Shown here one piece after another: positions 1-64,000 of a stretch of 64,000 bases of DNA. The position numbers were made by a program, and so were the translations under genes. Every line of letters starts with the position of its first letter. The first letter of the stretch is position 1. This stretch comes from Echinarachnius parma (lineage: Eukaryota; Echinodermata; Echinoidea; Clypeasteroida; Echinarachniidae). The stretch is from assembly GCA_037951105.1 (NCBI GenBank), contig JBAMJV010008234.1, positions 1-64,000 of the forward strand, in the 5' to 3' direction. The notes under the pieces were generated by a model. It saw only the letters and a list, made by a program, of their open reading frames with translations. It searched no databases and was not told the DNA's origin.

Positions 1-159
1 TATTATTATTATATAGCGCACATTCCGTATGTCTATTTACTTTTTTTAATTGTATTTGTTTACTGACTTGTGCCGGCAGACCCAACCTTATTTTATAAGT
101 TAAATGTATTTCAATTGTTTGTTTCCTTTTTTCCCCTTTTATCTCCGCCCCTTGCAGCA

Positions 160-870
160 TGCACACACCAACTCTGCTGCCTTCTTCATCACCCAGGACT
201 CGTCTTTCGGTAACCTCATCTTGCCCGTCATCCCAAGAATACCTCCGCCACCGGAATAGCGCCCCCATTGGCAATTAGAACAAGTGATGGGTTTGGTAGC
301 GACCAATTATGATCTGTTGGTACTATCCACCACAAGACTGACATTTGAAACACAAGTCCCGACAGTTGAAAAGAACATTAAAAATGAAAAGCTTTGCCCG
401 TCATTCCGAGAATACCACCACGACCGGAATGCACCCTTCATCGGTGAAACGCATGCAAGAAGACAGTGATGCGTTATCAGCGGCCAGTTATGATCTGATG
501 ATTATTATCTACCTACAATAACTCTGACATTTTCTAGTGATATCTTGTACTACTGAAAACAACAATGAAAGAGATAAAAACCCGCCCCAACTGGAATAGC
601 CCCCTCCACTTGTGAAACACAAGACATTGATAACTTATTAGTGGTTGTTGATGATCTGTTGATATAATATCTACTACAAGACAGATATTTCTATTGATAT
701 TTTCTATCGTTGAAAGTAAAGATAATAGCAAGGATATTAAAGTCTAGCTCGTTATTTCAAGACGCTATCTCCGCCATTAGAATTGCGCCCCCCTTGATGC
801 AATGCAAGACGATGATGAGTTATCAGAGCCTATGATGATCAGATGCTTATAATTCCAACTACAAGACATG
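160..870. repeat. Diverged tandem repeat, ~175-bp units, about 4 copies
   Basis: The motif (C)CGGAATAGCGCCCCC and its variants recur near 252, 430, 590 and 777, each followed by a TTATCAG...TATGATCTG...CTAC(T/A)ACAAGAC block. There is no coding signal. Confidence 0.75.
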
Positions 871-878
871 ATGTTTTT

Positions 879-909
879 ATGCCTCCGCCAACGAAGTGGC
901 TGGAGGCAT
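879..909. repeat. Short hairpin of a dispersed repeat
   Basis: ATGCCTCCGCCAACGAAGTGGCTGGAGGCAT is a near-palindrome (given here as arms ATGCCTCC and GGAGGCAT), followed by TTATGTTTTCGGGTTGTCCG and CCATCC repeats. From memory, a very similar repeat is common in sea urchin genomic clones, which I use as weak evidence for the clade. Confidence 0.5.
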
Positions 910-1729
910 TATGTTTTCGGGTTGTCCGTCCATCCGTACGTACATCCTTATATCCATATATGATTCATAAGCCTTCTTTCAGTAGACTAATTAACTATTT
1001 CATATTCAAATTTTATGCATATCTTTATAAAGCGTGTCTGAATTTTCTCGGACATACATGTAGCAACAATTATAGTACATGCAACATGGATTCCAAATAT
1101 TGAATTGTATTTTTATTACGAATGCTTTTCTCTAGGTCATCGGGCAAGAAAGGTGCATACATGTAAATTTGAATATGGTATTTGAATACAGGGAATGCTC
1201 TCTTGGGAGTGGAAATTGTGCAGGTTTTTGTATTTTGTCTTTGCTAGGATTGCATCCAATCAATGGAAATTTGTGGGGTTTCGGTCTTATGTCCAATCTA
1301 TTCATATACAATTATATTATATTCATAATGATAAACTTGATAATCATGATTACTGTAATTTGTTTAATTGTGAAGTATAATTATGATTGTATTTTTGGTA
1401 CTGTTATTGATATGTCGTCATCATGTAATATTTTTCATTTTTATTGTCTCATATGTGTTAAGTTGTGTGTAATGAATTTTCAATTTGATTTGAAATGGAT
1501 TCATTTGAAATGAAATTAGAAAAGAGGAATGTATCTCCATGAATTTTCCTCGTTGTTTGATTGAAATACATGTAAGTTCTAAGCAATGCAAGTTCTAAGC
1601 AACAGTCACTGATATTCGAGGTTTTGTAGTCTTCAGTGTGCTGTAACATTCAATACGATAAGTCGCACATGTATTTGTAACCACTTGTAGGGTGATCGGA
1701 TGTTATAACCATGTAACTTGTAGAATTGT

Positions 1730-1815
1730 TCCCCCGCCCTCCCCCCTCCCCCCCCCCCCCCCCCCCTCCCTCCCCTCCTCCCCCCCCCCCCTCCCTCCCC
1801 TCCTCCCCCTCCAAC
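1730..1815. repeat. C-rich low-complexity tract
   Basis: Almost pure C with scattered T over about 80 nt. The minus strand is G-rich and could form quadruplexes. The Gly/Arg-rich ORF across it is an artefact. Confidence 0.9.
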
Positions 1816-1991
1816 AAAAATAAATAAATAAAAAAATAAATACATACATAACATAATTAATAAATTCAATTTAAAACAAAATAATAAATAACAAAACAAA
1901 GCTAGCTCTTATTTGCAATTTTTTACACCAAAACAACAATAATTATTTGAGAATCGCTTACATTGGCATGTATCATTGATATTAAACTTAA

Positions 1992-2529
1992 AGGGGTAGT
2001 TTAGTTTTTGGTAGAGAGGGCGCTGCACATCACAATTTTTTTTGTGAGGTAATGAAAAACTGAGTGTCGAATTTGCGAGAACATGCAATTTTAATGGCAG
2101 AATAAACTTTATTTGATCAAAATCGGCCCAGAAACGGCTGAAATATCAATAAATATATCTGAACTAATAATTATTTGGGGCCCAAATAATTAAATGAATT
2201 TTTCAATTTTCTTTTTAAATGCTTGCACTTTTTCAGCAATTTTCAAAAGCCTTTCTAAAATAGTTGTTGATGATCTCTCTATTTAATCATTATTTCAATA
2301 AAACATCACATGCATAATTATGTATGAAAAATGGTTGAAACTAATGCCTTTTTAGAGAGCGCCCTCTTGAGTTTTAATGGCTCTTTTTTAATGATAACGG
2401 GCTTTTTACTTAGTCGTTTGTAATTTTGTATACCTTTCGAGCATGGTGGAGTTAAAACTATTGGTTTTATAATGTTACTGTCCATGTTTGGTTACTAAAG
2501 TTGAGCCTTACCAAAACTAAACTACCCCT
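1992..2529. mobile_element. TTAA-flanked MITE, family A (copy 1)
   Basis: Inverted termini AGGGGTAGTTTAGTTTTTGG and (reverse complement of the right end) AGGGGTAGTTTAGTTTTGGT, flanked on both sides by TTAA (1988-1991, 2530-2533). TTAA target sites are the hallmark of piggyBac-type insertion. 538 bp, non-coding, with a GGGGCCCAAATAATT palindrome inside. Other copies lie at 33022-33854 and 58111-58647. Confidence 0.88.
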
Positions 2530-3119
2530 TTAAGTTTTTATTTCCCCCCATCATTGTTTATAAAAAAAACCATTCAAATTCTTGACCAATCTTTTGTTCA
2601 ATATAGTAATTTCTTTTTAGCTTGTTTTTTTACCACTTGAATATATTTAATTTAAAAAAAAAGAATTACCAGGGGCCACAATGTATTGTAAGTAACATAA
2701 TAATTGTTCCACTCTCTCGATCACTAATCCTTACAAACAAGCAAGCAATTCCTTCTTTAACTCAATTTCAATTTCAATTGTGATGATTTTTGTATTTATA
2801 AATTCAGTAACATTTGATGTTAAATGAAATTAATCTTTTCACTTTATATCGTGAAGACATAATTGGTTCTTACAATGTATGTCATTTTAAAATTTTTATT
2901 CAGGAATTATATGTTGGAATATATATGCACCACTTTATCTAAAAACATGTATGTACAGCATCGATAATTGTTTTCTGTGTTATTTTATAGAAAACGTCTA
3001 ATATTGTAATGTATTTCATTTGTAAATTGGTACATTTTAAGAAAATTAAATTTGTATTGATCTCAAAGAAAATGTGTGCATGGTCTCAAATTTGGAATTG
3101 AAATGAATGTCCTAATTGG

Positions 3120-3375
3120 CATAGAGTGGGCTTTCTTATGGGGGGGGGGGAGGGGGGGGGGGGGAGGGGGGGGGCACCAAAACACTGCTTACTGAACCCC
3201 ACCCACCCCCCCCCCCCCTTCACTTTTCCATTGTTTTGTCAATAGTCGAGGGCATATTCCCCTCCCCTCTGGAAGCTTTGCCAGTGTGTACATTTTAATT
3301 GATGTATAATATCATGCTAAACAATTGTACATACAAGAGTACATGAAATTAGCAAATGAGGGGGGGGGGGGGGGT
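3120..3375. repeat. G-run and C-run cluster
   Basis: G-rich runs at 3139-3175 and 3360-3374 and a C-run at 3199-3220, in otherwise unique AT-rich DNA. No termini or ORF seen. Confidence 0.7.
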
Positions 3376-3555
3376 GTTTCAGAAAGATTTTAAGTTGGAC
3401 TTAAAATTATGGTAAGCCATTTGTAGCCTTGTAAGGAATTATATTCATAAGCAAAAATGCAAGATTTTAGACTTTTCCATCAAGGACAAGAGATATTTCA
3501 AGGCAAAATTGATCATTATTTTCCACAACAAATTGGCAATATTATATGACTATTA

Positions 3556-3811
3556 TATGTGACCGGCTATAGCAAAACCCGGCACTTGTTGGTTAAAATC
3601 AAAATGTAGATTTTCATACCATTACAAAGGCCTCATCACAAGCTTTCATTTGATCCTTTGTTCTAACTAATTGGTCAATAATTGGCGAAGATATGATTGT
3701 TTAAATTTAGAATCATAGATCTTTTACACACATTATGTGAACTTAAAATGCCCATTTCTTGAAAACATGAATTACCGACAAGTGCAGGGTTTTGCTATAG
3801 CCAGTCACATA
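3556..3811. mobile_element. Short inverted-repeat element (MITE), 256 bp
   Basis: The left end TATGTGACCGGCTATAGCAA pairs with the right end, whose reverse complement starts TATGTGACTGGCTATAGCAA. About 33 bp of terminal inverted repeat, AT-rich interior, no ORF. Confidence 0.85.
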
Positions 3812-3842
3812 CATGTATAAGTGAATGATCTTTCTGGGGAAT

Positions 3843-4142
<300 letters not shown>

Positions 4143-4442
4143 ACACAAAAAAAAAAACACCATATTCAGAGCATTCAGAGCATGACTAATAAATGATAAA
4201 CAATTACACTATTCATTATCAAATCAGCATTCAAAACCGTTTTTTTGTTTAATTCTTCATATGTTCAACACACTTTTTTTCAAATAGAGTTACAGTGTAC
4301 ACATTCATTTAAGGTTTATATCAGATATCACACAAAAATAAGTACAAAATCTTCTTTTCTCGTTAATAATATTTTAAGTTTTACAATAATAACAACACCT
4401 CTGTGCAATATTAACCAAGGGCTATTTTAATCTACACGTTTA

Positions 4443-4785
4443 CAGTGGAACCCCGTTTTTTAAAAGAGCTCTAAGCCCCGTAAAAAAAAAAGATTAAGAA
4501 TCGATCGTCCAATCGATTAAATGATCGTATGATTAATCATACAATCAAATACTCGATCGTACTATACATCAGTTGATCATGCAATTAATTATGAATTGTT
4601 TATGTTTTTATCCTGATGTAACAATAAAATCCTCTTTTAATACAGCAAGGTAATTTTGCTCGTCCAAGCTCGTGACATTCTATTGTTTTGTAACATTGAC
4701 ATACTGTTTACACGATACCCAGTATAACAGATAAATGTTCATGGTACCATAAGGTACATGTACTTTTTATAATGAGGTTCCACTG
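4443..4785. mobile_element. Tc1/mariner-like MITE with TA target site
   Basis: Inverted termini CAGTGGAACC at both ends, flanked by TA (4441-4442, 4786-4787). 343 bp. The interior is rich in ATCGATTAAT-type dyads and has no transposase ORF. Confidence 0.82.
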
Positions 4786-5836
4786 TAACGTTTGTACATC
4801 TCGTTTCTATTAATCAATTACGGTTAAGTGTTTGTTTTTTTAGGGTGGCTGCCGACTAGTAGCAAACAAACAATTTCACATTTATTTGAATACTCTGGCT
4901 TACAAGTACATGTACATGTACGTGTTACTCCATACCAGGGAACATGCTCCATCTTCAAATGCACACACATTTATACTTAATCCGTCAATCCTGGGCCCCC
5001 ATAATAACAAAGATTTACGCTTATAATCATTCAATCTTTCTCAATATGGCATACGGGTTGATCTTACAAGCGATCTTGCGATGAATTATAAATCTTCATG
5101 TTTATGCGGCCACATACATACAATCCTGTGAGATGCCAAATATTGCACTATAATCATTTGTGTATCATCTAGTAATTGTACACATCTTCAAATTGCGTGA
5201 CTTTAAAAAAAAAAATCTTTCAGTACTATTTACCGACTCACTGATCGAACCATTATTTTGAGAGATTTACACCAATAATTTGCAGAATATTCCACATGAA
5301 ACTGATGATACACACAACATGTTCTTACTAATCATCTGAAGAAAAAAAATTCACTTGTTTTGATTAGCACACACTTGGTCCATTCCAATCCCACATACAG
5401 TTTTCAGTTCCACATAAATTACACATATTATGTTGTACATAGTCTCATAACTGCTGGATTCATCTTTCAATACCAAAAATCAGTGAGTCATTTCATAGCA
5501 AAAAAAGAAAACTCTGCTAGAAATTCACCCTTTTCAAGCAACCAATATGGTTGTCCTTTTACAACAAGAGAAACCACATATGTGCACATAGATTACATGT
5601 ATTATGTTGTACATATTCTCATAACCGCTCTCGTATTTCAATAAAAAAATCATTGAGTCAGTCACTAAAAGTAACTCTGCTACAGAACCACCTTTTTCAA
5701 GCAACTGGAAATGTCCTTAAAAAAAAAACGAGAACCATCAACATAATCATGTATCCATTTGTTTGTTTTTTAATAAATCAATAAATGGGGAGTGCTGAAA
5801 AGTTGGGCGAGGAGGAATCTTAACCAGCAAGCATTT

Positions 5837-6112
5837 GGGTCTTAGCTATATAGGTTGTCAGGCGTGGAGCGATAGGGTATACACCTATCTCCGCTTTTAG
5901 ACCCTAAAGCTTTTGAATTTCCAATGGCTACCGACGCTCTGTGCGAAACGCAGAGATAACTGCACCCTAGCTCTGCGCCTGAAAACGTACATCTATCTCC
6001 GCGTTCAGACCCTAAAGCTTTTGACTTTTCCAATGGCTACCGACGCTCTGTGCAAAACGTGGAGATAATTGCATCCTAGCTCTGCGCCTGAAAACGTACA
6101 TAGCTAAGACCC
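5837..6112. mobile_element. Inverted-terminus element containing a ~116-bp tandem duplication
   Basis: Ends GGGTCTTAGCTAT and ATAGCTAAGACCC face each other. Inside, the unit with ATCTCCGC, CAGACCCTAAAGCTTTTGA, TCCAATGGCTACCGACGCTC and TAGCTCTGCGCCTGAAAACG is present twice. Non-coding. Confidence 0.7.
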
Positions 6113-7586
6113 TTGCATGAAACAAGCCCCTGGGGGCAGGGGCACGATTACGGACCAGCGACATTTACCATGGTAATTAGCAACATTGGCTCTAACTCAT
6201 CGATGTCAATATGCTAGAGTAACATACAAATCAACAGAACGTGGCAGAGCACACATGCCGCCCTTACTCATTCAACCGTAACTGATTTTACAAGCATATC
6301 TAGAGATCAGTGGAACTAGGGCTGGTCCTGGGACATGATCGTGCTCTCGGCCACTGGATTACTGTTCTTGTTCCAATATGAATATCACCCATTTCAGTTT
6401 GTAAATTGACACTCGGTCTGCTAACTCTTAAATGAATGAATCTTCTTTTATCATGGAATAAATGAATTCCTACCTCGAAACCAATTTTTTTTCTCATCAT
6501 GTGGGACATGAATAACCATATGGAGGGCCTCAAAACATTGGCAGAATTTGCGTATGAAGTTAATAAAAATCAACTTATATCAAGCTTACAACATTAAGGT
6601 ATATGAAGGATATAACAATTTAGTGTCTGAAGGATATGAGGTCAGTAAAAATCAAGTTTTATGAGTTTGCAAAATTCTACCCTAAAATTAAGTACTTTAA
6701 CCAAATTTATATCCAACTTAAAATACATGTATACATGTCTACATGAACATGTTTTTCAAGCCAAATGTCTATAAATGAGACATTTGACATACATGTATTC
6801 AACAAGTCTGTACTTTCAGCGATAGATCCAAAGTGAAACACACCATTTTCCTTGTTTAAAAACAATTCTCCAATAAGCCTTCTAAGATTTTACGAAATTA
6901 ACAGCTTACATATCTCACATAACAATGCAGATGTAGTGTGAACATGTCCTACATATTTGTTATCACAACATTTAATCATCTTTCTTGTATTGATATTCCA
7001 TAAATTACCTTTCTTCAATCATCATTACAAGAGTTAAAAACAAATAAATAAATCAAACCAGATTTTTGCTTCCAAGTTTTCAGTCAGATGATATTAATAT
7101 CAACATATGTTATATATATTCAAATCAAAGAAATTAGTTTCGAGACCTACTCCCTAACAAAAAATGTAAAATCCATAAGTGAAATAACGATAGAATCAAA
7201 GATATTATCATTTTGAGATTTACTCCCTGAAAAAAATACTATCACTCAATAAGAGATATGATAACAAGAACAACAACAACACAAGGTGACCTTTCCTTTG
7301 CACTTTCTCTTCAAAACATTCTCATAATCTTTGGTCCAAGGTGAAAGAACTTTTCTGCAAATCATGTGTTTTCTTTCTTCAACATGTTCCCACATTTTCT
7401 ACTTAAATATCAAAACTTTATCCTATTCTTAATCAACAATTATTATAGAAAATATTATACTTCCAAAGCTGGTTTATCAGAATAGGAGACCTCGTACCCC
7501 AAACACTTTTCTCTCATATATAGAGTATCAAATATCGAATATTTAAATAATTAAAATGAGCAAAAAAATAAGAGCTTTGGCGAACA
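6113..7586. other. Intergenic AT-rich DNA without recognised feature
   Basis: No ORF of substance, no repeat pair and no RNA signature recognised. Confidence 0.6.
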
Positions 7587-7594
7587 TCCAACCC

Positions 7595-7901
7595 CAGTGG
7601 CATAGGGTGGTCAGACTGATTGGGAGGAGGGCCGGGCACATCAAACCTGTCCTAGCGGCCACCTGTCTATATAGCAGCCAACCTGCCTTATAGTGACCAC
7701 CTAATGTGATCTCCTGAAGGGAAAAGCAATGTTATGGAACCTGTCTATAGAGGTCACCCGTCTTCAGTGGCCACTATACACAGGTTTGACTGTATTTCTT
7801 TATTTTATCACATAATCTCCCTTTATGTTTTCTATTGTTTTTCTTTAATTATTGTGTGGGGAGGGGGGGGGGGCATGTGCCCCCTGTAGTTACACCCACT
7901 G
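7595..7901. mobile_element. hAT-like MITE with 8-bp target duplication
   Basis: Termini CAGTGGCATAGGGTGG and (reverse complement of the right end) CAGTGGGTGTAACTAC, flanked by TCCAACCC (7587-7594) and TCCTACCC (7902-7909), a 7/8 match. A second inverted-repeat element (about 7639-7791, ends CAAACCTGTCC and ACAGGTTTGACTGTA) appears nested inside. The right part carries a G-run. Confidence 0.75.
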
Positions 7902-7919
7902 TCCTACCCTATAATAGTT

Positions 7920-8300
7920 ATGGATTGCTGGACAGGTGCTCTAACCATCGAGCCAAAAAGTAAAATTGATGCTTGTACTTCCCAGAAACCCTTTTTTTAT
8001 GCTTGTGCTAGTCAGAAGCTTTGTAAACCCGATGAAACACAAGTTCAGGGCGTAGGTTCCTTTTATTAAAACAGAATCTGTTTTTCCAAGGTTCGTGGTA
8101 TGATTTTCCCATTTATAGACCAGTGCTTTAACCATTGAGCCCCAAGGCCTTTTAGATGGTAGTTATTCTTAACAACCCTTTTAAATGCTTGAGCTTGTCA
8201 GAAAGCTTTGCAAAACTGACAAACACAATTTTCAGGGTGTAGGTTGACTTTAACAGAATTTGTTTTTCCAAGTTGCGTAGTATGGTTTTTCCCCTATTAA
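7920..8300 (-). repeat. Degenerate tRNA-derived repeat, two ~200-bp units
   Basis: Each unit carries a D-arm remnant on the minus strand: GGCTCGATGGTTAGAGCACC (7953-7934 region) and GGCTCAATGGTTAAAGCACTGG (8142-8121 region). The linking sequence (GCTTG(T/A)GCT(A/T)GTCAGAA and CAGAATCTGTTTTTCCAAG) is repeated. Confidence 0.6.
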
Positions 8301-8502
8301 AACCTTCTCAATCCGCTCCACATACATAAACAGTACATGCATCATACAGTTTATATTCATAGCAGTTGTAATGGAGATGTTCTGTTTTTCATGACCATAT
8401 GGCACAACAAAATTACAACAAAATTGATTTGTAGGAACATACACCAAAGTCATCCTTTAGATAATTAATATTCAAGCAATTTATTATCCTCATTTCTCTT
8501 CA

Positions 8503-8660
8503 TAGCCCCGTTGCAGAAAGTTGCAATTAATTAATTACTTGCTAGTCAGAAAAATATGGACGTTTGAACCAATCAGATTTGCGCATTTAGTCACATGATC
8601 TGACTTGCCATTAATTGCAACTTTACAATCGATTGCGATTCTTTCGGCAACAGGGCCCAG
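8503..8660. mobile_element. CCCGTTGCAGAAAG-type MITE (copy 1)
   Basis: Terminal inverted repeat GCCCCGTTGCAGAAAGTTGC versus the reverse complement GGGCCCTGTTGCCGAAAGAA, with an internal AATCAGAT..GCGCA core. A second copy lies at 25745-25912. Confidence 0.82.
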
Positions 8661-9223
8661 ATCTGGTCAATTCTCATTTAGATTTATATAGCAAATCTTT
8701 GTTCCTTTTATTAAACATTTTCCAACTTGTCCTTTTTGCAACCTTGAAATTAAATTGCAGTTAGTTGGTTTTTAAACATTCATGACTCGGTGAATTGGTG
8801 TAAAAACAAGCAACAAATTATTACACCAAAAATTATGCGTTGATATTTGACACATCTAGAGTGCTGATAATGGTTCATCATATTTTTATTACGAACAAAC
8901 ACAAAATATCACTTCAATAATCTTCCTTTCTTAGTAATAATTTGTTTTCAAGCAATAATCTCAATTTATACTCTTCCCTCTCTATTGTTATCATAACATG
9001 TACATTGTACATGGCAAATCACATTTTCTTTGACACTAAAATAATCTTATATCAGTTTATACTCTTCACTAGTTATTTTTGTATGGCAACTCACATTTCA
9101 TTCAAATAAAAAACAATATCGCTCGATACAGCTCCCTTCAGTTTTAACCAACTCTTTAATATAAGTAAGCTCGCCTACATGTGCGTTTGGATGGAGTGAA
9201 TGCATGAATCATAATCTTTCTTA

Positions 9224-9522
9224 AGGGCAATTCCAAGATAACATTTTTTCTTTCGAGTTTCAAACTCTAAAAAATCATATTTTTTCCCATTTGAATTTTA
9301 TTATGTTTTTTATCCAGTATATGAATAAAAATCCAGTATTTTAACATAATAGTGTTGCGATTAATAATCATCTTTAATAGCGTTGTCACTTATCACCGGA
9401 AAGCGTAAATGGACGCCTGTGACGGATAGAAAATTTGGAAGTCCACATTGTCCGCAATTGATCGAAATTATTAAATTATTACTCTACGCAGTGACACTTA
9501 GATAATATCTCGGAATTGCCCT
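9224..9522. mobile_element. Inverted-repeat element with AGGGCAATTCC termini
   Basis: Left AGGGCAATTCCAAGATAACA; right-end reverse complement AGGGCAATTCCGAGATATTA. 299 bp, no ORF. The same terminus (GGGCAATTCCAAGGTAAC) occurs at 62351, linking it to the motif-rich segment at the right end of the window. Confidence 0.78.
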
Positions 9523-11529
9523 GACCTTCGAACTTTCCAGTTTCGTTTGCTGAATTATTTTTTCTTTTGAAGCAGTCACACACACTCAGTCGCCATTACA
9601 TGGCCGATTAATATAATGATCACTCGTAATAGCTGTACAATATTCATCAGACATACATGTATTTACAATGCATCGACGCCACAAATATCTAATATATTTT
9701 TTTATATGAAAAACACGCTGTACAATATGTAACAACGATCTCTGCTCTGTACAATATGTATACGCAAAAAAAAGCAATGCACTATCAAAGGGCTTTTTTC
9801 TTAATTTTATGACAAAAATATGCACACATTTTTTTTCTGTACATTTGCACTTTTTGACCAAGGGTGTAAGTTCTCTCGAGTTAACAATTTTGTTTCAATG
9901 TAAATCACTTTATATCAAAACATGCCAGTAATTATATATATATTACATTTATACATATGATATAGATCTTTTGTTATTTCACAATGTATGTATATGTATA
10001 TGTTTATATGCTACACTATATACAGAGGCTAGAAAGATTTACACGTACACAAAATATATAGCACTTGGCATATAAGTTATCTACTCTTTGGATAAGGATA
10101 TTTAAGTATTTCTCAAAAGCATGTGGTTTCCTGGGTAGACCGATATAAATTTTTCCCTACAAAAAAAAATCAAATGTTAAATCATGGTACTTCATCGAAA
10201 TGCACGTACCTTACAGCTTTAATACCTTTAAGCTTACATTATACTAATATAAAATATTCCACAAACTTCTATAATGAAACAAAAGTACATAATAAATAAG
10301 ACAATAAACATTACAAGAGAGACGAGACCAAGACATGATGTGCTAACAAATTATCAAAAATGTGTCTCTCTTTTAGCGACTACATTTTTTTTATTGTAAT
10401 AGATTTTGAGAAAAAGAAAGGAACTTCAAAAGTGGTATTGTCCAATAAAAGGTTGAGGATATTATCAAATTAAGATTGCAAGAAGGATGACTCTGCAAAA
10501 GTGAATTCAAAATTCAATATTCAAGCTTCTTACATGTACATGTACATACTTTTTGATGTATAAGCTACTACCAGTAGTAATAACACTTTTTTTTTTTTTT
10601 TGATCCAAAGTTCTGTACTAAATTATTTTATCAAATAAATAAATTTGCAGATCTAGAGTAATAGGAAGAAGAAAAAGAAGACATTTGTGCTTCGCAGCTG
10701 GGCTTACATCTATTAGTTGTTGTTGTTTTTTTTTAAATCTAATATGTGCACCTGACTCAAATACAACACAAACATTACATTGATAAACTCTTATAAAGTT
10801 GCATACAAACAAAAATGCTTCAATCTGTTTTATTTTATATATACACACATAAAGCACTGATTCCTTACATATACACATATTGCTACATCACATTTACAAC
10901 ATGTACATAAATATGTTGTCAGTGCTATTCATATAATTATATATTCAAATTTGCGAAGAGATACATCTGCAAACTGCATTTGATGGTTATACATAAAAGG
11001 CAAAGAATTTTTTTAGAGGAAGACAGGAAAATAATAAAAACAAAACCAAGAGAAGTGGCATTCATTATGTTTTGTTGATGGTTGGGGGGGGGGGGGGGGG
11101 CAAATTTGGGGAGGGGGAGAGGGGGAGGCAAAATTTGGGGCTTTATGATGACATGGTGCTTATATCTAGTCCAGAAATAAAGCTGTTGACTGATTTAGTT
11201 TCAAGAAGAATCTAAAGTAGCGTCGTCATAACTGGAGCCATCTAAGATTACAACAAAAGATGATTTGAAAAGGCTTTGACCGTTAATAACGGTTATGCAA
11301 CATGTCAGGTGTATTATTCTCTTTTTAACAAAGGAAAAGTGGTTAGAAACTTGTTTTTGGCATGTTAGACATGCTCGAAGTCCCACAATTATGGCAGACT
11401 CTAATAGTATTATAGACTTGGGGAAAAAATGGTCTATACAACTGGTAGGATGGGTATAATTGGTTAGCAGTAAATAAACTTGCTATATTTTTTTGAAGGC
11501 CCATCCTCATGTTTTGCTGATATCAGGAA
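9523..11529. other. AT-rich stretch without recognised gene
   Basis: Mostly unique AT-rich DNA with A/T runs, a T-run at 10587-10601, and a G-run at 11083-11101. It could be distal STK11 3' UTR or intergenic; sequence alone does not decide. Confidence 0.5.
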
Positions 11530-12699
11530 GTGAATTTCAAAATAAGGCTAGCAAAACAAAAGCCATCTTCTTAAAAGCTATTTCACAAAATTAGTTTATG
11601 TCTCAATAAAGCCACCGCATCTTTCGTTTAAATGATATATATTCAATGAAAAGTAAGGCCAGCAAAAACAGCCATTTTCTTTACTTTAGAATTTTTACAA
11701 AAATCACAATTCCAGACATCTTGCTTTTCTAAATAGAGTCATCCCATTTCTAAATACATGTAAACCCCAATTGAAGTGAAATTATGGCCATTTTCTTCAA
11801 ATTTTACAAAGTTCCAAATTTCTGCAAGTTTTTTTTCTCAACAAAATAACTCAATCTCTAAAAAATTGAAAAGTAACGCTAGTTTTTAAAAAGGCAATTT
11901 TCCTTTAAATTTCAAACAAATCAGAATTCCAGAAGTCTTTGTTTCTAAATAGAGTAATCCCATATCTATTAAATCCAAAATACGTTGAAAAGCAAGGCTA
12001 GACAAGACAGCCACTTTCTTTTAAATGTTAAACCACAAAATCAGAATTCCAGGTAATAAAATCTCTAAATAAATGTCTTCCTATCGCTGAATCGTAAATC
12101 CCAAATTACATTGAAAAGTAAGGCTGTGAAGAAACAAAAACAGCCATTTTCTTTCAAAATTACATCACACATAAAGCAGACTTCAGACACCTTGCCATCT
12201 AAATAAAACTAATATATCATTTGAAAATCCCCCAATTCTTGGCAATATCTCCAACCTTATTGAGTTTGGAAGATAAAATATAAAGAGACAAAAACATCAA
12301 GGTGGTATCTCCCCCCCCCCCCCCCCCCAAAAAAAAAAGTCAACATACATGTACCATCCTTTAGGTTAACCTATTTAGGTGCCATCTAGCGAATGCCTTG
12401 CGTACAGTGCGTAATACACACAGGCTCAGTGTTATGCCGTGCACACAAACCAGCCAGGTTCAAAATGGCGATCCACAGTGTGGCACGACAATCTTCAAAG
12501 TTGAAACTTTGTTGAGCTATCTGGTAAATGATGTGTACGCCGAATTCTGCTCATCCAGTTTTCAAATCGATGTTCTTTGCAATTTGAAGCAGGGGAAATG
12601 AGAAGAGAAAAGAGAAAATAAACTCCCCCCCATCTTCGAGTGGAGCGATCCACAGACCCGCCTGCAAGGCATGGGGCACAAGGCAGAGGAAGGAATGTT
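10800..12699 (-). other. Region 3' of the stop codon: possible 3' UTR
   Basis: No gene is visible. The sequence below the stop is AT-rich and begins with C-run/A-run low complexity (12309-12337). A minus-strand AATAAA lies at 10834-10829 and another at 10395-10390; either could be a poly(A) signal, but neither can be confirmed. Within this stretch lies a degenerate tandem array (11530-12210) and a G-run (11083-11101). Confidence 0.35.
11530..12210. repeat. Tandem array, ~120-bp units, about 6 copies
   Basis: Units share GAAAAGTAAGGC(TAG), CAGCCATTTTCTTT, AATCAGAATTCCAG and CTAAATAGAGT(AA/CA)TCCC. Anchors GAAAAGTAAGGC recur near 11648, 11867, 11988 and 12112. It lies directly downstream of the STK11 stop codon and may be transcribed in the 3' UTR. 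Confidence 0.8.
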
Positions 12700-12824
12700 C
12701 TATTGCATCTTGCAGGTGGAGCTCAGCTTGCGCACCCGGCTCGTTTTCTTCTGCTTGTCGGGTTCCTCCGATTCGGGGCTGGGCTCCTCCGAGCTGCACG
12801 GCTCGATCACGACCGGAGGGACAT
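12700..12824 (-). CDS. STK11: STK11 exon 9 (C-terminus with CAAX box), stop codon
   Basis: 125 coding nt from a CACGCAG acceptor to TAG at 12702-12700. It completes an Asp codon and encodes VPPVVIEPC, an acidic SSEEPSPESEEP stretch and RVRKLSSTCKMQ. Human ends KIRRLSACKQQ: the CxxQ farnesylation box and the basophilic RxLS site (human Ser428, PKA/RSK target) are both conserved. The entry phase, one base from exon 8, equals that of human exon 9. The exon is GC-rich compared with its surroundings. Confidence 0.94.
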
Positions 12825-13072
12825 CTGCGTGAACGAGACAAGAGAACAAAACAAAAATAATCAGTAATTGCTAGGACAAAAAAACATCAATAACTTTAAA
12901 ACTAAGGATATTTGAACAATTTTAATTTACTTTGACTCATATGTGTACCTGTACTATAGCAGAAGAGACATACATGTATGGTGACAATAAGAAAATACAA
13001 TTAAAAAGATACATTTACAGAACATCGTTCTGTTCAAAGTTTCCCTCAAATAGAAATATGATGACATAAATG

Positions 13073-13312
13073 TTACCCTGGGGTTCCAAATGAAAATCCG
13101 CCATTTTGTTTAATTATTGATTTATTTTTCAGGGCTGTACACTGGGGTACCAAAGAGTATGAAATTATTTTCGTTATGCTTTATTAACGTTCAAAAGGCT
13201 CTCTTTGCGGCCAGCGGCGTCCATGATTGCCTAGCGGTACGGTTGTACTTCGGGTGGACACAAGATGGCGCTACACAATGCAGGATACCGGGGTACAACG
13301 GTACCCCAGGGT
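13073..13312. mobile_element. Candidate inverted-repeat element in intron 8
   Basis: TACCCTGGGGTTCC at the left faces GGTACCCCAGGGTA at the right. The interior is unusually GC-rich for this window and carries further GGGGTAC copies. The insertion borders are uncertain. Confidence 0.5.
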
Positions 13313-13755
13313 ACTGCGCGTGTCATCATAATAAGCTCAAATATTCCATCTGGCTACAGGCACCTAACATGTTTGTTCACTTACAAGTACAAGAGAAAAA
13401 TTAAATTCATTATTATGTAAATCTCATCGAAAAACAAGCAAGAAATTTGCCAAAAAGCAGATCAAGTTACCTAGTGCAATTAAAATTTCCTAGGTTTTTT
13501 TCACATTGTGTTCATTCAGGCAAATAAATGTTATGTTTCAGGGCAAGTCAAATTTGAAAATTAATGATTTTACTAGCCCAAAGGGGCAAGTAGAAAAAAA
13601 GTTGCTGTGGAGGTTTGTTGCAAGAAGAGTAGAGATATATAAGATAACGAGGAATAATTAAATCTTCGGACAGCCGGGGACATACTGTACATTCTCTAGA
13701 AAAAAAGAAAAAAATTACTGAAAGGCAGACAATCTTTAATTTAAAAAAAACTTAC

Positions 13756-13955
13756 CTAGTGTCGGCCGGCCGCCGTACTGTTGCACGTCGTTATAGTACT
13801 CGTTAGAATTGTAGCTCCCGTCCTCGGAAGGGCAGGGGTTATACATGTCCTCCAGGTAGGGCACCATAGACATGCTTCCGACCTCGTCGCAGCTTTCTGG
13901 CACCAGGGGCAGGGGGACGGGGTCCCCAACTATGGGGTGTTTTTTCCTCACCCAT
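13756..13955 (-). CDS. STK11: STK11 exon 8 (kinase end and regulatory tail)
   Basis: 200 nt (human 188) with a TTTCAG acceptor and a GTAAGT donor. It encodes WVRKKHPIVGDPVPLPLV followed by a tail with MSMVPYLEDMYNPC and an Asn/Tyr-rich stretch. The human counterparts are WFRKKHP and MTVVPYLEDLHG. The serine in SMSMVPY takes the place of human Thr336, a known phosphorylation site; that equivalence is inferred by alignment. Two acceptor-side partial copies lie upstream (14188-14286 and 14040-14090). Confidence 0.94.
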
Positions 13956-14039
13956 CTGAAAAAAAGAGAAGAATATATAGATTGTAAATGTCCACTAGAT
14001 AGGGTATTCATGGTTGAAATTCCAACATCGTAGCTTCTT

Positions 14040-14090
14040 GTGGCAGCTTGCTCCAACCGTGGGGTTTATTTTGTCCTCACCCCTCTTCAA
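14040..14090 (-). pseudogene. Partial copy of exon 8, acceptor side (copy 2, short)
   Basis: A short degraded match, CCAACCGTGGGGTTTATTTT then GTCCTCACCCCTCTTC, to the first ~35 nt of exon 8 and its acceptor. It lies between the real exon and the longer copy. Confidence 0.6.
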
Positions 14091-14187
14091 AGGAGATGTT
14101 AATATTGTATTTAAAGGCCTGTTTTGATGTTCTAATATGGTGATTTTCATCCATTATATTTAATAAGGGTTGTACACTTCCTTTAGA

Positions 14188-14286
14188 AAGGACACCATAC
14201 TCATGCTTCCGACCTTGTCACAGCTGTCTGGTACCAGGGGGAGGGGGACAGGGTCTCAAACTATGGGGTGTTTTTTCCACACCCAG
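14188..14286 (-). pseudogene. Partial copy of exon 8, acceptor side (copy 1)
   Basis: Plus-strand CATGCTTCCGACCTTGTCAC, GGGGTGTTTTTTCCACACCC and the bases between match the first half of exon 8 with scattered substitutions. The acceptor AG is lost. It lies upstream of exon 8 in intron 7 and breaks off at the PYLED codons. Confidence 0.85.
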
Positions 14287-14464
14287 AGCAGAGTATTGCA
14301 AGTTTTACCTACAGTAGTATTTGTTTTTTAACTCTAACCATGGTGGGTTTTTTTAATATACATGTAAGATACAATTTGGTTTCTTCAGCCAAATGAATAA
14401 CTGATTGTGTCGCTATGTTGTTTGTGGGTGATGTTTCTTTTAATAATAATTTTGTTTTCTTTAA

Positions 14465-14896
14465 AGGGGACCACCAGGCAAAGGACAACACATTATTATA
14501 TGCTTTGGTACCGTTTTGTGATATCAAATAGATACCCAACATTTTGCAAAGGGTTGTGTAATTCATAAACAAAGCAATTAATTTCCATCACTTACGGAAC
14601 CACGGCTATCTCGTGGTTCCACACGGGCCAGGCAATTGCGAGTGCGCCAATGCAATTCACGCGTACGTCAATAGAATCCCGGATGATTCGTTCGCTCTGC
14701 ATAGAGCGCCGCTGGCTCTGCTCGCATAATAGTCTGCGCATTCAGACCGCATGACCGCATGGCTGAGAATGGTGATGCGTTTTCCAATTATATATTTTTT
14801 TCTGAAAACATATTTTTGTGAACTTATTGAAGGAATGGAATACTAAAGATGTTACCTTTCTATAAAAAGATTATTATTTTTGGGTGGTGGTACCCT
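14465..14896. mobile_element. TTAA-flanked MITE, family D, in intron 7
   Basis: Ends AGGGGACCACCAGGCAAAGG and (reverse complement of the right end) AGGGTACCACCACCCAAAAA with TTAA on both sides (14461-14464, 14897-14900). It holds an inner hairpin, GGAACCACG...CGTGGTTCC. Confidence 0.8.
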
Positions 14897-14977
14897 TTAA
14901 GTGATTCAGAGATTGTTTTTTGTTTGTTTTTTTCTTTCCTTTTTACATCACGTTTTCTTCTGCCAACGGATACTTAC

Positions 14978-15035
14978 ACATGTTCCTTGATTTGTTGCAC
15001 ACCCAGCCTATTGTCAGGGTCAATACACAGCATCC
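14978..15035 (-). CDS. STK11: STK11 exon 7 (end of kinase C-lobe)
   Basis: 58 nt, as in human exon 7, with a CTGCAG acceptor and a GTAAGT donor. It encodes GMLCIDPDNRLGVQQIKEH plus two bases of the next codon; human has GMLEYEPAKRFSIRQIRQH. The arginine (R of NRL) is the conserved kinase subdomain XI residue. No partial copies of this exon were seen. Confidence 0.95.
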
Positions 15036-15040
15036 CTGCA

Positions 15041-16480
15041 GAATAAAGACAAAACAACCAACAATATTTGAAAGCAATAAAATAAATAGTAATAATATAA
15101 TTCTTATACAGAACCGAGGTATGATGTCACATTCTTTCGTTATAACATATTACTCTTAATTTAGTTGTACATTTTATAAATGAAACGTGATGCAAGTGAA
15201 TAACATTCTAAGAACATTTAAACAAACGGTTCAAGATTTCACAGTGTTGCACTACTGGACAACCTGATTCATACATTATGTGTGTGTATGTGTGTGTATA
15301 CAACATGGGCACCTGTATATTGTTTACAGTATCAATTACTAATTGAACAAAACAACCTGGCCTTGGCACAAACCTGATGCCACAAACATGATGTAAGCCT
15401 AGCTCTTAATCCCTAGCTATCACTTCATTTGTAGCATGAAACCGCAGGGATATCCTGGATTACGAGGTTGCTTATATATCTAATGCGCTGTGTGGGTTTT
15501 TAATTTAATCCACGTAATACCATTTAATCATCTCAAATCACAATTGATCTTGTAAATTTGAAGAACACATATAATATACAGTGATTCAAAGTCATGTCTG
15601 AAGTGTCCCCCCCCCCCCAATAAATATGACCTCACATTCCCTTGTTATTTATAACAAACTAAAAGTAAATATAGTAATGGTTCTTAACAACTTGTCCTTT
15701 TGATAATGGGTTAGAGTTTGCCAATTGTTTTGTTTATCAACAGCTAGGTCACAATTGTTTTAATGTTGGTATTTTTTTATTTTTTCATTTTTTATATATT
15801 TTTTTTTGTTCTTCTTTGTTTGCTTGCCAAACATCGTTTATACTGTATAGCTATAGCAAAAAATAGCTATGACTTTACACTTCAATACTGATCTATAAAC
15901 CATAATTTGTAATTCAGCTTTTTAAAAAAGCTTACAGTGAAGGAAAAGGGAATAACCTTGGGTCAGCCATATGTTCACCGAAAAGCAAATCACAATTGGA
16001 ACAGATAGCTTCAATTTCAACATAATTGAACAACATAATAATGATCAGATTTCATCTATTATGCTCAATTCACGAGACTCTATTCCGTCCTCTGATGCCT
16101 TCTAAGTATTAAAAGCCTTTGGATGGGGTGGGGGGGGGGGGGGGGGTAGGGGATGGAAACCCAATCGCGCTCCAGGTTGCCATGGTAAATGATTCGTGCA
16201 CTGCATTTAATCATAATCATGGGAGGCCGTATACACCAGTACATGCCTCACTTTAATTCACTAAGTACGGTGGGTAGAGGGGTATTTTCCATGCATAATT
16301 CACTTCAAAACGGGTCCTTCTATTCCTTTCGCCCCATTAACTATTAAAAGTATCGTAGAATAATTCATTAAATTGCATGAGATACAGTCAGAATTGTGAT
16401 AGCAGGTTAAATCAACATCGGTGAAATTCCCCATCCACTAAAAAAAACACAAAAAAAACAAACAAATCGTTAAACGCCAT
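15041..16480. other. Intron 6, part without recognised feature
   Basis: AT-rich unique-looking sequence with a C-run at 15607-15618, a short TGTG tract near 15282-15298 and a G-run at 16129-16147. Nothing else recognised. Confidence 0.55.
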
Positions 16481-16489
16481 AGAGCAGTA

Positions 16490-17100
16490 TCGGGAAAGTT
16501 ACGGAAAACAATTCTGTTGGCCAAACGTATCAATCAACATGGTTGAAATAGTATAAGAGAGGGTTTATGTGGTAAAATCAGAACCATAACACAGTGCTCG
16601 AATTTAGCATAGGCCCGCTGGCCCAGGGCCACTAAAAATTAGCTCCAGGCCACATTCTACTGGCCCATTCGGGCCACCAAATTTAACAGAATTTGTTGTG
16701 TTTTTCTATGTTTAGGGCCACCAGATTTAGGTTTCGGGCCACTCAAAGTTGAACAATCTTGTTTTTACTTGCCCGACTGGGCCACAAGGCAAAAAGGTTA
16801 ATTTCTAGCATTGCATAACATCATAAAATGAAAAAATATAAGGAAAGTTCCATGCTGCGCCACTAAGATTGGACGCAAAGTTCACAGCTTGTTCCGGCCT
16901 TCCTCCCCAGCTTGGGTCTTGTAGCTAGCCGATAGAAAATGTACGCTGCATGGTTTGCGTGTGCTTCTTGGCGGTTTCTTGGCCCAATTTTTTGTTTTTG
17001 TTTTAATATATTATTTCACCTGGTCGGTGACAAAAGCATATTACATTTAATTTGTGTGTGTGTGTGAGGCGTTTCCAAATACTGCTATTTGATTTTAACA
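16490..17100. repeat. Dispersed repeat, with a GGCC-type repeat inserted (16598-16810)
   Basis: GTATCGGGAAAGT..., TGTGGTAAAATC and GGCGGTTTCTTGGCC recur at 20370-20470 and 21775-21800, suggesting two copies of one older repeat, each interrupted by a different insertion. The insert here runs from GTGCTCGAATTTAGC through repeated GGCCCA/GGGCCA blocks to TTTCTAGCATTG. Confidence 0.55.
16598..16810. repeat. GGCC-block dispersed repeat (copy 1)
   Basis: GCTCGAATTTAGC at one end, TTTCTAGCATT at the other, and alternating GGCCCA...GGGCCA words between. Relatives are at 27466-27755, 28015-28140, 54293-54568 and a fragment near 13540-13605. Confidence 0.65.
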
Positions 17101-17128
17101 AATAAATAGAAAATACATGACAAATCAC

Positions 17129-17180
17129 CTGCTAATAGGTCCGGTCGTCAGGAATTGTGTCGTACCCCCTTCCCCATCCC
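17129..17180 (-). pseudogene. Partial copy of exon 6, donor side (copy 2)
   Basis: A second, older donor-side copy. The plus strand keeps CACCTGCTAATAGGTC, then an internal deletion, then GGTCGTCAGGAATTGTGTCG and CCCCCTTCCCC. The minus-strand donor is GTGATTTG. The frame is not maintained. Confidence 0.78.
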
Positions 17181-17308
17181 ATCAAATTCTGCCCCCCCCC
17201 CCCTCCCCCCAACTTCTCTGGCCTCTTCCCACACTCCTCTTAGACGCAACCAATAAAATATATATTTTACCCCCCAAAAATGTAAAAAATCATTTTAAAG
17301 CAAATTAC

Positions 17309-17351
17309 CTGCTAATAGGTCTGAGAGTTGTGAGGGCAGGTCGTCAGGAAT
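17309..17351 (-). pseudogene. Partial copy of exon 6, donor side (copy 1)
   Basis: About 43 nt identical or nearly identical to the 3' end of exon 6 ([13 protein letters not shown] codons) with the same GTAATTTG donor, 86 nt below the end of the real exon. It stops at CGTCAGGAATACTCC on the plus strand. Confidence 0.88.
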
Positions 17352-17436
17352 ACTCCTCTTAGACGCAAGCAATAAAATATATGTTGACAACAAAACTGTT
17401 TAAAATCATAATTAATCAAAATACATCGCAAATTAC

Positions 17437-17564
17437 CTGCTAATAGGTCTGAGAGTTGTGGGGGCAGGTCGGCAGGAATGGTGTAGTCCCCCTTCCCGAT
17501 GTTCTCGAACAGTCTGTAGATGTTGTCCCCCTCGAAGGGGAATTTACCCGTTACAATATTAAAC
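17437..17564 (-). CDS. STK11: STK11 exon 6 (kinase C-lobe)
   Basis: 128 nt, as in human, with a CTGCAG acceptor and a GTAATT donor. After completing a Leu codon it encodes [25 protein letters not shown] and [18 protein letters not shown]; human has [25 protein letters not shown]. It is the most echoed exon: three acceptor-side copies upstream (17722-17770, 17943-17994, 18156-18198) and two donor-side copies downstream (17309-17351, 17129-17180). Confidence 0.96.
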
Positions 17565-17721
17565 CTGCAGAGAGGGGAGAAGAAAAAGTAGAAGAAGAAA
17601 AAAAAACATTATAATCTATCTTTATATTACGATGGTATTGGGGGAAACGGGTTCATAGTAAAATAACGATGAGGGCAAAAACGAAGAAGGAAGAAGATCA
17701 TGATGATGATAGTAATGATCT

Positions 17722-17770
17722 GAAGATGTCGTACCCCTCGAAGGGGAATTTACCCGTTACAATATTAAAC
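17722..17770 (-). pseudogene. Partial copy of exon 6, acceptor side (copy 1)
   Basis: Plus-strand CCTCGAAGGGGAATTTACCC and the following bases match exon 6 from its acceptor to the EGD codons, including an ATGCAG acceptor on the minus strand. Exon similarity ends shortly after and is replaced by GAT/GAA-rich repeat DNA. Confidence 0.88.
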
Positions 17771-17942
17771 CTGCATGAGAGGGGAGAACAAAAAAAAAAC
17801 ATTATAATTGATAGAAGTTATTGTCAATCTTTGTATTACAATGGCGTTGGGGGGAAACAGGATCATAGTGAAACAACGATGAGGGCAAAAACGAAGAAGG
17901 AAGATGATGATAGTGATGGTCTGAATATCAAGGGTAATCATC

Positions 17943-17994
17943 TGAAGATGTTGTACCACCTCAAAGGGGAATTTACCCGGATACAATATTAAAC
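17943..17994 (-). pseudogene. Partial copy of exon 6, acceptor side (copy 2)
   Basis: Same segment as copy 1, more diverged (CTCAAAGGGG, a GG insertion near ACCCGGATAC that breaks the frame), still with a CTGCAG acceptor. It is separated from copy 1 by about 220 nt that are also repeated (ATGAGGGCAAAAACGAAGAA). Confidence 0.85.
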
Positions 17995-18155
17995 CTGCAG
18001 AGAGAGGAGAACAAAAAGCAGAACAAGAAAAATCATTATAATTAATGTCAATCATTATACTACAAAATAAATCATAAAGCTATCAACGTTGATTAAAACA
18101 AAGAAGGAAGATGAAGATGATGAAGATGACGACGACGACGACGACGACAACGGCG

Positions 18156-18198
18156 ATCTGTAGATGGTGTCCCGCTCGACCCATTACACTATTAAACC
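18156..18198 (-). pseudogene. Partial copy of exon 6, acceptor side (copy 3, decayed)
   Basis: Only fragments of the exon 6 start remain: CTGTAGATGGTGTCCCGCTC, CCATTACACTATTAAACCTG on the plus strand. The acceptor has changed to CACAG. It is the outermost and most decayed of the three, giving a gradient of divergence away from the real exon. Confidence 0.7.
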
Positions 18199-18237
18199 TG
18201 TGAAGAGGGGAGAAACAAATATGCAGACAAATATATA

Positions 18238-18915
18238 TGTGAGTTCAATGCAAAACATATTTTAGAGTTTTATTTTCATGAATGCAAGCGTGAAAAGTAG
18301 CCCCTGAAAAAATTTATTTGAATTGTTTTCCCCTGAAACAAAACGTGTCAATTGATGTGTGAACGTTCAATGCAACACAAATTTTATAATAGTGTAATTT
18401 TCATGCACGCGAGCGTGAAAAGTAGCCCCTGGAATAATAAATTGTAATTGTTTTCCCCCGAAACAAAACGTGTCAATTGATCAAAGTGTGTCTGTGTGAA
18501 CGTTCAATGCAACACAAATTTTATAGTGTAATTTTCATGCATGCAAGTTTGAAAAGTAGCCCCTGGAATAATAAATAAATTGTAATTGTTTTCCCCCCGA
18601 AACAAAAAACGTGTCAATTGATCAAAGTGTGTCTGTGTGAACGTTCAATGCAACACAAATTTTATAAAAGTGTAATTTTCATGCATGCAAGCGTGAAAAG
18701 TAGCCCCTGAAAATATAAATTGTAATTGTTTTCCCTCGAAACAAAACGTGTCAATGGATCAAAGTGTGTCTGTGTTAACGTTCAATGCAACACAAATTTT
18801 ATAGTGTCATTTGCATGCATGCAAGCGTGAAATCAAAAGTAGCCCCTGAAAAAAATAAAATTGTAATTGTTTTCCCACGAAACAAAACGTGTCAATTGAT
18901 GATACCAAGTGTGAA
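18238..18915. repeat. Tandem array in intron 5, ~120-140-bp units, 5 copies
   Basis: Units share GTTCAATGCAACACAAATTT, CATGCAAGCGTGAAAAGTAG, CCCCTG and AAACAAAACGTGTCAATTGA. TTCAATGCAA recurs near 18245, 18367, 18503, 18643 and 18781. It directly abuts the exon 6 partial copies. Confidence 0.93.
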
Positions 18916-19648
18916 CGCACACCAAACGTCCAGGGTAGTTGCTGCCTGCAGAGAAACCAGACATCTGTGCTCTGCATTACGCCCAGGTACACAAATACAT
19001 CTTTATTGGCTGACTTTCAAAACAATCAATAATCATTTGGAGGCACAATACCACCTTTGTATGAACATGTACATGTACATGTATTGTGCACATTAATGAA
19101 ACATACTTATTAGCAATGTACGTATGTACGTCCAATACAATACAAATGTTCAATCTAAACAATGCTCTTCCTGGACAACATTTTTAGTGAAAGAAAAAGT
19201 AGAAAAGAGGATAATTTTAGAAAATCTGTTTGAGTCAATTAAAGCCATTTGGAATTTGCTGTATTCTTTTCACTTTGGGCCAGCAAAAATGTTTGAAATT
19301 AATATTTTGGCAACTAGATTAATAACTACAAGTAAAATAGACATTTTTTACAATAAACTGTCAATGTCATTTCGGGGCTAAAAATGTTTGCTTTGGGGGC
19401 GAAAGAAAGAAAGAAACAAAATCCGAGTGAAAATCATTTTACTTCATCCTCTTTTCGTTTTCGGCGGAATACATTACCGACATATAACCAGAATGGCCAA
19501 TTTAGATTCCACTATCCACAAATTTGAGAGGAAATTATTTTACATAACATGCACGTCCCGGCCACTAGCGAAAGAGGAAAATTAGTTTGGAGCAACGTGG
19601 GCGTTCACTAAATGTATGTACACATGTATGATTTCAGTTGCCCTTTAA

Positions 19649-20009
19649 AGGGATCTAGTAACTTTGTTCACATGTGAAAAAAGTGATGAATAGTTGATAT
19701 CTAATATGTCCACAGGGTATTGTGTGAAAATTTCAAGTCAAATGGACGTTATATGGCCGAGTAATGAGCAAAAATGCAAAGTGATGTTCACAAACTCATT
19801 GCACTCACTTTGTACATGGTTTTCGCGATCCGTTGGGATTATTTAACATCTGAACACTTCAATCGTAAATATCTTTTTAACGAAAGGGAAATTTTAAAAA
19901 CCGAAACCTGTCCCATGATTTGATCGTTAATACGAATACACCAAGGTATGAGGGAACCGCTAGAATTCCAATTGGATTTGGAGGATTTGGACAATGTTAC
20001 TAAGTCCCT
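19649..20009. mobile_element. TTAA-flanked MITE, family B (copy 1)
   Basis: Ends AGGGATCTAGTAACTTTGTT and (reverse complement of the right end) AGGGACTTAGTAACATTGTC between TTAA sites (19645-19648, 20010-20013). The internal TATGGCCGAGTAATGAGCAA is shared with the copy at 24557-24860. Confidence 0.87.
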
Positions 20010-20571
20010 TTAAATACCCAGGCCAGGCAGCCAGGCAAGCAGGCAGGAGAGGCAGCCGCATTACCGATTAGCTTGCTGCACCTGCATCCATTCTCTGTTT
20101 TCCCCATCTCGTTATGTACCCATCTCCCTTCTCTTTCTTAGACACACACACACACACACAACAGGCTTTTATCACATTACAGCTAGCTAGCCAGCTAGCT
20201 AGTAGTACCGACATCACACACTGCTTCTTCTGATTCTAGTCATACATTATCTAGCTCAAACTCAAAGCAAGCTATAAATAAACATTACACAATGCTCCTA
20301 CTTGTATTAAGTCACCCTGCTCTCAGACAAGGGCATCTTCTCTAAAGGTACACATGGTTAAAGCCCAAGTCCAGTTTCGGGAAAGTAGCCGAATAAATCT
20401 ATATTGATTAATATTGTTGAATATGTATTGAAATAGGGCTTGTGTGGTAAAATCCAAACCTAAGCATCGTTAAATACAGAAATATCGGAAGAAATCAAAT
20501 ATCCGCCTGTGAAATTCATAAATCCACCACTCGTTCAGACCTGTCAGCGCCGCTAGCGCTGGGGGAGATAT

Positions 20572-21623
20572 TAGAGGCACGGATTTTCCGTTTCAAAAAA
20601 AGGCCTTTTCCGTTTCAGAAAATCGGGAATTCCGTTTTTACCTGCCTGAAAAACGGAAATTCCGTTTTGCCATAGACTTTGTACATGTGAAAAACTGCAA
20701 ATTCCGTTAACCATCAAACTCTATACAAAATTCAATGAGTATGGTAAAATCATGATTTACCGATTTTCTCTCGCTTCAACTCCAAGCTTTCATACGTATC
20801 ACTATCAGCGTGTGGTGACGTCGTGTCGTAATCGAATTCCGTACCATTACCAAAGCCGTAGTATATACCGTACCCCGGAACGAACGCGGAAGTAATTGTT
20901 ATACACGTGTGCGCTGATTATATCTCGAACATTTTCTAACTCCTCGAACCTGCATGTGTACTGTACTGAAGCTTACATCATATCAGTACAACGACACGAA
21001 TAAGTCAACACTAACACTTCACTTGTATACATTGCGTGCAGCTTATCGGGTCTTTTTTCTAACGCGAGATATCCATCCGCCGGGAATTGGGGAATTCCCC
21101 AATTCCCGGCGGATGGATATCTCGCGTAAGAAATGAGACCCATAACCTGCACGCAAAGTAAACGAGTGATATGGCGGGCTGTACCGATAGCTAAGAGGGC
21201 CGGGCGGACTGGATGTCAACGTTTGAGAATCGTTTAATCCATGTGCAGTATTAATATTACGTACATGCATGGGTGACATGGTATGCGCAGCTCTGACTGA
21301 TAGCAGCTAGCTGCGGGGCCGGGGCGCGCCGGGGTAGCTAGTCTACGACGTCGATCGTATGCCGTACTCGCCGCACCGCGCGCTAGATCGGCTGTCATAA
21401 TAAACGAGCGGATTTCTTGTCGTTGTAAGTTGCATTCGACATCGTCTTTCTTGTACTTTTTTGTCATTTGTTTTCTTCTGATAGTTTTCTACTACAAAAT
21501 ATGAATTTTTGAGGAAAAAGAGGTTTTCCGCGATTTTCCGTTTGAGAACTCATTTTCCGTTTCAAATGGTCAATTCCGCGATTTTCCGCGATTTTCCGCG
21601 ATCGCGGAAAATCCGTGCCTCTA
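20572..21623. mobile_element. 1.05-kb element with TAGAGGCACGG termini and palindromic core
   Basis: The termini TAGAGGCACGGATTTTCCG match inverted at both ends. AGATAT flanks each side (20566-20571, 21624-21629) as a target duplication. The middle is a perfect 66-bp palindrome (21062-21127) inside a longer imperfect one. The right third (about 21407-21530) is shared, inverted, with the element at 53248-54151. The small ORFs inside have no recognisable domain. Confidence 0.85.
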
Positions 21624-22279
21624 AGATATCGACAAGCTAGGAACAAGCCCGTATAGCGCGACACCTCGTGTACACCTCGTGGTCGTAATACACGTAGCGT
21701 ATGAGCGATTCCGCGTTGGCGATATCTATCCGGCCCTAGATCAATTTATAATTTTGCAAATATATCAATTAGTAGGCGGTTTCTTGGCCAAATTTGGATA
21801 ATCCTATATTAGTACAATTATATTCTTTCACATTATTGGTAATAAGAGCTTCCATTTCATGTTTTGAGAGGGGGGCGTTTCCAAAACTGGCCTTTACCTT
21901 TAACCAGGGAAACGGGGGATTTCTTCACACGCACAAATATTATTTGGATTTCACCGTCTTTGTTTGCAAGCAAACAGATAAGTTTTGGTCAAAGTTATGT
22001 GAAAATTAAGATATCACTAGCTAAAATTGGTATATATATAACAAAGTTAACTTGTGTACAGCGCATTACAACGCAGCAATCATGTTATTGCCACGCTCCC
22101 GTTTCCTAGGCTGTCCATATGCTTAGCATGCCCTGTTGAGTAAAAAAATAATGCATGTCCATATTGGTACAAAAAAAGTACAGTATGTGACTGTTAAATG
22201 TATTGCAAAATAGTCCATACCGCCCCCCCCCCCGCCCTTCTCCCCACTCCCAAGTTTGCCTCAATGTCATCTTTCCCCT

Positions 22280-22980
22280 ATGACCACCCCCTGTTGCATG
22301 AAAAATAACATGTTCACGCACATGTGTACTAAGGTTCTTTCCCACCCCTCACGTGTGCAAAATTGTTTGTGCATTTTATTTCCATTTTCACCTGTCATGT
22401 GTGAAAAAACATGTGCGCACTACATTGTACATCTACTCAAAGACCCCCCCCCCCCCCCCCCCCCCCCTCCCTTTGTTGCATGAAAAATGTTTGTGTGCAA
22501 GTGTGTACAATGGTGCTTTCCCATTTCCTCATTTGTGCAAAAATGTGTGTGCATGTGTGCACTGGGATCCATTTTATTACCCCTGTGTGCAAAAATAAAT
22601 GTGCGCAAAAAGAAAGTGTGCATTACCGCTATTAATATGAACCACCCCCCCCCCCCCCTGCTCCTCAGTTGTAGTGTGAAAATACTCAAGCGATACATGT
22701 GTGTACCAAGGTCTTTTACCACACCTCATGCGTGCGAAAATATGTGTGCAAAAAAAATGTGTGCATGTGTGTGTACTGTGAATACCCTTTTCTTCCCTGG
22801 TCCATGAAGAAATATTTGTGCATGAAAATATAATTAAATATGTGCGCATGTGTGCTCTAACTTCTAATGTCTATATATGTTTTGCTTGGAGAAATGTGTG
22901 TGTGAGTGTGTGTACTAAGGTCTATATTTGCTTGGAGAAATATGTGCGTGGGTGTGCGCACCTCTCCATATGCTCACTCT
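22280..22980. repeat. Degenerate TG/GTGCAAAA minisatellite
   Basis: About ten ~65-bp units with GTGTGCAAAAAT(A)TGTGTGCATGTGTG and ACTAAGG..TTTTCCC. C-runs at 22443-22467 and 22645-22659 sit at equivalent unit positions. Overlapping ORFs on both strands are by-products. Confidence 0.85.
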
Positions 22981-23525
22981 TATTTCTTAGCTGCTGCTGC
23001 ATCGGCGGCGACAGCGTGAAAATGAAAAACATGCGTGCCCGAGCTGGCCTGGGTAGAGTGGCAGACAAACAAGTAATGAGATACAACTGAGATACAACTG
23101 AGATGCGACAACCGAGCCTTGTTATCGAGTGACCTGGACGATAAACAAAGCGACTGGGTGTCATCTCGGGTGACTGTAAAGTCCCAACCATGTAGGAATA
23201 TCCCAACCATGTAGGAATATATTTTTCAAATTTTATTTATAAAGCACATTTGCCATGTAATCCATGTTCAAATGCGCTTATGTACAAAGCACCATTATTT
23301 GGTTCATGTCATTTAAATTTCATATCAGTCCTCTTCGCTAGTCAGTTCAGGCATCTATCAACAAAATGATATAAATGATATAAATTGATATCAGATTTGT
23401 GTACAACATGCACAGATGATGCATGTCAATATTTGTTCACATTTGCGGTACCTTATGGCTTTCCCAAATTTGCTTATAAAGCACTAGCACCATTTAAACA
23501 GCACTTCCCAAAATTGCAGAATGAT

Positions 23526-23990
23526 GAAGCTTGAACTTTTCCCCACAATGCGCCACCTTCTGTTCAACTGTCTAAGTCTCTTTTAGCTAAAATACCTAGA
23601 ACACCAGAAACACCAAAACAGAAGAAGCTTGAACCCCCACACCTCCCTCCCATATGATGCCACCTTCTGTTCAATGGACAACGCCTCATTAATAGCTCTC
23701 CTCAAAAGGAGCTTTTAGCTCCTACTAAAACACCTAAAACACCCAAAACACCAAAACAGAAGAAGCTAGAACCCCCATCCCTCCCCTATAATGCCACTTT
23801 CTGTTCAACTGTCAGTCTCTTTTAGCTTCTCCTAAAACACCTCCTAAAACACCCAAAAACACCAAAACAGAAGAAGGTTGAACCCCCATCCCTCCCCTAT
23901 GATGCCACCTTCTGTTCAATAGACAATGCCTCATTATAATAGCTCTCCTCAAAAAGTGATGAACCTCAACACCAAAACACGATGGGCCCG
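23526..23990. repeat. Tandem array, ~120-bp units, 3-4 copies
   Basis: Units contain CACCTTCTGTTCAA, AGCTTTTAGCTCCT-like words, ACCAAAACAGAAGAAG and TTGAACCCCCATCCCTCCCC. Non-coding, within intron 5. Confidence 0.9.
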
Positions 23991-24087
23991 CCACCAAATT
24001 AATTAGACCACTTGCCGCCAAAATGAGGGCTCAGACTAATTGGACACATCCATCACCTTGTCTTCAAAACAGGGTCTTTTTAATTAA

Positions 24088-24552
24088 AGGGGAGCTCTCC
24101 CCTGGGAAATATTTGCTTTTTGTAAGACAGATGGTGGACATTACTGAAACATTTTGAGAAAGAAATAAGAATGTCCTGAGGCAGTGGGCATTTCTTTTAA
24201 AACTGCAGCTATTTGTGACATTATTTGCGTTTTACGAGCACATTGTCAAATATATGTCAAATATATGTGTTTTGTACACTGAATTAAATTTAAAGAGAAT
24301 TATTTGAAATTGTTTTAAGAATATGATGATGTGCTATCATTGCAATGGGAATAACAAATCATAAAGTCTACAAACTTCATTGAATTTGAAAAAAGACAAA
24401 AATGAGATGATATAACATATACAGCGTATGCTATTATAAATTATGTCACAAATTACAGTAATTTTGAAAGCCCAGTACTTAGTGAAGTTCAAACGGTCAT
24501 AGTGTTCATATTTCTCGGCCAATCTTGCTATTTTCCAAGGTGGCAATCCCCT
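24088..24552. mobile_element. TTAA-flanked MITE, family C
   Basis: Ends AGGGGAGCTCTCCCCTGGGA and (reverse complement of the right end) AGGGGATTGCCACCTTGGAA. TTAA lies at 24084-24087 and 24553-24556; the right TTAA is shared with the next element. Confidence 0.8.
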
Positions 24553-24556
24553 TTAA

Positions 24557-24860
24557 AGGGATCTAGTAACTTTGTTGACATACATGTGCAAATGTGATGA
24601 ATGGTTGATACAATGTATATGTTGTTATCTGATATGTCCACTTGGTATTGTGTGAAAATTTCAAGTTAAATGGACATTATATGGCCGAGTAATGAGCAAA
24701 TATGCAAAGTGATATTCACTTACTCATTGAACTGACTTTGTACACGGTTTTGGTGATCCAGTGGATAATTTCATTGTTAATACAAATACAACAATGTATG
24801 AGGGAACCCCTAGAATTCCAATTGGATTTTGAGGATTTTGACAAATGTTACTTAGTCCCT
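24557..24860. mobile_element. TTAA-flanked MITE, family B (copy 2)
   Basis: Ends AGGGATCTAGTAACTTTGTT and (reverse complement of the right end) AGGGACTAAGTAACATTTGT, TTAA at 24553-24556 and 24861-24864. Shorter than copy 1 by an internal deletion. Confidence 0.86.
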
Positions 24861-25227
24861 TTAATTTACTTCTGGCCCTGGAAGAGGACTCAAATTGATT
24901 AGGGACTCTCCCCCTTGGAAGATTCAAGAGGAGGGCTGCGTACCATCAAAGTATCATCTTTCCATTATTCTGCCAATTATGACGCTGCCGGCTGCAACTC
25001 ATCACCTCTCTCTCTCCTCGGTGGGATAAATTACCGACATAATAATGGCCAATTTTTGATGGGGGTTTTTGTTTCCACTTTGAGCTAACAATCATGTTTT
25101 ATATTATAATAACCCTTTCTTGTTTGTTTTGACCTTAAAATCTTTGCTTGATTGAGCCAAAAAGTACAGAGAAACACAAGCATCTGGCAAGGGTCACTGC
25201 TGAAGGTGAGGAAGATAGAAGGGATGT

Positions 25228-25433
25228 GATAGTATACAGTTGTTAACTGGTGGTGGAGGGAAAAGCATGGAATGTTCCACTCCCGAGGGATTTTAAATGC
25301 TATTGAGGGAAGAGTAAATAAGTCCCGAGACGTAGTCGAGGGACTTATTTTCTTCACGAAATAGCATTTTAAATTCCTGAGGGGAACATTCCATGATTTT
25401 CCCCGACAGCAAAGTTTTAACAACTGTTTTATC
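25228..25433. mobile_element. Fold-back element, ~95-bp arms
   Basis: GATAGTATACAGTTGTTAAC on the left faces AACAACTGTTTTATC on the right. The arms continue through GGAATGTTCC.../...GGAACATTCC and AATAAGTCCC/GGGACTTATT, leaving a ~12-nt loop near 25326-25340. Confidence 0.85.
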
Positions 25434-25744
25434 ATCTGATTGCCATGTAACAGTGCCATGTAAGGTAATATCCAAAAATATTACATGGTAGCTCATGTAC
25501 TGTATTTATTAAGTCAGGTGATAATCATCGCTAATACATGTACATGTGTCTAGCCATTAAAAGTTCATAATGTTTGTCATGGAGATACTTAGTACGAATA
25601 TTAATTACAAATCATAATTTAAAGTTGAAAGTTTTCTGGAGAAAAAAAATAAAGGTAATGCGACCTAATTCATGTCTCTAATATATAAACTTTTATTACA
25701 TTAATGTATATCTAAGAGAGGAGTCATTATACTGTATTATGGGG

Positions 25745-25912
25745 GTCCCGTTGCAGAAAGAGATGCAATCGACTGCAAAGTTGCAATTAATTGCAAGTCA
25801 GAAAATGTGCGCATTTGAACCAATCAGATGTGCGCATGATTTGGTCACATGATCGGACTTACAATTAATTGCAACTTTACCATCGATTGCATCTCTTTCT
25901 GCAACGGGGCCC
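25745..25912. mobile_element. CCCGTTGCAGAAAG-type MITE (copy 2)
   Basis: GTCCCGTTGCAGAAAGAGAT faces the reverse complement GGGCCCCGTTGCAGAAAGAG. The interior TTGAACCAATCAGAT is shared with the copy at 8503-8660. Confidence 0.86.
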
Positions 25913-26055
25913 AGGACTAGTAGTGTATACTGTAGTATTTTTTTTCTTCTCATAATCCAATATTTCAGGAAGAATACATCATACCTGGCACCTGCACAGC
26001 TGTACTTTTACTCGGATGACTAACAAAGAGTTCAAACCGAGGGCAGTTTTGCACT

Positions 26056-26285
26056 TTTGAACTTGACAAATTGCGCGAATGAAGGGCCCTAATAAAATTC
26101 AAGCATTACTTTCAGTTTCAAGCATCCAAGCCCAGCAATGATTTATCAAGATTTGTAGAATTTGTATTATTGACTTGAACTTGACAAATTGTGTGAATGA
26201 AGGCACTAATTCAAGCATTTACTTTCAGTTTCAAGCATCCAAGCCAAGCAATGATATATCAAGATTCGTAGAATCAACTCAAATT
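26056..26285. repeat. Tandem duplication, ~115-bp unit, 2 copies
   Basis: TTGAACTTGACAAATTG, AATGAAGG, ACTTTCAGTTTCAAGCATCC and TATCAAGATT(T/C)GTAGAAT occur in both halves. Confidence 0.9.
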
Positions 26286-27465
26286 GAATGTGATGAGCAC
26301 ATAAAAGTGTGCATGAAGGTATGGAAAATCCATTAAGGTACTGTATGTGCTGCATGGAGCAACATATTTAATGCACATTTTTATAAATATACAATATCCT
26401 CTCTCAATTTAAAATCTATCCAACACCTGCTTAAGGGAATTTGAGCACAAATTTCCATCCACCGTGCACAAAATTAATAAATAAATCAACAAATGAATGA
26501 ATAAATTGATACATAAATACATTTAAGAAAGAAACATATTGAACAGACAAAAGGTAATCACAAGGTCATCCAATGGTCAGACACTTGTTATAAATAACAA
26601 TTTCTCATTTCCGCCTTGGGCACACCGAACCTACAAATGCCTTTAACAGCCATCCTACAACTTGTACTCCATTCACTTTTGACTAATTTTATACCCCCAT
26701 CTCCATCCCTCCCATGAACCCAGCCACCCCCCCCCCCCCCCCCCCAAATGCACCATCAAATAATCAAGTGTGCTTCATTTGAACTGTATGCTGTAGATCA
26801 AAATCATATTTGTAAAAGTAAAACATTTCATATCTGTAATGTCGGTTATTTCAGCTGATTTATTGTAGCGGTCCATGGATTGAATTTAACACTATCAGTA
26901 ATTCCATTGAAACAAATTTTGGCTAATAAGTCTACATCTTCATTAGATCATCAGAACAATTTTTTTATTAAACTGAAGACAATTAATTCAGTATTTAACC
27001 TACGTTCTTAATTAATCCAAGACCTAGATATCTTTACCTTAGTCCCCTATAAGTTAAATGGATCCATTAACTTTATAATGATATTTTTCCAAAAGTGATA
27101 TTTGAGACTTCAATCCTATACCGATATCATCGCAAGATTTTTCTGAATGAAATGTGAAAGTTTTAATAAAAAGGAATGCTGTTTACCTAGTGAAAAAGGG
27201 TGAAAATTTAGGCCAGATTTTACGCCCCAATCTACGATGAACTATGAACAATCTAAGTATTCCCATTCGGATACTTTTGACTACAAACGAATCGAAAAGG
27301 TGTTCCAGAACGTTTTTCGATTCAATCTTAAATATCCCCATAATTATGGGGACATTTGAAAAATCAAAACCCATTTCATTATTCTGTCATCACATAATAT
27401 GCAAAACAGCAAGGTACAAGAGAAGCGTGAAAGCTCCAAGTGATTTGAGTTGAATTTCACCAAGT

Positions 27466-27755
27466 TAATGCAAGCCTCCACACTAACTTTGTTCTGTACT
27501 GGCCCATTCGGGCAAGTAAAATCACACATTTTTACATTTTACTTGCCCCACCCAATATAATAGTTACTTGCCCTCAAATACTTCTAGATGGGATTTGCAC
27601 AATTATATGCAATTACATTGTTCTCACATAGTTGAATCATTATTTAGTTGCCCGATTGGGCAAGCAAACCAAACAATGTATTATATTTTACTTGCCCGAC
27701 ATCAATTTGTACTTGCCCTGGGCAAGTGGGCAAGTGCTAGTGTCGAGCACTGGTT
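27466..27755. repeat. GGCC/GGGCAAGT dispersed repeat (copy 2)
   Basis: Repeated words ACTTGCCC and GGGCAAGT, ending CAAGTGCTAGTGTCGAGCAC, the reverse complement of the GTGCTCGA... end of copy 1. A related fragment is at 28015-28140. Confidence 0.65.
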
Positions 27756-29336
27756 AATGGATCACATTAAATACATTGTAACTCTATTGTAATTTGCCTA
27801 CTGTTGCAATACCTACCAAACTCATGGCACCAATCCCAACACAAATTGACTTATTCAACCGTCAAATTAAGGACCTCTAATTCGAAAACCTTTTCATACC
27901 CCCAACCCACCATGCTCCAATTGCAGTTGACATTTAATGAGCGTAAATATATCCACCTCTTATCCATTTCAGTCCTTGTCTAGGTAGGTCTGATCAAACT
28001 CGGTGTAACATACACCACATGCTGGACTCGACACTTATATGTAAGTTGCCAGCTGGACCAGAGCCAGTAACAATTTTAATTTGGGCAGGTAAAAATTTAC
28101 TTTGGGCCAGCAAAAAATTATGACAGTTCGTCGAGTCCAAATAAGCAATGGATGTCTGTATTCATTTAGATACATGTACATCAATATTTTTAAAATTAAT
28201 TTTAAACCTTGATTCTCACTTAAACATCTTTAATATGGCATTTATGCACCCGCTAAACCAACAAATTAACTGTAAAGTCTTGAACGTTTCTAGCACTTGG
28301 TTTGCTGACCAACAGTTAAGAATTGCAAGGAACTGATGAATGCCTGTCTTCATTTAACAACGGATCATTTCTATCTATTTCATTCCTTGAGTTGCTAGCA
28401 ACAATACAATCATTTCTCTACACCACCTAACCAAAACAATACAGTTCCTTTAAAGTGTTAAAGACTTCAAGTATCTACAGCTTGGTTGGCTAGCCACGCA
28501 GTTCACAAAGTGCAAGGAATCAACAGCAATTAATATCTTTTTTTCAGTTACAAGACTTTTACTCTTTATTTCAATCCTCCAGTGGCTAGAAACATTGAAA
28601 TGATGTCTGCGCTCCCTCTAACCATATCCCTTTAAGGTCTTAAAGTCTCTTATTTTTGGTTGGTCAGCCATGCAACTCATCAAAAGCAAGAGACCGATAG
28701 ATGTCTGTTTTCATGTCTTCATTTTAGCAAATTCACAATTCCTCCAGTTGCGAGAAAGAATTAAATGCTGTCTACACACCCTTTTAATATCAAACTAAAT
28801 TGTCCCTTTAAAGTCTTTAAGGTTGTCTACAGTTTGGTTGGCTGGCCATGCAGTTCACGTGCAAGTGCAAGTAACGATTGAACGTCTGTCTTAATTTGGC
28901 GAGATCATTACTCTTAATTTCATTCCCGCGGCACAAGAAAGCAACAATGCGATAGTGTCTTAATAGCAGCCAGCATGACTCATCAAAAACGTAATATGAG
29001 ACCTGCCGATGTCATGACCGGGGTTTGCTTTAAAGGTACATTTTGTTGGGAGGACAAATGCAGCACTGGTTCTTTGGGGGAGAAATATCAGTATTCATAC
29101 ATTTACATATAGATATGTATGTCCTGGTAATATGAAAGTGTTTCAGCAAAAAATTATCAAGATATAATAAATACTATTTTTAATACGAAAGCTCAACTAC
29201 CTCTGAATAATAAAAACAGGCATTCTTTTTGTTTTCTTTCTTTTCATTTGCGCTCATATCTAAGCTAAAACAAAGTGGTTTGACATGGAATGTTCACAGC
29301 CTTTTTTTAATGTGATTAAAAATGAGCAAAGAAAAT

Positions 29337-29414
29337 GGGATTCCAACGGGATTCGAACCCGAGACCTCCGGATTGCTAGACCGGTGCTCTTACCGACTGA
29401 GCTATAGAAAACCC
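29337..29414 (-). tRNA. tRNA-like sequence (AGC anticodon position), probably a pseudogene
   Basis: The minus strand has a good D arm (GCTCAGTCGGTAAGAGC), an anticodon stem-loop CCGG(T)-CTAGCAA-TCCGG with AGC in the anticodon position, and box B GGTTCGAATCC. The acceptor stem pairs imperfectly. The whole thing sits in a 118-bp direct repeat, which argues for a tRNA-derived repeat rather than a working tRNA-Ala gene. Confidence 0.5.
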
Positions 29415-29627
29415 TATGACGGCATTCGTCCCAAAAACCCCTTAATTTTCATTGCTCGTGAGGTCAGAAGCTATTATAAACCTGGCATAAACCCGAAGGA
29501 TAGAAATCAACTTGGGGATATATGCGAGGGATCAACGAAGCGATGCAGCTTTTTTTAATAATTAATTCAAACATATAGAGAAACTGACCAGAAATATATA
29601 ATGTGATTAAAAATGAGCAAAGAAAAT

Positions 29628-29705
29628 GGGATTCCAACGGTATTCGAACCCGAGACCTCCGGATTGCTAGACCGGTGCTCTTACCGACTGAGCTATAGAA
29701 AACCC
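29628..29705 (-). tRNA. tRNA-like sequence, second copy
   Basis: Nearly identical to the copy 291 bp earlier; box B is changed to GGTTCGAATAC. The 118-bp surroundings (29600-29716 versus 29309-29426) are the same apart from one or two bases, so the duplication is recent. Confidence 0.5.
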
Positions 29706-30464
29706 TATGACGGCATTTTTTTGTTTAAAGCACAAACAATTCAACTGATATAATTTGCCCGCCCAACTAACGCTTAAAATAATAAATTTTGCATCTGACG
29801 ACAAAGTAACCAAGTACCTTTAAGGTGTATCAGAATTTCTCCACATTCTCTCTCCCTATCTGTTCTCAATTCTCAGCATCAATTTCTTCAGCGCAAGTAA
29901 CAATGAGATGGTGTCTAGAATGTTCAGTATGACTCACCAAAATTATAATACGAGACTAATAGACAATGTCACGACCAGGCCAGGCAGACTAGGCTTGTTT
30001 TAAGACACATCAGACAGTTATTTCTCATTGAATTATCAAAAGTCCTTCTAATTCCATAAAAAAAATATTTCATTGACCAGTACTGTAGAGACTTGATTCA
30101 ATGTGCAGCAGCCCTTTTTTCCTCCCATCTGTCTTCATTTAATGCTCTTTCCTTTTCATTTTGATTAATTCTTGAGGCATCCTGAAAAGGAGGTTTATTT
30201 CAAGACGCTATTTAATAGATTCAGGCAAACTCATGACCAGCCAAGACAGACTTGTTCCAAGACACAGCCAAACCGTCTTTGACCGGCAATGCTAGACTTG
30301 ATTCAATGCACAGCCGACATTTTTTCCCAAAAAACTATCTTCGTTTATTGAGACATCATTACTTCTTCATTTCATTCTTTGGCAACAAAATTGTTTCTTT
30401 TACAAAAAACTTGAATAAATCTGTTGCATTCAGCCACTCAGTTCCATAGCTAGGCAAGATTTAA

Positions 30465-32261
30465 AGGAGAAAATCAAAGAAAACCCCTACAAATGACGAT
30501 ATTCATATCTACAGAAAGCTTATAAGCCATAGAATGAGCTTGAATGACATTCAAACAATATAACGCTTCCGTAAAAGCGAAATTAGGGTGATAACATCAC
30601 CCTATTCCCAGGGACAAATTCGCTCAATCGCTACACGAAACGGCCTTTAGCTGTGACGTAAGAACCGGGCTTGAAGCCCAGGCGACTGCCGCGGTTGTAT
30701 TGTAGTAAGCATGTATAACATACCAGGCTGGAAAGGCAAGCTTCAACTTATGTGCTACTTTTCCCTTACCAAGAATAAATTATAATACAACATTGTTTGT
30801 AATTTGCTTCTCATTTATATTTTCATCATGATATTCCAACAAATGTATTGTTTGTGACAAAAAAAAGGTGAAAAAAGGTGAAAAAAGGTGAAAAAAGAAG
30901 GGGAAACTATACGACTGTGTCGTGAAGTAGGCCTGCACAGATTTGGGAGCAGGCGATTTTTTTACCAACATGTAGTTTCACTTTGACATATCAGACGGAG
31001 AATTTACCACCCTCCATTATGGAAACAAACAGTTAATAATCATTACGAATCAAATGAAAAACAAAAAAAAACGAAGAATAGTTATTACTTTAGTCGATCT
31101 ATCATGGCTAGTTTCATGGTTTAGCTTGAAAAGTCGAGTGAATTGGATTCGCGATCTCCTGTGTTGTTACGATTCATCCGCGATTTCTCTGAACATTGGC
31201 AGCCGCATTACCTATACGGCTGATAGCGCTGGCGGATTTACATTTCCTGCGCGCGCATCAAAACACACGTAACTCGAGTGCACGTGCTAGCTAGCTAGCT
31301 AGCTTGCTCCGATCGATCCAGCTGCGTGCATGATATACGAACTGCAATACTGGTACATGATATTTCGCGATCGAGTTCAATTGTTTTGCAAGGGATTTGT
31401 TGAGTTCACATCGACGGAAAAAGTATGGATGGGGATGAAGGCTGTTTTGTTGAAATTCTTCATCCATGTTGAACTGTCAGATGTAATTCTAGAGCGAGAC
31501 TGTAGAAAGTTCAATAACATACAATATATGCATAGTATACGGCCGGGTACCAAATCTGCATACGATCGATCGTGCGCTTGCATGTATTTCGCAATGGACG
31601 AAACTTTTACGAAACGAAACAAAACCAAAACAAAACGGTGAGAAATACACTATTCTATGTAATTATACCAGTTATTGACATATTGAAATGGATAAGAAAT
31701 ATTATATATTGTTATAACAAAGGCAATTCTAGCTCGGAACATGATCCTACTAGGTAATTTTGTTTTGAAACACAGCTATAATAGATTTGTTTTTCATACT
31801 ATCTCCGTGTATATGTGAACAACAATTCGGCAAAATGGTGAGTTGTAAACAGTTATTTTACGGAGATTGACACTTTTTCAATGCCAATAATGACATGAAT
31901 ATTGACATTAGGATATGATTCAGGACATGAGAGGACAACTGTGTGTCATATATTGATTATTCAGGCAATATTCAATCGTTTTAGAGGGTAGAACTGCGTC
32001 CACTATGAACATTTGCGTGTAGACCGCCGTTCGAGCTAGAGCTGCACGGAACGCAAAGCCCGGCTCTTACGTCACGCATAGAGCCACTTTGCTGTGCCGA
32101 TTTCATGGTAAAGGGGAGGGTCAATTCACTAAAATTTTATTTTCATAAAACATGAAACTGAACACTTTCATGACATGTTAACTTCACAAATTGCTTTAAT
32201 AACTCATTCTATCATAAAATAAACCATACAAACTTGATTCTATTCCCTTTGAATTTCTACT
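30465..32261. mobile_element. TTAA-flanked 1.8-kb element, family E
   Basis: Ends AGGAGAAAATCAAAG and (reverse complement of the right end) AGTAGAAATTCAAAG with TTAA at 30461-30464 and 32262-32265. Subterminal inverted matches include GTGACGTAAGA(A/G)CCGGGCTT (30650 and 32055-32080) and ATAGAATGAG. CpG-rich interior; the longest ORF (31330-31641) has no recognised domain, so the element appears non-autonomous. Confidence 0.75.
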
Positions 32262-33021
32262 TTAAAGGAATAGGCATAATGTCATTGAAGGTAGGTTAGT
32301 CTTACTTCAAGGCGCAGCAGACATTTCTCTAAACTGTCTCTCGTCATCCCATCTTCATTTGGTGCGATCATTACACTTTATTTGTATTCCCAAGGTACAA
32401 GCCACAATGCAATTTAGGGTCTGAACGACTGGGATGACTCATAATCAAAAACTGTAACGGGAGACGAGCCAATGTTAGGGCCGGGCACAATGATAGATGA
32501 TGTTCAAAGTCATTAGCTAATAAATATATCTCACTCTTCTCCTTTTCCCATACAGACGATTCATTTAAAAAAAATTAAACAAAATATTAGACCTTGATAT
32601 AATTTATTAAAGGTATGTACATGAACATGTATTTTTGTCACTGCTCTCTTGTTGTCTATTATATCAAAACACAAAGTTCTCAAAACGTTTGTTGAAAATA
32701 CAGTGCACTTTCACCCCCATGCATTTGAAAGTTAGTTGCTGTAGGTTTGTTTTAAAAAAGTAACCCCTTTACAATGGCACCCTATCTATATATACATTTA
32801 TCTCCTTCATTTCTTCAACCATGTATAATAAAGAACTTCTATATTTTTGTTTCCATTGTGTCTGAGAATAACTCTGATAAAAACTTAAACAAAAATACAG
32901 CTTAATTACATTTATTCAGGTTTTCAATCCCCCCCCCCCCCCCCCCGCCCCTAAGACCCTACAAACAAAAACACACATTCACACCCAAAACACAAATTGA
33001 AAGATTTTGTAAAAGTATTAA

Positions 33022-33854
33022 AGGCCAAGTTGAGTTTTGGTAATTTCCAAAGTGCCCCCCCAACATCGATTGCAACGGATTTGGTTGATTTCAATTCCAT
33101 ATGAAAGATCATCGAAAAAAACATGGGAAATAATAATAATTTCCATTCAAATGCTCTAATTGTTGTGAAATTTGCTTTCAAAATATCATATAAAAGTGGT
33201 TGACGCCCGGGTATCACTTTTTAGAACCGCTAGTGCGAGGCACTAGCGTTCTATGTTCTCCTAATAAAAAACTGAAACCAAATATTTGTGTGCACGCTAA
33301 TTGTGCTTAAAACTATACATATGATACGGTACTTACCAGCAATTTACTCTCCAATATGTGATCCAACTACCGGGTGGATTAAGATTATGATTTTTCCTTC
33401 CATTCCGCAAAAAATCAGTGATATATGCGCCTCATGGACCAGTCTCTCCGTGTGTTAGCGCGACTGTGAACGAAAGGCGAACGAATGCGAATGGGGCTTG
33501 CGAGTTGCGTCAACGGCAGTGTTGGAGTCATACTTCTATGGTTGCGATACATAATATACACGTACTACTGTATAGTATTACCGCACACAGTGACTGCACT
33601 ACAGTCCCGTATTACCGCACGCTGCACTATACAGTCCCGTATTAATTAGGACCTACAACGCTAGTGCTTCGCGCCGTGTTAATTTGACACTTCGAGTTGT
33701 AACGGCTCTTTTTGAATGATAACAGGGGTTTTACTTTGTCGTTTGTAATTGTGTATACTTTTCGAGCATGGTGAAGTTATAACTATTAGTTTGTATCGTA
33801 ATCGTGCAGGTTTTGGTTACTAAAGTTAAGTTTGACCAATACTCAACTATCCCT
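33022..33854. mobile_element. TTAA-flanked element, family A (copy 3, with insertion)
   Basis: TTAA at 33018-33021 and 33855-33858. Left AGGCCAAGTTGAGTTTTGGT; the right-hand part has GGTTACTAAAGTTAAG and CGAGCATGGTGAAGTTATAA as in copies 1 and 2. It is about 300 bp longer than those, the extra part lying between two inverted CTAGTG(C)..CACTAGCG words. Confidence 0.75.
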
Positions 33855-33879
33855 TTAACGTTGACCACTTCCTCATTAA

Positions 33880-34442
33880 AGGACAATGAAATCCAGACAA
33901 ATTGTTGTATGCACTATAAACAACTAAATATAATGAATAGTCTCTGAAAATTTGAGCACAATCGGTCAAAAAATAAGAAAACTATGGCTCTTTGAAAAGA
34001 GCCATGTATTTCTTCGAGTGACTCAAATTGGCAACGCACTCTGGCAAAGTTGTGGACAACTCCCCATACATTTTGTACACAAAATTTCAGTTTTGTTCAA
34101 TTTTCTCAAAATTTGCGTTTACCCTTCGTTCGAGTTCAACATATGTTTTGTAGAATGCTTTTATACATAACATATCATGAGTTGGGGGAATGGAAAAATA
34201 CGACTATGAAGAAAACTGTAAAAATGGGAACATTTGTGTACAAAACATATGGGGAGTAACTTTGTCCACACACTTATCAGAGTGCGTTGCCAATTTGAGT
34301 TGCCCATAGGAATAAATGGACATCTTCAAAGAGCCGTAGTTTTCTTGGTTTTTACCCGATTATGCCCTAACTTTCAGAGATTATTCTTCTTAATCTCTTC
34401 AAGACTATGAAAGCAACATTTTGCTTGGGTTTTCATTGCCCT
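33880..34442. mobile_element. TTAA-flanked fold-back element, family H
   Basis: Ends AGGACAATGAAATCCAGACA and (reverse complement of the right end) AGGGCAATGAAAACCCAAGC, TTAA at 33876-33879 and 34443-34446. The inverted arms are over 200 bp, e.g. CAAATTGGCAACGCACTCTG versus CAGAGTGCGTTGCCAATTTG. It sits 21 bp from the neighbouring family A element. Confidence 0.87.
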
Positions 34443-35519
34443 TTAATGCACACAAAGTTTTGAATACTCAAGAATGAGAAGTTCAACTTAGCTGTCAACG
34501 CATTGCAATGAGAACAAACATTAAACTGGGTAAGGGCATAAAGCACTGATAACTGTCAAGGTAAATATTACCACTGCAAAAAGCAAATAAAGCAGATAAA
34601 AGTGAGAAGTGGTGTCTACATGCATATCTCTAAATTTAGATGTGGAGAATAAAAGAATGTGTTTGAAGTTTTGAACTTCATTGTTGTAATTTCTATTTCC
34701 ATTATAATTCTTCAAATATTTGACTTCATGTCTGGACAGCGTCCAAAATAAATAATAGGTCTGACAAAGTTGTTTTATTGACTAGCATAAAACGAAATAT
34801 GAAAGAAAATCAATTTTTGTAACATTCCATTGAAGATTTATAAAGGATATGCATTGTCATACATATGTGACTTTTCCTTAATGTATTATGGGATATTCCA
34901 AGGAAAAAAGTTTTGCATTGGACCCATAATGCAAATTTAAAGGGTTTTCATATAAAGTGATGGGGGCATTTCTGGTGCTAAATGGTCCTCCCCACCCCCG
35001 TGCATTTTTTTTCACTGAAATGTATAATTTATAATCTTTTCAGTCTGCTTTTAAATTTCTTTCTACTGAGAGGATTAGAAAGGGGAAAATTATTTTGAAG
35101 GGCTAATTTTCATAATCTTGCATTTAACAGCAATCTAAACTTGTTTTGCATAGATCTTCCAACTGCAACCGTATGTTTAAATGGGACATGTCCAATGTCA
35201 AAAAGAACACACTTTTCACTACAAAGAACTATTAATAAAGCGCTTTTGTACTCAGTCACGATTGATATAAATTTTCGCTTCTAAATATAGCGCTAAATCT
35301 AGGGTTTCGAGGGCAGTGTATTATTGATTTGCATATTTATAGATATGAGAACTGGCGGTATGCCAGATCATGTGCACTCAACAAACATTTCATCGGAGTA
35401 CCCATAATGCAATTGGCCATGCCACGCCCCCTAATGTACTCCTTCGCTATTACAGACCTTGTACATATAATTATAAACCATTCATCCAATACTGATTTTT
35501 TTATTTTTTATAATTAGTA

Positions 35520-36720
35520 TGATGAAAGTAAAAACAAGTTTTGTATCTCTTCCCTCTTTTTTAATCTTCCTCTATGTCTGCTACTTAATTCAAATTCAAA
35601 TTTTCAAATTCAAATTTTATTAACACTCTTCATAAAAACATTACAATGTACAATTTACATGCCAAAGAGACATTACATAGTAAAAAGTAAAAATTGAAAG
35701 AAAAAAAAAAAATTTATATATACAAATACACATTATGGGAGTGTTTGGAGTAGGCAGAAAGGAGGGAATTCCTTATATGAAAGCCTACCCCATTATACAG
35801 ATACAAAACAAAATAAACATACGATAGAAACACACGAAAACACATGAAAAACGTACTGAGCAAAATATTCATCCGACACTTATTCTCTTCTTTTTTAATC
35901 TGATGAATTAACAAAAACATTTTGTATCTGTTCCCTGTTTTTCAATCCTGCTCTATAGGTTGTATTACTAAGTGAAAAATACACTAGCAAACCAAGTTCA
36001 TCCTACTATATTTTTGTTTTTAATCCAATGAAACAATAAATACATTTTCTGTCTGGTCATCTTTTTACAATTCTCCTCCAGCTTTGATACCCGTCGACAA
36101 ACCACTAGCAAACAAATTCAAGAAACACAATATTCCACATAATATATTACAACTTTATGCGCCACCGAGTCGCTGAGATGTAATGAAAACCAAAATGCCC
36201 CAGTATAAAAACATATTTATTAAAGCAAATCTAATGTTTTCCTCTACCACAATTAATTCCAATTTTGTTTCTAAATAATTATATAGCTTTGGTGATAATC
36301 ACGCTACAAAATGTAGTTAGCGATCAAATTTGAGCAACATAGTTTCTTAATATATTTTATAGTGTGCCAACTGTATAGCTGTATGAAACAAAAAATCTAT
36401 TCCTTCATACAAAGACATTCTAGACCAATCTAATGTTCTCGGCCACAATCAAGTTTGCTTCTAAATATATATAGCTTAGTGAAGAAAAAAAAATCACAAA
36501 ACGAATCTGAGCAAATACAATATTCTACAACATTGTACAACTGTATGTACCACCAAGACTTTATAAAAGAAGATGTATCATTTAGAATGAAAACCACCAT
36601 GTCCCTCAGTACAAACACATTTGAGCAAATCTAAATGGTCTGGGCCACAATCAATAACAAGTTTGCTTCTAAATATAGCGCTAAATCTAGGGTTTCTGGG
36701 CAGAGAGCCAAGCTGCATAT
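35520..36720. repeat. Degenerate tandem array, ~190-200-bp units
   Basis: GAGCAAATCTAATG(T/G)T and GTTTGCTTCTAAATATA recur near 36226, 36427 and 36616; TTTTGTATCT(G/C)TTCCCT recurs near 35540 and 35920. Confidence 0.65.
35582..35920 (-). mobile_element. Possible 3' fragment of a LINE-type retroelement
   Basis: On the minus strand it ends in AATAAAATTTGAATTTG followed by further AATTTGAATTTGAA repeats, a 3' tail typical of several non-LTR retrotransposons. Upstream is a short open stretch with no identifiable domain. No reverse transcriptase is present in the window. Confidence 0.4.
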
Positions 36721-38380
36721 TTACACACCAGTTGGCAGACGGCCAGTGGAGTTGAATTTGTATGTATACATGCACATATTACAATACCAACTGGTCACCA
36801 AATACCCATCCAGGAACCAATTAAACTTGCAGTCACTCCCTACTACACCCCCCCCCCCCCCCCCCCCCCACCCCAAGCAAGCTGTTAATACACATGAGTT
36901 GGCAGGCGGCCAGTGGAGTTGAAATGTATGGATGCACATTTTATGATACAAACTGGTCACCAAATACCCATCGAGGAACCAATTAAACTTGCGTTTTTTG
37001 TCACTCCTTACTGCATCCCCCCCCCCCCCCCCCCCCAGCCAAGCTGTATATTTACAGAGTTGGCAGGCGGCCAGTGGAGTTGAATTGTATGGATGCACAT
37101 TTTATGATACAAACTGGTCACCAACTACTCAGCAAGGTACCAATTTAATATATTTGCGTGGTCTGTGACACTCCCTACTACACCCCCCCCCCCCCCCACA
37201 CACCACCACCACCACCAGAGGTTATATGAATCTGTGTCAACCCTTCACTGTGCAGTACTGGTAACTTTTGACAAATTCATATGTGGTGATTGTATTATTT
37301 AGATATGAACATAATACATTTAATACAACCTGGTCACCAAATAACCAGCTAGGTACCAACTACATTTGTGTTTTGTTTTTGTGTCACTCCTACTACATCC
37401 CCCCCCCCCCCCCCAAAGGTTTCCATATGAATCTGTGTCACCCGTCACTGTGCAGTATTGGTAACTTTTGAAAATGCAATTGATGGTGATCATATTATTT
37501 AGAAATTTATATGAACATTATACGTTTTTAATACAAACTGGTCACCAATTATACCCATCTAGGTACCAATAATATAAATTTAAAAAACAATTTTTTTCCC
37601 CTATCAATCCCTACTTCATCCCGAAGGTTATATGAATCTGTGTCACCATTCACTGTGCAGTACTGGTAACTTTTGAAAATGTAATTTATGGTGGTCATTA
37701 TTATTTAGAAATTGATATGAACATCATACATTTAAAACTGGTCACCAATATACCCATCTAGGTACCAATAATATTTTTTAAAAAAATTCTCTTTTTTTTT
37801 TCTTTTTTTTTCTGTCAATCCCGAAGGTTATATGAATCTGTGTCACCATTCACTGTGCAGTACTGGTAACTTTTGAAAATGACCATTTATGGTGGTCATT
37901 ATTATTTAGAAATTGATATGAACATCATACATTTAAAACTGGTCACAAATATACCCATCTAGGTACCAATTATATGATTTTTTTTGTTCTGTTACTCCCT
38001 ACTTCATCCCCTCAAAGGTTATATGAATCTGTGTCACAATTTGCTGTGCACTAACAACCTCGAAAGTTGTAACTTTGAACATTGAATTATGATGATCAAA
38101 TTATCTAGACATGAACATCATAAACTGGACACATAATACCCATCTAGGTACCAATTTTGCTTGCATTTTTTGTCACTCCCTACTGCTTCATCACTTCTTC
38201 AACAGCCCCCAAAGATAAGTGTGAATATGTGCAATCATTCACTGGGCAGCAGTAACAAGATATTATATAAATGGTAACTTTGGAAAATGTAATTATGGTA
38301 CAATCAAATTATTTAGACCCGAATGTGTACAAATCCATTATCAGTTTATTTTTATACTTCCTCCACCTAGCCCCCGCCCG
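36720..38380. repeat. Tandem array, ~160-215-bp units, 8-9 copies, some with C-runs
   Basis: AACTGGTCACC recurs near 36788, 36951, 37112, 37328, 37537, 37736, 37937 and 38122. Units also carry CACTGTGCAGTACTGGTAAC, TTATATGAATCTGTGTCAC and CTAGGTACCAA. The first four or five units contain C-runs of 15-22 nt (36848, 37018, 37182, 37399); later units lack them. Confidence 0.93.
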
Positions 38381-39159
38381 CAGATTGATGTGCTGATGTA
38401 ACATTTACTACCTTTACATTGTCAAAAAATTTAAGTAAAAAAATAAAATAAAATAATAATTCACTTAAAATATCAAATACATTCTCACCACCCCCATACA
38501 CAAACACAAACACACACGATCACACTGTATCAACTATAAAACATTCAAGTTTATTTACAGTATTTGACAAGCCTTGTTCAATTTGAGCACAAAGTTTGGT
38601 CATATTTGTCTTCTTTCTTCTTTTGAGCTCCAATCCGTTATTTCCGCTCCATTTGGTATGGGTTCAGTGCCTATTGACACAAACTTTTTCCATAATAATA
38701 GCAATGCATAGGGGACGCACTTTCGTAATGTGATATATGCTCTGTATGTACCTTAAATTATGTGTAAACAATCCAATCTGTTATAAAAACATGCATTTGC
38801 AAATCTGTCATAATTGTATTATTTTGGTATAAGATGATTATCTTTGTCATGGATTTCATCTCAATATTGTTGATACATTAATAAGGTGATATGAAATCAA
38901 ATGACAACTGTACAATTCTGATATATATGAAGACTATATACTATGTATTTGTAATCTTATTTTTCTAAAAATGTGATCATTCAGTAGGAGATAGGCTCTC
39001 AATACTAGCAAGATCTTCATTCAGGGCAAAACAAAATAAAGACGCAACACTGTATTGCAAACTAAATGCATGCATGAAAATTATTCCAAGATCACGAGAT
39101 GCAGCTGCTGCCAAATCTGCTATGGGCCACTTGAATATTGCATTTCCAAGGGTAAAAGA

Positions 39160-39575
39160 AATGGCTTCTTGCCAGGGATGCGAATATATCATGGGTGGTG
39201 GATATCTATCTCAATACATGATAAGGGATAGATTATCAAAGTATTTTGCAAGATAATGTTGTCTGCAATATCATAGTAATAGTATGTATGTAAACATGGC
39301 CAGATTACACGTGGCCGACCCACTTTCATATCTGCAATTATTCAATAATATGCTCCAAACGTGTCTGACAAACAAAAAATGATGCAAATATTATGGGTGG
39401 TAGATTATCAATCTCAATACATGATAGAGGATAGATTAACAAAGTATTTGCAAGATATAATGTATGTTGTCTACAGTATGATAGTATGTATGTAAATATG
39501 ACCAGATTACACATGTCCCGACCCAATTTCATATCTGCAATGAATCAATAATATGCTCCAAATGTGTCAGAAAAA
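39160..39575. repeat. Tandem duplication, ~205-bp unit, 2 copies
   Basis: ATCATGGGTGGTGGATATC/ATTATGGGTGGTAGATTATC, ATCTCAATACATGATA, GTATGTATGTAAA and AATAATATGCTCCAAA are present in both units. Confidence 0.88.
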
Positions 39576-39588
39576 CACTATAGGCAGT

Positions 39589-39705
39589 GTCACACACGAG
39601 CTAATTAGATAATTGAATTATCTAGATAATTTGTAGCATGTCTGTCACATTCGTACATGTAGGTGAATTATCTAGATAACTATTATTTAGATAATTGTGT
39701 GTGAC
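39589..39705. mobile_element. Short fold-back MITE (117 bp)
   Basis: GTCACACACGAGCTAATTAG faces AATTGTGTGTGAC at the right; the interior is rich in TTATCTAGATAA dyads. Confidence 0.75.
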
Positions 39706-40408
39706 ATCAGCTTATAAATGTGTTTTGATATTGGCTAATATACATTGTAAGTAAGAGATGGTGAATATTGAAGAGGAACGTCAAATAAAAGGTTACAAAT
39801 CTTGGGGAAAGTGGCCGCAGCAGTATTGGAAACTTTTTTTTCAACAGGGACTTTATGATTTACTTCTTCACTTGTAGACTGGTTTTTCTTATGTTTTCCT
39901 TATGTTCGATCGACAGTCTTAGTCCAGTACCAACGCCAAAATCGGTCAACTCAAATCCAAGTTGAACTCAACCGAGCACGGGCGTAGCGAGTTACGTAAT
40001 ACCTATTCAACTGGGGGGGATGAATGAATAGATCATCCCCCCCACTTGAATGGGTATCAATGTCATGTCTAGCGACTGTAGCAAACAATGGGAGAACATC
40101 AAAGTTCCATGATGTTTTGTTTCGGGCAAAATGGAGCCGAATTAAAAGTATCCTACTGGTCCATTCCAAACTTGGTCCGCATCATTTAATTTCCTGCTAG
40201 TACCTTCCGGATGTCAAACGGATAGGAAACGGAAGGAGAATCGGTGCAGTGGGGCTAGGTCATTAGATCACAAATTGGACTACTACAGTACTTAGTGTAG
40301 CTAGGGGAAGGGGTCAACTGGGCCTATGTGATACACATGAAAATAAATAGAAATAAATAAGAAATAATATATAAGATGTGTAATATATATGCAAAACAAT
40401 GTACTTAC

Positions 40409-40482
40409 AAAGTGACCCCAGAGGACCAAATGTCCACTTTGAACCCTGAGAATACATCCTGTCCGTTGGCGATCTCTGGGGT
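40409..40482 (-). pseudogene. Partial copy of exon 5, donor side
   Basis: About 74 nt matching the 3' half of exon 5 ([11 protein letters not shown] to SGVTL) with three or four base changes and an intact GTAAGT donor, located downstream of the real exon, 143 nt away from the real exon end. It lacks the acceptor half. Confidence 0.88.
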
Positions 40483-40624
40483 CTAATAATATACCAGTCT
40501 ATCGTTAGAAAGTCTTTAAAATTCTAATTTCAGGCTAATTACAGGTGCTCCATCAATAATTATATACAATCAATACAAAAAATAATTAAAAAACAAAATG
40601 AGGAGAAAGAGACGAAATACTTAC

Positions 40625-40761
40625 AAAGTGACCCCGGAGGACCAGATGTCGACTTTGAACCCTGAGAATACATCCTGTCCGTTGGCGATCTCTGGGGGCT
40701 GGAAGGCCGGCGAGCCCTGGCTCGTCCGACAGGCGTCATCTTTGGTGAACTGGTCTAGTAG
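40625..40761 (-). CDS. STK11: STK11 exon 5 (activation segment, APE region, helix F)
   Basis: 137 nt, as in human. The acceptor is CATAG and the donor GTAAGT, ending in phase 2. It encodes [10 protein letters not shown], then [18 protein letters not shown], then [18 protein letters not shown]. Human LKB1 has ALHPFAADDT followed by an identical [18 protein letters not shown] block. PPE is the LKB1 form of the APE motif and DIWS carries the conserved helix F aspartate. Copies of its acceptor half lie upstream (40877-40932, and a 13-nt trace at 40828-40840) and of its donor half downstream (40409-40482). Confidence 0.96.
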
Positions 40762-40876
40762 CTATGGATGACAAAGAACAAAAGAAGGAGAGGCGAAAAT
40801 GCATCAATATTTAAAGAACTGTAAGTAAATTGGTCTAGTACATGTAGATGTAACAAGACAAAGGAGCTTTAGAGGG

Positions 40877-40932
40877 GATCTGCGAGACCTGGCTCGTCAG
40901 ACACGCGTCATCTTCGGTAAACTGGTCTAGTA
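40877..40932 (-). pseudogene. Partial copy of exon 5, acceptor side
   Basis: About 56 nt reading LLDQFTEDDACLTSQVS in the exon 5 frame, upstream of the real exon. The acceptor dinucleotide is destroyed: the minus strand reads CGGG before CTACTAG where the real exon has CATAG. It breaks off inside the activation segment. It therefore looks like a decayed duplicate rather than an alternative exon. Confidence 0.85.
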
Positions 40933-41689
40933 GCCCGATTCAAAAACAAAAGAAGAACTGGGGGGGGAACTGTATCAATAGTTTACTAACTTTAACTGGG
41001 CTGAAAAAAATAACTTCAGAGGAAAAAGGCACTGTCAATAAACAGAAAGTCAATAATTCACAAAAATACTTTCAAATGTATTTTATAAAATACAAGGAAG
41101 AGATTTAAACAAACAAAAATGCATTTTCACAGAAATTCTGAGAAATAAAAATAATCTTTCAGTTGGTTTGCAATTGAAATTTTCATAAAATTAAGAACCA
41201 AAAGGCCATTTTAATTGTGAAACTAAATTTGTTAAGACTTTCTTTAGAGCAAAAATCATATAAAAATCATGTCTTACAAATTACATTGTTTTGGTATACA
41301 AAAAGTATGTCCATTTTCTTTCACCAATTTTGATACATCTGTACAGTTACATTGTATTGTAAGTTATAAAGCTGTAGGCCCTTGATATACATGTATTAAA
41401 GAAATCAAGAAACATATAATATGCTTGAAAACTACAAACACCGACATTTTATTCAAGTTTTTGTAAAATACAATGGTCAAAACGTCAGCCTGCATAAACA
41501 TAAATTGTAGTTATGACCCACGACTGGGAGCTCTTGTAAAGGATCGTTGAAGCGGTGGGCTTATATCTTGGTTGCAAATCGCCCCAGGCCCTTGATTTCT
41601 ATAATTGAGAATAATGACTGCGTACTTCGGCCAATTAATCATCATTAGTGTGGCAGGTAATATTTATAGACAGCAATTATTCCTTGGTG

Positions 41690-43150
41690 TAACAATCATC
41701 CTTTAGAACAAAGGGTAAATACATACATGTGTTCCTATCAAGGATGTAATTTTGTTAGTCAAACATTTGTCCCTAGTGGGTATTCAGCAAATCCTTAAAC
41801 ATATTGGAATAACTGTGCATAAATGTTCAGTTTCAAGTAAAATTCTGTATTGACATTGACAATAAAACAAATTTGTGAGTAAATTACTAATTGATCAAGG
41901 ACTATAACATGTCAGTCCAATATTTGTCACTAGCTTGGCAATGCATTTAGTAAATCCTTAAACTAATTGAAATAACTGTAAACTCATGCTGCACAAACTG
42001 TCAAGTAAATGTTGATGACATTGCACTCAAATTTATACAAAATAACCTTTAAATTATTTCACATTCAATAGATTTGTGGGCAAGATTCTATCAAAGACTA
42101 ATTCGTCAGTCCAACATTTGTCACTAGCTTTACAATGCATTCAGAAACGTCTTTGAACTTATTGCAATAAATGTGCATAAATGTGCATATATCATAATGT
42201 GCTACATTGACATTGACAATGCACACAAATTTGTCAATATTATCTTTAAATTATTACAAAATGTATATGTCCAATAGATTTGTGGTAAAGTATTTGTTAC
42301 AATCCACAAGATTTTCAGTGACTTCCAATAATTTTTCTTTCTCAAGGATTTACGTGTCAATCATAATTCTCCACCAGCTATGCAACTATTCGCAGTAAAT
42401 CCTTCAACTAATTGAAACAACTGTGCATACTTGTCAAGTTATGCTCAAATTTGTCAAAATTATATAAAATTTTACTTTTATTGCAAATAGATTTGCGGGC
42501 GAGTTTATGTCAAGGATTTTCTTGCCAATCATAATTCCCCACAACCATTCAGTAAAATCCTTCAACTAATTGAAATAACTGTGCACACTTGTCAAGTTCA
42601 ATTCCATTATAAAAAATATGCTCAAATTTGTCAAAATTACCTCTAAATGATCTTTTATTAGTCAAGCAAGTATCGTCAAATATATTTGCGGGTGAGTTTA
42701 CACCATGGATTTATTTTGACAGTTCATCATTTGTCACTGGCTTTTCAGAAAATCCTTCAACTAATTGAAATAAATGCATACCTGTCAAGTTCAATGCCAT
42801 TTTGAAAATATGCTCAAATTTGTCAAATTATCTCCAAATGATCTTCTATTACCCATTCATCATCCAATATATTTTGTGTAGTCTTCATTGTAGTTACTGG
42901 CTTTGCAATGTATTCTCTGAAAATACTTCAACTTATTGAAATAACTGTACATACTTATCATGAAAATATATTGTCAAAATTATCTCAATGTTATATTAGA
43001 CAAGTATGTATCGTCAAATAAGACTTGCGGGCGAGTTTCTTTCATGGATTTATTTGACAGTTCCAACATTTGTCACTAGCTTTGCAATGTATTCATCAAA
43101 TCTTTAAACTAATTGAAATAACTGCGTGTTCTGTCAAATGGTAAGCTTAT
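41690..43150. repeat. Tandem array in intron 4, ~165-240-bp units, about 8 copies
   Basis: AAATCCTTCAACTAATTGAA, ATAACTGTGCATA, GCTCAAATTTGTCAAAATTA and CAACATTTGTCACTAGCTTT recur about every 190 nt. Anchors near 41788, 41954, 42150, 42388, 42545, 42750, 42930 and 43100. Confidence 0.92.
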
Positions 43151-43335
43151 TAATGGTGCACTCAAATCTATAACATTTATAGAATATAGGTTAACAGCAA
43201 ATCCTTTGAATCATATAAATAAATGAAATGAAATGTAATGTCATTCAACTTTTAAGTATACACTAACAAATGTGCAATTAATAATACTTATTGGGAGATT
43301 TGCATATACATTTGTTTTTTAAGTCTTGGCTTTAA

Positions 43336-44244
43336 CCCTAAAAAGGCCGGGCTATTTGAGGTCTTCAGCAGGCCGGGGGGGGGGGGGGCATTATGGCCCC
43401 CCCCCCCCCTAAGATCTCGGCCGCGGGGCGGCCGATCGCCATGAAAAATTGCACGCATGATAAGTGAAGTGTATAGAATACAATGGTAATTTTAATTTTT
43501 TAAGTCTTGGCTTTAACCCTAAAAAGGCCGGGCTATTTGAGGTCTTCAGCAGGCCGGGGGGGGGGGGGGGGGCCATTATGGCCCCCCCCCCCCCCTAAGA
43601 TCTCGGCCGCGGAGTGGCCGATCGCCGTGAAAAATTGCACGCATGATAAGTGAAGTGTATAGAATACAATTTTAATTTTTTGAAAAATTCATTAATTTGC
43701 ATATTTATGGTAATTTATGCAAATAAGGTCATAAAATTCATATTTTTACCCATAAATCATATATTCTTCATAATTAAACTCTGGTTTTCACTACATATAT
43801 TCTTTAGAGCATTTGGAATAATAATACGACAATTTGGAAGAACCAGGTTCTTCCTTATGTTGTCTATTGTTTTTATAATTTCTTATGTATTTCTTTGTTT
43901 TTTTTACTTATGTATTTTATTGTTTTTGTTTTTTTTATTTCTAACTATAATTCAACTATTTTGAACCCCAAAACAAACATATAAAATGTAAACAAGACCA
44001 AATAACCAATGATATACTTCCTTTTACGAAAACTGATATTTCCATATGTTTTGTACACAAATCACGAAATTGAGCGATTTTCGGGCTGACAAAAGGTCAC
44101 GTGACTTCGTAACGGTAGGTCCGATTTTCAAATTTTTTGTTTTAAAATATGCGCAAGACCCAAAAGAAAAAAGTCACTAAGCAGCGGCGCGTCATCTTAC
44201 CGCGTTTTGGAGCAATAAAAAAAATCGCGGAGGGGGGGGCCATT

Positions 44245-44275
<31 letters not shown>

Positions 44276-44286
44276 CCTTTTTAGGG
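43336..44286. mobile_element. TTAA-flanked element, family F, with G/C-run hairpins
   Basis: Ends CCCTAAAAAGGCCGG and (reverse complement of the right end) CCCTAAAAAGGCCGG, TTAA at 43332-43335 and 44287-44290. The left ~180 bp is duplicated in tandem (43323-43500, 43501-43680). Each copy has a G-run, CATTATGG and a C-run, forming a hairpin; the right end has a C-run of about 28 (44245-44273). Confidence 0.85.
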
Positions 44287-45670
44287 TTAAAAGATAACTA
44301 CTAGCTATGGACATGTTTGTATCTTGTAATAATATATCCAGTCAGAGAAGCTATAAATCATTATCTATAAGAGTGACATAGTTTTGATCCTCCTCACCCT
44401 AAGGTAATCTCTCAAACAGAACTTGACATTTACAGTAGTACCCTTAATTAAATAAAATTGATGAGACATCAAAAATTGGTCTTAAGACAAGTTCCAGGGG
44501 GGGGGGGGGGAGAGTAATCTTTTTAATTGTTCAGGCAACAAGATATATCCAATAAAACCACACACACACAAATAAAGAATTTCTGATCGGGAAGAACATT
44601 GTGGAGCAACAAAACAGAACCTGCAGTCATTTCTTTGTAAATAAGACGAGTAATAAATCCAGGCGTTGTGAGGCTACAAACATAAATAGAACAGAAAACG
44701 ACCGTGTCTGACAGAGTGATTGATGAAAATATAACCCCCCTTACCGAGAAAGTACCCCTGTTGAGAAAGAGAAGGGCGTAAGTCACTTTTTGTACTTTGG
44801 AGATAATCATGGTTAAATTTTGTTAGCTAAGTAGAAGCCAACTGAAACTTTTATTTTTTAATTTGATGAATGTATTTTCCAAAATTAGGCAAAACTTATT
44901 ATCTGAAAAAATTCTGCACCACATCTAGAGGCTCGGTACTGCAAGATGGTATGCGGAACTCAGTTTAGTCATAAATCGACTTAGCGCCCCTATCGCTCTC
45001 ACCCGACCAGGTGTAATTTAGATGCAGAACTACCTTCACCCTCTACCTCCCTCCACGCTATAAAGTAACCCAAAGTTCATGCAATTTAGGGCAAGGCTTT
45101 TCATATTCATGTCACACTCTTCAATGCACTTGAACTTAAAGTACATTTAATGTATGCATGCATGCGTTTCAAAACTGCAACATTTTATGGCAAGGAAAAA
45201 TACAAAGTTATTTTTGAAGGGTTACTTTTCAATCTCGCCTTCAAGAAAATAGCACTCTAAAATATGTTTTGCGTTGAACTTGATGCAAATTTATGGGCGT
45301 CTTTTGGTATTTTTAGGGGCTCTTTTGGGCCTTTCTGGGGCTAAATTGTCCTGAACTCCTGTGTATTTGTTTTCACTAATTCATCACTAAAAAAAAGGGA
45401 CAATTTTGTGAAGAAGAATGTTGCTCGATTTGCCGTCCTTCCAACAACGAACTAGAGCTCTGTTGCCACTCCCGTAAGTTCATGTTGTTTTTTACCAATT
45501 GTGTAATTTCTATCATGCACAATTGTATAGGCATGTATGCATGCATTTCAGACTGACCACATTGAATACATAATGTACAATACTCCCACTCAGATTAATT
45601 CCTGGACATTGCTTTTCAACCAATGTATTACACCTCAGCCCCATTCATACATATTCCTGTTGGTTCTTAC

Positions 45671-45755
45671 CTCTGCAACACCAACGTCTGATATCTTGAG
45701 CACACCACCAGTTGTTAACAGCAGGTTGCATGGTTTGATGTTCTTATGAACAAAC
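45671..45755 (-). pseudogene. Partial copy of exon 4, donor side (copy 2)
   Basis: Second donor-side copy, extending slightly further (to the HKDIKP region, with GTTCTTATGAAC on the plus strand replacing GTCCTTGTGCAC). The GTAAGA donor is intact. No acceptor or 5' half of the exon is present. Flanks shared with copy 1 and with the real exon include CAACCAATGTATTACAC and CAGCCCCATTCATACAT. Confidence 0.85.
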
Positions 45756-45866
45756 AAATAGCTGTACACCAAATTATATAGTAGTCCCACTCCTTTAAAC
45801 TCATGTTGGTTTCAACCAATGTATTACACTTCAGCCCCATACATACATAATAATGTAAGTTCTTAC

Positions 45867-45937
45867 CTCTGCAACACCAAAGTCTGATATCTTGAGCACA
45901 CCACCAGTTGTTAGAAGCAGGTTGCTTGGTTTGATCA
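45867..45937 (-). pseudogene. Partial copy of exon 4, donor side (copy 1)
   Basis: About 70 nt matching the 3' half of exon 4 (SNLL to DFGVAE) with an intact minus-strand donor GTAAGA. It is diverged at a few bases (TTAGAAGCAGG for TTACAAGCAGG) and breaks off where the real exon continues with the KDIKP codons. It is part of three tandem units covering about 45590-46140. Confidence 0.88.
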
Positions 45938-45999
45938 TCTAATGAACAAACAAATAGCTGTACACCAAATTATATAGTAGTCCCACTCCTTTAAACTCA

Positions 46000-46269
<270 letters not shown>

Positions 46270-46331
46270 TCACAGAATTTGAAGAAAAAAATTGCTTATT
46301 GTTTTCAATATCCACCTCCCCCGCCTCCAAG

Positions 46332-46366
46332 CGGGGTGTGGGGGGGGGGGGGGGGGGGGGGGGGTG
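46332..46366. repeat. G-run in intron 3
   Basis: About 27 consecutive G after GCGGGGTGT. Quadruplex-capable on the plus strand. Confidence 0.95.
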
Positions 46367-49162
46367 GCAGTAGAATTCTAGAAATAGAATCTGAACAAAT
46401 GTGTATCATGCAACATTGTATGCTGATATTCAATTCAGGGCTATTACTGGCGAGAACATGGTTATTTATTTACATTATGAAAATGCAATACTGTAATATC
46501 AAAGATATCTGATTTGTTATATGAAAGAATATTAGAACAGTTATTGTTGTAACTCAGGGAACTTCTACAAATACAACCATTGAGTGATTTCAAGTACGGT
46601 GCTGGTGTTGGTGTTGGTGTTAGCAGCCCATATTTGCTGTTAATCCGAGCTCTAACACCAGCGTTCGGATTAACGACGATACCGATACCAAGTATCGATA
46701 GCCTAACACCAGCATATCGATAGCTCGACGCCAATAAATCCGCCCGAAAAGCACAAAATTGTTGTATATTTCACGTAAAAAAAGCCCGAAATCAATGTAC
46801 TCTGGCAAAATATACCATGGACGTGAGAGTATTTATGAAGAACTCTCATTTCTAACATGTACAATTTTACAATAAGCCTTATTTTTTTCAAAAACGTTAT
46901 TTTTTTAGCGTTTCGGTATGATATTTGCAAGATTTGCGTGACGGCCTGTGGCTGTGCCATGTCGAATGGCTATGTGCACAATTCAATTGTTTTGAGCTCA
47001 AACTTTCGTTCCATTATTTATTCGTAATTGTTCTTAACTAATTGGGACAAGATCTCAATTTAGTAAGTGTAATCTAGGCTTTTATATTCTAAAGTATAGA
47101 CTATTCTCAAACAAAATGACCGGTTCATAAAATTGATCTATTACGTTGACACTTTCACTCATATCTTACTTTTCCTGTTAAGTATTACTGGAGAAAAATA
47201 AGAAAAAAAACAACAACCAAAGTATTGTTTTGAATTTAATTTTAAGTAGTATTATGATCACGGTTTTATCTCAAAAACATTTTCCATATGCAAAACGTAA
47301 CAAAGAACTAGTCCTAGAGGAGAGTAGCCTACAGCCTAGATCTAAGTATAAGGTTAGGTAATTTAACAGGTGACTAATAATTTTAAAGTAGACCTAAGAA
47401 AAAAAAAACCCGTATCTTACTATCTTAGTATAAATAATTAGAGGATTATGTTATATTCTGATCTTAATTAAGGGTATTTCATTTTATCTTTTGTTTATTG
47501 ACCGTGATCATTGTTGAAGTCTACTGATCGACCGACACTGCTTGAAGCATCAATTAGCCAGATCTTATTTAATAATCATACCATTATTAATATTAGTTTA
47601 TAATGTAAATATTGGCACTGCCATTATTATTAGTCTAATTGTTTGCTAAATTTGTATTTTACAGATTTGAAACTTTGGATATAAAGATATGTCACATATT
47701 TTAAAAAGGAAACAAGGGTTAATTTAGAGAACTTATAGTTATATTATAGTAAAACTAAAAATAAGTTGAACGAACAAGTTATTACTAGCAGCAGCAATAG
47801 CACAGGTAGCCCCAGTCATACGAGCTAGCTCTGCATAGCCTCCACGGTTCTACCTAGGGCTCGGGGCTAGGCCTAGACTGAGGTTTATGACTTAACCTAA
47901 ACTAGACCTTCTGGAGTGTAATTCTCTACTCATGTCCTAGTCTCTAGATACTAGCTCTAGTCTAGAGCTTAGGCTAGCACTTCGATCGATTGTACTAATT
48001 CCTATTAAAATTATAAAAAGTATCATTCTAATCATAAATCTAGGGCGGTGTATAAACTTGTCTTGCTATTATAGTATTGCTAATTTTTTTAATCTTACAT
48101 AAGTACGAGCAAAAGGTAGTACTAGGCTTACTACAATACAAGATATGCCTAGATGTCTAGATTTAGGCCGCACTTTAAAGTTGACTAGCCTAGCCCTAGC
48201 CTCTAGTACTACCTCTAGGTCTGGCTATGCCGGCTGCAAGCGTCATAAATAGTTACTCCGAATTCTAGTTTAGTAACAATTTGTACTAGTTTGACCTACA
48301 CTAGAGTAGAGACAGAGTAAGGCAATTGTCTAGTCTCTATTTGAGTGTGAATTTATTAAACCAGCGAAATGATAGGGCTAGGCCAGGCCCCAGGCCAGGC
48401 TATATTGTATTTTTACTTTAGGATTTAAGCTATTAACATTTCTGCTACAGTACAGGGAAAATTCACAATTTATATTATTACCATACTACTACTATACTAT
48501 TTAGCTTAGTTATAAAAACTATTATAATTTACTGAACTAATAAAATAGCTGCAACACCACTACCAATAACCAAGTACCGTCCATAGAGTGCCTCAGACTC
48601 AGTAAAACAGACAACAAAATTAAACAAAATCATTTGGTACATGTCTAACTTTCTAGAGAGTCTATTAAGTCGAATTTCTAAGCCGATCAAATCTTGATTA
48701 TCATATCAATCATGACATTAAATTTAAAATGAAGTGATGAAGTCCTAGTCTCTAGACTCGAGTCTAGACCTCATTCAGAGTCAGACTCAGTCAGACTCAG
48801 AGTCAGTCCTACTCTAAAATCTAAATCGAGTTGAAGTCTAAGGTAAGTAATATCGATATAATTCTAATTTACAAGTGACTTACATTACATGACACAGTCC
48901 GTCTATTTTCAGCAAATTGATGATAGAAAATCCAGTTGGAAAAGTAAATGATACTGCTAGCACATTATTATTGGTATTGATCCACGTCAATATGCACTTG
49001 TTTACTATTTACGTTAACGATAACGATTACCGTACGTTATGGAATTGCAATTCAAGTTGTGCATTAATGTTTACGTTTATTTTGAATTTCGAGTACACAA
49101 TTACAATTACAATACCCTAATTAATTAGCATAAATTAGACTCGAGATCAGACCTTGTATGGA

Positions 49163-49508
49163 TTTATCAACTCACATAATTATCCAGGGCATACTTTCCA
49201 TAACAAATTTATCCTGAGATAAATTGCGTTTATCATAAGATGTAGCGAATACGATTAATTGTTGTTTTTCATCATGTATGTGGTACTAATATTGTCTACT
49301 GCTATATTGCCAATACTACTTCATGTAATACAAAAATCATTAGTAATAGCAGCATGAAGTAGTATTACGTAGTTGACAATATTAGTACCACATACATGAT
49401 GAAAAACAACAATTAATCGTATTCGCTACATCTTATGATAAACGCAATTTATCTCAGGGTAAATTTGTTATGGAAAGTATGCCCTGGATAATTATGTGAG
49501 TTGATAAA
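49163..49508. repeat. Long inverted repeat, ~160-bp arms
   Basis: Arms 49163-49325 and 49353-49508 pair almost throughout (TTTATCAACTCACATAATTA with TAATTATGTGAGTTGATAAA; ATTAATTGTTGTTTTTCATC with its complement), with a ~27-nt loop. Confidence 0.93.
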
Positions 49509-49620
49509 GCTTTTACGAGTTTTGTATAGTATTTCTATTTATCATCATTTGTTGTACGATATATTATATCGTACAACAAATGATGATAAATAGAAATACT
49601 ATACAAAACTCGTAAAAGCT
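49508..49620. repeat. Perfect palindrome, 56-bp arms, 1-nt centre
   Basis: AGCTTTTACGAGTTTTGTAT...ATACAAAACTCGTAAAAGCT, every position pairing around the T at 49564. It begins exactly where the preceding long inverted repeat ends. Confidence 0.97.
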
Positions 49621-50577
49621 GTGATATAATGTCACGGTTTGCAGTTCATAGTCATACTAACTAATTTGTAGATCTATCTGTCCTCTTTTAATTTGCAACC
49701 CACAATTAAACACCTATCATGTAAGTAGAATTTGATAAATGTACATCAAAACATTTTAAAATCAGTAAACTATCCTTCTTTACAATACCGCCAGCTGATC
49801 ATTGACCTCTAAAATCGCTAACACCGAACTTGAAATGACGAGTTTCTTAATCCCTAGGGTTTGGTGTTAGTGAATAGGGAAATTGCATGCAAATTGTTAA
49901 CACCGACTGCGGAGCTCGGTTCAGCAGACGACGCTCGACACCAACTACCGGATGCGGAAGTTGGAATGCCGTCACGGATCCGAGGTCAAATCTCTAACAC
50001 CGAGGCATTTCAAGTACGGTGCTAGAGGCTGGTGTTAGTGTTGCGATAACACCAACACCAACACCAGCACCGTACTTGAAATCACCCATTGTCTTACACC
50101 ATTACTCCGCAAAAAACAAATTACTTAATTTTCTGTGTTCTTTTTAAAGCTCCCAATGGATCATGCTAAATTTGTACTGCTAATGTTCATTACCTCATCT
50201 CTCTCTTCTTTACATGTAGTGCTTATGAATTGGTAATAGTCCCTAATGGCTCGGAAAAATGATGAAAATTGGAATTGGTAAGTCACAGTTGAACTGCTAG
50301 CAATATTACTAAAGTCTATGAATAATGGAGATTTAGTCATTCGCTCATAAATGATGATTTAGATGTAGATGTAATGCAAATCTCAACAACATACATGTAC
50401 ATAGGTTTTGTAGTGTGCATTCGTGGGAAAAGGTTTATTGAAGATGATGAATAAAGAAACAGATTTGGAGTTTTAAATAGGACGAAAAGTAGAATAATAA
50501 AAGGTGTTATGACTCAGAAGAACCTATCAAAGACAGGCATCTGTACTTATACTGTGAACTAAAAAAACAAATCACAG

Positions 50578-50658
50578 TTAATGTTTTTTAAATATGTCTT
50601 GAAAGTAAAACAATACTGTTTTACTTTCAAGACCTATTTAAAGACATACATTGTTAAT
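50578..50658. repeat. Short fold-back, ~38-bp arms
   Basis: GTCTTGAAAGTAAAACA-ATAC-TGTTTTACTTTCAAGAC with flanking imperfect pairing TTAATG.../...CATTGTTAA. Confidence 0.88.
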
Positions 50659-50790
50659 AGCAGAATAGACATTGAATAGACAATGTGGCACAATGGAAAC
50701 AAATAGAAAAACACTTTGCAAATGAATGTCTGCTCTCCCCTTTGCAAAGCCTCGTTAAAAAAATAAGAAAATAATGGACGAATGGACAGT

Positions 50791-50990
50791 CAGTGGTGTA
50801 AGCCAGGAATTCTGCAAAGGGGGGGGGGGGGGGGGAGCTCCAACAATTAAAAAAACAAAAATCCCCCTTCTACCAGCTAACAAGCAATCAAGCCAATCAA
50901 GTTCAAAACAAATTTGCCTGAGGATGAGGGGGCGCCTCAGGACCAGAAGACCCCCCCCCCCCTCCCTCATACACACTCGCTACGCCACTG
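50791..50990. mobile_element. hAT-like MITE, 200 bp, with 8-bp target duplication
   Basis: Termini CAGTGGTGTAAGCC and (reverse complement of the right end) CAGTGGCGTAGCGAG; flanks TGGACAGT (50783-50790) and TGGGCAGT (50991-50998). A G-run lies near the left end and a C-run near the right end. Confidence 0.85.
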
Positions 50991-51264
50991 TGGGCAGTGG
51001 GCAGTAGTGTATAAAGATGGGAGCATTCAGGCAAGTGCATGCAGGGAAGGGTAATCAAATTAATGGCCCAGGGGAGGGCAGCCAATGAGAGAGAAAGACA
51101 AAAACACTGCCCTCGGATGTTACTTGTTGTACCATGCATGTATCATGATACAAGAAAAAAAGCTGCATCACTTTGGTGATCCCTCGCACCTTATCCTTTG
51201 GGTTTGTGTCCTTCTGAGTTCTGACCATCACAAGCATTGTAAAGGGACAAACAAACAGCACAAG

Positions 51265-51343
51265 GGCTTTCCGGCTCAGTTGGTAGAGCACTGGTTGAGC
51301 CAACTTTAGCAATCACGAGGCATCAGGTTCGAATCCCGACCTA
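51265..51343 (+). repeat. tRNA-derived SINE-like head (copy 1)
   Basis: The D-arm/box A region CGGCTCAGTTGGTAGAGCAC and a perfect box B GGTTCGAATCC (51326-51336) are correctly ordered. The anticodon arm does not fold well, so a functional tRNA is unlikely. Confidence 0.6.
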
Positions 51344-51447
51344 TTTCCTAAATGCTAATTTTCATTTATAAAAAGTAAAAGATTTGCATATTCTTTCTTC
51401 ATCAAATTAATAATCGTGCTCCATAGTTTTAAGCCATGGTTTACATT

Positions 51448-51539
51448 TAACCCATTCGGAACTGGTCTCAACAATATGCGGGCTTGGTTTTATGTAGAAT
51501 ACAATGTTGTAGCAAAATCAGTCAGTCCTTAACGGGTTA
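51448..51539. mobile_element. Very short TTAACCC inverted-repeat element
   Basis: TTTAACCCATTCGG faces TTAACGGGTTAA; about 92 bp, lying between the two tRNA-like heads. May be a MITE remnant. Confidence 0.5.
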
Positions 51540-51540
51540 A

Positions 51541-51614
51541 GGAGCTTTCAAGCTCAGTGGTTAAAGCACTGGTCTAGAAATCCTACAGTCTCGGGTTCAT
51601 ATCCTAACATGTGC
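51541..51614 (+). repeat. tRNA-derived SINE-like head (copy 2)
   Basis: AAGCTCAGTGGTTAAAGCACTGGTCTAGAAATCC with a degraded box B (GGTTCATATCC). Diverged relative of the copy at 51265. Confidence 0.5.
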
Positions 51615-51689
51615 GGATTCCCAATTTTTCTGTGCTAATTGTTATTTTTCAAATCTCATTTTCATTACAAGATCAAGTTGAAAACTTAC

Positions 51690-51779
51690 CCATGAGCTTG
51701 CCAGGCGGGGAACTTCTTGGCAGTGGCTGAATCCAGCATGTCCTGCAGGCCACTCACGCAATACTCCATGAACAGATAC
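51690..51779 (-). CDS. STK11: STK11 exon 3 (kinase hinge region)
   Basis: 90 nt, the same as human exon 3. It completes the split Met codon, then encodes [18 protein letters not shown] followed by [12 protein letters not shown]; human has YMVMEYCVCGMQEMLDS and FPVCQAHG. MEYC is the hinge that contacts adenine. The 3' splice site is a U12 AC and the donor is an ordinary GTAAGT, leaving phase 2. A 69-nt near-identical copy of its 5' part lies at 51905-51973 inside the preceding intron. Confidence 0.95.
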
Positions 51780-52361
51780 GTGTGAACAGTCAAGGAACAA
51801 ATCAGGCATTTTATAATAATAGTAATAACAACAATAATGATAATGATAATATTAATAATAATAATAATAATCATAATAATATTAACCATAATCATAATAA
51901 TAATAACTTCTTGGCAGTGGCTGAATCCAGCATGTCCTGCAGACCACTCACGCAATACTCCATGAACAGATACGTGTGAACAGTCAAGGAATTGAACCAG
52001 ACATTTTATATTATCAAAATAAATAAATAAATAAATAAATAATACTAATACTAATAACGACAAGTATGATCTTGGTCTTATTGGTCTTGTCCATGATCAA
52101 CACCCCCCCCCCCTCCCTGCCCCCGCTAACACAACTAAACAAGTGTTCTCTGCTTCTGCATGATTGGTTTGGCCACGAACACTTGTGAATCTTGTCATTT
52201 CATCTATAAAAAATTATGTGTCATAAAAGAGTACTGTAGCTAGAAAAAAGACAGGACAAAGGATGATCATTGAGTTATATACAATAAATATCCTTGATAA
52301 GCAGTAATTGGGAAATCTATAAATTTTCACAAATCTATTCTATAATGTTCCAAAAGGATAT
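51780..52361 (-). other. Intron 2, U12-type AT-AC intron
   Basis: On the minus strand the intron starts ATATCCTTTT (52361-52352) and ends TTCCTTGACTGTTCACAC (to 51780). TTCCTTGAC matches the U12 branch-point consensus (TTCCTTRAY) and the terminal dinucleotide is AC, with no AG in the preceding 30 nt. Using AT and AC as borders gives exons 2 and 3 of exactly 84 and 90 nt and an intact KMYLF join. Human STK11 intron 2 is established as a U12 AT-AC intron at the same codon. The intron also holds a second copy of the 3' splice region at 51905-52006, a TAA/ATAA-rich low-complexity stretch (51810-51905, 52015-52050) and a C-run (52104-52113). Confidence 0.93.
51905..52006 (-). pseudogene. Partial copy of exon 3 with duplicated U12 branch point and AC acceptor
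   Basis: Offset by 194 nt from the true exon. Exon-like bases 51973-51905 match the first 69 nt of exon 3 with one synonymous change (GGC to GGT). Just upstream on the minus strand, TTCCTTGACTGTTCACAC is identical to the functional U12 3' end. The copy stops inside the exon and runs into an ATT-rich tract, so it has no donor site. It is clearly a tandem duplication, and recent given the near identity. Whether the acceptor is ever used cannot be told from sequence. Confidence 0.9.
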
Positions 52362-52445
52362 ATTTTTTGCTTCTCGTCATTCTGTAGGACGTCGACGAGC
52401 TGAATGATGTTGGGATGGTGAAGTCTCTTCAGAAGCTGGATCTCC
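52362..52445 (-). CDS. STK11: STK11 exon 2 (kinase N-lobe, C-helix)
   Basis: 84 nt, the same length as human exon 2. After a TTGCAG acceptor and one nucleotide completing a codon, it encodes [19 protein letters not shown] followed by LQNDEKQK; human LKB1 reads EIQLLRRLRHKNVIQLVDV. The first E is the C-helix glutamate that salt-bridges the catalytic lysine encoded in the missing exon 1. The exon ends two bases into the next Met codon (AT). The following bases on the minus strand are ATATCCTTTT, a perfect U12-type AT-AC 5' splice site, so this exon is not followed by GT. An acceptor-side copy of this exon lies upstream at 52708-52750. Confidence 0.95.
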
Positions 52446-52579
52446 CTGCAACAACAAACAAAGAAAAAAAGGAGGAAATTATATTTAAATACAATTAATA
52501 AACTTTTTTTTTTTTAAATGATGCTCATTTTGATTTATTTGATAAAACTAGGCATGCATTACAACTGACAATAAACACA

Positions 52580-52662
52580 TTTTATTGTCAAGTGCTTAGA
52601 GATGATTATCAATCATATTAGGCGCTATATAAACCGCAAACATTATTTTTTTTTTTTTTTGC
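52580..52662 (+). repeat. SINE-type 3' tail with T-run
   Basis: GTGCTTAGAGATGATTATCA, then GGCGCTATATAAA and a T-run of about 14. The CGCTATATAAA tail followed by a homopolymer is typical of deuterostome SINE/LINE 3' ends. It sits between exon 2 and its partial copy. Confidence 0.45.
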
Positions 52663-52707
52663 AGTAGATGGTGGCAAAATTGGTGTCAAAGAAGAGGAAA
52701 AGCAAAG

Positions 52708-52750
52708 AATGATGTTGGGATGAAAAAGCCTCTTTAGATGCTGAATCTTC
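52708..52750 (-). pseudogene. Partial copy of exon 2, acceptor side
   Basis: On the minus strand GTTGCAG is followed by a ~43-nt diverged copy of the exon 2 start. In the exon 2 frame it reads KIQHLKRLFHPNII, against [14 protein letters not shown] in the real exon. It lies upstream of the real exon, keeps an apparent AG acceptor and a polypyrimidine-like tract, and breaks off before the donor half. It is older than the exon 3 copy, judging by divergence. Confidence 0.85.
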
Positions 52751-53040
52751 CTGCAACAAGGAACACACAAACAAGAAAAGAAAATGAAAGGAGATAATTG
52801 AATATGTATACCACAAATAAATTAGATGGACAGATGGCCATGGGATTTATATTAGGCCGTCATTTGCTTTGCTTATTTTCATTTATGTAAATTTATTTCT
52901 AGTCAGTTTCCATATCTTTGAAATAATATGTAGTGACCTGTTGCAATAAATACTCCAGGTGATGGAATAACAATTCTTTTTAATAAAGGAAATGGTGGAA
53001 TGATCGGTGTCAATACCAGAGGAAGTGCATAGAAGTGGGC

Positions 53041-53085
53041 AACCCTAACCCTAATCCTAATCCTAAACCAAACCCTAACCTTCGC
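53041..53085. repeat. Interstitial telomere-like repeat
   Basis: AACCCTAACCCTAATCCTAA and further CCTAA(A/C) units, about 45 nt, in intron 1. TTAGGG is the metazoan telomere unit. Similar short stretches are at 59408-59430 and 59795-59815. Confidence 0.75.
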
Positions 53086-53247
53086 TTAAACTATAACCTG
53101 GAAATAAACCCTCAGAGCAATAAAATTGTTGCTGAGCATATCTACTTGTAGTAAATAGTGTCATAATTTGTTCAACCCCTTTCATGGTTTTGTTGTGATA
53201 AGGTTCAATTCTGGGTTAAGGACAGACTATTGATTTGCACTTGTGAA

Positions 53248-54151
53248 TAAGCCTGGGTCGGAACGGACGGAATACCGGAATCCGTCCGGTGTGTGCGTGT
53301 TCCGGTTTTGTTTTCTCCATTCCAGTATTCTGATGAAAATCACGGAAAACCTCTTTTTCCTCAAAAATTCATATTTTGTAGTAGAAAACTAACAGAAGAA
53401 AACAAATGACAAAAAAGTACAAGAAAGACGATGTCGAATGCAACTTACAACGACAAGAAATCCGCTGCGTTTATATGAAAGCCGATCTAGCGAGTACTAC
53501 TACGATCGACTAGTACCATATGTCATCAAACGTTTCTCAAACGTTGACATCCAGTCCGTCCTCTATCGGTACTAAAGCTCCGACACAGCCCGCCATATCA
53601 CTCGTATACTTTGTGTGCAGGTTATGGGTCTATTTTCTTGCGCGAGATCGATCCGCCGGGAATTGGGGAAATCCCCAGCGGATGGATCTCGCGTAGGAAA
53701 ATAGACCCTATAGCCTGCACGCAAAGTATACAAGTGTTAGTGTTGACTTATTCGTGTCGCCGTTATTAGCTTCAGTTCATGCAGTTTCGAGCGAGTTAGA
53801 AAATGTTCGAGATATAATCAGCGCATTTTTTTTTTGTTGCTGTTTTTGCAGGTAATTGTTCTCGTATTTATTTTAAAAGCCATACAAACATGTAAGTAAA
53901 ATAAGAGACATTCGTTCCTTTTCGGCACTTTTTAAGAGTGCAACTTGCTTGCAAGGTCAAGGCAGTTGAGTTGGCCTGTCTCGCAGCGCGGGGCCTGCAT
54001 GCCTGCGCTGCCGAAACCATGGCAGACCTTCTAGTACGTGTTCGTTCCGTATCATTCATTGGCAGATTTTTTTTTATCGGAATACCGGATTCCGACCGGC
54101 ACAACACCGGCGGATTCCGGAACAAAAAAATTCCAACCTGACTCAGGCCTA
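53248..54151. mobile_element. 0.9-kb hAT-like element with perfect 8-bp target duplication
   Basis: Termini TAAGCCTGGGTC and (reverse complement of the right end) TAGGCCTGAGTC, flanked by CTTGTGAA on both sides (53240-53247, 54152-54159). It contains CCGGAATCCG-type subterminal repeats, a palindromic core (53603-53735) and an inner segment shared with the element at 20572-21623. The ORFs inside have no recognisable domain. Confidence 0.86.
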
Positions 54152-54292
54152 CTTGTGAACACAGAACACCATTTATAATGTAGGCTTCTGCCCTGAAAAA
54201 GAAAACAAAACCACATTTAAAACCAAATTTGAAACCAAACGGAGCAGAACACATAAGGTTTTTATTGATTGAAGTAACCAGTGTAACAGACA

Positions 54293-54568
54293 GCTTAGGC
54301 CAATGCTAGAAATTTACTTCTTTTTTTCTTCTTGTGGCCCAGCTGGGCAAGTAGAATCAAGAATTATTCAATGTTAGTGGCCCAAAAGCTTATTCTGGTG
54401 GGCCCCAAACAAAGAAAAACATTGTAAAGTAGGTAATATTTTGGTTGCCTATAAGATATAGGCGAGTGAAATTTGGATTAATGAGATTTTGGTAGCCCAA
54501 AGCAAATTTTTTTTAATTTTTTTTTAGTGGCCCCGGGCCAGTGGGCCTGTGCCACTTTCGAGCGCTGC
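54293..54568. repeat. GGCC-block dispersed repeat (copy in intron 1)
   Basis: AATGCTAGAAATTTAC at one end, GTGGCCC/GGGCCC words inside, and GCCACTTTCGAGCGCTG at the other: the inverse orientation of the copy at 16598-16810. Confidence 0.65.
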
Positions 54569-54639
54569 AAACTTGCTGAAAAATAATAAACTGGGGGTCA
54601 TGGCGCTTCAGTAACAATAGGTCACAATCTCACACTACA

Positions 54640-55880
54640 TGTATATTTCTAGCCAATCGATACCTAAACTGACATTTACAAAAAGAAATGATGATAATAA
54701 CACGCACAAGAGTTCAAGGTGAAATACAGTCTGTCAACAAAAAATGCACCTTTAGCCAATCAATACCTAAACTGACATTTAAAAAAACAAAAAAACAATA
54801 CAGGGTGGCCCAAAAAAAACGGAACGGGGCACTTCCCAAAATATAATACCAGAATGTTTATGTTCATCGGATAGGGTGTCCTTTCCAATGAAAAACAATA
54901 CCAAGAACAGTAATTTTGGTCAGGTCGTTTTTGTTTCAGGACGCAGTGAGTGAGACCATGTCAGGTGCCGATTTATGTCGATTTCGACCTAGTCAATGCC
55001 AGTTTAACCACACTCCTTGCCCGTAATACCATTCAGCGACCAGGCCCATTCTCTCGGCACACGGCTGAGTGCACATTAACAATAGTGCGCGATGCTCAAC
55101 GATATGAACGGCGGTTCGTGCGATTCATCAAGCGCTGGCTCAATGCAAATTGACAAAAAAGAGAACCTGACATGGTGTCACTCACAGGGCCCTAAAACAA
55201 AAACTACACAACCAAATTGACTGTTCTTGGTATCGTTGTTCATTTGAAAAGAAACTCTATCCGATGGACATAATACATGTGTTACTTTATTTTCGGAAGT
55301 GCCCCGTTCCGTTTTTTTTGGGCCACCCTGTATTAACAGACAAGTTCAACACAAAAGGCATTTTGTCAAGTAACAATGCACGCTTGTCAGTCAATACCTA
55401 AAGTAACTGACCTACATGTAGTTACAAAAATAATAATATTACACAAAAAAAGGATCATGGCAAAATGCATTTTGTCAACAATGCAGGTTTGCCAATCAAT
55501 ACCTAAAACTGACAGAATAAAATAATAATATTATTACCAAACATTGTTTGTGGCAAAAGGCATTTAGTCAACTACAACAAGTTAAGTTAACAATGCATGT
55601 TAGCCAAATAATATTAACAAACAACTGCTTGTGGCAAAAAGGGATTTTGTCCACTATAATCAGTTAACAGATGCACGTTTGCCAGTCAATATCTAAACTG
55701 ACCAAGTACAAAATAATAATATTAAAAACACAAAAAGGTTCATGGCTAAAAGCATTTTTGTCAACAATTCATGTTAGCCAGTCAATACCTAACCGACCAA
55801 GAAGAAAAATTACAATATTAACAAATAAGGGTTCATGGCAAAAGGCATTCTGTAAACAAAAAATGCATGTCTAAATATAG
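54640..55880. repeat. Tandem array, ~95-bp units, interrupted by a transposon
   Basis: GCCA(A/G)TCAATACCTAAACTGAC, GGCAAAA(G)GCATTTTGTCAAC and AATGCA(C/T)GTTTGCC recur on both sides of the mariner-like element at 54801-55330. Confidence 0.85.
54801..55330. mobile_element. Mariner-like element with TA target site and long imperfect TIRs
   Basis: Both ends read CAGGGTGGCCCAAAAAAAAC then GGAACGGGGCACTTCC, and pairing continues imperfectly for ~120 bp (ATCGGATAG, ACCAAGAACAGT). TA flanks at 54799-54800 and 55331-55332. The internal 67-codon ORF has no DDE transposase motif, so the element is non-autonomous. Confidence 0.92.
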
Positions 55881-56759
55881 CCAGTGAATATAATTGAACT
55901 AGAGCTTAGATTTGATCTGTATTGTTCATGAATGTTTATGAGCAAATGTCATTTACGCCACCATGAAAATGTATTTTTAAATGTATTTATTTCTAAACTG
56001 TGTTTCATCTAGCAAGAAAGGCAGCGGGGGAGGAGATTGCATTTAAACTCCCACAGGTAATATTACAATATTTAAACAAAATCCTTTTGTTAAAGGTACA
56101 CTTGAGTATTGGTACTTCCCTTTAATGAAATATTAATATTTTCCGGTACAAATTTATATTTTATTTTTCTGGGGCTCCTTTTCATGCTAGCCTACATCAA
56201 ATTTATAGCACACTGAAAAGTGTTTCACATAGCCCTTTATGACAAATTACAGGGGATCTTTTTGCATCTCTGGGTCTAAATCGCCAAAGCCTCATGTTTT
56301 TTCTTCTTCTTCAATGTATACTATTCATGTTCACTACGAATCCTTTAATGCCATCTGAGAAAAATGGAGACCAACTAATTGAATTGAATTGAATTCTGAA
56401 GGTGAAGTTTAAAATGTCACAATGCATTGCAGATACATTAGATAGCATGTGCCCCTTTTTGTGAAAACTGTAAGCCATCATGATAATACACAGGTATGGT
56501 TCTATGATGTATGCGCTGCACCTGAACATGTGACAAGCTAAAAAGGTACAAAGTCAGATCTAAAATGCAGATCTATCTATCTGATAATGTACACAAGGCC
56601 AAGGCCATAAAGTGACTTTGTGCTAAAGTAGGTATGTCAGTCAGAACTCAGGTATTAACCCATTGCCTACATACACATGTACAGTATAAAGAACTTGGTG
56701 AGTCCTGTATTAACTCTATGGGAGTGCAAAATGTATAGTAGGAAACAGATTTATGTCTT

Positions 56760-56974
56760 TAAAGGATAATGGGTGGGGTGGTGGGGGGGGGGGGGGGGAA
56801 ACATATATATGCACCCCCCCCCCCCTCCTGCACCCACATCCTCAGTTTTGTTGTGATAAGCCTCACAAGATCATGTGACGAGCAAAGTACTAAAATGCAG
56901 ATACCTTAAAAATAAAATACAAAGCCAAGGCCATACAATTAGCTTATTACAAATATAATGCACAGCTAGTGGAG

Positions 56975-57006
<32 letters not shown>

Positions 57007-57170
57007 TGCCCCCTCCCCTGACATAAACCCAAGCACACACATACAAACTCAAACAACTCAAATACATAAATAAATGAATAAACAAACACGCACACGCACA
57101 TGCACACGTACACGCATAAGAAACACACCCCAATACGCTCACACACACACACAAACACATGAAATACCCA
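56760..57170. repeat. G-runs, C-run and CA/CG-rich tract
   Basis: G-runs at 56779-56798 and 56977-57005 (about 29 G), a C-run at 56814-56825 and an ACACGCACACGCACATGCAC-type tract (57085-57160). Confidence 0.9.
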
Positions 57171-57514
57171 CTCACAGAAACACACTAACACTCACTACCC
57201 TACTCTGCGTTCACGTCCCATGCATACTACCTTTGAGAAATAATTTTAAAAAAGTGGTAATAAAAACTATGTGACATTTCGAAAATTGCTTCACATATTT
57301 TGAATACAGTACCGTACCTCCTCCCATTAAGATTCTACTGACTATATCATTGTACGCACTGTGTACAATTATGGCAAGTGCAACTGAAATGTCGCTTCAT
57401 GTTATGAAGCTGCGCAACAAAAAATGTTGCTTCAGGTTTATGTACGGATGGACATGCATGAATTTATGGGGAATGTTAGTGCGTTTGCGGCACTTACTAT
57501 CACCAAAAAAATAC

Positions 57515-57751
57515 TTTTTTTTCACGAGGGCGATTTTGAAATTTTTGAGGGGAAAAAACGCCCTCGTGAAATTATTCACGGGGGCTATTTTGGGGCTCAC
57601 GGGGGTTCTTTTTTTTTTACATCGTTTTCACTGCTCAAGGGTCTAATAAATGATTATCATGATTATGCCATGTTTGGTACGTTTCTGGCGCTTTCCGATC
57701 ATGCAAAAAGATGTTTAAAAAAAAAAATTTAAATAAAAAAATAAATAAAAA

Positions 57752-57784
<33 letters not shown>

Positions 57785-57860
57785 CCGCCCCCGTGCCGTG
57801 GCTCACGGGGGCGATTTTAAAGGTATCGGGGGCGAATCGCCCCTTTGCCCCGTGTATTGT
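57515..57860. repeat. GGGGGCGATTTT repeat cluster with a 34-nt T-run
   Basis: CACG(A/G)GGGCGATTTT, CACGGGGGCTATTTTGGGG and CTCACGGGGGCGATTTTAAA recur; TTTTCACGAGGGCG faces CGCCCTCGTGAAA. The T-run is at 57750-57784. Confidence 0.6.
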
Positions 57861-58110
57861 TTTGGTTGCTTACTATTCAACAAAGTACAAACAGTAACTT
57901 TCTGCTTGGTCTGCCTCAGTAGGTCTACATTGTATTTCTAAAATATTGTACACAACCTACTTTTCCGTCACTCCCTTGAGAGCATTCTAGCAATAGCCAC
58001 AAGCATCTACACTAGGACTATTAGCCAGCTTTATTTTGTGTTACTTTTATTATGCTCCTTTTTCATGATTAAGAAATTTAAAACTGGCCTATGGCAATAT
58101 GTATGGTTAA

Positions 58111-58647
58111 AGGGGTAGTACAGTTTTGTAAGGCTGAACTTTAGTAACCAAACCTGGACAGTAACATTATAAACTAATTAATAGTTATAACTCTACCATG
58201 CTCGAAAGGTATACAAAATTACAAACGACTAAGTAAAAAGCCTGTTATCATTCAAAAAGAGCCATTAAAACACAAGAGGGTGCTTTCTGAAAAGGCATTG
58301 GTTTAAACCATTTTTCATACAAAATTATGCATGTGATGTTTTATTGAAATAATTATTAAATAGAGAGGTCATCAAAAACTATTTAAAAAACACTTTGACA
58401 ATTTTGAAAAAGTGCAAGCATTTTTTTTTTTTTTTTTTTAAATCATCTAATTATTTGGGCCCCAAATAATTATAAGATCAGATATATTTATTGATATTTC
58501 AGCCGTTTCTGGGTCGATTTTGACCAAATAAAGTTTATTCTGCCATTAAAATTGCATGTTCTCCTCACATTCGACACTCATTTTTTCATAACCTCACACA
58601 AAAATTGTGACGTGCAGCGCCCTCTCTACCAAAACTAAACTACCCCT
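58111..58647. mobile_element. TTAA-flanked MITE, family A (copy 2, inverted)
   Basis: Ends AGGGGTAGTACAGTTTTGTA and (reverse complement of the right end) AGGGGTAGTTTAGTTTTGGT, TTAA at 58107-58110 and 58648-58651. 537 bp against 538 bp for copy 1, in the opposite orientation. Confidence 0.9.
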
Positions 58648-59319
58648 TTAATTAATATCCAAATCGCATTATATGTTTATATCCACATTATGTACCATAT
58701 ACTGCATGGTAGCACAACTACATGACCTACAAATCTAATCAGTTACCACCATCAAGGAAGTTAGATACACGTGCAAATCTAATCATGTAATGTAAATATA
58801 TAAACATTAAATTGTTAAAAGGGTATAAAGTTCTCAATATGTAGGTCATGCGATGTAACTTTTATAATAATAGGTTTGATCTTATACAGCGCATAATAGG
58901 ATTAAGTACAATCTCTCAGTCTAAGTGATATTATTAATTTTTGCCTGAAATCTGGGTCTGAAGTCTAAAACATAATAGTATACTAACAAATAAAACCAAA
59001 TTTAACAAAGCAGTTTGAAAAATGAGACTAACTCCTGGAAAAGCAAGCAAAGAAGTCATCCTACCCAGCAGACAGACATGATAAACATTGCCTTTGGGGG
59101 GTCATAAGTGATAACAGAGTATAGTCAGGGCCTACCAAACTTCATGCATAGTTGCATACCAACATGCACAAGTTCCAGATTTCTGTCCATTGTTGTTGCT
59201 TTCATTCCCTTGTTGGGTTCTTAGTTCGCAAGGGGGAGGAATCCTGTCCTTAGATGAACTGATGATGAAATTGGGTCAAGTGTATAGGGTGTGTAATATG
59301 TGCTTTCAAGGTAACTTGC

Positions 59320-59535
59320 CGATTGGTCTACAGCCATTTGGTCTACTCGCATTCGGTCTACTAGAAAATTAGAAATTTGGGGGCTTATGATTATAATTAT
59401 GGATTATGATTAGGGTCAGGGTTAGGTTTTGTGTTGGGATCTTGTGTTTGGAGTTGGGGAAATTGAAGTTAAAGGCATCAGGTAGTACTTAGACCAAATG
59501 AGTTGTAGACCAACTGAGTGTAGGACCAAGCGAAC
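59320..59535. repeat. GGTCTAC inverted repeat with TTAGGG-like centre
   Basis: TTTGGTCTACTCGCATTCGG and GGTCTACT on the left face AGACCAAATGAG, TAGACCAACTGAG and TAGGACCAA on the right; the centre has GGGTCAGGGTTAGG. Confidence 0.65.
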
Positions 59536-59887
59536 ATAAACCCTTTTCAATGGTCGGGTGGACATACAAGACTGGCGCATGATGATGTCATTTATAGATG
59601 ATTTGTAGATGTGTGCCGTCTGGTCCTCCCAAACTTCTCTGCCAGAACCGAGAATACAGGTTCATCCAAAATATCGTACGTTGCTCTGTTCTCACCTACA
59701 TGTACATGTATGAAGTCATCACAGCGTCAACATGGGCAACTCCAAATTTGACGTCCCCAAACCTTATCAAACATAACCCAAACTATAAACCCACCCACTA
59801 ACCCTAACCTAACCTTCCAAATCTGATTTTGATTCTGATTTTACATGTATTGTGTAGACCAAGCTGTGATTTCCAGTCCCAAGTTTA

Positions 59888-59931
59888 GTGTGGGGGGGGG
59901 GGGGGGAGGGGGGGAGGGGGGAGGGGGGGGA
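59888..59931. repeat. G-run tract
   Basis: Six G blocks separated by single A, quadruplex-capable on the plus strand. Confidence 0.95.
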
Positions 59932-61740
59932 CGACTTGGCATTGATCAAACAAGTTTGATAACCCATGCACTTTCATAATAAATGACAAATATTGACGTA
60001 ATGTATAAAGCAAACAAAAATGATTAATAAATTTGTGTCGGTTGTCAACAGCGTAGTCGACAACAGAATAGAATAGAGATAAATTGCATAAAATTGTAAT
60101 GAACCTTTGACATTTCTGATATGGGAGAAAGCAGAATTTCACTACGGATCATGCAGCGTTATTATAATTACTGCAGCCCATGCCATTAGTGCTGTTAAGT
60201 GAATTTGTAAGTTTGTTTGTGCATTTGAGAGGATATCGCTTCAAAATACCATAATAATTTGCTTCAGAATCAAGAAAATGAACATTACTACAAGTATGTT
60301 ATTTGTGTAACTTAACATGAATCAATAATGTTGTACCATTATGCAGTATGTTCAATAGAACTGTATAAGAATATGCTGTCCACAAAATACCAACAACATG
60401 TACATGTACGGTAGTTGTGGTATATTTTAATGTAATTTTCAACTTGTCGATCTAACAAAAATACAAGGATTTAAATTACTGGGATAGAACCTAACTGTTT
60501 TTATTCAGATTAGGGGTGAACAAATCTAGTTTAATCCTTTTTGCCAACAAACTGGAAAACAGTTCTTGTCTGAACTGAGTTTACACACAGATCAAACAAA
60601 ACTATCTAGAGTAAATTATGCACGAACTAATCAAATATTTGTAACTCCAATGTACAGTACAGTAAGTTTTAAAATTGAACCCAACCCTAATAATGTTGTT
60701 TGGCTTGTTTGCAACAGACAACAACAAAGGAGGAACATACAACAGGGAATGTGTTAATAGGCAAGACATTCAATTCTTGAATGTTATCATTCACATAAAG
60801 CCTTACAGGTTATTCACACCTCATTTACTTTAATAGAAGTTAAACAAATAATAATACAAAACAGAGCAACATGTACATACATGTGCAATAAGTAGTTGGA
60901 AGAGAAGTAACATTCCATCCATGAAGTAGCAGATTTTAATTGAAATAGTGTTTCTTTATATTTTTGGAGGTGTAATTTGTAAACTTGTAACACATCAAGA
61001 TCAAACTAAATCACCCCCCCCCCCCCCCCCCCATATTCCAGTTGTTTTGAAGGTGTCTTCAAGACAAAATTCAGCAAATCAGACACTGTTTTACACCCAA
61101 AAAAAAACAGGAACAAATTCGCCTACGTGTACAAGAATAACCACAATTTTAGCATTTTGAGTGCATATTGAACATTCAAAATAAGATTTGAAGCAGGCAC
61201 AAAAGTTGCTATCTTGTGGCCCTTCACAAAAATGTGCAAACATGGCCATACCCCTTTTTTCTTTGTCGAACATCACAATGACAAAAATACACCCTTTTAA
61301 AAATCTTACTTCTGCAATCATTTAATATTCCCAAGCACGTGCAAAAATGAACCCCTTTTTTGCAAAAAATGTGAAGGATCACACGTACACAAGGCCAATG
61401 AAAAGTAACGGGAATAAATGTAACCCTGATAAATGATTTGTCTTGCAAATATTCCTTAGGCCACCGAAAATGTGTTGCTTACAAATATGTATGTAAAGTG
61501 TATGTTAATTCAATTTTCTATTGTGTAAAATCAAGATGTTGTACAAGTATATATGCACAATCAAAGCAAAACTTATGGTAAACATATCATTTTATAAACA
61601 AGCATGGAAGAATTTTTAAAATATGAATAGCCATCAACAAGCTAACTTGTTGTTGCTGATTGATGATGTTGTGTTTTCTTATATATCATATCATGTCATT
61701 ATCATTATCATCATTACTATCATTATCATTATTATCGACC

Positions 61741-61873
61741 TAGATTGATAAATCTATCGTTTTCAGGGCCTTTTTACATTTACTGTACTTTCTTAAATAC
61801 TGCCAACACAACAGTATAAAGAAAGTACACAAAATGTAAACGAGGCCCTGGAAACGATAGATTTATTGATCTA
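61741..61873. repeat. Fold-back, ~60-bp arms
   Basis: TAGATTGATAAATCTATCG.../...CGATAGATTTATTGATCTA, continuing through AGGGCC/GGCCCT and GTACTTTCTT/GAAAGTAC with a ~9-nt loop at CCAACACAA. Confidence 0.9.
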
Positions 61874-62350
61874 TTATCAACGACTATGATGCATTAATTA
61901 TACAATTAAAATCAACATACAATTCACATGCACTTTACATGTAGGCTTCGTGAATGCAAACTCATCAAGAGAAATGGGGTCTGCGGGTGCAGACTACAGA
62001 GGTCAACAGTGAACTCCAACCATCAACACTGGTGACTCATGTTGTCATGCCCCCATCCATAGAGAGATCGAGCCATGTGCTCCCAGTTCCTAGAATACCT
62101 AATCAGAGGTTGAATTCAATTGTGTACTGGCATGTGGCTACGATTTCCTGGAATAACTAATCAACACACACTACAGTATTATCATTGAATGAATGAATGA
62201 ATGAATATATGAATGAATGAGCCATGTGATGTGATCACGATAGACTGGTAATTCTTGGAATATCTAATCATGGGGTCATAACAATCCTCACAATAAATAA
62301 TAATAATAATATTATGAACATTTATATAGCGCAGCTACTATTATACAGTT

Positions 62351-64000
62351 GGGCAATTCCAAGGTAACAGCGTGACGGTAGGAGGGTGTTTCTTACGATG
62401 AAAGTCTAAATAATTCACAAAATAAAAATGTCCAGAACCAAATGTTGATATGCATCTGTTACCACTATCCTACTAATTATTTACAATAGGAAAGAAAATC
62501 AAAATTCCCACTAAATTATGAATTATGAATATCAATATCTGCGGTAACAGCGTGACGGCAAAAAGACATGGGTTTCTTACATGGTAAGAAACTAAGCAAA
62601 CTCTGTGAACTACAGGAACATTTTGCAATTTTGTCACATTGATTCTTTGTACTAGACATCAAGCTAGAACATCCAAATAAAAATGTAGAAAAAATCCAAT
62701 GTTCATAGTAAATATGATATCATAAACGTATCTGTGCACGGTAACAGCGTGACGGTAACAGCGTGACCTCTGAATTGTACATGTTATATATATGGGAGAT
62801 ATTGATGAGATGAATTTAGATTATATAATTTTGATGTAGTCATCCAGAATCTATACAGAACTAGATGAATGGGTAATATAACCCAGATGCTCTGAAATGA
62901 TGGTTAGCATGACACAAATTTGCAGCCTAGCGCCCTCTATTGATCAAAAATGTTTTTGGACAAAACTGAAATTCTTATCTTTTTCAGAATTTAGTTTGAG
63001 GAACCATCAAATATCAAACCCAAAATACAAACTTAATTGCAACAATGAAATATTAGACCTTTGACATCTGACCTTTGACCTTATTTCTCAAATTAGCATA
63101 CAAATGTTTAATTTTATGTGGCACAGTGCATATCTACAAGTGATTTGTTTCATGTAACATGATTTCAATGTCAGTAAGTTTTTGTGTTTGAATTGGTAAT
63201 TATCCGAGTGACCTTTGACCTGTGCTCCAAACATTTTCATAGAATTTTCTTTTACCTACAGTACTCTTTCTAACATTAATTCTGGCATTTTTTTGTGAGA
63301 TAAAAAATAAACTACAATAATTTGACCTGTTGACCTTTGACCCCATGACCAAATTCTATAATCAGGTCATCTACTTCACTGAACGCATACCAGTATTAAT
63401 TATCATGTCATCCTTCAAGGATTCTTGAAATATCTTGAGAATAATATATTTTTTGCATATTAATTAGCTGTGACCTTTGACCTTTGACCTCATGGCCCCA
63501 AAATGTATCAGATAATCCATACCTCTGAATACATGTCTTGTACAAAGTTTGAACAGAATCCATCCAACGATTCTTGAGATATTGCACAAAAAAAGTAGGT
63601 TGCGTCACGCTGTTACCCAAAAAGTAACAGCGTGACCAAATTGATATTGCTTAGATTAATTAGTGGTAAAAGATAATGCTGCTATTTAGCATCCATAATA
63701 TAGCCCTATGGGTGAATGAAGAAGAAACAAAAAATAATTTCATTCCCATTCATATTTTTCCAGAAATATTAAAAATACCTGTTTTTAGGGTAACAGCGTG
63801 ACATATAGATGACTATAAATGAAACAGTCACTGAAGCAGAACAAAGAGCGAAAATGCCGAAATAGATATTTATCTGATAAATTGAAGTAATGTTCTTACC
63901 AACGCTGAAAGAACATTTTATGAAAACCTATTTTTGCAGCTCTTTTAAGCTTAATATTTACAAGTATATTTTGTGAAAATAATTGAAAATTAATTTATGC
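62351..64000. mobile_element. Left part of a larger element with repeated GGTAACAGCGTGAC motif (runs off the window)
   Basis: Starts GGGCAATTCCAAGGTAAC, matching the terminus of the element at 9224-9522. GGTAACAGCGTGAC or a one-base variant occurs at 62363, 62543, 62740, 62754, 63604 (reverse), 63623 and 63789, while the DNA between is largely unrelated. The reverse and forward copies at 63604-63636 form a hairpin. No ORF spans it. Confidence 0.5.
63053..63494. repeat. TGACCTTTGACC repeat blocks
   Basis: TGACCTTTGACC(T/C) blocks at 63071-63085, 63210-63223, 63330-63345 and 63471-63490. The complement AGGTCAAAGGTCA is a DR1 nuclear-receptor element. Their spacing inside a probable mobile element makes them repeat-derived in the first instance. 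Confidence 0.7.

Follow-up and report, generated by a model that had tools for sequence, protein, structure and literature searches.

Partial exon copies around STK11 of Echinarachnius parma and short direct tandem duplications at exon edges

Why six exons of one gene should be accompanied by halves of themselves, with acceptor halves always before the exon and donor halves always behind it, is the question raised by the STK11 locus of Echinarachnius parma, analysed here in a 64-kb stretch of DNA (the window). A sequence-only reading had described about 14 such copies between positions 12700 and 52750 and had attributed them to tandem arrays which captured exon edges, possibly throughout the genome, with selection removing complete duplications.

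Half copies beside STK11 exons

The gene is located on the minus strand, as found by tblastn of the window with the human STK11 protein, splice sites being taken off the sequence. In human numbering, exons 2 (52362..52445), 4 (46063..46195), 5 (40625..40761), 6 (17437..17564) and 8 (13756..13955) were placed by tblastn, splice-site inspection and blastn, exon 3 (51690..51779) by tblastn and splice-site inspection, exon 7 (14978..15035) by low-threshold tblastn and blastn and the coding part of exon 9 (12700..12824) by splice-site inspection and blastn; low-threshold tblastn of the window detected no exon 1. Exon 2 is directly followed by the AT-AC donor ATATCCTTTT, which we take to be U12-type, and exon 3 is preceded by the U12-type branch point TTCCTTGAC and an AC acceptor. 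Judged by eye, an exon 3 start at 51779 restores the frame with exon 2, while 51781, the position used in our scripts, breaks it. Exons 3-9 form a single open frame, and exon order is that of the human STK11 pieces.

Each of exons 2-9 was singly compared with the whole window on both strands by blastn. At E<1e-4, 12 partial copies were recovered beside exons 2-6 and 8, all on the gene's own strand and all starting no more than about 650 bp from the parent exon: seven acceptor halves upstream and five donor halves downstream, so that the rule of half and side held in 12 of 12. None is a complete exon with both splice sites, and for exons 7 and 9 no copy was seen on either strand of the window. 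The exons named by the sequence-only reading are the right ones, and its number has to be lowered to 12, or 13 with a weak match to the start of exon 8 (14053..14086, minus strand; E=0.04 only) which may be a second copy; its span is nearly correct, as the exon 2 array reaches slightly further, to 52780.

All copies being on the minus strand, exon 2 has one upstream (52707..52780; exon nt 1-44 plus intron flank; E=9e-13, 83%), the array pair being 52402-52471 / 52707-52780, and so does exon 3 (51905..52057; 98.8% over 86 bp, E=2e-39), where branch point and acceptor are duplicated too (array pair 51711-51864 / 51905-52057). Exon 4 is followed by two donor halves with intact GT (45859..45935, E=3e-34; 45656..45751, E=2e-36), while exon 5 has an acceptor half upstream with AG changed to GG (40882..40995, E=8e-16) and a donor half downstream with GT intact (40402..40484, E=9e-34). 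Around exon 6, three acceptor halves with intact AG lie upstream (17719..17786, E=1e-24; 17941..18009, E=1e-19; and the most diverged, 18157..18212, E=1e-7, 73%) and two donor halves downstream (17300..17351, E=1e-19; and a diverged one at 17114..17177, E=1.5e-5, 69%), units 17233-17351 and 17352-17479 adjoining without a gap. Exon 8 has one copy upstream (14167..14285, E=2e-32), which carries an in-frame stop codon and comprises exon nt 2-120, so that its acceptor is not visible; the other 11 alignments cross the splice edge and include intron flank.

Chance is excluded for these copies by E-values of 1e-5 to 1e-39, the other blastn matches (E 0.048 to 4.2) being scattered over both strands at chance level. 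An origin by dispersal or retrotransposition of exon pieces, their polarity being functional, has a practically negligible probability: nothing was found in its favour, all 12 are direct and near, 11 of the 12 include intron flank and the window holds no other significant match, the search of the genome beyond the window having covered the exon-4 and exon-6 stretches.

Tandem duplication in the window and the genome

Very probably, short direct tandem duplications occur genome-wide, and those with one breakpoint inside an exon leave half an exon beside the intact one. Such a duplication must leave either an acceptor half upstream or a donor half downstream, so the strict polarity, offered earlier as telling evidence, is forced by geometry and adds nothing beyond tandem duplication itself. 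In the survey, kinesin exons left out, the inferred unit start was intronic for 37/37 upstream copies at acceptor edges, 8 of these 37 alignments ending at the border of the 100-nt query.

The capture of exon edges by growing arrays is borne out by near pairs (offset <=700, length >=50), of which the window has 50 direct and 0 inverted. Twenty longer kinase loci have 192 direct and 14 inverted, and 20 shorter ones 66 and 1. Near inverted matches at 81/718 random intron points (length unfiltered) indicate that some near repeats are not direct. The share of sequence lying in direct copies is 16.4% in the window and 16.0% in a 198-kb sample. In 262 kb, 106 clusters were counted, not all independent since some surveyed loci are haplotype pairs; their median smallest offset is 172 bp, with 75/106 at 100-220 bp and 2/106 at 220-260 bp. 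Half copies of like geometry accompany kinase, myosin and kinesin exons of the same assembly, as the suspicion of a genome-wide process had anticipated, and arrays are present at 31/65 sampled exons. Copies diverge by 9.3% in the exon part and 12.8% in the intron part; a lower exon value is expected if only the copy can change there, and the exon part was the less diverged in only 16/24 comparisons.

Misassembly, by which alleles or collapsed repeats would have been misplaced side by side, might be suspected as the assembly contains many haplotype-like pairs and one surveyed locus, L008, has 4099 N, possibly gaps, but the 64-kb window has no N. The exon part, moreover, differs by >5% from the parent in 20/24 copies (range 1.4-21%) as against 0-5% between paired loci; the intron differences (copies 12.8%, paired loci 4-12%) do not discriminate. 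The same arrays also occur on paired contigs, in 7/10 haplotype-like pairs. If the pairs are haplotypes, copy number differs in 4 of these 7 (2 v 4, 3 v 2, 4 v 5 and 1 v 2), is equal in two, and in one further pair is 1 v 1 at a different distance. The STK11 exon-6 stretch, which includes three acceptor halves and one donor half, aligns at 81% over 1016/1021 bases with a stretch of similar length on a second contig; the genome search found no second contig for the exon-4 stretch. The arrays common to paired contigs and the exon-6 match make assembly error highly improbable.

For tandem duplication, units mostly of 100-220 bp would arise, grow to a few copies and decay, and a breakpoint inside an exon would produce a non-functional half exon whose side is set by geometry. 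As the exon itself is left intact, the halves would remain in the introns as debris bearing decoy splice sites. The parent exon is probably still spliced normally, as the open frame of STK11 exons 3-9 suggests. Replication errors such as slippage or misjoined flaps at the Okazaki or nucleosome scale may generate the duplications, a scale suggested only by the way unit counts fall off beyond about 220 bp.

Complete copies and the acceptor excess

Selection against complete exon duplications, the remaining part of the sequence-only reading, is somewhat doubtful as a force that shapes the pattern, and close to an even call. No complete copy was found among STK11 and survey exons, where 4.1 would be expected beside 33 single-edge arrays (P(0)=0.02), or 3.1 for STK11 alone (P(0)=0.07), so that their absence is only marginally unexpected. 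The estimate, on the other hand, hangs on a model of uniform placement and on unit lengths from the same data, polarity itself carries no information, and the survey exons are mostly about unit length (median 197 nt, n=43), which gives low power.

A bias to acceptor edges had gone unnoticed in the earlier reading. In the Echinarachnius parma sample, arrays are found at acceptor edges at three times the rate of donor edges (27/59 vs 9/59; local intron controls 14-16%). Counts were sorted by direction: 25 exons had arrays upstream and 8 had them downstream, which become 27 and 9 of 59 each with kinesin. A first tally ignoring direction (acceptor 27/50, donor 14/50, p=0.014) was superseded because the 100-nt query covers both halves of short exons. 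Reach was 420 bp; the complete-copy model used 28 acceptor arrays, the extra one being L052 at 559 bp. Left out were second pair members (L019, L023, L029, L027, L038, L043, L042, L041, L017), L051.0 (a near copy of L048), L014.0 (identical to L013), L010 (splice edges unplaced) and profile matches that were copies (second matches in L018, L019, L022 and L043). Survey splice edges were placed with a simple scoring matrix and by inspection; one upstream match of L035 is intronic, since the profile match overran the donor, and some upstream copies which stop short of the acceptor in alignment were retained by direction. A window-only test found 7/16 STK11 edges in tandem copies against a circular-shift mean of 2.6 when shifting over the whole window (P=0.043) or 3.5 within the gene span (P=0.12) and was set aside as too weak alone; it required the edge base to be covered, so exon 8 was not counted.

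The excess could arise from detection or sampling only, for instance if a constrained exon keeps copies recognisable or through the families chosen. It shrinks among young arrays (>=85% identity) to 10/59 vs 5/59 (p=0.27; p=0.05 against local controls), and the contrast comes mostly from myosin (7/13 vs 0/14), with kinesin at 3/10 vs 1/10 (two cases each in its profile table alone, counted by eye) and STK11 at 5/8 vs 3/7. Donor edges, however, are equally constrained and yet at background (9/59 vs 31/225), and kinase exons alone still give 12/28 vs 5/28, which leaves this account unlikely.

An upstream copy was also seen at 29/109 sense intronic pseudo-acceptors, which may include unrecognised real exons, at 8/45 antisense ones and at 107/718 random points; sense sites exceed random points (p=0.003) and fall below real acceptors (p=0.01). 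Antisense sites were indistinguishable from random points (p=0.67). The polypyrimidine tract was rejected as a hotspot, though there may be a partial sequence effect. We tentatively consider, at slightly less than an even chance, that splice-acceptor DNA is preferentially tandem-duplicated or donor-side duplications are preferentially purged, nearly half of the exons standing beside decoy acceptor halves. Selective removal of donor-half decoys, a mutational bias acting locally around the starts of exons, or both may be responsible.

If this reading is right, the decoy halves would form a lasting reserve of almost usable acceptor sites on which intron gain and exon shift could draw, and would allow the spliceosome's disregard of intact decoys to be tested in vivo. 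A genome-wide acceptor bias would help to tell whether duplications at exon edges owe their origin to mutation or to selection, and would offer many natural decoy splice sites, the copied U12-type acceptor of STK11 intron 2 included, for probing site choice and intron origin.

Known systems

Among the literature matches listed (e.g. the best 12 of 399, subscription journals being poorly covered), none mentioned, in the title or the opening of the abstract, mirages or duplicated exon boundaries in echinoderms. Published work describes a tandem duplication over an intron-exon boundary in potato (PMC4974935) and one inside coding sequence in Drosophila (PMC2891723). Unlike intron gain by tandem duplication, STK11 shows no new intron, given its exon order and open frame. 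The few-copy head-to-tail arrays in introns resemble ordinary intronic minisatellites, but here exon edges are included; unlike in retrocopies, intron flank aligns in 35 copies that span an edge, STK11 accounting for 11.

The amphioxus mirages (Adh3, globin BflGb6/BflGb9, TnC, PGBD5) are described as often retaining AG/GT, with globin units of 150-160 bp and with BflGb6 copy number varying among haplotypes (PMC3087553, PMC3902484). Here too, the repeat unit spans the exon-intron boundary, 5' and 3' exon boundaries are both affected and copy number varies in haplotype-like pairs, if these are haplotypes, the exon-6 stretch of STK11 being of about equal length on its two contigs. In mirages splicing goes on normally, and the open frame of STK11 only suggests as much here. 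The Adh3 units are reportedly 10-72 bp, shorter than those of Echinarachnius parma, and somatic instability is also reported for Adh3. The half copies of Echinarachnius parma match the amphioxus mirages; different are the echinoderm host, the 31/65 sampled exons and the threefold preference for acceptor over donor edges.

STK11 and its partial exon copies

STK11 (LKB1) runs on the minus strand from 52445 to 12700 with exons 2-9 of the human numbering, a single open frame being read through exons 3-9, while a search for exon 1 within the 64-kb window found none. Its intron 2 starts with ATATCCTTTT and finishes with TTCCTTGACTGTTCACAC, as read from the sequence; such ends are marks of U12-type AT-AC introns, and intron 2 looks like one, the type to which human STK11 intron 2 belongs. 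The donor lies at 52361-52352 and the branch point and acceptor at 51797-51780, both on the minus strand, and the array at exon 3 has duplicated this branch point and acceptor (51991-51974, minus strand), both unbroken. Donors with GTATCCTT, possibly also U12-type, occur in a NEK-like kinase exon (L032, 1455 in coding orientation) and a myosin exon (L055, 1031).

An exon-by-exon search recovered 12 partial copies with E<1e-4, besides a single weak one, so that the copies reported by the sequence-only reading exist, at a count of 12-13 instead of about 14. Its claim on their arrangement holds throughout, with seven acceptor halves upstream and five donor halves downstream of their exons (12/12) and no complete exon among them (0/12); likewise none is inverted (0/12), and every copy (12/12) starts at most approximately 650 bp from its exon. 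This polarity is, however, a consequence of head-to-tail duplication and hence no finding in itself. In-place duplication of a segment reaching from intron into exon would make the first copy stop within the exon and the second run on into the intact exon remainder, and therefore the acceptor half would end up upstream; the mirror case, a segment reaching from exon into intron, would leave donor halves downstream. Among 66,323 single-edge cases obtained by simulating duplications at random, none broke this rule; as the simulation shares the geometry it models, it is an illustration of the polarity and no test of it. Dispersed copies are excluded by the side/half rule, and the abutting units show as much.

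The exon 6 stretch at 17200-18220, with four half copies (three acceptor, one donor), aligns to a second contig (1016/1021 bases, 81%) which may represent an allele or a paralogue, the identity fitting either; for the exon 4 stretch, a genome search returned no second copy. A brief tract rich in GTC/ATC (around 18097-18169), close to the exon 6 array, explains 43 further ones among the matches listed in the assembly. Intron 5 harbours two tRNA-Ala (AGC) genes on the minus strand (29337-29703), located in a direct repeat spaced 291 bp with 99% identity across 119 bp. The window also contains a near-perfect ACGC repeat of 302 bp (3843-4144) and long poly-C/poly-G tracts, including those at 1731-1809, 3140-3174 and 59892-59930.

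Near-repeat background and fate of the copies

Direct near pairs form 26 clusters in the window, covering 16.4% of its bases (21.8% for the gene); inverted near pairs of at least 50 bp are absent from it. Coverage is 16.0% in 20 kinase-exon stretches of 8-10 kb (near pairs: 192 direct, 14 inverted) and 20.3% in 20 shorter ones (66 direct, 1 inverted). Half copies with the same geometry recur in kinase, myosin and kinesin loci, which bears out the suspicion of a genome-wide process. Over 262 kb, the median smallest offset of 106 clusters is 172 bp, with 75 at 100-220 bp and fewer beyond; the median for exon arrays is 189 bp. Unit lengths drop above approximately 220 bp, close to nucleosome-repeat size, with 11 clusters at 200-220 and one at 220-240 bp in the window and loci L004-L023. 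Ten locus pairs, 95-100% identical in the exon and 88-96% across long alignments, are haplotypes or very recent paralogues; among the seven that bear arrays, copy number differs in four and spacing in one more.

With uniform placement and the observed unit lengths, about four complete copies are expected beside 33 single-edge arrays and none was seen (P=0.02), while for STK11 alone 3.1 are expected (P=0.07). The absence of complete duplications noted earlier stands, and is only suggestive of the selection proposed to account for it. Where at least 20 bases aligned on each side of the edge (24 copies, kinesin left out), exon parts diverge at 9.3% and intron parts at 12.8% of sites, the exon part being closer in 16/24. 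Of the 35 copies that span the edge, 31 retain the splice dinucleotide (acceptor 18/20, donor 13/15); since chance alone would leave approximately three quarters undamaged at such divergence, there is no sign of selective destruction of decoy sites.

Acceptor and donor edges in the exon survey

Profile searches of the own genome for kinase, myosin head and kinesin exons, with the best candidates listed for each, led to 40, 12 and 10 loci being read, respectively. Once splice edges were assigned and each pair was reduced to a single member, 65 exons remained, those of STK11 among them; they offer 59 acceptor and 59 donor edges and are a non-random sample in which some exons share a gene. At least one copy accompanies 31/65 exons, an upstream copy being present at 27/59 acceptor edges versus a downstream copy at 9/59 donor edges (Fisher p=0.0006). 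Local intron controls 300-650 bp away, at most three non-independent points per edge, gave 37/225 upstream and 31/225 downstream, and at 718 points drawn at random from the longer loci and from STK11 the figures were 14.9% and 16.9%. As STK11 was chosen for its copies, the contrast was also calculated without it (22/51 versus 6/52).

The acceptor excess survives stricter length and E-value cuts (p=0.0016 to 0.0054). That it reflects only detection or sampling is a less likely alternative, to which the breakdown by source lends weight: the contrast rests heavily on myosin (7/13 acceptors versus 0/14 donors), compared with 12/28 versus 5/28 for kinase, 3/10 versus 1/10 for kinesin and 5/8 versus 3/7 for STK11. 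Among pairs of at least 85% identity, acceptors and donors do not differ significantly (10/59 versus 5/59), with p=0.05 against local controls. As the putative source of the acceptor excess, selection removing donor-half decoys is marginally likelier than a mutational hotspot, because the excess over controls is greater among less identical pairs (25/59 versus 31/225 for all pairs of at least 40 bp; 10/59 versus 18/225 at ≥85%), although exon sequence that stays recognisable for longer would, as a detection effect, raise it there too.

Proposed origin and relation to mirages

In the best-supported mechanism, local replication error would make nucleosome- or Okazaki-sized tandem duplications, which unequal exchange would then enlarge and shrink; its observed part is the size range and tandem form only. 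The host is taken to be an echinoderm, probably an echinoid or a holothuroid: the contig bearing cox1 (a Pfam match) has, along a single strand, 16S-like motifs, cox1, trnR and then frames assigned by inspection, like the 16S motifs, to nad4L and cox2. According to PMC9339218, relocation of 16S and nad4l is all that separates echinoids from the basal vertebrate gene order. The structure of the copies is that of amphioxus mirages, tandem repeats spanning exon-intron boundaries; what is new, as far as the literature searched goes, is their occurrence in this host group, how abundant they are and their bias towards acceptor edges.
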